The position numbers were made by a program, and so were the translations under genes. A stretch of 35,278 nucleotides of DNA from a virus: IMG/VR virus record IMGVR_UViG_3300050026_000076, positions 1 to 35,278 of that record; one strand, written 5' to 3'. Every line of letters begins with the position of its first letter. Position 1 is the stretch's first letter. Shown here piece by piece: positions 1 through 35,278 of this stretch. The notes beneath the pieces are model-generated. The model saw nothing but the letters and a program-made list of their open reading frames with translations, had not been told where the DNA came from and searched no databases.

Positions 1-253
1 AGGCATGATTGGGTATAATGTTAGTCAATCTTATCCAACTAATACCGTGGGGTCAGCAATCCAGGCGTTTTCATCTCCGGATAGTGGGCATGGGGATGCA
101 TTAATAGCTGTTCTTCAGACATTAAATGGGGCTGTAGCACGAACCCAGCATGACAAAAATCAGGATACTGTTTCAGTTTTTGATTTCATGACACCCATTC
201 AGGTTGCTGATGTCATGGCCAATACCTTTACCCAGGACTGCACAGCTGCGATC
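1..253. repeat. Left copy of terminal direct repeat
   Basis: Bases 1-253 match 35026-35278 throughout with one difference, G at 128 against A at 35153. This is the expected signature of a circular or circularly permuted genome whose assembly ran past its starting point; a true direct terminal repeat is also possible. The repeat lies wholly inside the tailspike gene and keeps its reading frame across the join. Confidence 0.95.
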
Positions 254-2170
254 CAGGCGGCCATCAATGCCGCCAGCACGCTCGGAAAGAAGCTATGGAT
301 TCCGGCTGGCCTCTACAAAATCATCCCGGCCACCTCGCAAACCGATGAATTTGCCACCACCACCACAGCCTTCGTCATCAAGTCGGGGATGCACATCGAG
401 GCGGAGGAAGGAGCGATCTTCAAGATTGCGAACAACCAGAGCACGGACGCCAGCCCCAAGCAGCTCTACATGTTCTCCAGTGTTACCGCTCTGTCCAATC
501 TATCGTGGCGCGGACTCACGATGGACATGAACGGGGCGAACAATACCCTTTCCCCAGCTAGACCAGCTGCTTACAACAACTATAATTTCAGCCAGATTAA
601 TTTCTCAGGCGTGAATGGCCGAGCTAATGATGTCGTAATCGAGCGTTGCGACTTTATCAACACTCCGGGGACCAACTGCGTTGTTGCTGGGGTGAGCAGT
701 ACGAACGGAACCATCCTGGGCCAGCGCTGGACTATCTCCAAATGCTTGTTCCGGAACAATGGAACCGACTGCAACGACCACTCCAGCCTCTACCTCTGGA
801 TAGACACAGTTCTGATCGAGGGTAACACCTTCACAAATGACACTCAGCAAGGCACCGTTGGGCTAACCGGGGGCTACGCCGCGTGGGAGGTCCACGGAAG
901 TGGGCAGCGGTTCGTCGGCAACCTCGTCAACAACTACAATCGGGGCTTCTACCTCGCCGGCAACATCACCGAGACGGCCAAGAACATTGTGGTCACTGGT
1001 AATACCTTCACGTCGATCAAGTATTGCATCGTTCAGTTCTTCCGTGAGGCTGCCAACGCGTTTCCCATCACCAACGTGCTGATCACTAACAACACTGCCG
1101 AGCTCACAGATGACGTCACGGGGAACAACCTCAAGGCGTTCGTCTACCTCCCATGCGCATATGCCATTACCGACGTTACGGTCAGAGGCAATCGGCTCAC
1201 GAAGCCCGGCACTGTCGTGGGCTCGGCCTTCGCGGTTATCACCTCTGGAAACGCTGGCCAGCTACACACGCGGGTCGTTTTCGACGGAAACGACGTCTAC
1301 GACGCGACTTTCGGCCTGACTCTCACCACTTCCGCAACGCAGGGGCTCGGCTCCATCCGGTGGTCTAACAACACCCTAACGGACCTGACTCCAGCTGGAG
1401 TCTATGGCACGGCCATAGGCATCTCTGGGACGGGCATCAACGCGGCTGGCCCCGTAACCCACCTTTCCGTCGTGGGCAACACCACTATCGACACCCGTGG
1501 GGCGACCTTCACCGCGACCACGTCCGGGACGGCACTAACAGTGGCCTCCGTCACAGGCCTGGTGACTGCTGGGCAGCCCTATTTCGTAGGCGGCGTGAGT
1601 CAGGGCTGCTACATCGCAAGTGGGGCAGGAACCTCGTGGGTTCTGTCGGGCGTGCCGTCGGGTGGAAATGTCATCTCTCAGCCAGCCAGCAGTGGAACCG
1701 GGATCGCACAGTGCCAGTATGGCGTGTGGCTGCAGGGCGCCATCACCAACCTGCACATGACCGGCAACCAATACAGCGGCATGACGGTCTCAGAATTCAA
1801 CAATGCGGCCACCATCGCAAAGGCCACAGGGGTTTATTTCGCCACTTACACGCCCTCAGCCACGGCCCTCACTGTGGTCAATGGCACTGGAGCCGTCACC
1901 CTGACTGGGGAATACCAGCAGGTGGAAAAATTAGTCCATTATAGAATTGTCATTGCTCCAAGCGGAACGGCTACCCACGCCAGCACAGCCAGCGCAACAT
2001 TTATTTCCCTACCCGTGACCGCTGCTAGCTGGGATGTGTGTTCCGCTGTGGACAGCGGAACGATCTCTGGATACGTGTCCGGCTACAGCGACACGACCAG
2101 GGCCTTTACCCCTAGCTGGATTGCCAACAACCACCTGATAGTAGTTTCCGGGACTGTGAGGTTGCCGTGA
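1..2170 (+). CDS. Tailspike / right-handed beta-helix receptor-binding protein (3' part)
   Basis: This is the C-terminal 721 residues of a protein whose first 109 residues are at 34703-35029, giving about 830 residues in all. The early part has the pre-neck pattern QHDKNQDTVSVFDFM followed by CTAAIQAAINAA and IPAGLYKI, the usual entry into a pectate-lyase-type beta-helix. Many short beta-coil segments such as VVTGNTFTSI and VLITNNTAEL follow. Near window residues 500-560 there is a module of the common phage type TSGTALTVASVTGLV, which looks like an inserted domain. The last 100 residues form a separate C-terminal beta domain. By family it should bind, and perhaps cut, host surface polysaccharide. 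No catalytic residues can be assigned. Bases before about 240 are clearly richer in AT than the rest, so the head-binding part and the helix may have different origins. Confidence 0.85.
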   Translation, partial: GMIGYNVSQSYPTNTVGSAIQAFSSPDSGHGDALIAVLQTLNGAVARTQHDKNQDTVSVFDFMTPIQVADVMANTFTQDCTAAIQAAINAASTLGKKLWIPAGLYKIIPATSQTDEFATTTTAFVIKSGMHIEAEEGAIFKIANNQSTDASPKQLYMFSSVTALSNLSWRGLTMDMNGANNTLSPARPAAYNNYNFSQINFSGVNGRANDVVIERCDFINTPGTNCVVAGVSSTNGTILGQRWTISKCLFRNNGTDCNDHSSLYLWIDTVLIEGNTFTNDTQQGTVGLTGGYAAWEVHGSGQRFVGNLVNNYNRGFYLAGNITETAKNIVVTGNTFTSIKYCIVQFFREAANAFPITNVLITNNTAELTDDVTGNNLKAFVYLPCAYAITDVTVRGNRLTKPGTVVGSAFAVITSGNAGQLHTRVVFDGNDVYDATFGLTLTTSATQGLGSIRWSNNTLTDLTPAGVYGTAIGISGTGINAAGPVTHLSVVGNTTIDTRGATFTATTSGTALTVASVTGLVTAGQPYFVGGVSQGCYIASGAGTSWVLSGVPSGGNVISQPASSGTGIAQCQYGVWLQGAITNLHMTGNQYSGMTVSEFNNAATIAKATGVYFATYTPSATALTVVNGTGAVTLTGEYQQVEKLVHYRIVIAPSGTATHASTASATFISLPVTAASWDVCSAVDSGTISGYVSGYSDTTRAFTPSWIANNHLIVVSGTVRLP

Positions 2171-2306
2171 AGAAAACCAAGGAGGAGGCCGAGCTCCTGG
2201 CCCGAGAGTATGAGAAGACCCAGGATCCCATGTCGGCCTCGATGGTCATGACGTGCTTGGCCACGTCCTTAAGGAACCGTTCCTCGGTGCATTGCTGGGT
2301 CTGCAT
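2112..2306 (-). pseudogene. Remnant of a small phage protein family, internally deleted
   Basis: The minus-strand ORF opens with ATG behind a GGAGG and reads TEERFLKDVAKHVMTI, then EADMGSWVFS. I recognise both as the beginning and the near-end of a widespread small phage protein whose middle normally carries an RDDG...RHLRF and TWPG segment; that middle is missing here. After this the frame runs antisense into the tailspike gene and ends in Ser-rich sequence that looks non-coding. It is the last ORF of the early operon and lies at its junction with the late block. The family match is from memory, so the deletion is an inference. Confidence 0.5.
2167..2232 (+). pseudogene. 5' fragment of a small gene after the tailspike
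   Basis: A GTG overlapping the tailspike stop (GTGA), with GAGG five bases upstream, begins a hydrophilic helical stretch, KKTKEEAELLAREYEKTQDP. The frame then stays open to 2730, but only through sequence that is coding on the other strand. I read it as the first about 21 codons of a gene truncated where the late block meets the early operon. The coordinates given cover only the plausible part. Confidence 0.35.
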
Positions 2307-2343
2307 GTGCCCTCCGGGCGATGGGTGGTGCGAGTGGACAGGA

Positions 2344-2991
2344 TCAGGCCGTGGCCTGGGTTTGGTTGCAGTTGGCCGCGATGGAAAGCAGGAGATCGCG
2401 GAATTCCGGGGGGGTGCGCTGGCGGTGCTTCGAGCACATGTTGGCGATGATTCCGCAGCGCCGGGCCGATTCGTAACCGCGTTCCGCCAGGCGCTTGGCC
2501 GGGAGGCGCTGCTCACACGGACCCCAGATCAGGTCCATGGGCTTCCGGCCACAGGCCAGCAACCAGGTTTTCTTCCGGGCGGGGTGGCCGTAGTGCCCTT
2601 GCTCCACTTCGCAGACCCAGAGGTTCGGGCCTGCGTGGCTCCATCCGGCATTGCCGGGCTTAGGAATGCCATAGAAGTCCCACGCCTTGGAATGGGCCGG
2701 GTGTTCCAGGACGCCACCCCATTTCTGTAGGGACGCCAGCGCGGCCTCGAAGCACCCGCCATCGTCGCCGGTCACCTGGTCCTTCTTGGTCATGGAGCCC
2801 TCGGAGAACCGGCCCCAACGCTGGCAGGGCGGGTGAGCGATGACCGGCCAGGGGCCGCGATAGGTCCGGGCGTCCCGGTTGATGTCCCAGGGATCGACCC
2901 CGGCCTGGTTGAAATAGCATCCGTTTGTTTCGACGTAGAGGGCGGCGATCAATTCAGGCTCCAAGGTTCGTGGATTTGGACAGGATTTCAA
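2344..2991 (-). CDS. Methyltransferase-like phage protein
   Basis: A 215-residue protein with the motifs VIAHPPCQRWGRF (about residues 50-62), GDDGGCFEAAL and GGVLEHPAHSKAW, then VEQGHYGHPARKKTWL. The PPC and HP elements resemble SAM-dependent DNA methyltransferase motifs, and I recognise the family as one common in phages and usually annotated only tentatively. The TTG start overlaps the TGA of the adenine methylase upstream, so the two are probably translated together. No clear Shine-Dalgarno precedes that TTG; a second TTG about 13 codons in, behind TTGGAG, is an alternative start. A role in DNA modification fits the neighbour but is inferred. Confidence 0.6.
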   Translation of the reverse strand: MKSCPNPRTLEPELIAALYVETNGCYFNQAGVDPWDINRDARTYRGPWPVIAHPPCQRWGRFSEGSMTKKDQVTGDDGGCFEAALASLQKWGGVLEHPAHSKAWDFYGIPKPGNAGWSHAGPNLWVCEVEQGHYGHPARKKTWLLACGRKPMDLIWGPCEQRLPAKRLAERGYESARRCGIIANMCSKHRQRTPPEFRDLLLSIAANCNQTQATA

Positions 2992-3683
2992 GCGGGGAGC
3001 GCCATCTGGGCCGCGCCACGGACGTAGAGGACTTCTTCGGAGGTGCTCTTGATTGAGGCCAGGGGTTCAAACGGGAGCCAGATCGCTCCCTGCTGCTCGC
3101 AGACGATCACCTGACCGTGGAGGGCCCGGCACCATGCCGCCAGGGCGGTGTAGTCCACATCCTTGACCCGGTAGTAGCGCCCCTTGTCCACGTAGGGGGG
3201 ATCCACGAACCAGGTGGCGGGGCTGGACGGGGCGGAATCGTAGCGCCCCTCCTGGACGGTCCAGTGTCGAATGCGGTTCACCTGGGAGGCGATGCGGACA
3301 CGGGCCCGTTCACCCCAAACGAGCTGGGAACGATCCGTCCTGCTGGAGAAGGCGGTGCGGGTCTTCTTCGGGCTGGCCGATCCACGGTTCAACCAGAACC
3401 CGATCAGCCATCGGGCCTCCTGGGGCAGGTTGAGGCTGTCGGTCGATTCGCCCACTGCGAGGTCCGGGAGCGCCATGATTTCCTGGCTGGACGCCCCGAT
3501 CAGGTAGCGCCAGATTCCAACCAGGATGGGGTCCAGGTCCACCAGCGTCACCGTGCTCGGTTCCCAGAAGGTCGCGTACCCGGCCGATCCCGCAAAAGGT
3601 TCAACCACCGGACCCATCGGGGCTGGGTATCGCTTGGCGTCCCGCCATTTCGAGCCGTAGAAAGGAAAGAAGGGTTTCAGCAT
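2988..3683 (-). CDS. dam: DNA adenine methylase (D12 class)
   Basis: This 231-residue protein has the layout of the D12 class N6-adenine methyltransferases. It opens with PFFPFYGSKWRDAKRYP (the substrate/SAM loop), then VEPFAGSAGYATF (motif I, SAM binding, about residues 27-39), DLDPILVGIWRYL, and WFVDPPYVDKGRYY (motif IV, catalytic DPPY). It would methylate adenine in host or phage DNA, most likely to protect phage DNA from restriction or to time replication. The open frame extends further upstream, but that part overlaps the Cys-rich gene at 3707, so I chose the ATG at 3683. Its ribosome site is weak, which suggests coupling to the upstream gene. Confidence 0.85.
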   Translation of the reverse strand: MLKPFFPFYGSKWRDAKRYPAPMGPVVEPFAGSAGYATFWEPSTVTLVDLDPILVGIWRYLIGASSQEIMALPDLAVGESTDSLNLPQEARWLIGFWLNRGSASPKKTRTAFSSRTDRSQLVWGERARVRIASQVNRIRHWTVQEGRYDSAPSSPATWFVDPPYVDKGRYYRVKDVDYTALAAWCRALHGQVIVCEQQGAIWLPFEPLASIKSTSEEVLYVRGAAQMALPA

Positions 3684-3692
3684 CGGAGGTTC

Positions 3693-3912
3693 CCGAGGAT
3701 GGACAGCTACCGCTTCGGCTCGAAGCAGGGCTGTTTTGTTTTGAATGGGTAGGACTTGAGGTTGACCACTCCGGGGAGGCGGTGGGCGCATGGTATCCAG
3801 CCATCGGGCGATGGGTCCTCGTAGCCGTCCTTGTCGTAATAGCTCAGGTGCTTGCAATCGCAGCAGCTTTCGGGGTGACAGTCGGGATGGGGCAAGGATG
3901 CCTCCTGGACAG
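3693..3912. repeat. 220-bp imperfect direct repeat, copy 1
   Basis: Pairs with 5598-5817, same orientation and same length, with no visible indel. It spans the Cys-rich gene together with its Shine-Dalgarno and TTG start. Confidence 0.9.
3707..3895 (-). CDS. Small Cys-rich protein, paralog 1
   Basis: A 62-residue protein with PESCCDCKHLSYYDKDGYED, then IPCAHR and a C-terminal CFEPKR. Its cysteine and histidine pairs suggest a small metal-binding knuckle. It differs at only five positions from the copy at 5612-5800. I start it at a TTG placed five bases after a perfect AGGAGG; the same arrangement is kept in the other copy, which supports an unusual TTG start in both. The ORF could open further upstream at 3940, but that part is not shared by the paralog. 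Function unknown. Confidence 0.75.
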   Translation of the reverse strand: MPHPDCHPESCCDCKHLSYYDKDGYEDPSPDGWIPCAHRLPGVVNLKSYPFKTKQPCFEPKR

Positions 3913-3945
3913 GTGCTACGCGGATTTGGCAGAGGTCCACGGACC

Positions 3946-4104
3946 CTACGATTTAAGAGAGTTGACGAGCATGGCGATGCCGCAGGTTACGAGGGCCATT
4001 CGATTCCATCCCCACCCAGCAGCCTTCGCCAGCAGGGCAGTCGCCCAAGCCCATATGGCGAGGTCGATCCCGAGCTTGACGATGATTTCAAGAAATCGTT
4101 TCAT
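3946..4104 (-). CDS. Small two-helix membrane protein
   Basis: A 52-residue ORF starting at ATG with AAAGGA seven bases upstream. It begins MKRFLEIIVKLGIDLAIWAW, and hydrophobic stretches at about residues 10-28 and 34-48 flank a GWGWNR turn. It is predicted to lie in the inner membrane with two short helices. It sits within the early operon between the Gly-X gene and the Cys-rich gene. I do not recognise the family; position in the early operon argues against a holin. Confidence 0.6.
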   Translation of the reverse strand: MKRFLEIIVKLGIDLAIWAWATALLAKAAGWGWNRMALVTCGIAMLVNSLKS

Positions 4105-4107
4105 GGT

Positions 4108-4287
4108 TCAGTCCTTTGGTTTTGGTAAGGTTTCCAGGTTCCATTGATCGTTCCGAAGTTTGGCCAGCACTCGAAGCGCGGCGTTGAAACTGGAGCGATA
4201 GAGACCCTGGAGAGGTCCGGTTCGGGGTCGGCTGCTCACGGTCAGGCTCCTGGACAAAAGCGGGAGGGTCGGTGAAACCCCTCCCAT
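4108..4287 (-). CDS. Doubtful small basic ORF
   Basis: A 59-residue minus-strand ORF between the Gly-X gene and the small membrane gene, ending two bases before that gene's ATG. It is basic and contains SSFNAALRVLAKLRNDQW. The only possible ribosome site, AGAGG, is eleven bases from the ATG, and the first codons overlap a terminator-like hairpin at 4255-4285. It may be an untranslated spacer. Confidence 0.25.
   Translation of the reverse strand: MGGVSPTLPLLSRSLTVSSRPRTGPLQGLYRSSFNAALRVLAKLRNDQWNLETLPKPKD
4255..4285 (-). terminator. Possible rho-independent terminator inside the early operon
   Basis: On the minus strand GGGAGGG pairs with CCCTCCC around a loop of about ten bases, followed by GC and TTTT. 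It lies just after the Gly-X repeat gene, so it would reduce transcription of the methylase end of the operon. The U-tract is short, so it may be leaky. Confidence 0.55.
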
Positions 4288-4294
4288 GGGTGAA

Positions 4295-4618
4295 TTAACC
4301 TCTGCCGTCGCCGTAGCCGGAGCCGTAGCCTCTGCCGGAGCCGGAGCCGTCGCCGTCGCCGTAGCCGGAGCCGTAGCCGTCGCCGTCGCCGTAGCCGGAG
4401 CCGTCGCCGTAGCCTCTGCCGTAGCCGTCGCCGTCGCCGTCGCCGTAGCCGTAGCCGTCGCCGTCGCCGTCGCCGTAGCCGGAGCCGTAGCCGTCGCCGT
4501 CGCCGTAGCCGTAGCCGTAGCCGTCGCCGTCGCCGTAGCCGGAGCCGTAGCCTCTGCCGTAGCCGTCGCCGTAGCCGGAGCCGTAGCCTCTGCCGGAGCC
4601 GTCAAAAATCTTGGTCAT
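4295..4618 (-). CDS. Strict Gly-X repeat protein (X = Tyr, Asp, Ser, Arg)
   Basis: A 107-residue protein. After MTKIFD every second residue is glycine to the end, and the other positions are only Tyr, Asp, Ser or Arg, for example GYGSGYGDGDGYGYG. At DNA level it is a 6-bp-periodic tract built from GGC followed by TAC, GAC, TCC or AGA. Its ATG follows a strong GAGGAG that forms the last codons of the upstream DUF6948 gene, so the minus strand is the coding one. The stop-free frames on the other strand are by-products of the repeat. Similar Gly-X tracts occur in other phage hypothetical proteins; no function is known to me. Low-complexity, disordered or stacked-turn structure is likely. Confidence 0.7.
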   Translation of the reverse strand: MTKIFDGSGRGYGSGYGDGYGRGYGSGYGDGDGYGYGYGDGDGYGSGYGDGDGDGYGYGDGDGDGYGRGYGDGSGYGDGDGYGSGYGDGDGSGSGRGYGSGYGDGRG

Positions 4619-4620
4619 GG

Positions 4621-4962
4621 CTACTCCTCGGTGGTGGAGAGGTCCACGCCCAGCGCCACCGGGATAATCTCGATGGCATCCAGGAGGGTGATTTCGGGGA
4701 CGGGCTTGGAGATGCGGGAGTTGGAGCGAGTGACGCCATTGGTCGCCACGGCGTTGAGGGTGAACGCTCCGGACCAGGACCAGAGACGGCGGGCGTTGCT
4801 CAGAACCACCTCGCGTCCATCGCGGGATTTCAGGGTGCCGATGTGGACGCCAGCGGAGTAGGTGCGGATCAGCACCTCGGGTCCAGTTTCGACGGGCTGC
4901 ATGGCGGATTTGGCGACGTATTCCACGCCGTTGATGGTGATGGTGTTGAGGTCTGCGTTCAT
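4621..4962 (-). CDS. DUF6948-like phage protein
   Basis: A 113-residue protein starting MNADLNTITINGVEYV behind GGAG at five bases. The central run VLIRTYSAGVHIGTLKSRDG followed by VVLSNARRLWSWSGAFTL is the recognisable core of a phage family I know as DUF6948. It ends with ITLLDAIEIIPVALG. The family has no established role. A longer open frame to 5154 overlaps the DUF551 gene and was rejected. Its last codons hold the ribosome site of the Gly-X gene. Confidence 0.7.
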   Translation of the reverse strand: MNADLNTITINGVEYVAKSAMQPVETGPEVLIRTYSAGVHIGTLKSRDGREVVLSNARRLWSWSGAFTLNAVATNGVTRSNSRISKPVPEITLLDAIEIIPVALGVDLSTTEE

Positions 4963-5015
4963 GGGGTCTCCATAGTGGTTGGGGTTCTGCCGGGGGTCCG
5001 GCGAGTGGACAGGCT

Positions 5016-5210
5016 CTACGCCTGTGGTGGGTTGATGGGTTGCCAGTGGGTGATGTCCCGGTCGCTGTAGATCAATTCCTTCTGCCCAAGCATCCCGCAC
5101 CATTCCTGGTCGTAGTGGACCGCCCAGATGGGGTATGCCCCATTGGGGAACCAAGCCAGAACCGGGAGGTTCTTCTCGGGCATCTGGTCACTGCATTTGA
5201 TCCAGTTCAT
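5016..5210 (-). CDS. DUF551 family protein
   Basis: A 64-residue protein that opens MNWIKCSDQMPEKNLPVLAW and closes DITHWQPINPP, the two hallmark ends of DUF551, a small phage and prophage family without a known biochemical role. The ATG follows AAGAAGGA closely. A leftover of a second DUF551 C-terminus lies upstream at 5821-5883. Confidence 0.8.
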   Translation of the reverse strand: MNWIKCSDQMPEKNLPVLAWFPNGAYPIWAVHYDQEWCGMLGQKELIYSDRDITHWQPINPPQA

Positions 5211-5270
5211 TTCCTTCTTTCCCCAGGACTGCGCCTGGACATCAGCCTTTCGGCATCCCAGAGGTAACCG

Positions 5271-5585
5271 TCAATGCATGCTGAATCCGGGTAGGTAGCT
5301 CCAAATTCGTGTCCTTGGTAATCGCACATGGGCGCTCCGGGGAAGGGGTGAAGGAATGGACATGAGGGGTTTAAAGGGCAGGCCGTCTTCGGCGGGGGTC
5401 CAAGCGCAGGGATTAACGATCCGCATGAAGCCCTGGGCCTCCAGGACCCAGAACCGCTGGCCGGGGAAGGTCTTCGCCAGCCGTCCAGCTTCGGTCTGTG
5501 CGGATTCCCGGCTCGGGTGCTTACAGGTTGGGGAGCGGCCCTCGGGATTCCAGACCAGCCAGAATCTTCCGTTCGCTTCGTTCAA
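5271..5585 (-). CDS. Small phage protein of unknown function
   Basis: A 104-residue ORF. The likely start is a TTG five bases after GGAGG; the frame is open further upstream but that part overlaps the Cys-rich gene. It reads GRFWLVWNPEGRSPTCKHPS, then RLAKTFPGQRFWVLEAQG, a pattern I recognise from short phage proteins that pair a WNP-type strand with a helix and a second FWVLE strand. The C-terminal 45 residues are Pro-rich and unlike the conserved part. Function unknown. Confidence 0.65.
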   Translation of the reverse strand: MNEANGRFWLVWNPEGRSPTCKHPSRESAQTEAGRLAKTFPGQRFWVLEAQGFMRIVNPCAWTPAEDGLPFKPLMSIPSPLPRSAHVRLPRTRIWSYLPGFSMH

Positions 5586-5597
5586 GGCTTCCTCCTT

Positions 5598-5817
5598 CCG
5601 AGGATGGACAGCTACCGCTTCGGCTCGAAGCAAGGCTGTTTGGTTTTGAAAGGATAGGACTTGAGGTTGACCATGCCGGGATTGCGATGGGCGCATGGTA
5701 TCCAACCCTCGGGTGAGAGGTCCTCGTAGCCGTCCTTGTCGTAATAGCTCAGGTGCTTGCAATCGCAGCAGCTTTCGGGGTGGCATTCGGGATGGGGCAA
5801 GGATGCCTCCTGGACAG
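5598..5817. repeat. 220-bp imperfect direct repeat, copy 2
   Basis: Pairs with 3693-3912. Recombination between the copies would remove about 1.9 kb holding the 104-residue gene, DUF551, DUF6948, the Gly-X gene and the membrane protein. Confidence 0.9.
5612..5800 (-). CDS. Small Cys-rich protein, paralog 2
   Basis: A 62-residue protein nearly identical to the one at 3707-3895 (five substitutions, mostly conservative). It has the same PESCCDCKHLSYYDKDGYED cluster, TTG start and AGGAGG at five bases. The two genes are separated by five others, so this is a segmental duplication inside the early operon. Confidence 0.75.
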   Translation of the reverse strand: MPHPECHPESCCDCKHLSYYDKDGYEDLSPEGWIPCAHRNPGMVNLKSYPFKTKQPCFEPKR

Positions 5818-5820
5818 TCG

Positions 5821-5883
5821 TTATTCGGTCGGGGGTTCGGGCAGGGGCATCCAGTGGGTAACTTCAATCACTGGACGATTCAT
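5821..5883 (-). pseudogene. C-terminal remnant of a DUF551 gene
   Basis: A 20-codon ORF whose ATG overlaps the previous stop (ATGA). It reads VTHWMPLPEPP, the conserved C-terminal signature of DUF551, but lacks the rest of the domain. It is either a relic of a deletion or a translated micro-ORF. A complete DUF551 gene sits 0.6 kb downstream. Confidence 0.5.
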
Positions 5884-6110
5884 TTGGATACATCCACCAT
5901 TATGGCGTGACGGTGAGCGATGAAGGTTGGTTTGCCACGGAAGGCCTCGGTACCACATTCGTGCCGATTCTCATGCAAAATTTCATCCCAATCGCCCCCC
6001 TGGTATTGGCGGTCGTGGGTTTCAGAGGCAGGAACCCAACCGCACTTTTCGCACCAGAAGGTAAAGGGTACGCCAGTCGTGATCCTACCAAGATCATATT
6101 TCCGCTTCAT
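5880..6110 (-). CDS. Small Cys-containing early protein
   Basis: A 76-residue protein with WCEKCGWVPASETHD near residues 19-33, followed by a Cys and several His, which suggests a zinc-ribbon-like fold. Its ATG has GGAGGG four bases upstream. It is the first gene behind the second early promoter (6138-6165), whose predicted start site lies about 21 bases before the ATG. I do not recognise the family. Confidence 0.65.
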   Translation of the reverse strand: MKRKYDLGRITTGVPFTFWCEKCGWVPASETHDRQYQGGDWDEILHENRHECGTEAFRGKPTFIAHRHAIMVDVSK

Positions 6111-6121
6111 GGAACCCTCCA

Positions 6122-6184
6122 GTGCTTCGATACCATCAATATATACCCGTTAGAGGTTGGTTCAAGTCTTTTTTGAAATTATTT
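6122..6184. repeat. Promoter-region repeat, copy A
   Basis: About 63 bases that match 8508-8569 with several substitutions and one or two indels. It includes the -35, spacer, -10 and an A/T-rich upstream tract of the minus-strand promoter. Confidence 0.8.
6138..6165 (-). promoter_or_regulatory. Second early promoter (sigma70-like)
   Basis: On the minus strand TTGAAC and TATATT are separated by 16 bases, with an A-tract upstream. The TGA of the Ref gene overlaps the -35. The spacer, CAACCTCTAACGGGTA, is closely similar to that of the first early promoter, so one repressor may act on both. Confidence 0.65.
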
Positions 6185-6482
6185 CTTCCTGCCCATATTC
6201 CAGAAGGCCACGGACTTCTTCGAGGAGCTGGGCTTCGGTCCCATGGATGCGCTCCCATGGTTCTTTTCCATGGTGCAGTCCCGTGGGGTAGTCGGTGGCG
6301 TGGTGCCGGGGGCAGAGGGGGATGACCAGACGATGGTCCCGGCCGCCCTTTCTCCCGTCATAGGTGTGGTGGATGATCGCGGGGGAATAGCCCAGTCCCT
6401 CTCGTCGGCAGACAATACACCCAAGGTCTGCCACGGCGTCCATGTGTGCCTTTTCTGCGCGAGTTGCGAAGCGTTTGTTCAT
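6162..6482 (-). CDS. ref: Ref-like RecA-dependent nuclease
   Basis: A 106-residue protein with ARAEK-type N-terminus (ATRAEKAHMDAVADLGCIVC), then AIIHHTYDG and IPLCPRHHATDY. This arrangement of a CxxC, a HH pair and a CPxHH is that of the Ref family (recombination enhancement function of phage P1), an HNH-type nuclease that cuts at RecA-bound D-loops. P1 Ref is longer, with an additional N-terminal part. The ATG overlaps the RecT stop (ATGA), which links it to a recombination module. The family assignment is strong; activity is inferred. Confidence 0.8.
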   Translation of the reverse strand: MNKRFATRAEKAHMDAVADLGCIVCRREGLGYSPAIIHHTYDGRKGGRDHRLVIPLCPRHHATDYPTGLHHGKEPWERIHGTEAQLLEEVRGLLEYGQEEIISKKT

Positions 6483-7480
6483 ACTGTCTTCTTGATGTGC
6501 CGTTCCCTGAACCCAAGGAACCGATTCATCCAAGTGTCCGGGGATAGGTCTGGGAGTCCGATTGTGCTCCAGCGATCAGCCATGAGCTCTCCAGCTTCCT
6601 TTTCGCTCATGCCAGATTCTAGGAGACGTTCGGCCATCTCCTCACAGGATGCCTTGGCAACGGTTCGGTCCTCATTGGCCCAGAAATATTCGATATCCCC
6701 ATCTTCATTCAGAGTCTTTTGGGGTTCTGACGTGGGCAATGAATCTCCAGGACGAATGGGGGCATTATCGAAATCTAGGGTGCCGGCTTCCTGCTTCGCT
6801 TGAAGATCAAGAAGATCCGCCATATCCTTGGATTTGGGAATGTACTTATAAAGCCTTCGAACAACTGTTTTTCGGCCCATCTCAGCATAATGGTCGTTCC
6901 AGATCCCCTTTACCTTAGCCTTGTCTCTAATCGTGTCGACTTCATCCTTCGCCATGACTTCAAATTGTGTTGCGCCAGTGGGGAGGAAGGCCACAGCATA
7001 GAAAGCCAGAATTTCGCCTCGATCTATTCCAAGATGGGGCTTATGCTTGATGGTGGGGGATATGCCAAACTCATATTCAAAATAATCTTTGGTGTATACT
7101 ACACGGGCTTCAATATTCGTAACTTTACCGGACTCAATGGCTTTCTTAACGAGCCCCTGGTACATCGGGACGAATTGGGCTTGTTTCTCCCATGCATCCT
7201 GGCCATCACGCTTCACCTTCACGTTGTAAGGCACCAAGGCGGCTTCGTTGGCAGCAGAGCATACCTCTAGGCCAAACTCCGCAGCAGAGGTCATAGCCCT
7301 CAGAATGGATATAGGCGTACATAAAGCGAGATCGGGCTGTTTGGTCGCCGCCACACAGACCAGGCGCACCATCCTCTCCGGGGTTATTGTTCGGGCAGCG
7401 ACATCATGGATGACGCCGATATGGTTATTAAGAAAACACTTGAGATCATCTTGGGGTTGAGTCCTGATCTCTTTGGTCAT
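6479..7480 (-). CDS. recT: RecT-family single-strand annealing protein
   Basis: A 333-residue protein. The run ERMVRLVCVAATKQPDLALC, then SILRAMTSAAEFGLEVCSAA and the motifs VPMYQGLVKKAIESG and WNDHYAEMGRKTVVRRLYKY are typical of RecT/Bet-type annealases, which coat single-stranded DNA and anneal complementary strands. The ATG has GGAGGAG five bases upstream. The C-terminal about 90 residues are acidic and variable. No exonuclease partner (RecE, Exo) is visible in the window; the Ref nuclease immediately downstream is the only nuclease linked to it. Confidence 0.9.
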   Translation of the reverse strand: MTKEIRTQPQDDLKCFLNNHIGVIHDVAARTITPERMVRLVCVAATKQPDLALCTPISILRAMTSAAEFGLEVCSAANEAALVPYNVKVKRDGQDAWEKQAQFVPMYQGLVKKAIESGKVTNIEARVVYTKDYFEYEFGISPTIKHKPHLGIDRGEILAFYAVAFLPTGATQFEVMAKDEVDTIRDKAKVKGIWNDHYAEMGRKTVVRRLYKYIPKSKDMADLLDLQAKQEAGTLDFDNAPIRPGDSLPTSEPQKTLNEDGDIEYFWANEDRTVAKASCEEMAERLLESGMSEKEAGELMADRWSTIGLPDLSPDTWMNRFLGFRERHIKKTV

Positions 7481-7692
7481 ACGATCTCCTCCTGGAATAA
7501 TGGCCTGAGGCCGATACTTTCAGCCTTCGCCTCTTGATATGCATCAATCGCGGTCTGGTCGGCAGGACTCCAAAGATCCCTAACGTCCATGAACTCTCCT
7601 TCATCCCCCCGGTCCCGGCATTTTTCGGCCAGGGCATGGAAGATTAAGAGCCGTTCAGACATGGCCTCGGCTGCTTTTTGGAGAGGAGTCAT
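7477..7692 (-). CDS. Small hydrophilic early protein
   Basis: A 71-residue protein, largely helical and charged, starting MTPLQKAAEAMSERLLIFHA. ATG and the previous stop overlap as ATGA, and its own stop overlaps the RecT ATG region. Family not recognised; cotranscription with recT suggests a nucleic-acid-related accessory role, which is only inference. Confidence 0.6.
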   Translation of the reverse strand: MTPLQKAAEAMSERLLIFHALAEKCRDRGDEGEFMDVRDLWSPADQTAIDAYQEAKAESIGLRPLFQEEIV

Positions 7693-8033
7693 GATGCTCT
7701 CTCTGGCCTATTGGTTGGGAAATACCTGTCCAGGAATGCCTGGACCCTCGGATCAAGTGGGCGATGTTCGGCGGCTTCAATGATCCGCTTGGCCGCGGCC
7801 TGAGTGAGTTTGGGATCGATGGGGCGTTTCATACGCATCATCCTTTTTTTGTGGGCAGTCCAGCGGGATTCCAGGTCATTTGCGACTGCCCGAAGGGCAT
7901 CAGCGGTTGTTTCATCGGTTTCGATAAATGGCCATGTGTGGCCTGAAAGGGTTAGGTAGGGTTTTTCGCCTTGAGGTCCGTCATGGGTATTCAAATATGG
8001 TGCACGGAGGATGTCCTTGGTTAGATAACTCAT
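7689..8033 (-). CDS. Early protein of unknown function
   Basis: A 114-residue protein. The N-terminus has an aromatic strand-rich part (KPYLTLSGHTWPFIET), followed by a long helical, basic segment with WTAHKKRMMRMKRPIDP and a C-terminal VQAFLDRYFP. Its ATG overlaps the stop of the previous gene (ATGA). No family recognised. Confidence 0.65.
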   Translation of the reverse strand: MSYLTKDILRAPYLNTHDGPQGEKPYLTLSGHTWPFIETDETTADALRAVANDLESRWTAHKKRMMRMKRPIDPKLTQAAAKRIIEAAEHRPLDPRVQAFLDRYFPTNRPERAS

Positions 8034-8251
8034 GCCTTCACCTTCGGGCCTCGTTCGATTGTGTATCCAGGAAGAATCCCCTTGGGGCGAGTATCTGCAA
8101 AGCGTTGACAGGCATATTTGATTGTGGGAGCCGGAACCCAGTCTCGAATATGGCCATTGCAGTCTTTAAGTGCCCACCAATAGGCTCCCATTGATGCTGC
8201 AAACCTCAAGATCCGTGGGGATGTAGTGTGTTCAGTGGGGCGGTTCGACAT
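8030..8251 (-). CDS. Small early protein of unknown function
   Basis: A 73-residue protein read from an ATG with CGGAG seven bases upstream. It contains GAYWWALKDCNGHIRDWV, an aromatic-rich segment, and a basic C-terminus. The open frame extends upstream to 8350 but there it overlaps the repeat gene, so the internal ATG is preferred. No family recognised. Confidence 0.6.
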   Translation of the reverse strand: MSNRPTEHTTSPRILRFAASMGAYWWALKDCNGHIRDWVPAPTIKYACQRFADTRPKGILPGYTIERGPKVKA

Positions 8252-8273
8252 TGTGATGCTCCGTTGTAGGGGG

Positions 8274-8495
8274 CTAAAAGACCTGGTCATTGCCGGAGAC
8301 CCAGGCATCGCCGTCGACCTGGGCATCGCCGTAGACCTAGGCATTGCCATAGACTATCCCTTCCACGATGGCCGAGGCTTCGGCGTGAGCCGTATCCTTT
8401 ACCCACCCATTACCATTGGGGTGCTGGTGCCATTCGGATGGGTCTAGGGTGAGGCAGCCAAATTTAGCCTGGAGTTGTTCAAAGGTTATGGCCAT
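8274..8495 (-). pseudogene. Hexapeptide-repeat (left-handed beta-helix) protein with in-frame TAG
   Basis: The first gene of the early operon starts at ATG with AAAGGAG five bases upstream. It reads 52 codons to a TAG at 8337-8339, and the same frame continues for 20 codons to a second TAG. The break falls inside an 18-base repeat: units before and after it read as GNA, GDAQV, GDAWV and GNDQV, the hexapeptide pattern of left-handed beta-helices. At the place of TAG the other units have CAG or TGG, each one base away. This is therefore a nonsense mutation, or a readthrough site. TAG is an ordinary stop elsewhere in this genome, for example after the portal and the tail protein genes. Coordinates cover both parts. 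Confidence 0.6.
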
Positions 8496-8507
8496 CGATT
8501 CTCCTTT

Positions 8508-8569
8508 GTGGTTCGATACCCCAACATATACCCACTATAGGTTGAGTCAAGCCTTTTTGAAATTATTTT
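8508..8569. repeat. Promoter-region repeat, copy B
   Basis: The partner of 6122-6184. Both copies hold a minus-strand promoter and end in the same GAAATTATTT on the plus strand. Confidence 0.8.
8523..8550 (-). promoter_or_regulatory. First early promoter (sigma70-like)
   Basis: On the minus strand TTGACT, a 16-base spacer CAACCTATAGTGGGTA, and TATGTT. The predicted start is about 21 bases before the ATG at 8495. The spacer resembles the spacer of the promoter at 6138-6165 and may hold an operator. Confidence 0.65.
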
Positions 8570-8711
8570 CGTCGGTCAACTTCCTCCTCCAGTAATCCTC
8601 AGTCTGGCTGGTCCCTGTTCTGGCCCTGAATTTCTTGGTTTCTTCAATAAAAACAAGTAGCCGGCCATTTTTGCGATCTGCCACTTTTTTTGCTTGACAC
8701 TCCCACGCCAT
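8547..8711 (-). CDS. Possible small early ORF
   Basis: A 54-residue ORF that fills most of the divergent control region. It reads plausibly, with NGRLLVFIEETKKFRARTG and EDYWRRKLTDENN. There is no ribosome site at its ATG, which lies within the opposing promoter. Its TGA overlaps the -35 of the first early promoter, in the same way that the Ref stop overlaps the second one, so both promoter copies may have been duplicated together with a gene end. Confidence 0.3.
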   Translation of the reverse strand: MAWECQAKKVADRKNGRLLVFIEETKKFRARTGTSQTEDYWRRKLTDENNFKKA

Positions 8712-8721
8712 GGTTTATTTT
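8694..8721 (+). promoter_or_regulatory. Divergent rightward promoter
   Basis: TTGACA at 8694-8699 and TATTTT at 8716-8721 with 16 bases between. The first transcribed base predicted from this spacing is about 8728, the A of the next gene's ATG. Confidence 0.65.
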
Positions 8722-8727
8722 GGTGGC

Positions 8728-8925
8728 ATGGACTTCTCTAGCCAAATCCCCAACATCGCCCAACTTCTGCGTGAGATCGGCGGAAGTTCCTACGACAAAC
8801 TCCATCGGCAGGTTCACGGCAAGATTCCCTGTTCGGTCAAACGAGCTAAGGCAATTGAGCTTGCCACCTGTGGAAAAATCCGCGCCGCTGACATTCTTGG
8901 TCTTGATTCTCATACTCACACCTGA
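8728..8925 (+). CDS. Small HTH repressor (Cro/YdaS-like), probably leaderless
   Basis: A 65-residue protein. PNIAQLLREIGGSSYDKLHR followed by KIPCSVKRAKAIELATCGKI and RAADI fits the small Cro/YdaS helix-turn-helix type, in which the final helices read AIE-ATGGK. It stands at the divide between leftward and rightward genes, as Cro does, and should bind operators near 8500-8730. No Shine-Dalgarno is visible. The ATG coincides with the predicted transcription start, so the message is probably leaderless, as reported for lambda cI from PRM. The frame is open to 8710, but that start would lie upstream of the promoter's start site. Confidence 0.65.
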   Translation: MDFSSQIPNIAQLLREIGGSSYDKLHRQVHGKIPCSVKRAKAIELATCGKIRAADILGLDSHTHT

Positions 8926-9001
8926 CTCAGATTTGGCCAGCGTATGTGCTGGAACCCAAGTATCTAGTCAATTCACACAAAAGCAACCCCTGAAGGGTAT
9001 T

Positions 9002-9145
9002 ATGGCTCAAGTTTTATACGTGCTGGTTGTTATCGCCCTCTCCGCGGGATTCTGTTCCTCGGTATGGAGCCTGCTGCGAAAACCCAAAAAGCGTCAATTC
9101 CCATACTTGACTCAAAAAAAGGCCCCGAAGAGACGCGGGGCCTAA
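9002..9145 (+). CDS. Small single-helix membrane protein
   Basis: A 47-residue ORF: a hydrophobic helix at about residues 4-20 (VLYVLVVIALSAGF) followed by a very basic tail rich in Lys and Arg. GAAGG lies five bases before the ATG. Its last codons form one arm of the hairpin at 9121-9142. Family unknown; it is in the rightward operon between the repressor and RusA. Confidence 0.5.
   Translation: MAQVLYVLVVIALSAGFCSSVWSLLRKPKKRQFPYLTQKKAPKRRGA
9114..9142 (-). terminator. Strong rho-independent terminator facing left
   Basis: GGCCCCG (9121-9127) pairs with CGGGGCC (9136-9142) around an eight-base loop. On the minus strand the hairpin is followed directly by seven T. On the plus strand the following bases are not T-rich. 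It would block leftward transcripts entering from the moron at 13 kb or antisense RNA from the rightward operon. Confidence 0.75.
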
Positions 9146-9173
9146 TTCCTCAACCGTCATCAGGAGACGATCT

Positions 9174-9587
9174 ATGGATAATAATAAACCTAATCAGCCA
9201 CAAGTCAATAGGTGGATTTTACGTCTTCCCATTGTAACTCCTTCCGGGAATGAAACCATCCGCCAGCACTGGGCCGCTAGGAGTGAGCATAAGAGCGCCA
9301 TGGGATGGATGCTGGCGTCCTGCCTGAATGGCCAGCCAAAGATACCCTTCGCATCCGGTAAACGCCGATTAACTATTGAGCGCCATGGCAAGCGCTCCCT
9401 GGACATGGATAACCTCGCCAGCGGATGTAAATCTTTGATTGACTGCATCAAAGAACGCCGGTTAATCCTGGATGATTCTCCTGAGGTTTGCGAAATGGTT
9501 TTCAGGCAGGTTACTGTTTCAAAATGTGAGCCTACCTATACTCTTGTGACTCTTGAAAATATAGATAGCCTTAGGGTGGGTGTTTAA
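9174..9587 (+). CDS. rusA: RusA-like Holliday junction resolvase
   Basis: A 137-residue protein. It begins with a PSGNETIRQHWAARSEHK segment and has the conserved RSLDMDNLASGCKSLIDCI block (acidic residues near 77, 79 and 90) followed by ILDDSPE (near 99-101). These Asp residues are the metal-binding active site of RusA enzymes, which resolve branched DNA into forms that can be packaged. AGGAG stands seven bases before the ATG. It overlaps the next gene by one base. Confidence 0.85.
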   Translation: MDNNKPNQPQVNRWILRLPIVTPSGNETIRQHWAARSEHKSAMGWMLASCLNGQPKIPFASGKRRLTIERHGKRSLDMDNLASGCKSLIDCIKERRLILDDSPEVCEMVFRQVTVSKCEPTYTLVTLENIDSLRVGV

Positions 9588-10444
9588 TGTATGCAAAACT
9601 TTTCAGTTCTATCATCCATTCAACCGTTTGGCGAGAACTTCCCCATGTGAAAATCTTGTGGATAACGATGCTTGCAATGGCCGATAAGGATGGCGTAGTC
9701 ATGGCCAGCATCCCGGGTTTAGCCGATGCTGCGCGTGTAACCATGGAACAATGTCACAACGGGTTACAGCGGTTACAAGAGCCTGATCAGTACTCTCGCA
9801 CCAAGGATAACGAGGGACGGCGCATCATCGAAATTGACGGAGGATGGGCTCTCCTGAATTACGCAAAATACAGAGATTTGAAGTCTGAGACGGAAAATAA
9901 AGAAAAGAATAGGGTTAAGGTTGCAAACTGGAGAGCCAAGCAAAAAGGGAATGTAACCAAACACGTAACCGAAAGTAACTCGTGTGACCAAGTGTTACCA
10001 GATGTTACTCCGAGTAACCCCCTACAGATGCATACTACAGATACAGAAAAGAGTACCGACGTTCCGCCTTCGTCGGAACAGCAAACCAAGAAACCCTTGA
10101 AGGTGAAAACTTCAAAAGCCAAGGTCGCCAAGCCTGAGGAAGAAACTCTTGATGCAATCCTGGGTGGAAGGGATTCCCAAAATTGCGTCCGGTTCTGGAA
10201 GTTCGCCGGTATTTGGCCCAAGGATCGCAACCCTGGCCCCAGGAGCCTAGCGAAGGCTTGGAACGTCGCCTGTGCTCTAGATGAGCCAGTGAACATCTAC
10301 CACGGAGCTCTGAACTACCGTGACGGATTCCTGCCCCCTAAGCGCGAAAAGGACGAAACCCAATTCATGAAAGCACCACTCACATGGCTTCAAGAGGAGG
10401 GCTGGCGTGCCCAGCTTGAGGCGAAGGAGGTCGTCAATGCGTGA
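9587..10444 (+). CDS. Replication initiator / replisome organizer
   Basis: A 285-residue protein. The N-terminal about 100 residues (KLFSSIIHSTVWRELPHVKI through SIPGLADAARVTMEQC to WALLNYAKYRDL) match the winged-helix domain of phage replication organizers of the lambda O type. A basic, Lys-rich linker follows, then a C-terminal domain with CVRFWKFAGIWPKDRNPGP and APLTWLQEEGWRAQLE. It should bind the origin and recruit the host helicase. No phage helicase or polymerase is present in the window, so host replication proteins are presumably used. The linker region contains a phased GTnAC array that may be the origin. Confidence 0.75.
   Translation: MYAKLFSSIIHSTVWRELPHVKILWITMLAMADKDGVVMASIPGLADAARVTMEQCHNGLQRLQEPDQYSRTKDNEGRRIIEIDGGWALLNYAKYRDLKSETENKEKNRVKVANWRAKQKGNVTKHVTESNSCDQVLPDVTPSNPLQMHTTDTEKSTDVPPSSEQQTKKPLKVKTSKAKVAKPEEETLDAILGGRDSQNCVRFWKFAGIWPKDRNPGPRSLAKAWNVACALDEPVNIYHGALNYRDGFLPPKREKDETQFMKAPLTWLQEEGWRAQLEAKEVVNA
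9953..10018 (+). repeat. Phased GTnAC array, candidate origin iterons
   Basis: Copies of GTAAC, GTGAC or GTTAC begin at 9953, 9965, 9975, 9984, 9994, 10004 and 10014, that is, about one helical turn apart. Three more lie upstream at 9737, 9763 and 9772. The array is inside the initiator gene, as the lambda origin lies inside O. Confidence 0.5.
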
Positions 10445-10769
10445 AGGCGATATCGAATATGACTATGCCAAGCAGGAAGTACCTGCCGACATCGCTCGCT
10501 TTTATCAATTCCTTCCTAGGCAAAGAACTACACGAGAACTTGTCCGGATCCCATTTGGGGCATCTCCAAAATCCAGAGCGTGGTTCATGAATCATGAGGG
10601 CATATGGGCATATGTCTGCCCTGAGTGTAAATACGCATTTCCCCCGTGCCTCGGTGGGATGCCGGAATCATTCCGAGCCCACATTGCAGACCTTGATGAA
10701 TCAGGCTGCATTTTTGCCCCCAAGAAAGCCACCAAAACCCAGCGCAAGACTCAATTGGAAAGGTTTTGA
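10437..10769 (+). CDS. Small protein with zinc-binding motif
   Basis: A 110-residue protein read from an ATG with a perfect GAAGGAGG six bases upstream; it overlaps the end of the initiator gene by eight bases. The middle has WAYVCPECKYAFPPCLGG, a CxxC pair with another Cys, followed by FRAHIADLDESGC, giving a likely zinc knuckle. The C-terminus is very basic. Its place after the initiator suggests a replication or loader accessory, but the family is not recognised. Confidence 0.65.
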   Translation: MREGDIEYDYAKQEVPADIARFYQFLPRQRTTRELVRIPFGASPKSRAWFMNHEGIWAYVCPECKYAFPPCLGGMPESFRAHIADLDESGCIFAPKKATKTQRKTQLERF

Positions 10770-10770
10770 A

Positions 10771-11016
10771 ATGAAAGTTGCATTTATCGAACCCGGAAGT
10801 TACCTCAAAGGCCACGCTGGTCAAATCCGATCCGTCCTAAAGGTTGACCACCATCTTACGCCTCCCAAGGCTCTGTACCGGCAAATCAGCAATGGGAAAG
10901 CGACCAGGAAGGGTGAAATCATCCTCGGGACAGAGTCCTGGATTCGGCTCTCATCCCTAGCATCCTGGGCCGAATGTGACGTTACGGAAATCTACCCTGC
11001 TTGGAGGGCTTCGTGA
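10771..11016 (+). CDS. Small rightward-operon protein
   Basis: An 81-residue protein starting MKVAFIEPGSYLKGHAGQIR. It looks like a small beta-rich domain, with a final WAECDVTEIYPAWRAS. ATG follows AAAGG. Family unknown; tightly packed between the zinc-motif gene and the GTG-start gene. Confidence 0.6.
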   Translation: MKVAFIEPGSYLKGHAGQIRSVLKVDHHLTPPKALYRQISNGKATRKGEIILGTESWIRLSSLASWAECDVTEIYPAWRAS

Positions 11017-11186
11017 TAACCCTAGCTTGTAGGCGCTCAGATCCAGCAATCCTGATTGCGCGAGATTCGTTCCGGGGAACCTGCGAGATCTACCCGATTC
11101 GCTTGGATGCCGAGAGCTATGACCAGAAACCCCATTCGCAGGCCGACCCCTGCCCCCAGGAGACTCCGGGGAGGTTTGAACCATGA
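11013..11186 (+). CDS. Small protein with GTG start
   Basis: A 57-residue ORF whose GTG overlaps the previous stop (GTGA) and has GGAGG five bases upstream. It contains ITLACRRSDPAILIARDSFR and a polar C-terminus. It overlaps the NinB start by four bases. Family unknown. Confidence 0.5.
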   Translation: MITLACRRSDPAILIARDSFRGTCEIYPIRLDAESYDQKPHSQADPCPQETPGRFEP

Positions 11187-11632
11187 GTTCAGCCCATATT
11201 TTCTATCGAGGGTTTCTGAGGGCATCCCCGCACGTTTCCAGGGCAAACGCCGTTAAGGCCATTTGGTCAGCTCCGAATGACCTGGAGGTGATCATTCAGC
11301 ATCCCAAGCGTTCCGATGCGGCCAGCCGTAAAATGCACTCCCTGATTGGGGACCTGGTGAGCCAGGGTGTTAAATGGCACGGACGCACGATGACCACTGA
11401 GGACTGGAAAGATTTTTTTGCATCCGCAGTTCTTCGGGCCAAAAGGCTGGAAGAAAATACCATTCCTGGCCTAGATGGTGGGTTTGTGGTCCTTGGAATC
11501 CATACCAGTGATATGGATCGGTCTGAAATGTCACAAACAATTGAGCTTATTTATATGTTTGGTGCCCAACATGACCCTCCTATCAAATTTCGAGAGATCG
11601 GTGATCTTGAACCCTGTGGGAGAGGCATATGA
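11183..11632 (+). CDS. ninB: NinB recombination protein
   Basis: A 149-residue protein. The core KMHSLIGDLVSQGVKWHGRT followed by TEDWKDFFASAVL and GLDGGFVVLGIHTSDM with IELIYMFGAQHD is the NinB (lambda Orf) family signature: WHG, EDWK and the GGFV-LG-T loop. NinB/Orf binds single-stranded DNA and replaces RecFOR in phage recombination. It complements the RecT and RusA encoded nearby. Confidence 0.85.
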   Translation: MSSAHIFYRGFLRASPHVSRANAVKAIWSAPNDLEVIIQHPKRSDAASRKMHSLIGDLVSQGVKWHGRTMTTEDWKDFFASAVLRAKRLEENTIPGLDGGFVVLGIHTSDMDRSEMSQTIELIYMFGAQHDPPIKFREIGDLEPCGRGI

Positions 11633-12009
11633 ACCAGAGATTTATCGATTTTTCCCATTTAACAATCATGCTTGCTATAGGATTTTTAATTGGGGCTGAT
11701 TCAAAATCAGCGAGAATAAACCATGATGGTATACATCCGATAAACATAGTAATATCAAAAGAAAGGCTTAAAATTATGCTTAACGATCGAATCTGTATCC
11801 TTTGTGATTTTAATGAATTAGACATCATTGAATCCCAACGGGAGAACGAGGAATTTCGAAATTGTCCAAAATGCCACATGCCATCGTTCCGACGCCAGAT
11901 CCAGCATCCCTCCGCAGTAAGCATGGATGCAGGCCACGCCATTGATCAGTTCGATGCTGAACGGGCCAAAGCCTCCGCCGGCCACGGTAACGTGAGCCTG
12001 AGATTCTGA
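11629..12009 (+). CDS. Protein with Cys-pair motif, AT-rich gene
   Basis: A 126-residue ORF beginning at an ATG overlapping the NinB stop (ATGA). It has a hydrophobic N-terminal stretch (LTIMLAIGFLIGAD), then ICILCDFNELDI and NCPKCHMPSF, which together make a CxxC...CxxC zinc ribbon. The first about 220 bases are clearly richer in AT than the neighbours, which suggests separate acquisition. An internal ATG near 11776, just before the zinc ribbon, is an alternative start. It overlaps the sigma-like gene by one base (TGATG). Confidence 0.5.
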   Translation: MNQRFIDFSHLTIMLAIGFLIGADSKSARINHDGIHPINIVISKERLKIMLNDRICILCDFNELDIIESQRENEEFRNCPKCHMPSFRRQIQHPSAVSMDAGHAIDQFDAERAKASAGHGNVSLRF

Positions 12010-12347
12010 TGCCCATCTATTTTGATGAGTCCTACGCCCTATCCCTCTTAACGCGGGGTATGATTAACGAATGTATCGAATATTCAATTTCTTGTGTTGA
12101 TGCCCAATACGGTCTCAGCGCCTCTGTCTACGGGCCAGACGCATGGGAAGACCTCCGGTCGGAATACCTACTATATCTGACCATGGCTATTCAGCGTTAC
12201 GACTCAGGTAAAGGCTCTAAACTGTTCACCTGGATTCAAAACTATCTACGATACGCTCGGCTGAACTGGCTCAAAAAGGAAGTACCATTCCATGACCATA
12301 TGGTGCAATCCATAGAGGCACTGCATCCCACCACCCAAAAGGATTAG
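12009..12347 (+). CDS. Sigma-region-2-only factor, candidate late transcription regulator
   Basis: A 112-residue protein. Residues 46-97 read WEDLRSEYLLYLTMAIQRYD, then SGKGSKLFTWIQNYLRYARL and NWLKKEVPFHDH. This is the sigma70 region 2 pattern: the DL-E core-binding helix, the AI-RYD-GKGSKF-T turn, and the aromatic/basic helix that contacts the -10 box. No region 3 or 4 follows, as in T4 gp55. It stands immediately before the late block in the place of the lambdoid late regulator. I infer that it directs host RNA polymerase to the TATAATATAA boxes before the late genes. Similarity to region 2 is my reading of the sequence, not a search result. Confidence 0.6.
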   Translation: MPIYFDESYALSLLTRGMINECIEYSISCVDAQYGLSASVYGPDAWEDLRSEYLLYLTMAIQRYDSGKGSKLFTWIQNYLRYARLNWLKKEVPFHDHMVQSIEALHPTTQKD

Positions 12348-12349
12348 CC

Positions 12350-12701
12350 ATGGCGCACCCCAAAAACAGTCCGAAGATACAATGCCGCGCAATGGGCAAG
12401 CCGAGTCCTCGCCAGGGCGGAACGCGGACGAGCCAGGGTCGCGGAACTGGAGGCGGCGAACTATACCTCCACGTTGGACGAGCGCGACCGTATCTGGGAC
12501 CAGCTTACATCCTGGTCGATGACCTCCTTGCCGCCTTCAAACGCTGATATCCAGATGGTTGCCCCTCCGGCACAGCGGAGCATCAAAGTGGGCGCTGCTC
12601 AATTCCCCGCCATCACCTGTTTATCCTCATCTGTCCAGAAAGGACCACCATGCAGAACCGAGAAAAACAGATGGTCGAGAAACTGGTCCTCGCCAGCCTG
12701 A
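12350..12701 (+). pseudogene. Coiled-coil gene with a +1 frameshift at a run of five A
   Basis: The ATG at 12350 gives MAHPKNS and then unconvincing sequence. From the A run at about 12361-12365 the next frame reads TVRRYNAAQWASRVLARAER, then ARVAELEAANYTSTLDERDR and IWDQLTSW, clearly protein-like and likely a coiled coil, but it has no start of its own. One base too many in the A run, or a programmed +1 shift, would join MAHPK to this frame. The second frame is also in frame with the sigma-like gene across its TAG, so readthrough is a third option. Its C-terminal part overlaps the next gene and is less certain. Confidence 0.45.
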
Positions 12702-12883
12702 CTTGTGACAAGTGTGGCAAGACCGTCGAACCGACTTTCGGTGGGTTCGACGGCTGGCACTGCATGAGCGACACCGGAGGCTATGGCAGTCCCTTCGGTG
12801 ATGGTGCTACCTGGACCCTAGATCTCTGTGAGTACTGCTTTTATGGGTTGGTCAAGGACATTGTGATCTATCCGAATGCCTAA
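12650..12883 (+). CDS. Small zinc-ribbon-like protein
   Basis: A 77-residue protein with LTCDKCGKTVEPTFGG, a GGYGSPFGDGATW loop and LCEYCFYGLVKDI: two CxxC pairs typical of a small zinc-binding fold seen in several phage hypothetical proteins. AAAGGA lies before the ATG. It is the last rightward gene before the leftward moron. Confidence 0.65.
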   Translation: MQNREKQMVEKLVLASLTCDKCGKTVEPTFGGFDGWHCMSDTGGYGSPFGDGATWTLDLCEYCFYGLVKDIVIYPNA

Positions 12884-12910
12884 GCCCCGTTCGTACGCAA
12901 AAAATCCATC

Positions 12911-13108
12911 TTAACATGGGGGATCGATACCTGATATCTGAAAAGCCGCGTGGATCCAGCCCCGCGCACGTCGGCATCGGGGTAATTCCTCAGCCCATCG
13001 CCTCACGGTTCGGACATCGCAGTCCATGACATCGGCCACGGCCTGGACGCCCCCAAGCTTTTCTGCCAGGGTGCGCCACGGTTTGGGGAGGGTAGTGGGG
13101 CGTCCCAT
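12911..13108 (-). CDS. Small HTH protein of the moron
   Basis: A 65-residue protein. LAEKLGGVQAVADVMDCDVR followed by TVRRWAEELPR is a helix-turn-helix of the Xre/MerR-like size range, with GRPTTLPKPW before it. Its ATG overlaps the stop of the upstream ART-like gene (TAATG), so the two are coupled. It may regulate the pair, or act as its antitoxin. Confidence 0.6.
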   Translation of the reverse strand: MGRPTTLPKPWRTLAEKLGGVQAVADVMDCDVRTVRRWAEELPRCRRARGWIHAAFQISGIDPPC

Positions 13109-13413
13109 TACACCCCCTTGTTGGCAACTGCCATGGGGACCGCGAACGAGTGGTGGTTTTCAACCCACTCCTCCAGGCTCCATTCCCGGTCGGTGTAGTT
13201 GTTGGCCGAATCGAGGCCCATTACGATGTCGTCAAAATCGAATTTCAGGGCCTCGATTGGGACCACAACCCAAATCGCCTCCGCATCCGTGCCGCCGTAG
13301 TGTTTGGCCGCCTCGGGGTCGTTGGTGAGATAGACGAGGGGGGTGTTGAAACCGTTGGTGCGGATCGCATCAGCGGATTTGGCATCGGTCCAGTGGCAGA
13401 GTTCGATAGTCAT
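13108..13413 (-). CDS. ART-like (ADP-ribosyltransferase-fold) small protein
   Basis: A 101-residue protein from ATG behind AAAGGAG. It reads LCHWTDAKSADAIRTNGF, then LVYLTNDPEAAKHYGG and IWVVVPIEALKFDFDD. The order H-x-T/ad-I--nGF, vyLT-dpe-A--yg, V-i--L-fD-dD is that of small ART-fold proteins (RNA 2'-phosphotransferase, DarT- and RES-like groups). The C-terminal helix EWSLEEWVENHHSF may carry the acidic residue. It has its own sigma70-like promoter and opposes all neighbours, as a moron would. The enzymatic role is inferred. Confidence 0.5.
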   Translation of the reverse strand: MTIELCHWTDAKSADAIRTNGFNTPLVYLTNDPEAAKHYGGTDAEAIWVVVPIEALKFDFDDIVMGLDSANNYTDREWSLEEWVENHHSFAVPMAVANKGV

Positions 13414-13434
13414 TGGTGCTCCTTTGATGTCCAT

Positions 13435-13463
13435 AATATCGGTCAAAATGTCCTATACGTCAA
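13435..13463 (-). promoter_or_regulatory. Moron promoter (sigma70-like)
   Basis: On the minus strand TTGACG, 17 bases, GATATT, then about 20 bases to the ART-like ATG with AAAGGAG between. It allows expression independent of the phage programme. Confidence 0.65.
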
Positions 13464-13470
13464 CCCCCCC

Positions 13471-13540
13471 GAAAACATTTTTTTAGGCACTGAAAACATG
13501 GATGAGATCGACAGGGATTGACCCGAAACATTTAAAACAT
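13471..13540. repeat. Four AAACAT repeats between divergent promoters
   Basis: GAAAACAT at 13471 and 13492, GAAACAT at 13525 and AAAACAT at 13534, all in one orientation, fill the 80 bases between the moron promoter and the first late promoter. They may be binding sites for a regulator, for instance the moron HTH protein. Confidence 0.35.
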
Positions 13541-13544
13541 ACGG

Positions 13545-13554
13545 TATAATATAT
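13545..13554 (+). promoter_or_regulatory. Late promoter box 1 (terminase)
   Basis: TATAATATAT, preceded by GG and without a -35 at the usual distance (a TTGACC lies 21 bases upstream, too far for sigma70). It is followed by a leader with a hairpin and the terminase small subunit ATG at 13601. Confidence 0.6.
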
Positions 13555-13558
13555 ATAG

Positions 13559-13575
13559 ATGGGACTGTGACCCAT
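13559..13575 (+). promoter_or_regulatory. Leader hairpin 1
   Basis: ATGGG pairs with CCCAT around the loop ACTGTGA. The scaffold leader has AAGGG/CCCTT around ACCGTGC, so one base pair has changed on both sides. It would lie close to the 5' end of the late transcript and may protect it or influence translation. Confidence 0.5.
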
Positions 13576-13600
13576 TAAAAACACTGATATGGAGTATGCT

Positions 13601-13933
13601 ATGACAGTTAACAAAGTGCCAAATGGTGTAAAGAAAAAACCTCGGGGTGGGTCTCGCAAGGGATGCCCCAATAAGGTGACCAAAACGCTCAAGGAAATGA
13701 TCCTATCTGCTCTTGATGGTGCTGGTGGTGAACTCTATTTGCAGCGGCAGGCGGAGGAGAACCCCGGCCCGTTTCTTGCGCTCATCGGCAAGGTACTTCC
13801 GAGCACAATGGCCATCACCGGACCCGCAGGGAAGGATTTCAAGATCACGTTTGAGATCATCAGGCCAAAAGCCATTCATGACAAACAGGTGCCGAGTCTC
13901 CCCCACGGCGAGAAAACACCCGATAGCAAATGA
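13601..13933 (+). CDS. terS: Terminase small subunit-like protein
   Basis: A 110-residue protein. KKKPRGGSRKGCPNKVTKTL is a basic N-terminal motif common to small phage proteins encoded directly before the large terminase, followed by GELYLQRQAEENPGPFLALI and GKVLPSTM. It would recognise phage DNA to begin packaging. Start: an ATG 12 bases upstream is in frame, but GGAG is correctly spaced (six bases) only for the ATG at 13601. The P22 small subunit is longer (162 residues), and the family is poorly conserved, so the role rests partly on position. Confidence 0.65.
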   Translation: MTVNKVPNGVKKKPRGGSRKGCPNKVTKTLKEMILSALDGAGGELYLQRQAEENPGPFLALIGKVLPSTMAITGPAGKDFKITFEIIRPKAIHDKQVPSLPHGEKTPDSK

Positions 13934-15223
13934 ATGGTTAATTTTCAGATCCCAGAGGCCCTCGAATACCTCCTGAATGAGGATGTGCGCACGCTGGGGG
14001 CCTTCGGCGGCAGGGGCAGCGGAAAATCACATTCCGTGGGTCGGGTGGTCCTCGGCAAATGCCTTCGACGCCCTACTCGTTGGCTGAATGCCCGCGAGTT
14101 CCAATCCTCCATCCGTGAATCCGTCCACCAGCTCTATTGCTCCCTGATCGAGAGCCTGGGACTAGGCAGCGAGTTCGAGATCCAGCGGGACCAGATTCTA
14201 GGCCCTCATGGCTCTGTGCTCTCCTATGTCGGTCTGCACGATAAAAGCCTTGACAACCTGAAATCCTATGAGGGCTACGACGGCTGCTGGGTTGAGGAGG
14301 CGCAGAGCATGAGCAAGCGCAGTCTGCAATACCTCAAGCCGACCATCCGTAAAGACGGGAGCCAGATCATTTATACCTTCAATCCCGAGGAGGAGACCGA
14401 CCCGATCTATGATGAGCTAGTTACTCACCCCCCGGCTAATGCCATCATCAGAAAGGTGAATTGGTGGGATAACCCATGGTTCAACAGCATTTTAATGGAG
14501 GAAATGCGCCAGGACTACGAGCGCGACCCCGATGCTGCGGACTGGATTTGGGGCGGCAACTGCCGGAAGAACAGTGACAAACTGGTATTGCGTGGCAAAT
14601 GCGAGGTTAAGCCATTCATGCCCGATCCTGTTCTCTGGGATGGTCCCTATCATGGCCTCGACTTCGGTTACGCCCAAGACCCTCTCCATTCCACCAGGTC
14701 GTGGATATGGGAGGGGGATCTTTACATCGAATACGAGGCCTACAGCGAGCAGTGTGAGATTGAGGACCATCCTGCCGTGCTGGATGCCATCCCAGACGCG
14801 CGGGAACAGGTCATGCGCTGCGATAACGCCCGGCCCGAAATGGTGTCCTACATCCGCCGCCAGGGGTTCAAGCGGGCCATATCCTGCAAGAAATGGCCTG
14901 GATGCGTCGAGGATCGAATCGACTACCTGCGCTCCTTCCACAGGATCTATATCCACCCGCGTTGCCCTCATATCGATATGCAGCGCAAGCTCTGGTCCTG
15001 GAAGACCGACAAGGCGGGGAATATCCTTAATATCCTGATCCCTGGCAATGATCACGGCTGGGATGCCACGGGATACGCGCTTGAGCCTCATATCCTGGGG
15101 CACAAGAAGCACATTCAGCAGCGCGATGCCGCGCCAATCCTGGACTCACTTGGCCACCCCATCCGCCCAGGCGGGAGCGGGACATATCAGCGTCTAGCCA
15201 ATCCAAACCTCTGGATGACCTGA
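13934..15223 (+). CDS. terL: Terminase large subunit
   Basis: A 429-residue packaging motor of the Terminase_3 type. The ATPase domain has Walker A GGRGSGKS (residues 25-32) and Walker B CWVEEA (118-123) followed by the TFNPEEETDP coupling motif. The nuclease domain has GLDFGY (Asp243), RCDNARPE (Asp297) and GNDHGWDATGYAL (Asp373, Asp377), the RNase H-like metal ligands. It pumps DNA into the prohead through the portal and cuts it. The ATG lies directly after the small subunit stop with no clear ribosome site, so it is translationally coupled. Confidence 0.95.
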   Translation: MVNFQIPEALEYLLNEDVRTLGAFGGRGSGKSHSVGRVVLGKCLRRPTRWLNAREFQSSIRESVHQLYCSLIESLGLGSEFEIQRDQILGPHGSVLSYVGLHDKSLDNLKSYEGYDGCWVEEAQSMSKRSLQYLKPTIRKDGSQIIYTFNPEEETDPIYDELVTHPPANAIIRKVNWWDNPWFNSILMEEMRQDYERDPDAADWIWGGNCRKNSDKLVLRGKCEVKPFMPDPVLWDGPYHGLDFGYAQDPLHSTRSWIWEGDLYIEYEAYSEQCEIEDHPAVLDAIPDAREQVMRCDNARPEMVSYIRRQGFKRAISCKKWPGCVEDRIDYLRSFHRIYIHPRCPHIDMQRKLWSWKTDKAGNILNILIPGNDHGWDATGYALEPHILGHKKHIQQRDAAPILDSLGHPIRPGGSGTYQRLANPNLWMT

Positions 15224-15225
15224 AG

Positions 15226-15235
15226 TATAATATAA
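15226..15235 (+). promoter_or_regulatory. Late promoter box 2 (portal)
   Basis: TATAATATAA starts three bases after the terL stop and is followed by TTAAGAGG and the portal ATG, 13 bases from the box. No -35 is visible 15-19 bases upstream. Confidence 0.6.
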
Positions 15236-15248
15236 TTAAGAGGTTTGG

Positions 15249-17408
15249 ATGTCCGACGCGCAGGTTAAGCCCCGGCAGCGCACGAGCGAAGAGGAACAGG
15301 ATTTCCTCCGTGATGTGCAAAAACGGTTCCGCGATTACAAAGAGGCATGGCGTCGGCAGTATGAACTGATGGCTGAGGACATTGCCTTTTGTAGCCCTGA
15401 CAATCAATGGCCTGCTGGCGTCAAGGAGGCTCGCATCGGCAAGCCCACCTTCGCTGCCGACCGGCTAAACGCCCAGGTCAAGCAATTGACTAATGCTCAA
15501 CGCGAGAACCGGCCCGCTGTGCAGGTGCACCCAACCAGCGACGGGGCATCTGAGGACGTGGCAAACATCATGCAGGGAATCGTGCGGCATATCGAATATG
15601 AGTCCGCCGCCGATATGGCCTACGATGAGGGCAATGAGTGGCAGGTTCGCGCGGGCCTGGGATTCTGGCGCTTACGCACCGAATACAGCGGACGCTCCTT
15701 CAATCAGAAGCTGGTCATTGACTCGATCAACAACCCGTTCCAGGTCTATATCGACCCCTACTCCAAGCAGTTGGACGGCTCGGACATCCAGGATGGGTTC
15801 ATTTTCGAATACCTATCCATGGATGACTTCAAGCGGCTCTATCCCGATGCTGAAGCCGCCCAGATGGAGATCGGCACATGGCTAGGCATGGGCCAGCGTC
15901 TCCCGGAGTGGTTCACCGCCGAGAAAACCGCCTGCGTAGCTGAGTATTATGTCACCGAATACGAGAGCAAGACCATTGTTCACTTGTCACATACTGGAGA
16001 GATTAAGGAAAAGGCCAAGCTTGACAAGGGCGAAGTCCAATATATTGATGCAGAACGGGATATTGAAGAGCCCGTGGTCCATCATTATAAGCTTGATGGG
16101 GTTGAGATACTGGAAGAGACAATATGGGTTGATGACACTATTCCCATTATCCCAGTATTCGGTGATCCCCTCTTGGTTGACGGCCAGCGCATCTATGCGG
16201 GGCTGATTCGGCACTCCAAGGAAGAGCAGATGATGCTCAACGTGGTGAAGACCAGCATCATCGAGATGATTGCGGCCGCACCCAAGACCCCATGGATCGG
16301 CCCTCAAGGGTTCGTGGGCGACGCTAAGGAAGACTGGGCGAATGCCAACGTCACCAACAAGGCATACCTGGAATATCAGGCATTTACGGACGATGGCGTT
16401 ACCCCTCTGCCTCCTCCAACCCGGAATATCCAAGAGCAGCCCATCCAGGGCATGTTCCAGGTCATGCAGAGCCTGGAAAACGACATCAAGGCCACCAATT
16501 CAATGTATGACCCGACGATGGGCAACAAGATGGCCAATGACCAATCCGGCATTGCTATCAAAGCCATCCAAACGGCGGGGAGCATCGCCAATTATCATTT
16601 CAGCGACAACCTCACCCGTGCCATGCGCCTCAGTGGCCGCAAAATCATCAAGATCATCCCCAAGCTCTACAGTGAGAAGCAGGTCATCCGCATCATCGGT
16701 GCCGACCGCAAGAATTCCCTCGTGACGATCAACGGGACTGGCGCAGCGGATGAGCAGAACGAGAAGGATGAGCAAGGTATTCCCAAGATTTACGACCTGA
16801 GCGCCGGGGAATATGACCTGGCCGTGGATTCCGGTCCGTCTTACCAGACCCAGCGCGAACAGGAGCGGGCCGTATTGTTCGAGTTGGCCGGTCGAGATCC
16901 CCAGCTTATGGCGATTGCGGGCGACATCATGGCGTCTCTCCTCGACTCGCCCATCGCCAAGACACTATCCGAGCGGCTCGAAAAGGCCCTCCCAATCAAC
17001 CTCCAGCCGCCCAAACAGGGTCCAGATCCCCAGGCTCTTCAGCAGCAGCTTACGGACTACCAGCAGCTCTGCCAGAAGCTCACTCAGCAGCTTCAGCAGG
17101 AAACCCAGCTAGCCGACAAGGTGCAGGCCAGCGAGCAGATGCGGTTCCAGATTGCCCAACTAGACAACCAGACGGAGCTTATGAAGGCCAAGGCCCAGAT
17201 GATGCATGACGGATCCAAAACGCTGCTGTCTGCCCAGATTGAGGAGCTGAAGCTAAAGTCCAACCAGTCCCACGAAGCCTTGATGGGGCTCCAGAAACAC
17301 ATCCTGGGCAAAGATATGGAAAGTCACCAGGCCGCATTGGCCCCTCCTCCGGCCCCGTTTAATGAACCTGGAGATCAGGTAGCCCCCATAAATCCTGGAA
17401 ACTCTTAG
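15249..17408 (+). CDS. Portal protein, P22 type
   Basis: A 719-residue protein, close to the 725 of P22 gp1. It starts with a charged helical region containing ERENRP-like QLTNAQRENRPAVQVHPTSD and the MAYDEGNEWQVRAGLGFWRL segment, and carries the central NSMYDPTMGNKMANDQSGIA motif, all typical of the P22_portal family. The C-terminal about 130 residues are Gln-rich and coiled coil, like the barrel extension of P22. Twelve copies form the DNA channel at one vertex, where the terminase docks during packaging and the tail later binds. AAGAGG lies five bases before the ATG. Confidence 0.9.
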   Translation: MSDAQVKPRQRTSEEEQDFLRDVQKRFRDYKEAWRRQYELMAEDIAFCSPDNQWPAGVKEARIGKPTFAADRLNAQVKQLTNAQRENRPAVQVHPTSDGASEDVANIMQGIVRHIEYESAADMAYDEGNEWQVRAGLGFWRLRTEYSGRSFNQKLVIDSINNPFQVYIDPYSKQLDGSDIQDGFIFEYLSMDDFKRLYPDAEAAQMEIGTWLGMGQRLPEWFTAEKTACVAEYYVTEYESKTIVHLSHTGEIKEKAKLDKGEVQYIDAERDIEEPVVHHYKLDGVEILEETIWVDDTIPIIPVFGDPLLVDGQRIYAGLIRHSKEEQMMLNVVKTSIIEMIAAAPKTPWIGPQGFVGDAKEDWANANVTNKAYLEYQAFTDDGVTPLPPPTRNIQEQPIQGMFQVMQSLENDIKATNSMYDPTMGNKMANDQSGIAIKAIQTAGSIANYHFSDNLTRAMRLSGRKIIKIIPKLYSEKQVIRIIGADRKNSLVTINGTGAADEQNEKDEQGIPKIYDLSAGEYDLAVDSGPSYQTQREQERAVLFELAGRDPQLMAIAGDIMASLLDSPIAKTLSERLEKALPINLQPPKQGPDPQALQQQLTDYQQLCQKLTQQLQQETQLADKVQASEQMRFQIAQLDNQTELMKAKAQMMHDGSKTLLSAQIEELKLKSNQSHEALMGLQKHILGKDMESHQAALAPPPAPFNEPGDQVAPINPGNS

Positions 17409-17418
17409 TATAATATAA
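17409..17418 (+). promoter_or_regulatory. Late promoter box 3 (scaffold and coat)
   Basis: TATAATATAA directly follows the portal stop. It leads into a 51-base leader containing the second covarying hairpin. No -35 element is visible. Confidence 0.6.
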
Positions 17419-17421
17419 CCA

Positions 17422-17438
17422 AAGGGACCGTGCCCCTT
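17422..17438 (+). promoter_or_regulatory. Leader hairpin 2
   Basis: AAGGG pairs with CCCTT around the loop ACCGTGC. The sequence after it (TTAAAACAC...CATAT) and the first codons (CAGTTAAC) also resemble the terminase leader, so the two leaders are homologous. Confidence 0.5.
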
Positions 17439-17469
17439 AAAACACCGCATATCACACTTGGAGTAATCC

Positions 17470-18288
17470 ATGCCAGTTAACCCGGATACCACCGGCTATG
17501 AAGACATGAACACCGCATTAACCGCTGCACCCGTCCCTGAGACGGTTGAAACCCAGGAGATTCCAGCACCCCCTGAAGAAGTTGAAACCCCCGAAGTGGT
17601 AGCAGAAACGACTGAGGAAGCTGAAAACGCCGCCCTCGCCGCCGAAGAAACCACCGAAACCCCCATTGATGAGGGAGCCGCGCCGGAAGCGGAGGAACAC
17701 AAGCGAAGCAAAGCCGCCGAGAAGCGTATTGCCGAGCTAGTCAAACAGCGAGAACAGCTCAAGGGCCAGATCGCCGCTCTTTCCCAGAACAAACCGCCTC
17801 AGCCGGTCGTTCCCATGGTCGATCCCATGGCCCCCCCTGATCCTGCCTCCTATACGGATGAGATCGACTATAAGGTCGATTTCAAACTGTGGGAGCGCGA
17901 CCGGAAAGCCAAGGATGCTGCCTTCCACCGGCAAATGACCGAGATCACCGTCAAGTATCCCGACCTTCCGGAACTGATCGAAGCCGCCAATGTGCTCGAC
18001 ACGCAAGGGATTCCAACCGCGAATCCGACCATGGGCGCATTGATCAAGGAATTGGATGATCCCGGCGATCTCTACCACTACCTACTGAGCCATTCGGACG
18101 AAGCAGTCCAGATCGCACGAATGGGGCCGCTTCAGACGGCCAAAGCCATCGGAAAGATCGAAGCGAAACTCTCTGCCCCTCCCGTGAAGCCTCCTGAGCC
18201 TCCCAAGAAACCTCTTCCGCCGCCCATTACGCCCGTCAAGACCGGAAAAGCTGGTGGACCCCCCAAATCAGAATTCGTGGAGTACTAA
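17470..18288 (+). CDS. Scaffolding protein
   Basis: A 272-residue acidic protein between portal and coat, the P22 gp8 position. Residues 1-75 are rich in Glu, Pro, Thr and Ala; a helical segment with KRSKAAEKRIAELVKQREQL follows, then a Pro-rich middle and a basic, Pro/Lys-rich end (KPPEPPKKPLPPPITPVKTG). In P22 a basic C-terminal helix of gp8 binds coat. It would guide prohead assembly and leave before packaging. GGAG lies six bases before the ATG. Confidence 0.8.
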   Translation: MPVNPDTTGYEDMNTALTAAPVPETVETQEIPAPPEEVETPEVVAETTEEAENAALAAEETTETPIDEGAAPEAEEHKRSKAAEKRIAELVKQREQLKGQIAALSQNKPPQPVVPMVDPMAPPDPASYTDEIDYKVDFKLWERDRKAKDAAFHRQMTEITVKYPDLPELIEAANVLDTQGIPTANPTMGALIKELDDPGDLYHYLLSHSDEAVQIARMGPLQTAKAIGKIEAKLSAPPVKPPEPPKKPLPPPITPVKTGKAGGPPKSEFVEY

Positions 18289-18291
18289 GAA

Positions 18292-19590
18292 GTGGCTACC
18301 TCCAATATCTTCAGCAATGTGAGCATGATCAACGCCAAGTCGCTGAAAACTGTTCGCAACAGCTGCAAAATGGCTAGTCGCGTTGCCCGCAGGTGGGATG
18401 GCGACTGGGCACAGTCCTTCCGCATCGGCGATACCCTGAACGTCCGGCTGCCTGGCTACTACCAGTATCGCAGTGGCGCGGCCGCCAACCCGGGCGGCTA
18501 CAACGACTCGTGGGTGCCCATCACGCTGACCCAGGGCGGCGCCGATATCGAGCTGACCAGCAAGGAGCTCTCCCTGAACGTGGACGAGTTCGAGCGCAAC
18601 GTCTCCGAACCCCTCGCGGCCACTATCTGGCAGCAGATGGACATCGGACTCACCTCCCTGGTGGTGCCCAATGCCACCCTTGCCGCCGCCAATCCCCTCA
18701 CCGGCCAGGGCTTCAACCAGTTCAACATGCCCTACACCACCGCTGGTGCCAACGGCATCGGCCAGCCCATGGGCAATCTGCTGCCGTTCGTGGACGGTTA
18801 CGCTGTCGCTCAGACCCAGAGCGCCGTTCACACCGACGACAAGGTTTCCGGGTTGCTCAACCCACACAGCAACGCTTCCCTGTTCCAGGGCCTTTCCACC
18901 CTGCTTCTGCCCACCAAGGAAATCAGCGAACAGTATCGCAATGGTTCCATGGGCAACGCTGGCGGCATCGACTTCTTCTCGACGGCCAACAGCCCGGCCC
19001 TCACCCTGGGAACCTGGAGCGGAACCATTCTCTATGCCTCCGGCGTGGCCAACGGCAGCAATTCGATGGTGGTCTCCGGCATGACTGGCACCTTCAACGC
19101 CGGGGAGCATTTCACCGTTGCCGGTGTGAACGCGGTCAACCCCTCCGGTAAGGGCGTCCAGGCCGAACTCAAGCATTTCGCCGTGATCTCCCAAGTCGGG
19201 ACGCTCATCACCTTCAGCCCACCCATGATCCTTACCGGCCCCCTGCAGAACGTCAACGCTCTGCCTGTCACCGGTGCGGCCATCTACCCCTGGGGCATCA
19301 GCTCGGGCACCGCCCTGGCTGCGGGCACCGGCCAGCAGATCAAGCAGAATCTCGTGTTCCACGAAGACGCCATCCTGTTCGCCATCGGTGATCTGAAGGA
19401 TGTCGCCGGTGCCGGCGGGACTGTCGGCAGGACCATCGCCGCTTCCCGGATGATGGACCCCATGTCGGGGATGCGCTGCCGGTCGCTGTTCTGGTATGAC
19501 GGTTTCAACGATAAGTTCCTCTATCGTCTCGATGTCCTGTGGGGTGGCAATATCGGCCGCCAGGGCTTCGGCACGGTTGTGGTTCAGTGA
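18292..19590 (+). CDS. Major capsid protein, P22 coat type
   Basis: A 432-residue protein, compared with 430 for P22 coat gp5. It opens with SNVSMINAKSLKTVRNSCKM and has the IGDTLNVRLPGYYQ segment, then DIELTSKELSLNVDEFERNV. These fit the HK97 fold N-arm and E-loop of the P22_CoatProtein family. A beta-rich stretch at about residues 235-325 (TLGTWSGTILYASG to ITFSPPMI) matches the place of the P22 I-domain. The GTG start follows GGAG at nine bases and lies three bases after the scaffold stop. The C-terminal FLYRLDVLWGGNIGR resembles the RIALWYG end of P22. Confidence 0.9.
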   Translation: MATSNIFSNVSMINAKSLKTVRNSCKMASRVARRWDGDWAQSFRIGDTLNVRLPGYYQYRSGAAANPGGYNDSWVPITLTQGGADIELTSKELSLNVDEFERNVSEPLAATIWQQMDIGLTSLVVPNATLAAANPLTGQGFNQFNMPYTTAGANGIGQPMGNLLPFVDGYAVAQTQSAVHTDDKVSGLLNPHSNASLFQGLSTLLLPTKEISEQYRNGSMGNAGGIDFFSTANSPALTLGTWSGTILYASGVANGSNSMVVSGMTGTFNAGEHFTVAGVNAVNPSGKGVQAELKHFAVISQVGTLITFSPPMILTGPLQNVNALPVTGAAIYPWGISSGTALAAGTGQQIKQNLVFHEDAILFAIGDLKDVAGAGGTVGRTIAASRMMDPMSGMRCRSLFWYDGFNDKFLYRLDVLWGGNIGRQGFGTVVVQ

Positions 19591-19607
19591 GCAGAGGAGA
19601 ATAGACA

Positions 19608-20957
19608 ATGCCTTCCACCCCCTACCAGACTACCGATGTTGTCGATACCACCATCGCCCCCAATCCGACCATGGGTATTTCTGCCACTGACCCTGTCGGG
19701 TTCTTCGGCTCTGCTGGTTCTGTCCAGCTTTCCGGCCCCAATCAGGCCGCCACTCCGCTTTCGGGTGGTCTGGGTAACGCCGTGCAGTACTCCCTCACCG
19801 AGGGAGTTGTGTCCGCCGTCACCCTGAACACCGCGCTGGAAAAGACCCTGGCGCTGACGTCCCCCGGCCCCCTGGCCACCGACTTCCTGCTTCCAATGTG
19901 CAAACTCACCACCCAGGCAGGCCTTGCGGTCCTTTCCGGGCGCGTGGCGGGTGCCAACTCCATCGGCATGAGCTACGGCAACAACACCGGCTCCAGCATC
20001 ACCCCGGCCAGTGAAGTGTGCCAGTTCGCCACCGTTTCGGCTCCCCTCACCCTCACCGCCGCTCTCACCCCCGCCGCCGTGCCGGCCAGTTCCGTAGTGG
20101 AACAGATCTTCACCGTGGTTGGTGTGTTCCCCAGCCAGGCGGTCTTCGTCAACAAGCCCACCCAGCAGACTGGCCTTGGAATCGCCAACGCCCGCGTAGT
20201 GGCCAACAACCAGGTGGCCATCCAGTTCGTCAACTTCACCGCCGCGCCCATCACCCCGACCGCTGGCGAGACCTACAGCTTCTTCGCCACCAACGGTATT
20301 TCGGTCATCGAACCGCTGCTTGAGGTTGGTGTCCCTGCCATCACCACCAGCATTACCACCGTCACCAGCACTGAAAACACCCTCCCCTGCGCCCAGATCC
20401 TTGCCGACGATATGATCCTTGGGGTTTCCAAGCCCAGCCTCAACGCCGGTATCGTGACCGGGTCTGCCCGCGCAACCGCTGGAAATATCCTCCAGCAGTA
20501 CGTGAACCCCACTGCGGGTGGTGTTTCTCCCACTGCTGAAGTGATGAGCTATGAGGTGGTTCGCCACAACCAGTTGGCCCCGGTCGTCATCACCACCGCC
20601 CCCCTGATCCCCATCAGTGTTGCGGCCAATACCTCGGCTGAGCAGACCTTTACCGTGGCGGGCCTTATTTCCGGCGGCTATGTCGCCATTAACAAGCCTA
20701 CCCTCACCCCAGGTCTCATCGTCGCCGGTTGCCGTGTTTCGGGCACCAACACCCTGGCGATCAACTTCATGAACCTCACCGGAGCCGCCATCGTGCCGCC
20801 TGCCGAAGTCTACACGGTGCTCTACAATCCCAATGCGGCCCTTACCGCTGGCACCTGGATCAAGCAGTTCATTGGGCAGTGGCAGGTGCTCGCTCAGAAC
20901 CTGCTGACTTCGGTTCGCAACGCCCTTGTCACCACCGGCTTCATCCCTGGTGCCTAG
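19608..20957 (+). CDS. Four-repeat capsid-associated (decoration-like) protein
   Basis: A 449-residue protein directly after the coat gene, with AGGAG before its ATG. It begins with a GFFGSAGSVQLSGPNQAA segment often seen in phage capsid-associated proteins. Four units of about 85-90 residues follow (conserved parts near 95-142, 178-227, 268-318, 357-406) with the pattern KPT--GL-i---RV-g-N-iai-f-N-T---i-P-aE-Y. Such tandem beta units suggest a decoration or head-fibre protein on the capsid. P22 itself has no such gene here. Function is inferred from position and repeats. Confidence 0.6.
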   Translation: MPSTPYQTTDVVDTTIAPNPTMGISATDPVGFFGSAGSVQLSGPNQAATPLSGGLGNAVQYSLTEGVVSAVTLNTALEKTLALTSPGPLATDFLLPMCKLTTQAGLAVLSGRVAGANSIGMSYGNNTGSSITPASEVCQFATVSAPLTLTAALTPAAVPASSVVEQIFTVVGVFPSQAVFVNKPTQQTGLGIANARVVANNQVAIQFVNFTAAPITPTAGETYSFFATNGISVIEPLLEVGVPAITTSITTVTSTENTLPCAQILADDMILGVSKPSLNAGIVTGSARATAGNILQQYVNPTAGGVSPTAEVMSYEVVRHNQLAPVVITTAPLIPISVAANTSAEQTFTVAGLISGGYVAINKPTLTPGLIVAGCRVSGTNTLAINFMNLTGAAIVPPAEVYTVLYNPNAALTAGTWIKQFIGQWQVLAQNLLTSVRNALVTTGFIPGA

Positions 20958-20963
20958 ACCTAC

Positions 20964-20996
20964 AGAGGGGGGCTTAACGGCCCCTCTTTGCTTTTG
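20964..20996 (+). terminator. Rho-independent terminator after the capsid genes
   Basis: AGAGGGG (20964-20970) pairs with CCCCTCT (20981-20987), followed by TTTGCTTTT. It separates abundant capsid transcription from the tail genes. Confidence 0.8.
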
Positions 20997-21004
20997 GAGG
21001 CAGA

Positions 21005-21271
21005 ATGGCACTCTACTCATACCCCCAGATCATGTATCGCTCGGACGGGATGACCTTCACCTGTAACAGCGATGCCGATGTCGCAAGCCTTCCCACCACA
21101 CCTGGGGCCACCTGGGCTTCCCAGCCCTGGAGCCCCGCCAGCTATATCAGCGGCCAAACTCAGTCTGATTACAGCTCCATCCTGGCCGCCAATGCGGCGC
21201 TTTCCGCCCAGGTCGCAACCCTTGAAGCTCAGATCAACACCGCCGACCAGGCGCTCAATAGCCAAGCATAG
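21005..21271 (+). CDS. Small virion-module protein, paralog of 21345 gene
   Basis: An 88-residue protein. The N-terminus, SYPQIMYRSDGMTFTCNSDA, matches the pattern YP--MY--DG-TF-C-S of the next gene; the C-terminus is a short coiled coil (AALSAQVATLEAQINTADQA). GGAGG lies just before the ATG and directly after the terminator. Proteins with this YP-MYHP start are frequent in phage head-tail regions, role unknown. Confidence 0.65.
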   Translation: MALYSYPQIMYRSDGMTFTCNSDADVASLPTTPGATWASQPWSPASYISGQTQSDYSSILAANAALSAQVATLEAQINTADQALNSQA

Positions 21272-21288
21272 TCAAACGAGCCGAATAC

Positions 21289-21317
21289 GGGCCACTCAGG
21301 GGTATCCCGAGTGGCCC
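21289..21317 (+). terminator. Strong hairpin just before late promoter box 4
   Basis: GGGCCACTC pairs with GAGTGGCCC; inside, GGG pairs with CCC with one A bulged, giving about 12 pairs. The following bases are not a T-tract, so it may be an incomplete terminator or an RNA end-protecting structure. Confidence 0.5.
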
Positions 21318-21321
21318 TAGG

Positions 21322-21331
21322 TATAATATAA
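21322..21331 (+). promoter_or_regulatory. Late promoter box 4 (adaptor and tail genes)
   Basis: TATAATATAA followed by CTAGAGG and the ATG at 21345. It restarts transcription after the terminator at 20964 and the hairpin at 21289. Confidence 0.6.
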
Positions 21332-21344
21332 CTAGAGGTAGATC

Positions 21345-21635
21345 ATGGATTATCCGCGTTGGATGTATCACCCTGACGGGCGCACCTTCATTTGTCCATC
21401 GGCGGAATTCATGGCGAGTCTCACCGATAAGCACGAATGGGAAGACGCCCCTTTCACCGGCCCGCGCCGCCCTGTCCCCCCGAAATGCGCCGGGTGTGCT
21501 GCCCTTCAGAGGGAACTGGCCAAGGCGAAGGCCGATCTGGTGGACCTCACCAAGGCCCAGCTGGAGCTGGTGAACAGCGCCATCTCGGAGGAGCCCAAGA
21601 AACACCCTGGCCGTCCCCGCAAGGTTGAGCCGTGA
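21345..21635 (+). CDS. Small virion-module protein, paralog of 21005 gene
   Basis: A 96-residue protein starting MDYPRWMYHPDGRTFICPSA, the shared YP--MY-DG-TF-C-S motif, with a CAGCAALQRELAKAKADLVD coiled coil and a basic C-terminus (KKHPGRPRK) that resembles an AT-hook. AGAGG lies six bases before the ATG. Confidence 0.65.
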   Translation: MDYPRWMYHPDGRTFICPSAEFMASLTDKHEWEDAPFTGPRRPVPPKCAGCAALQRELAKAKADLVDLTKAQLELVNSAISEEPKKHPGRPRKVEP

Positions 21636-22591
21636 TCATCACCCTCCAGGCCCTCCTGAATGACGCCTTCGGAATCATCGGCGTCTTGGATGGCACGTCG
21701 CCCTTGACGGCCTTCGAGTATCAGACTGGCATCGGTGTATTCAACAATCTGGTGGATTCCTGGAATAACCTGAACTTGATGGTGTATTCGGTAAACGCTT
21801 ACACTTTCCCTTTCGTACCGGGCACTCAGGTTTATCAGGTGGGGTCGCAGAACCAGTTCCTTGCCTCCATCTCTGGGAAAACCCTGACACTTGCCGCTGC
21901 CCAGTCCCTGGCTTTAACCTCCGTGCTCCAGGACGTGGACAATCAGGTTCCCCCGTGGACGACCGTTGTTTCCGGCTCCGGCACGTCCTACACCTTGAGT
22001 CAGAACTGCGGGACCATCGCTCAGGAATTGATGGGGATCTGCACCGCCGGCGGTAGCCCCGCCGCGCCAACCTACAATTGGAACATCCCTAGGCCCACCC
22101 GGATCGAGCGCATGAGCGTGATCTACAATCCGGGCACCGGCAACCCAGTCGAACTCCCCATCGCCCCACCTTGGACCGACCTGGAGCACTGGCAGGCCAT
22201 TCCGGTGAAGTGGCAGCAGAGCGCATACCCGATTTGCTGCTACAACGATGAGTCCTTCCCCTTCATGAACCTGAATGTTTGGCCGATCCCATCTTCCCCA
22301 TGCCAGGGGGTTCTTTATGCCTGGGACCAGCTGGGCGAAGTGGCCAACCTCACCGACAAGATCGAGCTTCCTCCAGGCTACTACGATGCATTAGTCAAGT
22401 GCGTAGCCATGGAACTGGCCCTCCGCTTTCCGGGATGTCTGGTTTCCTCTGATTTGAGGGCGCAGGCTGCGGCGGCGCGGCGGGCCATCAACAACATCAA
22501 CGAAGGCATTCCAACCCTGAAGTTCGACCCCATGTTCAGCGGGCGTGGCTCCAGTGTCGAACTCAACACCCATGGACGGGTCAGTTTCTAA
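21632..22591 (+). CDS. Head-tail adaptor, P22 gp4-like position
   Basis: A 319-residue protein starting at a GTG that overlaps the previous stop. The opening LNDAFGIIGVLDGTSPLTAF, then FNNLVDSWNNLNL resembles the N-terminus of gp4-type adaptors (helices that bind the portal). A beta-rich middle follows, with a late ELPPGYYDALVKCVAMELAL and RAQAAAARRAINNIN helical end. It should seal the portal and connect to the tail. P22 gp4 is shorter (166 residues) and has lysozyme activity; I see no such active site here. Confidence 0.65.
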   Translation: MIITLQALLNDAFGIIGVLDGTSPLTAFEYQTGIGVFNNLVDSWNNLNLMVYSVNAYTFPFVPGTQVYQVGSQNQFLASISGKTLTLAAAQSLALTSVLQDVDNQVPPWTTVVSGSGTSYTLSQNCGTIAQELMGICTAGGSPAAPTYNWNIPRPTRIERMSVIYNPGTGNPVELPIAPPWTDLEHWQAIPVKWQQSAYPICCYNDESFPFMNLNVWPIPSSPCQGVLYAWDQLGEVANLTDKIELPPGYYDALVKCVAMELALRFPGCLVSSDLRAQAAAARRAINNINEGIPTLKFDPMFSGRGSSVELNTHGRVSF

Positions 22592-22607
22592 GGAGGGAAC
22601 TACTCAA

Positions 22608-22856
22608 GTGGCTACTACCAAGGTCGTTGTTCCCGTTTCAACTCCCAAGGCCGCTCCGGTCGTAGCGGTAAAAGTGCAGACCGTGAAGGATTCCCCTGCC
22701 GTCGCGCCATCTCCCAATGGTGGAATTCAGCTCGCCACTGCTTCCGGAATCGTCCAAGTCCAGCCGGGGGATTACGTGGTCCCTGATGGCTCGGGAGGCT
22801 ACAAATGCGTCCCGGCTGCGTTCTTCAGCCTGTTCTACGCCTCCGCTGGTAACTGA
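22608..22856 (+). CDS. Small virion-module protein with GTG start
   Basis: An 82-residue protein, Ala/Pro/Val-rich at first, then GGIQLATASGIVQVQPGDYV and GGYKCVPAAFFSLFY, a small beta-domain. The GTG is 11 bases after GGAGG, rather far; an in-frame ATG at 22572 inside the previous gene is an alternative. Unknown function. Confidence 0.5.
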   Translation: MATTKVVVPVSTPKAAPVVAVKVQTVKDSPAVAPSPNGGIQLATASGIVQVQPGDYVVPDGSGGYKCVPAAFFSLFYASAGN

Positions 22857-22857
22857 C

Positions 22858-23004
22858 ATGCCGCTCATCAAATCAGTTTCCAAGAAGGCCATCGGACCAA
22901 ACATCAAAGCCGAGCAGAACGTAGGAAAACCCTACAAACAAGCTCTCGCCATCGCCCTCTCAACCCAGGACCGCGCCAAGAAAGGCAAGATCCGAAAATA
23001 TTAG
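22858..23004 (+). CDS. DUF6496-like small basic protein
   Basis: A 48-residue protein: PLIKSVSKKAIGPNIKAEQN, then GKPYKQALAIALSTQDRAKK. The K-GKP-KQA-AIAL pattern is that of DUF6496, a small family common in phage structural modules. Function unknown. Confidence 0.7.
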   Translation: MPLIKSVSKKAIGPNIKAEQNVGKPYKQALAIALSTQDRAKKGKIRKY

Positions 23005-23012
23005 GAGATGTC

Positions 23013-23168
23013 ATGAAGAAAAGCAAGGAAATCGGAATTCCGAAAAATGCTCCGGCGTCCGTGAAGCGGGCCGACGACAAGATGGATAAAGCCAAGGGCC
23101 TCAAGGAGGGCTCCAAGGCCGACCTGAAGGCGGATAAGGCCAGGGTCCACGGGATGCGGAAATACTAG
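23013..23168 (+). CDS. Small Lys-rich protein
   Basis: A 51-residue ORF with AGGAG five bases before the ATG. It is Lys/Asp/Ala-rich and helical: KRADDKMDKAKGLKEGSKAD. It resembles its neighbour at 22858 in size and charge, and ends RKY as that one does. It may be a DNA- or capsid-interacting peptide. Confidence 0.6.
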   Translation: MKKSKEIGIPKNAPASVKRADDKMDKAKGLKEGSKADLKADKARVHGMRKY

Positions 23169-23175
23169 GTGGAGC

Positions 23176-26100
23176 TTGAAGCTTAAAGGATTCATAGGAC
23201 CCGGTTATACGCTGAGAACAGTCAACTTCGACTGCCAAAGGTGCGTCAACCTCTTTCCCGAGAAGGACGAACTCCAGACTGGCAAGGAGCAGGAAGTAGC
23301 CATGCTCTGCGGAGTCCCAGGCTTCACCCTTCAGCATGTTCTCCCTCGATCTCCCATCCGTGCCGTCTATTTCACCGCCAACGGCTATATCTATGCCGTG
23401 GCGGGGAATGGGCTTTACAATCTCACCGTAACCTCGGATGGCATTTGGGCTCATACCCTCATCGGCTACCTGAACACCAGCACCGGCCCTGTCTCTATCA
23501 GGGACGGGGTTCCCAACGTCTATAATGGCATCGCCAACACTGGACTGATCAATCAGGTGGTGGTGGTGGACGGTTCAACCACCGGACTGTGTTTCGAGGA
23601 GGGCACCACTCAGGTTTATCAACTGAGCTCGGACAACGGCTACGCTGGATCGAATTTCGTCACCTTCCAGGATGGCTTCTTCCTCTTCGCCCAGTCTGGG
23701 ACCATTTCGGCCTATTACGCCAATGATCCGCTGAACATCTCAGACCTGGATGTTATCAACGTAAATCTTTCCTCGGATCAGGTGTCGCGGGTCATCTCGG
23801 ATCACGATATCGTTTGGATCTTCAGCAATCGAACGCTCAGTGTTTGGCAGAACACCGGGGGTTCGAGCAGCTCGAATGTATTCCAGCAGATCCCAGGAGC
23901 CGAGGCGGAGGGCGGCTGCAACGCACCGGCCAGCATCGCCCAGGTGGCGGGCCAGTTGATCTGGACCACCAATGACGACCGTGGCTATGGCATGGTCTGC
24001 ACGGCCTTTGGTTATCGAGGGGTGCGGATCTCCAACCATGCGGTTGAGGACTGGCTGCAATCCGTGGGCGATATCAGCGGAGCCACAGCCTGGACCTACC
24101 AGGAGGGCGGCCACTCGTTCTATTGCTTGAACGTCCCTGGTTCCAGTTCCACCTGGTGCTACGACACCGTAACCCAGATGTGGTGCGAACGGCAATTCTT
24201 CGCGGACGGCGTTTGGAGCCGCGATCTCATCGCCTGCCACTGCAATGTCTACATCGCCGGGATAGGCACCATCCATCTGGTGGGCGATTACCAGACCGGG
24301 AATCTCTACAAACTGGATGATTCCAATTACACCTTCAACGGAACGCCCATCAGCCGAATCCGAACCTCACCGCACATGAGTGGATCGCTCAAGCGGGTGT
24401 TCTATTCGTCCTTCCAATTGGATGTCGAGGCCGGTGTGGGCCTCGACGGCAACGGATTCCAGGTTCAGCAGGGCACCACGGGCGCTCCATACACCCAAAC
24501 CGCCAGCGGAACCCTATTAGCCGGGGACAGCCCGTTCACCTTCCTGGGGACCGATGGCACCCCCCAGATCCCCACTACGGTTCCGACCATCACCGCATTG
24601 GTTCCGACCATGGCCACGGGCTTCCCGAACTGGTCCGGAACCTATTCCATCAACTACACTACGGGCACCCTTACGATGACGGCTGGAACCCTGGAGACTC
24701 CGGTGATGGCTCTCGCGCCTGGAAATGGAGTGCAGTATAATTTTACGCTTCCAAATCTATATAACCTAACTCTGGCATCAGGTGGATATCAGATATGGGT
24801 TAATGACTGGCGCGGGAACAATCTTCAGTATGTATACCCGGCAGTCAATAAAAACTGGTGCACGTCCAGTTATGACTTCAACTATGCGGGTATCTGGACC
24901 TTGACGGGCGTTAATGCCGTTCCATCTTCCTGGGCATCTGTCACGTCCATAGCGGCCGCGAATGCTTACCGTCCCAGCTCCTCCTCCGCTTCCGGGGTGA
25001 CTCTTACCAACGGGGCCTATGCCTATGACGGGACGGGATTAACGGTTAAGACCAGTGGAGATTATGCCTCCACATCCCTTGACGGTGGAAGCACTGGTTC
25101 TCCGGTGTCCGGCTCCGTTACCTATGCCGGGTTCAGTGGCAGTTCTTTTTCCGGGACACTGAATCTGTATGGGTTGTTCCAAAGCTCTGTCCCTCCATCA
25201 TATAATCTTCCGGTTGTTGTCACCATATCAGCAGATGGGTATGCATCAGAACAAACCAGCACATGGTCCGGAACAACGAATACCCTTCTGAGCACATTTA
25301 TTTCAGTTAAGGATTTGACGACTCTCTCGGTTACCGTGACCTTATATTCAATGGTATTTACGAGCTATCTCAATTTATATGACATTGTTCTTTTGGACAA
25401 TTCACTCGTGCTGGGCTCTAATTCGATTCCGTCACCAGATGGAAACAGCACGGGAACGATGTTGACCGAAGAGAAATCATCAAATTATCACCTGATTTCC
25501 TTTACTTATCCCGTTACGTTGCCACAAGTAACCGGATTGTCTTGTTATGCGCTGGTTGGAGACACTAATCGTTACTTGCATATGATGCTTAAACCTATTA
25601 GAAGTGGAACATATGTTTCCGTTTGCTTCAACCTATCTAATGGGACTGTCCAATCTTCTTCCGGAGGTTCCCCGACCATTACTCCCTATGTTTTCCCGAC
25701 CCAAATATGCACCGGAATGATCGTCGGGAATAAATACAAAATCATGTCCCTTGGGAATACAACCTTCAGAAATTACGGAACGCTTGTTTCAGGAACCGAC
25801 AATACGGTTGGAGCCATCTACGCTTGCACCGCTGTTCCTCCCTCCGGCCAAGCTGGAACGGTTCAGTTACAAACCCCTGGGATTTATCGCTGCTGGATAA
25901 ATTATACCGAGAATTCCGCTTCCCTCAATGGAATGGAAGCGATCATTGCAATGACTCCGAACCCAAGCGCAGGAGCTATTGGCTATAGCGCTGATTACTA
26001 TAATGGGAATGGCAAATCCTGCATTGGGATATGGGGCGTCCATATCGATACCATAGGGGCGTCCTCGCCTCCTCCCCTTGTCCAGACATCCGGGGAAGTA

Positions 26101-26532
26101 GCCGAGGATTATATCACCTATACACCGGGGAGCGGAAACCTAGCCTTCAATATCCCACCCTTGGGTTCCGTGACCAATACTAACAGCGTCATAACAATGC
26201 CAGCGGCCACGATTACCGGCCAATTCTATTTCACCGCCGTCAACGTGCTGCCCACCGAATTCAATGCTTCCTTCAGTTACCTGGAGTCCGCGCCTAATTA
26301 CGTGACCATTGGGACCAACCCCCAGGTCGGTTTGAGCTATTCGGATGACGGCGGCCATACCTTCTGCCCTGAGCGGCTGGTCCCTCTGGGTGGCATTGGT
26401 TCACGGCTCGCGCGGGCCATCTGGCGGCGGTTGGGCATGTCCAGAGATCGGGTGTTCCGGGTTACGTGCAGCGATCCAGTCAAATTCGCGCCAATCGGTG
26501 CCGAAATCGACGCAAAGGTAGGTGATGCATGA
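23176..26532 (+). CDS. gp10-like tail protein with large inserted domains
   Basis: A 1118-residue protein; P22 gp10 has 472. The N-terminal about 420 residues (NFDCQRCVNLFPEKDEL, PGFTLQHVL, RGVRISNHAVEDWL, VGDYQTGNLYKLD) and the last 70 (PQVGLSYSDDGGHTF to GMSRDRVFRVTCSDPVKF) fit the Phage_stabilise family, which plugs the tail. Between LDVEAGVG (near 411-418) and PQVGLSYSDDGG (near 1047) about 625 residues are inserted. The insert includes a carbohydrate-binding-like domain (SPDGNSTGTMLTEE to YNGNGKSCIGIWGVHID) that itself contains a second module (MIVGNKYKIMSLGNTTF). DNA from about 24725 to 26090 is richer in AT. The TTG start follows AGGTGGAG. Confidence 0.8.
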   Translation: MKLKGFIGPGYTLRTVNFDCQRCVNLFPEKDELQTGKEQEVAMLCGVPGFTLQHVLPRSPIRAVYFTANGYIYAVAGNGLYNLTVTSDGIWAHTLIGYLNTSTGPVSIRDGVPNVYNGIANTGLINQVVVVDGSTTGLCFEEGTTQVYQLSSDNGYAGSNFVTFQDGFFLFAQSGTISAYYANDPLNISDLDVINVNLSSDQVSRVISDHDIVWIFSNRTLSVWQNTGGSSSSNVFQQIPGAEAEGGCNAPASIAQVAGQLIWTTNDDRGYGMVCTAFGYRGVRISNHAVEDWLQSVGDISGATAWTYQEGGHSFYCLNVPGSSSTWCYDTVTQMWCERQFFADGVWSRDLIACHCNVYIAGIGTIHLVGDYQTGNLYKLDDSNYTFNGTPISRIRTSPHMSGSLKRVFYSSFQLDVEAGVGLDGNGFQVQQGTTGAPYTQTASGTLLAGDSPFTFLGTDGTPQIPTTVPTITALVPTMATGFPNWSGTYSINYTTGTLTMTAGTLETPVMALAPGNGVQYNFTLPNLYNLTLASGGYQIWVNDWRGNNLQYVYPAVNKNWCTSSYDFNYAGIWTLTGVNAVPSSWASVTSIAAANAYRPSSSSASGVTLTNGAYAYDGTGLTVKTSGDYASTSLDGGSTGSPVSGSVTYAGFSGSSFSGTLNLYGLFQSSVPPSYNLPVVVTISADGYASEQTSTWSGTTNTLLSTFISVKDLTTLSVTVTLYSMVFTSYLNLYDIVLLDNSLVLGSNSIPSPDGNSTGTMLTEEKSSNYHLISFTYPVTLPQVTGLSCYALVGDTNRYLHMMLKPIRSGTYVSVCFNLSNGTVQSSSGGSPTITPYVFPTQICTGMIVGNKYKIMSLGNTTFRNYGTLVSGTDNTVGAIYACTAVPPSGQAGTVQLQTPGIYRCWINYTENSASLNGMEAIIAMTPNPSAGAIGYSADYYNGNGKSCIGIWGVHIDTIGASSPPPLVQTSGEVAEDYITYTPGSGNLAFNIPPLGSVTNTNSVITMPAATITGQFYFTAVNVLPTEFNASFSYLESAPNYVTIGTNPQVGLSYSDDGGHTFCPERLVPLGGIGSRLARAIWRRLGMSRDRVFRVTCSDPVKFAPIGAEIDAKVGDA

Positions 26533-26711
26533 TCAGAACCCCTCCTCCCAGCAGCAAGCCCCTGGATGCCAATGGGAATTGGACCCCTGAATGGCGGGCC
26601 TATTTCGACCGGCAGGTAACCCCCACGGTCAACACCCTGGAAACCAACCAGATATCCTCGCTCACGTCGATCAATCCCACGATTGCCCAAACTCTCTTGA
26701 ATAACAGCTAG
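26529..26711 (+). CDS. Short protein in the gp26 (tail needle) position
   Basis: A 60-residue protein overlapping the previous stop (ATGA). The N-terminus PPPSSKPLDANGNWTPEWRA and AYFDRQ are a known phage pattern; the C-terminus (VNTLETNQISSLTSINPTI) could form a trimeric coiled coil. P22 gp26 has 233 residues, so if this is the needle it is extremely short; it may only be an anchor or cap peptide. Confidence 0.5.
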   Translation: MIRTPPPSSKPLDANGNWTPEWRAYFDRQVTPTVNTLETNQISSLTSINPTIAQTLLNNS

Positions 26712-26719
26712 GAGAAGAA

Positions 26720-27070
26720 ATGCTTTCCACTGTAACGCCTCTCAGGCTCACCGCAGGCACCCAAAATCAGCTCGCCACCACACCTCGGCAGCTCTATGTC
26801 TGCCCGCCGAATACCTATGTCAAGATCAGCGCCACCACGCTTTCCAACGCCAGCGCGACCGCAGCCAGCGCCACCCTGCACCTGGTCCCGGCAGGTGGAC
26901 AGCCCAGCACGGCTACCCAGATCACTCCGGGCCAAAGCATCAACGCCGGAGCAACCTATGTGGCCACGGAACTCAATAACCATATTCTCCAGCCCGGAGA
27001 TTCAATCTGGGGCTCTGCTGATTTGACTTCGGCTATCAATGTGCATATCTCGGGAACCCAAATTTCATGA
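26720..27070 (+). CDS. Small beta-rich tail-module protein
   Basis: A 116-residue protein, Thr/Ala/Ser-rich, with PLRLTAGTQNQLATTPRQLY, NAGATYVATELNNHILQPGD and a final SAINVHISGT. The pattern suggests a beta-sandwich of a virion accessory protein, of the kind found as generic phage tail proteins. It lies between the gp26-position and gp14-like genes. Confidence 0.55.
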   Translation: MLSTVTPLRLTAGTQNQLATTPRQLYVCPPNTYVKISATTLSNASATAASATLHLVPAGGQPSTATQITPGQSINAGATYVATELNNHILQPGDSIWGSADLTSAINVHISGTQIS

Positions 27071-27540
27071 CCTTCACTTTCCGGCTCATCCAGGACGAAG
27101 CCCTCATCCGACAGGCCATCATGGCCCCAAACAATGCCCCGTGGAGCTTCGAGGACGGGTATGATGTCGCTTCCTGGAACGTAAACCCGTCCAGTGGGGT
27201 ACTTTCCCTTGGGTGTTTCCATGGCCAAGAGTTTCTGGGGATCGTCGGCCTGATTCCCCAGGGGAAAGGGCGGCTTGAGGCCCACATAGCATTCCTCCCA
27301 GCCATCTACGGCAATGCCGCACAGGTGGGCAGGGAGTGCCGGGAATGGATATGGCGGCATATGGGTGCTGAAACCGTTATCGCCCCTTGTCTGGAATGTA
27401 ACTCCCTGGCTAAACGGTTCCTGACTCATATCGGGTTCACTCATCATGGCTATGCTGATAAGACTTGGCTCAAAGATGGGGAAAACCATCGCATTATGAT
27501 ATTTGAAGTTCAGAACCCGCATAATATAAGAGAGGGGTAA
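27067..27540 (+). CDS. DUF2824 / GNAT-like protein, P22 gp14 position
   Basis: A 157-residue protein with a GNAT-like layout: LIRQAIMAPNNAPWSFEDGY, LGIVGLIPQGKGRLEAHIAF and GAETVIAPCLECNSLAKRFL, then THIGFTHHGYADKTWLKDG. The end resembles the helix-strand finish of acetyltransferases. It corresponds to the DUF2824 family, which includes the P22 head assembly protein gp14 and lies in the same order. Whether it acetylates anything is unknown. It overlaps the preceding gene by four bases. Confidence 0.75.
   Translation: MTFTFRLIQDEALIRQAIMAPNNAPWSFEDGYDVASWNVNPSSGVLSLGCFHGQEFLGIVGLIPQGKGRLEAHIAFLPAIYGNAAQVGRECREWIWRHMGAETVIAPCLECNSLAKRFLTHIGFTHHGYADKTWLKDGENHRIMIFEVQNPHNIREG
27520..27529 (+). 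promoter_or_regulatory. Late promoter box 5 (ejection proteins)
   Basis: CATAATATAA followed by GAGAGGGG and the ATG at 27543. The first base departs from the consensus, and the box overlaps the end of the gp14-like gene, so it may be weak. Confidence 0.45.
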
Positions 27541-27542
27541 GT

Positions 27543-28268
27543 ATGTCCGGTATGGGACAGGTCATGGGCGGCATCGGCCAGAGCATTTCCGGCCCGGTCA
27601 ACGGCATCATCGGAAGCAAGGCCGCAGTGAATGCCGGGAACGAAGAAACAAGCGCCTACAACAGCGCCATGCAGGCCGAAAACAACGTTTACGACACCAA
27701 CTCGGCTTATTACAAGCCGTATATCAACAACGGGACTGCGGCGAATAATGAACTCGCGTCGGAAACCGGGCAGAATGGTTCTCTTGGCCGTGCGTTCACT
27801 TCGACCGACTTCCATGCTTCCCCATCCTATCAATTTGATATGCAACAGGGCCTCAACGCGATCAACAATTCCAATTCGGTTCGCGGCGGCTCCCTCTCCG
27901 GGGGAACACAGAAGGCCATGAGCAACTATGGAGAGCAGCAGGCCAACAATGGCTACCAGCAGGCTCAACAGAACTTCGTGAATAACCAGAACCAGAATTA
28001 CAACCAGCTTTCCGGGCTCTCCCAGCAAGGGCTGACGGCCACTCAGGGGCTCGGGCAGTTGGGCTCCAATTATGCCAACGCTACCTCCAACCTCCTGGTC
28101 GGGCAGGGCAATGCCAGCGCTCAGGAAACCATGGCCAAGGCGGCGGCTCTTGAGGGGGCCGTCAACACCACCCTCGTTTCCGGTCCTTCCAACGTGGGCT
28201 CAGGCGTTGGGAACATGGTCAATAGTGGATCGAACCTTTCCAGCCTAACGTCTATGTTCGCCAACTAG
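27543..28268 (+). CDS. gp7-like DNA ejection protein
   Basis: A 241-residue protein. The central SPSYQFDMQQGLNAINNSNS, VRGGSLSGGTQKAMSNYGEQ and NFVNNQNQNYNQLSGLSQQG form the well-known P22 gp7-type pattern (PSYQF-QG--A-N-s--RGG-LSGgt). Gln/Asn-rich helices surround it. The protein is packed in the capsid and injected to help DNA cross the envelope. AGAGGGG lies close before the ATG. Confidence 0.8.
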   Translation: MSGMGQVMGGIGQSISGPVNGIIGSKAAVNAGNEETSAYNSAMQAENNVYDTNSAYYKPYINNGTAANNELASETGQNGSLGRAFTSTDFHASPSYQFDMQQGLNAINNSNSVRGGSLSGGTQKAMSNYGEQQANNGYQQAQQNFVNNQNQNYNQLSGLSQQGLTATQGLGQLGSNYANATSNLLVGQGNASAQETMAKAAALEGAVNTTLVSGPSNVGSGVGNMVNSGSNLSSLTSMFAN

Positions 28269-28277
28269 GAGTAAGAG

Positions 28278-30203
28278 ATGCCCTATGGAATGGGTGGATA
28301 TGGTGGATATGGTGGTTATGGCGGGGGGCTCGGTTCCATCCCTATGCCGACCGGCGCAGTAACCGGCCTGATCCCCAATGAAGTGAATGTTGACCCCAGG
28401 GTGCGGGGCCAGGTGATTGCTCAGAATCAGGCCAACGCTGCCAACCAGCAAGCCGCGACCGATGCCGCCCTCATCACGGCGGCCGCGCAGAAGCATACCT
28501 CATGGCAACCCCAACAGACCAACGTGGTGCAATCCCAGCCTTCAGCTCCCATTGGAAATCAGGGGCCGGTGAACCCCCAGCAGCCCACTCCGCCCCCCGC
28601 GCAACCTCCCTCCTCGCTGGCATCTATCATGCCATCCCAGCAATCGCCTTACCCGGCGCAGGGGCCGGTTAAGCCTACTGCCCCGCTGCCTGCCAATCCA
28701 CTGAAGGCTTACGCCCCGCTCACCCCCGCCACGGGACCCGCGATTTTGAATGACCCCGCGCTACAGGCCGTCGCCGGCGCGCACAACAACGCCGATACTT
28801 CCATGGCGGTTGGAAGTAGCCCGACCTTCAACCCGGTGCAGTCCTATACAGCCAAGGGTCCGAACGGCCAGATGGGACAATTCAGCCTGGACCGGGCCGG
28901 GATTATCTCCGATCTCATGGGCCAGGGGCGCGGCGATCTTGCCAACGGTTTGGTCAAACAGTGGACGGATGCCGATCTCCAGAGCGAGCAAACCAAGCAG
29001 GTGGCCCTTATCAAACAACATGCGTTGCTGGCCGGGAATGTCGCCGCCTTCGAATCCCTCCCGGAATCCATGAAGCCAGCGGCCTATTCCGCACTCATGG
29101 CTCAGGTGAAGTCCGAGGGCGTCAATACGGCGGGAATCCTCCCGGATGCCTATGACCCCAAAGACGCGGCAGGAATCGCCCAGATTAAGAATTTTGAGGC
29201 CCAGGCGTCCACCGTGGCAGAGAAAGAAAAGGCCAAAATGGACCAAGTTGTTGCGACCATGGACCAGCAGCGCACGGCTGAAACCGCTCGGCACGATAAG
29301 GCAGATGAATGGCTGAAAGGCCAAGAAAACAAGATTGCAGCATCCAAGGCAGCTCAGGCCGTTAATGGTGTCCTTGGAAGTGCTGGATTGGTTGGTCCCG
29401 CCTTCCTGGCCCAACTGGACCCGGCCACGATCAACACTCTACAGGGCATCGCAACCGGGAAACTCGTTTTGCCGCCTCGTGGGCAGCAAACTTCCGCACT
29501 TCTCCAGGCGGCTCATCAGGCGTGGCCGGATGTGGATATTCCCGGTGCCCAGAAACTCACCAAAGATTTAGGCGCATCCAACGCAGGAACATCTGGCGGC
29601 ATTGCCGAGGGCTCCAATAAAACTCTGGAGCACATCGGCGTCATGATGGCCCAGGATCAGGCGGGTGGCCAGCGCGGCTCGACCATCACCCCCAACTTCC
29701 TTGCAGCGGGCGCGAACGCGGTTATCAACGCGCTAGAACCTGATGAGAACAATGCCAAGGCTGCCTGGAATCAGGCCCACGCCGCAACCCTTACCGAGAT
29801 GTCCAGATCCTTCAAGGGTGGCCCTCCGGGAGAATCTGAAGTTGTGCGGGACATGAAAACACTATCGTTCAATGATCCCCCGGCCAAAAAGCAAGCTGTG
29901 TATCGGGCATTCGCTGATCTTCTTCAGGGTCAGACGGGTGCCGTGGAATCTCAGCGTAAGTCGGTCTATGGATCTCTCGATCCGGGAACATCCCTGCTGA
30001 CTTCCCAGGCCCAGAAGGTGTATGCCGCGCTTCATGGTGGCTCGACCGGGAACCTTCTTCCCGCGTTCGACTCCCAGCAGTCGGTGAGTAGTGCCCCCCC
30101 TGCCGCTTCAGGCACCAATCACCCCGCAGCGGCCCAGATGAAAGATGGAACCGTTTCCCAGAGTGGCAAGTTCGTCTGGCATGGCGGATGGGTGCCGAGG
30201 TAA
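28278..30203 (+). CDS. gp20-like ejection protein
   Basis: A 641-residue protein in the P22 gp20 position. The first about 20 residues are Gly/Tyr-rich (MGGYGGYGGYGGG), followed by a Pro/Gln-rich disordered region and a helical core (GQFSLDRAGIISDLMGQGRG, AEKEKAKMDQVVATMDQQRT). Sequence conservation in this family is low, so the call depends on position, size and composition. It has no obvious enzyme motif. GGAGT lies before the ATG. Confidence 0.6.
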   Translation: MPYGMGGYGGYGGYGGGLGSIPMPTGAVTGLIPNEVNVDPRVRGQVIAQNQANAANQQAATDAALITAAAQKHTSWQPQQTNVVQSQPSAPIGNQGPVNPQQPTPPPAQPPSSLASIMPSQQSPYPAQGPVKPTAPLPANPLKAYAPLTPATGPAILNDPALQAVAGAHNNADTSMAVGSSPTFNPVQSYTAKGPNGQMGQFSLDRAGIISDLMGQGRGDLANGLVKQWTDADLQSEQTKQVALIKQHALLAGNVAAFESLPESMKPAAYSALMAQVKSEGVNTAGILPDAYDPKDAAGIAQIKNFEAQASTVAEKEKAKMDQVVATMDQQRTAETARHDKADEWLKGQENKIAASKAAQAVNGVLGSAGLVGPAFLAQLDPATINTLQGIATGKLVLPPRGQQTSALLQAAHQAWPDVDIPGAQKLTKDLGASNAGTSGGIAEGSNKTLEHIGVMMAQDQAGGQRGSTITPNFLAAGANAVINALEPDENNAKAAWNQAHAATLTEMSRSFKGGPPGESEVVRDMKTLSFNDPPAKKQAVYRAFADLLQGQTGAVESQRKSVYGSLDPGTSLLTSQAQKVYAALHGGSTGNLLPAFDSQQSVSSAPPAASGTNHPAAAQMKDGTVSQSGKFVWHGGWVPR

Positions 30204-30205
30204 CT

Positions 30206-32833
30206 ATGGCAAACTATGCTGTCCCCGCTCCCGACGACGCGCCTTCCAGTGGATACGCTGTTCCGGCCCCAGATGATGCTCAACCTCAGGCCAGCTGGCA
30301 AGCCCAGGTAAAGCCTGCCCAGACCTACAACGGCAAGCAGTCCGTCCTCCGCTCGGATGGTGCCGTTTGGTATGGCCCGGAACAAGGCAATACCGGGGCT
30401 CCTGGGTGGTTCGACGCGCAGGGCAACCGCGCCAGCGATGCGCCGGGGCAATCGAAGCCTACCCTGAGCACTCTGGGCCGCTTGGGCTCCGAAGCAGCCA
30501 TTGGCGCAACCTCCTGGGCTCCTGCTTTGGCCGGCCATATCTTGAGCGGCTTTGGATTATTCCCGAACAAGGTGGCCCAGAGCCAGACGGACCTTGCCAA
30601 TCAGGCTAATCAGTATGGGCAGGAGCTTGAAAACGGAACGCCCAGTGCTCTTGGGCTTCCGTCCAACGCCCCTGCCAAGAGCCTGCATGGATTTGGGACC
30701 GCTGCGAATTTGGCGGGGCAACTCGTGCCGATGGCTCTTGCGGGAGAAGTTACCGGTGTCCCGGCTCTGACCCGCGCGGCCATGGGGTATCTGCCCGAGG
30801 CCACAACCGCGCTCGGAAGGCTTGGGACTTCGCTTGCGGGCGGGGCAATTGGTGGTGGCCTGTTCGGTGGGATCACCGCGCCAGCTATGCAGCCCACCCC
30901 TGAAGGCCAGTCTTATGGTGGTGCGGCCGCGCAGAACATCCTTCCGTCTGCCGCCATGGGTGCCTTTGTCCCAGGTGGGTTGTCTGCCTTGAGTGAAGGC
31001 CCTGAAATCATCGGGCAAGGGATGCGCCGCGTCCTAGGGACTCCTGCGGAGCGGCAAGCCGCCTTGGACTTGGCTCTATCCATCCGCTCGGCTACTGGAG
31101 CCGAGCCGAGTCTTGGGGAATCCCTGCAAAATCCCACCCTCAAACATGTTGAAAATGCCTCTGAATATGTTCCCATGGGCGGTCGGGGTACTCAACTCAA
31201 GGCCAATAATGCGGCCCTACAGGGTGCACTCCAAGCCGAGGTGGACGCCAATACACCGGCGCTTGGCCCCACGGGGGCAGGCGACATGATCGCCAATTCG
31301 GCCAAGGCTGGGCTCTCCGCGAAACGAGCACCGGCCATTCAACTATATAATGAAGTTCGGGCATCCGCTGGAAGCGCAAAGCCTACCGTCGATAATACCC
31401 TTGATGCCTATGATGACGCCATCGCTCAGGAATCGGGGATTTCTGGCGCCGATTCTCCACAGACCAAACTACTTCAAGCGGAACGCGATAAGCTGGCATC
31501 TGGAGAAACGGCCCCTACCTACAACTCCCTAGAAAAGATGCAGGACCGGCAACAGAGCCAAGCGGCGAACAATTTCAATGCTCCCAGTCAGGAGGCCCAG
31601 GACGTGGCCCACTACCGATCCGAGATTGGGAAGGCGATGGGAGCAGATTTACATGCCACCGCCAACGCTGTCGATCCCGCACTTGGGGATAAATACGCTC
31701 AGGCCAACAATATTTATGCTGAATCCTACAATTACGACCCCAACGCATCGACTGATTGGCAGGAGTCCAAGCAGCGTAGCATGAACCGTATTCTGCATGG
31801 CCAAGAAGGTGCTACGACCACGTTGCCGGACCAGCTATTCCGGGGAGACAATCCCGATATGGCTGCCCACGCCGCCGAAACCTTGACTCCGGAGGGCCAA
31901 GCCGCCGTCAAAGCGGCTATCTGGGATCGCATCAACAAGGCAGCTAATACCACCAGTCAAGGTGGCACTTCCAAGTCTCAGGTGTTCAGCCCGGCCAAGG
32001 CATCCGGGGCCATCGATGACCATGCCAACTTCATCAAGCAATTCTTCAGCCCCGATGAACAGAACGACATCTTTGGGTTGCGTGATGCCTTCCGCACCAT
32101 GCAGCGCTCAGGGCAATATATGGAGAGCCTCCAAACCGGGAAGTTCGTGCCAGCCATTGCGGCCGCTACCGGCCTCCCAAGTGCCGCCGGACTCGCCCTT
32201 GCTGGGCATCCTGCAACCCTCGGGATGGAACTGGGAACCATGGGGGCAGCCCGAGGCTACAACGCCCTGTCGGGCACTCCAGGGGGCAAGAATTGGCTCC
32301 TGAATCCAGGTGGAGCGCCAACCTCGGTGGGGACGATTGCCTCGCCTCAGATGTCAGGATTGACCACCCTGGCTCGTCCGCGTTCCCAGCAGGAATATGA
32401 CGCGCTGCCCCCGGAAACCCCCTACCAGGGCATGAGTGGGACACCGGGGATGAAGCTGTCCACCATCCCACAGTATGACCCTCAGTCTGGTTTTGAGAAG
32501 TTCACCACACAAGACGTTGACCCCAGTGCCATAAGCAAAGGACTCATTGAGAAGGGGAATATCCCTTTGGTTGGGCGCCCCCTGGTTGCAATGGGAAGGG
32601 GAAGCGTTGGCTCGGAATACAGTTACACCATTGATGATAATGGGGCAAAGGTTCTGATCCCATCCATCTTTGATGGAGCACCTCATACAGCGCAACAAGC
32701 AATCGCCCATTATCGGACGACCGGGCAGCATCTTGGGAAATGGAATAATGAGGCTGATGCTGCTGCTGCTGCTGAAATTATTCACAACCGGGAGAACCGC
32801 GTCCTTTATCAACAACCAGGAGTAAAGCCATGA
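30206..32833 (+). CDS. gp16-like large internal virion protein
   Basis: An 875-residue protein in the P22 gp16 position. I chose the ATG at 30206 (behind GAGG) over one 18 bases upstream inside the previous gene. The N-terminus has two AVPAPDD repeats; hydrophobic, Gly/Ala-rich segments around residues 170-250 could insert in membranes; a long helical middle follows. The end (IEKGNIPLVGRPLVAMGRGS, LIPSIFDGAPHTAQQAIAHY, TTGQHLGKWNNEADA) matches a C-terminal domain shared by many podovirus internal proteins. No lytic transglycosylase motif is obvious. Confidence 0.65.
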   Translation: MANYAVPAPDDAPSSGYAVPAPDDAQPQASWQAQVKPAQTYNGKQSVLRSDGAVWYGPEQGNTGAPGWFDAQGNRASDAPGQSKPTLSTLGRLGSEAAIGATSWAPALAGHILSGFGLFPNKVAQSQTDLANQANQYGQELENGTPSALGLPSNAPAKSLHGFGTAANLAGQLVPMALAGEVTGVPALTRAAMGYLPEATTALGRLGTSLAGGAIGGGLFGGITAPAMQPTPEGQSYGGAAAQNILPSAAMGAFVPGGLSALSEGPEIIGQGMRRVLGTPAERQAALDLALSIRSATGAEPSLGESLQNPTLKHVENASEYVPMGGRGTQLKANNAALQGALQAEVDANTPALGPTGAGDMIANSAKAGLSAKRAPAIQLYNEVRASAGSAKPTVDNTLDAYDDAIAQESGISGADSPQTKLLQAERDKLASGETAPTYNSLEKMQDRQQSQAANNFNAPSQEAQDVAHYRSEIGKAMGADLHATANAVDPALGDKYAQANNIYAESYNYDPNASTDWQESKQRSMNRILHGQEGATTTLPDQLFRGDNPDMAAHAAETLTPEGQAAVKAAIWDRINKAANTTSQGGTSKSQVFSPAKASGAIDDHANFIKQFFSPDEQNDIFGLRDAFRTMQRSGQYMESLQTGKFVPAIAAATGLPSAAGLALAGHPATLGMELGTMGAARGYNALSGTPGGKNWLLNPGGAPTSVGTIASPQMSGLTTLARPRSQQEYDALPPETPYQGMSGTPGMKLSTIPQYDPQSGFEKFTTQDVDPSAISKGLIEKGNIPLVGRPLVAMGRGSVGSEYSYTIDDNGAKVLIPSIFDGAPHTAQQAIAHYRTTGQHLGKWNNEADAAAAAEIIHNRENRVLYQQPGVKP

Positions 32834-33120
32834 TCGCCCCCTGGATTCATCCCCCACTCGCTCATCAGCAAGCCTTTCAGGCCAAATTCGGGGGAGCCCC
32901 CAATTCGCCCATGATCCCCAATCCTGGGGCATCTTCCGGCGCATTCACCCCCAATGCCGTCCAGAGCTCGGCCATCCGCGAGAAGGTAAAACCCAGGCCA
33001 ATGAAGACCTTCGTCCATTCCGCCGTCAAATCGCCCGGAATGGGAGGCGCAACCCAGAGCCAGCCATACCCGACCGGAACCAATGTGGTTCCTGGTTCTA
33101 CGTCGCTTGGAAACCTATAG
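32830..33120 (+). CDS. Small Pro-rich protein after the ejection genes
   Basis: A 96-residue ORF overlapping the previous stop (ATGA). It is Pro/Ala/Gly/Asn-rich and probably disordered, with SSAIREKVKPRPMKTFVHSA in the middle. Family unknown; possibly a minor virion component. Confidence 0.5.
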   Translation: MIAPWIHPPLAHQQAFQAKFGGAPNSPMIPNPGASSGAFTPNAVQSSAIREKVKPRPMKTFVHSAVKSPGMGGATQSQPYPTGTNVVPGSTSLGNL

Positions 33121-33121
33121 A

Positions 33122-33131
33122 TATAATATAA
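33122..33131 (+). promoter_or_regulatory. Late promoter box 6 (lysis genes and tailspike)
   Basis: TATAATATAA followed by ATAGAGG and the ATG at 33145, with the same short leader as boxes 2 and 4. No -35 element is visible. Confidence 0.6.
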
Positions 33132-33144
33132 ATAGAGGACTTGA

Positions 33145-33534
33145 ATGATGATTTATTCCCAGGCTATAGGTGTTCTTACTCTCCCTAGCGGACTCAAATT
33201 CCAAGGCCACGCAGGTAGGGGTGAAGGTCTGAATAACCCTGTAATGCAGCATGTCAAAAATACAGGGCCTCTCCCCAGATGGGATTATACTCTTGGCCCA
33301 TGGAAGGATGGTACTGAGTATAGCCATGCTGATGCCCGATTAGGGCCTTTCGTATCTCGGCTCACTCCAGACTCAGATCCTAACGGAGAGATGTGTGGGC
33401 GTGATGGGTTCTTTATCCACGGTGGCAACAATTCAAACCCTCCTACCGATTCAGAAGGTTGTATTGTACTGCCCCATGCTGCCAGAGCTGCTATTGCCAA
33501 TTCGGGCGAGACCCGACTCCAGGTAGTGAAATGA
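33145..33534 (+). CDS. DUF2778 / Tlde1-like peptidoglycan enzyme, candidate endolysin
   Basis: A 129-residue protein. GPLPRWDYTLGPW and RDGFFIHGGNNSNPPTDSEG followed by CIVL are the core of the DUF2778 (Tlde1) group of L,D-transpeptidase-like enzymes, with His92, Ser103 and Cys106 in the FIHG...SEGC arrangement of the active site. Tlde1 toxins of type VI secretion cut or exchange D-amino acids in peptidoglycan stems. No signal peptide is evident, and it is followed by a holin-like and a spanin-like gene, so I propose it is the lysin. No lysozyme or amidase is present elsewhere in the window. ATG at 33148 is an alternative start. Confidence 0.75.
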   Translation: MMIYSQAIGVLTLPSGLKFQGHAGRGEGLNNPVMQHVKNTGPLPRWDYTLGPWKDGTEYSHADARLGPFVSRLTPDSDPNGEMCGRDGFFIHGGNNSNPPTDSEGCIVLPHAARAAIANSGETRLQVVK

Positions 33535-33824
33535 GCCCCGAATGCATGACCGAATCTTCGACCCCTACGGTTGGGATCAATACGACTGGCCCTACCATCC
33601 CGTGGTGGAAAGTCCTTTTGACCGGGAAGAACAATTCCACCCTGGACATGGGCCGGGTCAGTTGGGCCGTGTCATTCATGGCGATTCTGGCTCATGAGGG
33701 CTTGGCCATCCACCATGGGAGCACCTCTAGCATCCGAGACTTTGCGATAGCTCTTGGGGCTGTTGCGGCTGCGCATGGGGCCGCCCTTGGCTTCAAGGCT
33801 AAGACGGAGCCGGATAATGATTAG
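33531..33824 (+). CDS. Holin-like membrane protein
   Basis: A 97-residue protein overlapping the lysin stop (ATGA). It has a polar N-terminus, a hydrophobic helix around residues 42-58 (GRVSWAVSFMAILAHEGLAI), a second around 70-86 (FAIALGAVAAAHGAALGF) and a charged C-terminus (KAKTEPDND). This two-helix layout in the lysis cassette suits a holin, which permeabilises the inner membrane. The helices are only moderately hydrophobic, so a different membrane role is possible. Confidence 0.55.
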   Translation: MSPECMTESSTPTVGINTTGPTIPWWKVLLTGKNNSTLDMGRVSWAVSFMAILAHEGLAIHHGSTSSIRDFAIALGAVAAAHGAALGFKAKTEPDND

Positions 33825-34485
33825 CCTGTCCTCTATCCGTAGTTGGCTCCCATATTCATGGCAGATTGGGCCAGTGGTTCTAGTTATGGGCGCTTTGATT
33901 CTAGGTATCCATTCCTGCCAGACCTCACATAAAGGTCAGACCCAAATTAATGTAGCAATCAAGGACCAGAAGGCAGAAGAAAAGTCTGTTAAGGAAGGCT
34001 CTGACTATGAGGCACAAGCCAAGCAATTTTCAGATACCCTCTCTGCTGATGCTGCCGAAGTTGCTAGGCTGGAGAGACCCAGGACGGCCATTGATCATGC
34101 GCCTTCCGGCCCCCCATCTCCAGGTGAGCTCGTGGCGCAACCTGTGGTGGTGGCTCCTGACCCGCAGGACGTGGCGCTCAATGAAGCCTACCGCAAGGAA
34201 ATAGCCGATCTAAAAACACAGTTACAAACCGTTACCCTAGAGTCACAGTCTTATAAGGCGGCTAACCAGGCTAGTCAATCCGAAGTTATTGCCCTACGTG
34301 CTGCGCTAGCTCTGACCAATCACCATTGGGCTGCGGGAGCCGTATATGGCACAGACAACACCGTTGGGGCATATGTTACCCGAGACCTTGGATTGGTGCG
34401 CGTTGGTTTAGAAGTGGTACGACGACCTGTCTTGGGTGGACAAACTACGCTCGAAGCAATAGGGAATATCGGATGGAGGTTTTAA
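33817..34485 (+). CDS. Spanin-like (Rz-type) protein with extra C-terminal domain
   Basis: A 222-residue protein from ATG behind GGAG (seven bases). Residues about 18-34 (IGPVVLVMGALILGIHSC) form an N-terminal anchor; long charged helices follow (KDQKAEEKSVKEGSDYEAQA and a second coiled coil near 140-175). This is the inner-membrane spanin layout. A beta-rich C-terminal part (GAYVTRDLGLVRVGLEVVRR) is not typical of Rz. An o-spanin lipoprotein was not seen, so the protein may act alone or with the next gene. Confidence 0.5.
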   Translation: MISLSSIRSWLPYSWQIGPVVLVMGALILGIHSCQTSHKGQTQINVAIKDQKAEEKSVKEGSDYEAQAKQFSDTLSADAAEVARLERPRTAIDHAPSGPPSPGELVAQPVVVAPDPQDVALNEAYRKEIADLKTQLQTVTLESQSYKAANQASQSEVIALRAALALTNHHWAAGAVYGTDNTVGAYVTRDLGLVRVGLEVVRRPVLGGQTTLEAIGNIGWRF

Positions 34486-34703
34486 TGACCGCTGGGGTTC
34501 AGAGCCTCTTAATCGCGTTCGGATGTCTTCTTACTGCTATGTTTTCAGTCTTGATCATGCAGGTAAAAGGTATGCGGGATGATCTCCGATCTTATATCAA
34601 TAAGCAAATTCAGATGGATAAGGAAATGGCTGTCTTGAAAAGTGAGCATAATAACATGAAGGTCGAACATGAGGCAATGAAACTAAAAATAGAGGGGTTC
34701 TGA
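34485..34703 (+). CDS. Small membrane/coiled-coil protein of the lysis region
   Basis: A 72-residue protein with GGAGG five bases before the ATG. Residues 6-26 (QSLLIAFGCLLTAMFSVLIM) form one membrane helix; the rest is a coiled coil (KEMAVLKSEHNNMKVEHEAM). It could be a second holin, a holin inhibitor or a spanin partner. Its stop overlaps the tailspike ATG by one base. Confidence 0.55.
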   Translation: MTAGVQSLLIAFGCLLTAMFSVLIMQVKGMRDDLRSYINKQIQMDKEMAVLKSEHNNMKVEHEAMKLKIEGF

Positions 34704-35278
34704 TGACTTTACCTAATAATGCATCCCTTGTAACCAGCCCTTTATTTATAGAATTTGATATCAGCGGCAAGCCCTTGTCCGGTGGAATGCTTTATACTTA
34801 TGCAGCTGGGACTAATGTGCCCCTTGCAACCTATACCGATGCAACATTGACCATCCCCAATTCTAACCCCATCATACTTGATAATTATGGGAAAGCTCAG
34901 ATTTGGTTCGGGTCTCTTGCTTATAAATTAAATCTAACTGATTCTTTGGGCGTTCAACAGCCTGATTATCCAGTAGATAATATAATTATTAATACCGTTG
35001 CAGATCTTGCTACTTTACCTGGTGCAGGCATGATTGGGTATAATGTTAGTCAATCTTATCCAACTAATACCGTGGGGTCAGCAATCCAGGCGTTTTCATC
35101 TCCGGATAGTGGGCATGGGGATGCATTAATAGCTGTTCTTCAGACATTAAATAGGGCTGTAGCACGAACCCAGCATGACAAAAATCAGGATACTGTTTCA
35201 GTTTTTGATTTCATGACACCCATTCAGGTTGCTGATGTCATGGCCAATACCTTTACCCAGGACTGCACAGCTGCGATC
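34703..35278 (+). CDS. Tailspike, 5' part with head-binding domain
   Basis: The first 192 codons of the tailspike, continuing in frame at base 1. The N-terminus (SPLFIEFDISGKPLSGGMLY, TYAAGTNVPLATYTDA, PIILDNYGKAQIWFG) is the common podovirus fibre-anchoring domain that attaches the spike to the tail. After it comes NTVADLATLPGAGMIGYNVS and the neck. The ATG overlaps the previous stop (TGATG). The region shares the lower GC of the lysis genes. Confidence 0.85.
   Translation, partial: MTLPNNASLVTSPLFIEFDISGKPLSGGMLYTYAAGTNVPLATYTDATLTIPNSNPIILDNYGKAQIWFGSLAYKLNLTDSLGVQQPDYPVDNIIINTVADLATLPGAGMIGYNVSQSYPTNTVGSAIQAFSSPDSGHGDALIAVLQTLNRAVARTQHDKNQDTVSVFDFMTPIQVADVMANTFTQDCTAAI
35026..35278. repeat. 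Right copy of terminal direct repeat
   Basis: Matches 1-253 except A35153 against G128. In the reading frame this changes AGG (Arg) here to GGG (Gly) there, at residue 151 of the complete tailspike. Confidence 0.95.

Follow-up and report, generated by a model that had tools for sequence, protein, structure and literature searches.

Sigma factors that lack the domain reading a -35 element are known from a few phages. In T4, sigma similarity of gp55 is limited to domain 2, and the late promoters consist of a -10-like element alone (PMC2988020, PMC7892883). The protein was named the smallest member of the sigma family in 2010 (PMC2988020). It comprises 185 aa including a clamp-binding tail, and its partners are gp33 and the gp45 clamp. 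A further case without region 4 is phi32_gp36, which recognises just one 9-bp element (tAATGTAtA), transcription starting 6-8 bp downstream of it (PMC8948821). Its phage, phiEco32, is a podovirus (Kuravirus) of 77 kb, is not of the P22-portal type and possesses gp79, which shuts off host sigma.

Further systems invite comparison. The genes of lambda Q and P22 gp23 end the early right operon, after the nin genes and before the late block, and their products act by modifying the polymerase at a single late promoter. Small sigma-like activators of late genes are represented by Xpf of PBSX and by late factors of Gram-positive prophages, Xpf being listed with both sigma-2 and sigma-4 (PMC10141391). 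In SigO-RsoA of Bacillus subtilis, sigma regions are distributed over separate small proteins, and a second sigma partner is required.

Here, we present an analysis of a 35,278-base virus record from IMG/VR, analysed over its full length and termed the window, or G000 in comparisons. A preliminary description of this DNA had proposed that a sigma factor reduced to region 2 acts on late promoters without -35 elements. In our assessment it is likely that such a minimal factor drives six -10-only late promoters. In the open literature searched, which was an incomplete selection, no earlier description of a factor of this kind in P22-like phages was found.

Repeated boxes at the openings of late transcription units

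The window contains five copies of TATAATATA, exclusively on the plus strand, with 0.06 copies expected, and none of 100 shuffled versions of the window contained five copies. A sixth box at 27520 (+), CATAATATA, deviates by one mismatch, and an exact TATAATATA is found at the equivalent place in the related phage G001. The only remaining one-mismatch copies are TATAATTTA at 25898 (-) and GATAATATA at 34976 (+), in a tally that disregards the reverse strands of the boxes themselves, which are near-palindromic. All six boxes (Table 1) form the openings of late transcription units. Their positions, strand and location at the starts of late units had been given in the preliminary description and were reproduced throughout.

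The distance to the coding sequence had been described as mostly 13-14 bases. This applies to the boxes at 15226, 21322, 27520 and 33122: in each case exactly 14 nt separate the box from an ATG, and AGAGG or GAGGGG serves as the Shine-Dalgarno sequence. Longer leaders, both with a GGG hairpin, are present at the two remaining boxes, namely 35 or 47 nt at 13545 (depending on ATG 13589 or 13601) and 52 nt at 17409. Initiation is predicted 4-6 nt past the box, which would leave four units with very short leaders of the Shine-Dalgarno type and result in a 5′-terminal hairpin at the TerS and the scaffold/coat units.

Table 1. Positions of the features discussed in the text (window coordinates).
Feature	Position	Strand	Remarks
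Candidate host sigma-70 early promoter TTGACA-16-TATTTT	8694..8721	+	replication-ninB-sigma operon
ninB recombination gene	11183..11632	+	Pfam NinB E 7.1e-27; two genes upstream of sigma gene
Sigma-70 region 2-only protein, proposed late sigma factor	12009..12347	+	112 aa; Pfam, homologues, AlphaFold/Foldseek
Proposed late promoter box TATAATATA	13545..13553	+	TerS unit; kept in G001, G002, G003, L007 (G006)
TerS 5′-terminal leader hairpin GATGGG-ACTGTGA-CCCATT (predicted)	13558..13576	+	same element in four relatives
Proposed late promoter box TATAATATA	15226..15234	+	portal gene; kept in G001, G002, G003, L006 (G005), L007 (G006)
Proposed late promoter box TATAATATA	17409..17417	+	scaffold and coat unit; kept in G001-G006
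Scaffold 5′-terminal leader hairpin AAGGG-ACCGTGC-CCCTT (predicted)	17422..17438	+	leader comparison
Proposed late promoter box TATAATATA	21322..21330	+	tail/connector unit; kept in G001, G002, L008 (G004)
Proposed late promoter box CATAATATA	27520..27528	+	DNA-ejection gene
Proposed late promoter box TATAATATA	33122..33130	+	late gene at 33145; kept in G001

The TerS and scaffold leaders agree in the consensus GGGAC[CT]GTG[ACG]CCC, behind which an A-rich stretch begins. Scaffold leaders close the GGG/CCC stem with an A-T pair and TerS leaders with a T-A pair, so that both partners of the pair differ, although few of the sequences are independent. The hairpin of G001 is shifted 2-4 nt towards the box and would therefore still be located at the predicted 5′ end. 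A search of the leaders against Rfam yielded no match. Stabilisation of the mRNA is the likely role of these structures; a stabilising 5′-terminal hairpin is known, for example, from ompA mRNA.

Related phages and co-occurrence of box and sigma gene

The family was assembled by scanning IMG/VR for TATAATATA with the hairpin behind it; the sigma gene was not used as a criterion. The scan delivered G001 (38.6 kb), G002 (20 kb), G003 (11 kb) and the contigs of L006, L007 and L008 (labelled G005, G006 and G004, respectively). G001 has a direct terminal repeat of 127 bp and was thus taken as a complete genome. By Blast identity, four lineages can be distinguished (the window; G001-G003; L006/L008; L007), with 69-77% identity between lineages. 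The sampling amounts to only about four phage lineages, three of which cover the gene region.

A homologue of the protein encoded at 12009 is present in all four relatives that cover the region (G001, G002, G003 and L007), L006 and L008 being fragments that do not extend to it. Among phages with a P22-type portal and without a Sigma70_r2 match, TATAATATA was absent in 12 of 12, and three viral contigs related by TerL that lack the gene had 0 or 1 copies. A box kept in the absence of the gene, which the preliminary description had named as a refuting outcome, was thus not encountered in the sequences examined, and its fold test did not speak against it either, so that its reading is supported. 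Searches starting from the protein were less productive: on its own, the window protein retrieved no relatives, a two-sequence alignment found L007 only, and bacterial genomes yielded no copy of the sigma gene.

The six promoters orthologous between G000 and G001 are identical at 53 of 54 box positions. The region from -40 to -5 of the same promoters is identical at 61 of 216 positions (about 28%), which is background level and directly shows that no hidden -35 is conserved. In agreement with the preliminary description, which had recognised no -35 at 15-19 bases, the best matches at this distance from the window boxes reach 2-4 of 6 positions, again background level.

In G001 and G002 the TerS/TerL module, located between the first and second late boxes, has been exchanged for an unrelated-looking one as compared to G000, G003 and L007. 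Since the promoter box and the hairpin leader are retained despite this exchange, the box resembles a border of recombination.

A stand-alone sigma region 2 protein

The preliminary description had assigned to the gene at 12009 a segment resembling sigma region 2 alone, and its suggested fold comparison was carried out here. In a single-protein search, the window protein matches Pfam Sigma70_r2 with E 0.012 and 15.8 bits, below the 24-bit cut-off; in a record-wide search the E-value is 4.8e-4, still below the curated cut-off. The homologues of its four relatives exceed this cut-off in the record-wide search. A score for the L007 protein of 24.2 versus 24 bits (E 2.9e-5) likewise reaches the cut-off. 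All five proteins match the profile individually, the best with E 5.2e-6, and Sigma70_r2 is matched exactly once per phage in all five phages, always by this gene. Homologues show 35-57% identity, L007 being the 57% case; four phages have proteins of 105-112 aa (107 aa in G001), whereas that of L007 comprises 155 aa. No match to Sigma70_r4 (PF04545) was detected at E 10 in G000-G003 or G006 (L007).

The AlphaFold model of the 12009 protein has a pLDDT above 90 across region 2. Among the Foldseek PDB matches listed for it there are sigma chains exclusively, with probabilities up to 1.00 but E-values of 0.1 or more, which, owing to the small size and helical nature of the domain, are not significant by themselves. 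In the viral Foldseek library, phage sigma factors top the matches. W75 and Y79 are invariant across the five homologues, and in an alignment with sigma-K, W75 coincides with the tyrosine that in sigma-70 flips the -11 base. From profile matches and structure prediction, we identify the protein as a sigma-70 region 2 standing on its own, and the factor would consist of this single domain and a short N-terminal helix, without region 3 or 4.

Two candidates were rejected in this context. A region 4 in the 155-aa homologue of L007 was considered, but the C-terminus of its model is of low confidence and whole-sigma matches superimpose at an rmsd of about 17 A, which does not establish such a region. 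An Arthrobacter phage sigma factor gave E 1e-4 over region 2, yet it was matched over region 4 as well, which indicates a general sigma resemblance only.

The relationship to the described factors appears to be one of analogy. T4 gp55 shares the resemblance to region 2 and the -10-only late promoters, and phiEco32 gp36 combines a missing region 4 with single-element late promoters without a -35. However, gp36 has 214 aa as compared to 105-155 aa here, and its element differs from TATAATATA. Against Sigma70_r2, gp55, a proven sigma used for calibration (E 0.087), scores below the present proteins, including the window protein, while gp36 reaches E 0.002. Profile comparison by hhalign gave a probability of 0.2% for gp55, i.e. 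no profile similarity, and of 0.3% for gp36, with no homology detectable beyond Sigma70_r2. The present proteins are closer to ordinary sigma-70 region 2, and together with the missing homology this suggests a new, apparently independent variant. The term "gp55-like" of the preliminary description fits the way in which the factor would work; as a statement on descent it is not borne out.

The protein might also be the region 2 half of a split or assisted factor, in need of a second phage or host protein such as a region 4, a gp33-like flap binder or a clamp-tethered activator. Factors of the region 2 type are often partnered: gp55 works alongside gp33 and the clamp gp45 (PMC2988020), and SigO-RsoA has been catalogued as a single sigma made of two proteins (PMC10141391). 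In addition, a glutamine near the C-terminus is invariant in the five homologues and is followed by QL[DE]-hydrophobic-x-hydrophobic in three close ones, a pattern that loosely resembles bacterial beta-clamp-binding peptides and is regarded as a lead. The 65 extra C-terminal residues of the L007 homologue could also contain a weak, unrecognised partner domain. However, neither a Sigma70_r4 match nor a bacterial-type beta clamp gene was found in these genomes, no second sigma partner of the RsoA kind was found, and the unconserved stretch from -40 to -5 indicates that nothing is read sequence-specifically there. Furthermore, gp55 by itself gives basal accurate initiation (PMC2988020). We therefore regard a factor that depends on a partner as rather unlikely, and favour the minimal region 2 factor.

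Anatomy of the proposed late promoters

Besides the box, 26 late sites pooled across the related phages, which are not independent of each other, show A at -3 in 22 cases, C or G at -1 in 23 and purines at +12 to +14 in all. A matrix trained on the relatives alone places the five exact window sites at the top ranks in 35 kb and the site at 27520 among the top dozen. Site by site, -35 scores are near background; one G003 site reaches 5/6 with 18-nt spacing, and its relatives do not have this -35. Late promoters of -10 type without a -35, a trait of the gp55 family, are thus encountered here as well.

Since the box includes a perfect host -10 hexamer, host sigma could contribute to its use. Taken further, the boxes could be -10 elements of host sigma-70 assisted by another activator, with the region 2 protein acting elsewhere, for instance by blocking host sigma. 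This would fit the TATAAT with which the box begins and the one early copy in G001-G003 that has a proper -35. It does not fit the late sites, which have no convincing -35, carry the extended -10 TGn in only 1 of 26 cases and lack a conserved upstream activator site. Conservation extends three bases past the hexamer and includes the distant purines, and the repeated boxes co-occur with the gene, so that we consider this alternative improbable. That the boxes are RNA or DNA processing or packaging signals at operon borders instead of promoters is hardly credible: several lie exactly at a stop codon or at the junction of two genes, and a hairpin follows two of them, but the -10 resemblance, the uniform orientation, the fixed 14 nt to ATG at four units, the downstream purine run, the copy with an intact -35 and the linkage to a sigma gene all speak against it.

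A GC-rich hairpin at 21289-21317 (about -24 to -29 kcal/mol) is located directly 5′ of the fourth late box. Its position is kept in G001, G002 and L008 (G004), its sequence is not, and a T run is missing; it perhaps marks a border between transcription units.

Gene neighbourhood and early operon

The sigma gene is located downstream of ninB and ahead of the late block and so sits where lambdoid phages keep Q. Profiles of the Q family (PF03589, PF06530) had no match in the five genomes. The earlier suggestion that antitermination has been replaced is plausible in view of this result and of the gene position. As in lambda and P22, the late-switch gene would end the early right operon, but here six separate promoters would be served instead of one. 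A search for a single-subunit phage RNA polymerase gave no match, but since its control matched nowhere either, this result does not establish an absence.

The gene had also been described as lying directly upstream of the late block. This holds for the relatives, where a box is found at the stop codon of the sigma gene or just past it, except in G002, where a 102-aa ORF lies between and ends in the box. In the window, a gap of about 1.2 kb including two minus-strand ORFs (12911-13413) separates the gene from the first late box. One of these ORFs encodes a Cro-like helix-turn-helix protein (P22_Cro E 5.9e-4, below cut-off). A comparable protein is encoded in L007 at 2185-2736 on the plus strand, upstream of the sigma gene.

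All seven exact boxes of G001 occupy the late strand, the opposite strand having none; six are late and one is early. The early copy, TTGACG-17-TATAAT at 12714, stands at the start of the replication-ninB-sigma operon and was ruled out as a late promoter, being an ordinary early sigma-70 promoter with a -35. The candidate window promoter at 8694 is plausibly its counterpart. At this candidate (8694-8728), an ATG follows about 6-8 nt past the -10 and opens a small ORF of about 65 aa from 8728; owing to this short distance, the first early message may be leaderless.

A leftward early operon (6479-7480, minus strand, with adjoining minus-strand ORFs) contains a RecT gene (E 6.2e-36) and diverges from the rightward replication operon, which corresponds to a lambda-like layout. 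Between 4304 and 4602, a tandem array of about 47 GCCGTA hexamers lies within ORFs on both strands (low-complexity protein).

Discussion

The minimal-sigma reading leads to a simple cascade from host promoter to early operon, phage sigma and late boxes. Transcription from the host sigma-70 promoter through the replication genes and ninB would yield the sigma protein, whose region 2.1/2.2 would dock onto host core RNA polymerase. The polymerase would then be directed to the six -10-only promoters of the form A-N-C/G-TATAATATA, with purines at positions +12 to +14 counted from the initial base of the box, and the genes for head, packaging, tail and DNA ejection would be transcribed. Core binding, promoter recognition, timing, the transcription start and the role of the hairpin are deductions in this scheme, which builds on the observed motif and its conservation, its co-occurrence with the gene, the region 2 homology and the failure to detect a region 4 or Q.

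A more far-reaching version holds that a free-standing region 2 of about 105 residues is the whole specificity factor, that it arose independently of gp55 and gp36 and took the place of Q, and that it is perhaps tethered C-terminally to the beta clamp of the host. We put this forward as a tentative proposal that may well prove too bold.

The finding points to more than two origins of late switches of the sigma type lacking region 4, and to the ability of a lambdoid/P22-type genome to trade antitermination for promoter switching within one gene slot. The present proteins are shorter than gp55, the smallest sigma family member as of 2010 (PMC2988020). A natural sigma domain of about 105 residues with a near-invariant 9-bp target would provide a clean system for studying minimal promoter finding and opening by bacterial RNA polymerase.

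Follow-up and report, generated by a model that had tools for sequence, protein, structure and literature searches.

The tail protein gp10 of phage P22, together with its relatives in PHROG 578 (head closure Hc3; tubeB of podoviruses), is the closest described counterpart of the protein analysed here. In the P22 family, according to passages of PMC10386132, the channel is lined by the conserved portion of the propeller, which is without outside exposure, so that inserts tolerated by the protein would be expected on its outside. The second counterpart is Rcc01080, the head spike fibre of the gene transfer agent RcGTA (NCBIfam NF048003). As described in parts of PMC7296036, RcGTA head fibres enable attachment to the capsule. 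Excerpts of PMC10218006 give binding of the tagged fibre as 100% for wild-type cells and only about 4% for a capsule-less mutant; for strain 37b4, likewise without a capsule, binding of the tagged fibre was still about 45%, and consequently the specificity of the fibre itself is not simple. In lactococcal 936 siphophages, carbohydrate-binding modules are carried by the neck passage structure, the major tail protein and the evolved Dit, and two of these modules bind host cells (sections of PMC6669499). Mosaicism at the level of protein domains has also been described, with fragments common to unrelated phage proteins, neck proteins included; the passages of PMC10684548 concerned name neither gp10 nor the modules reported below. 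Binding modules on structural virion proteins and promiscuous domains are therefore known from these sources. Here they involve two module families for which the searches described below gave no name, and the host is a tail plug.

Promiscuous Ig-like domains, the subject of work by Fraser and colleagues, are reportedly small, shared by unrelated virion proteins and thought to aid weak adhesion. The modules that we call types A and B are unlike them in being separate sequence families that are inserted inside loops. Rickettsia palindromic elements, finally, are in-frame inserts in coding genes, as types A and B also are.

The plug gene and its long insert

The window, that is, the whole stretch of DNA analysed, is a single virus record of 35,278 bases. 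One of its ORFs, open throughout, matches PHROG 578 'head closure Hc3' in two stretches (E 4.8e-81), the best of them covering residues 11-424. The gene order is P22_portal, scaffold, coat, an adaptor-like gene of PHROG 12985 and then this ORF, as in P22. The PHROG match and the P22-type portal, scaffold and coat upstream identify the product, on sequence grounds, as a gp10-type tail plug of a P22-type short-tailed phage, and so bear out the initial annotation of the locus, which had called it gp10-like. The coordinates of its parts are collected in the table.

Features of the window discussed in the text (positions in the window)
Feature	Position	Strand	Basis
gp10-type tail plug / head-closure (Hc3) gene, 1118 aa, TTG start	23176..26532	+	PHROG 578; same first residue in L002-L004
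gp10 N part, residues 1-423, propeller region	23176..24444	+	PHROG 578 stretch 11-424; alignment with four short gp10s
Long insert, residues 424-1045, at GVGL|PQV loop	24445..26310	+	tblastn; alignment with short gp10s
Insert lead region (GNGxxxxFxLPN, DWRG, SYDFxxxGIW)	24445..24933	+	alignment only
Inner domain, residues 587-752	24934..25431	+	profile of 4 relatives (window included); absent from L096, L100
Head-spike-fibre-type domain, first half, residues 753-843	25432..25704	+	profile cbm4, 55.9 bits; homologous L004 domain matches 6tb9_F3
Type A mini-module, residues 844-896	25705..25863	+	family profile; loop empty in L002, L003, L004, L103
Head-spike-fibre-type domain, second half, about residues 900-976	25873..26103	+	profile cbm4, 31.6 bits
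gp10 C part, residues 1046-1118	26311..26529	+	tblastn alignment with phage records; weak PDB match 7eeq_1
Type B mini-module in tailspike-like ORF 5-2170	1505..1660	+	modB3 E 2.4e-7; 6/6 relatives empty
Type B mini-module in adaptor-like gene 21632-22591, just upstream of gp10	21854..22006	+	modB3 E 3.2e-7; PHROG 12985 spread; empty and filled relatives

The N and C parts of the window protein align with P22-type plugs, and it differs from them by an insert of 622 residues at the GVGL|PQV loop. Residue 423 is the last of GVGL and residue 1049 the first of PQV, in agreement with the separation of about 625 residues read by the initial annotation. The same annotation had proposed a comparison with short gp10 homologs, and in the alignment four of these (L010, L011, L012 and L102), with which the C part also aligns, lack the insert that is present in the window and in seven other distinct gp10s. 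In a tblastn search of the phage collection, 38 records matched the window gp10 and none of the 38 covered 80% of the query, the better matches comprising only residues 5-423 plus about 1040-1117. The GVGL loop is variable elsewhere too, with short extensions in L010, L194, L250 and L277.

A long form in all near relatives had been reckoned in advance as speaking against an insertion. All near relatives are indeed long, in 8 of 8 distinct sequences, the window included (counted after merging the same-contig or identical copies L005, L006, L089, L093-L095, L097, L098, L101, L104-L110, L231 and L232), yet the short gp10s outside the clade lack the segment, which is for that reason taken to be an insertion. 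Its presence in all eight indicates that it is old in the gp10 clade, and there is no sign of present-day exchange of this large layer among them. Base composition agrees with the claim that the insert DNA is richer in AT: GC is 0.504 in the insert, 0.563 in the N part and 0.621 in the C part, the first half of the spike-fibre domain having the lowest value, 0.436. Insert and N part have GC of 0.507 and 0.572, 0.558 and 0.590, and 0.417 and 0.446 in three relatives; the same bias relative to the N part in all of these points to a lasting property, and not to a mark of recent import.

The nesting proposed from the first reading is found in the alignments, where the insertion resolves into three layers, and for each layer there are relatives with an empty site. 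The outermost, missing in the four short gp10s, comprises the insert as a whole. Within it lies an inner domain of about 165 residues that L096 and L100 lack, their flanks being continuous at that point. A profile of this domain, built on the window, L002, L003 and L004, found L099 independently (22.7 bits) and gave no match in L096, L100 or L103, although in the alignment L103 nonetheless shows a stretch of similar length. The innermost layer is the type A module, and the loop that holds it in the window is without it in L002, L003, L004 and L103.

A head-spike-fibre-type domain in the plug

The main inserted domain can be assigned to the head-spike-fibre family of gene transfer agents. The corresponding domain of L004 aligns to Rcc01080 of RcGTA (PDB 6tb9_F3, residues 114-264, E 9.1e-7), and L003 passes the NCBIfam GTA_spike_fiber model (NF048003) with 52.3 bits at a cut-off of 36. 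That model gave no match in the window protein, where the domain was instead found by a home-built profile in two stretches, positions 1-85 with 55.9 bits and positions 47-147 with 31.6 bits, lying around the small module, which the second stretch partly overlaps. These matches uphold the earlier suggestion of a sugar-binding-type domain split by a separate module. A pattern scan for the spike-fibre domain gave at least 120 matching stretches, 80 of them listed. The home-built profile was grown on 231 records; 162 ORFs of those records carry the domain, and among them the ORFs that also have a gp10 N part all come from one clade, the window's. We also observed that the window copy, missed by the curated model, is interrupted by a module.

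A reading of the window protein as a head spike fibre protein was considered and rejected: here the domain is embedded in gp10 and does not belong to a separate fibre fixed to the head, and what the two proteins have in common is the domain alone. RcGTA fibres, by contrast, are anchored on capsid-bound base pentamers through a leucine-rich N terminus, as described in parts of PMC7296036, and the window domain is further distinguished by being interrupted by the inner domain and the mini-module. The 936 siphophages resemble the window in carrying binding modules on structural virion proteins (sections of PMC6669499), and differ in that here the carrier is the plug of a podophage and further modules interrupt the domain. 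From the topology published for P22, as far as the passages of PMC10386132 go, the insert loop would be exposed on the surface. By analogy with the RcGTA fibre, the insert domain may fairly be expected to bind sugar; if so, it might lend the virion the second surface-binding function, besides the tailspike, that the initial annotation proposed.

Small modules of types A and B

Type A is a family of about 50 residues, of which the window copy reads MIVGNKYKIMSLGNTTF...NTVGAIYACTAV. This copy is divergent (21-40% identity). It scores 39.9 bits against the family profile, the best of 5,000 shuffles reaching 15.4. That profile, the product of iteration, probably has the window copy among its members; when the profile is made from five other copies, the score of the window copy is only 12.4 bits (E 6e-6 in a search of one protein). 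Scanning IMG/VR yielded at least 538 true relatives among the 600 matched stretches listed, and with the same query 11 of 37 matched stretches in 84,980 species genomes were true. The loci that were fetched hold 129 copies in 94 ORFs, 65 of them distinct. Several copies may lie within one gene, as do the seven in L042, which differ greatly from one another, and the eight in L317. The initial annotation had passed over both the wide occurrence of type A and the two further small modules in other tail genes.

Type A is widely spread in virion proteins. When 52 of the 65 distinct host ORFs were scanned, the 25 PHROGs listed out of 62 families included tail fibre, central fibre J, tail sheath, baseplate wedge, head-tail adaptor, Hc2 and Hc3. 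Twenty host proteins were scanned singly: 14 matched PHROGs (in 13 cases families of the tail, head or connector, in one case a family of unknown function only), six had no match, and no metabolic family was found among them. Scans of Pfam, PHROGs and NCBIfam returned no family confined to either small module, and the literature searched (motif GTTDFT, small virion insertions, Ig-like promiscuity, domain shuffling, palindromic elements) gave no prior name for them. Ig models were not among the Pfam matches of the 52 type A hosts, and fn3, scored per whole protein, was present in two. The window copy had no tblastn match in phages; the copy of L003 matched no plasmid record and three phage records, the alignment in the latter being confined to its first 40 residues, probably through BLAST's low-complexity filter.

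Structure prediction by AlphaFold2 gave a mean pLDDT of 30.4 for full-length gp10 from four alignment rows. Since none of 52 module rows was well placed in a combined alignment of spike-fibre domain and module, the module was modelled alone, with moderate confidence (pLDDT 69, pTM 0.54). Foldseek returned no match to this model at E up to 0.001 in PDB or BFVD; 13 viral proteins in BFVD have the same small shape, at a probability of 0.77-1.00 and a TM (query) of 0.55-0.80. The best PDB neighbours of the model, itself of pLDDT 69, are FeoA-like SH3-type barrels, a weak resemblance (Z 4.7, 54 aligned, rmsd 3.0 to 3e19_D); six of the eight neighbours listed are FeoA or FeoA-like and one is a metal-dependent repressor, all of them weak. 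A PDB sequence search with the module profile gave matches at chance level only.

Type B is the second small-module family, with copies in the tailspike of this phage (PHROG 28781 tail spike, E 3.8e-9) and in the adaptor-like gene before gp10, so that small modules lie in three genes of the window phage, type A in the plug and type B in the other two. The tailspike copy occupies residues 501-552, a site that is empty in all six aligned relatives, where the chain passes uninterrupted from turn to turn. In the adaptor-like protein the module lies at about residues 75-125, and positions 3-210 of the PHROG 12985 profile are stretched over residues 4-288. Thirteen other sequences were aligned at this site: it is filled in L002, L003, L004, L010, L245 and L249 and empty in L011, L099, L102, L103, L138 and L194, and the sequence of L100 is truncated.

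Module sites differ among related gp10s. Type A lies before GIYRC in the spike-fibre domain of the window and in the propeller of L003, L004 and the distant L038 and L084, while the gp10 of L002 has no module, despite 87% identity to that of the window in propeller and C part. Two type B copies are found in the spike-fibre domain of L099, in the loop region where the window has type A; type B also occurs in the inner domain of L103 and, in L100, late in the spike-fibre domain, after YRCSINY. In another gp10 lineage many members, L252, L260, L277 and L287 among them, have type B, usually paired, in the propeller at about residues 135-265. A type B match in the immediately preceding gene was what brought these sequences into the set, many of them near-copies, and their count is therefore no guide to frequency. 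A tree of 12 rows joined the window with L002 (96/96), with L003 next (96/96), and left some forks open. Six labels of module position required 6 changes on this tree, the least possible being 5, with the label of L096 ('late type B') taken from the alignment, as the type B profile gave that sequence no match. These changes suggest that modules have been gained or lost repeatedly among gp10s, in few events.

Origin and role of the insert and modules

Our preferred explanation, to which as a whole we give a probability of roughly 0.68, combines a plug, a spike-fibre-type domain in its outer loop and recombining loop modules. The gp10-type plug would close the head-tail channel and keep its structural job, and an external loop beside the C-terminal strand would have acquired the spike-fibre-type domain, the most likely role of which is a weak and reversible attachment to polysaccharide of the host surface, prior to engagement of the tailspike. 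Types A and B, in-frame and about 50 residues long, would land in that domain, in the propeller of relatives and in two other tail proteins, where they sit in loops and probably fold independently. They would act as interchangeable surface pieces, moved between genes and phages by ordinary recombination wherever a loop tolerates them, and are most likely promiscuous virion-surface modules exchanged in this way. More tentatively, and with the odds somewhat against it, types A and B, perhaps with a third type (L252 and L272), might be phage-wide, autonomously folding in-frame modules that repeatedly enter loops of virion proteins (plug, adaptor, sheath, baseplate, tailspike) and form a shared adhesion or shielding kit that domain libraries have not recognised.

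The insert could instead be structural only, stiffening or sealing the joint of plug, adaptor and tailspike, with the small modules as near-neutral passengers of loops. The fixation of the long form in all eight members of the clade, the scatter of modules over differing loops with no common position and the shorter extensions of the GVGL loop in other gp10s all fit such a role, which we nevertheless consider unlikely: the domain belongs to the type of the RcGTA head spike fibre, the studied member of which has a role in cell attachment, and in the single scans of 20 type A hosts every protein that matched a named PHROG is a virion protein, a restriction that neutral insertion alone would not predict. 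This restriction also weighs on the more improbable proposal that treats the small modules as selfish DNA, inserted in-frame and spreading through coding genes by DNA mobility in the manner of Rickettsia palindromic elements. They do share with those elements in-frame insertion and clean empty sites, and several copies may occupy one gene and three genes of the window phage. However, Rickettsia palindromic elements have hosts in all functional classes, whereas 13 of the 14 type A hosts with a PHROG match belong to the virion; furthermore, the divergence among the copies of L042 argues against a recent burst, and a search for mobility signatures, confined to flanking repeats, revealed no direct repeats of 6 or more bases near the ends of the window type A copy. 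An artefact of assembly or frameshift that joined gp10 to another gene is refuted. The window is a single virus record, and tblastn of the phage collection found no full-length relative from an isolate, but the reading frame is uninterrupted, and in seven other distinct relatives, on other contigs, the parts follow one another in the same order and at the same site.

Conserved machinery of the phage virion, for instance plug, adaptor and baseplate, usually counts as constant, and the receptor-binding proteins count as variable. In this case the constant parts hold small swappable modules, and the plug bears a spike-fibre-type domain. Should the modules bind or shield surfaces, tailspikes alone would not suffice for reading off host range and adsorption. 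The modules also distort homology searches, as the failure of the curated spike-fibre model on the interrupted window copy illustrates. If the phage-wide kit exists, the window phage would be a compact example of it, with a module in each of three tail components. Both families are abundant, small and easily expressed, which makes their function directly testable.

Type B insertions in two other window genes

The insertion of a type B module, one of two small in-frame module families within virion proteins, is clean in the tailspike-like beta-helix ORF, and its site is empty in all six relatives (6/6). At the type B site of the adaptor-like gene the relatives are mixed, some being filled and some empty.

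Coordinates of the features discussed
Feature	Location	Remark
Tailspike-like beta-helix ORF	window 5-2170	type B insertion; left edge of record
Adaptor-like gene preceding gp10	window 21632-22591	type B module inside
Type A insertion region in gp10	window 25633-25905
Two large ORFs downstream	window 28278-30203, 30188-32833
gp10 with repeated stretch	L252:3313-5190, L272:3241-5187	adjoins type B pair
gp10 with further insertion	L100:3998-7171, L096:3649-6858	follows the SIYAT motif
Multi-copy type A ORFs	L042:551-4279, L317:2-8149	7 and 8 copies

Modules and repeats in gp10 and elsewhere

Exactly at the window's type A insertion point, the module's YxIxxxGNTTF is similar to IxxIGNGxY of the host domain, and automatic alignments slipped because of this resemblance, which could be due to chance or have been left behind by recombination between locally similar sequences. 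The spike-fibre domain of two long gp10 relatives carries another insertion, in a loop different from that used in the window. In two other gp10 relatives a GGTGYxVxDxxTVLGGxYGTTP-like stretch is repeated, possibly representing a third module family. Type A copies within the two multi-copy ORFs are strongly divergent.

Large ORFs downstream of gp10

Pfam and PHROGs scans gave no match for these two ORFs, which likely encode ejection or tail proteins.
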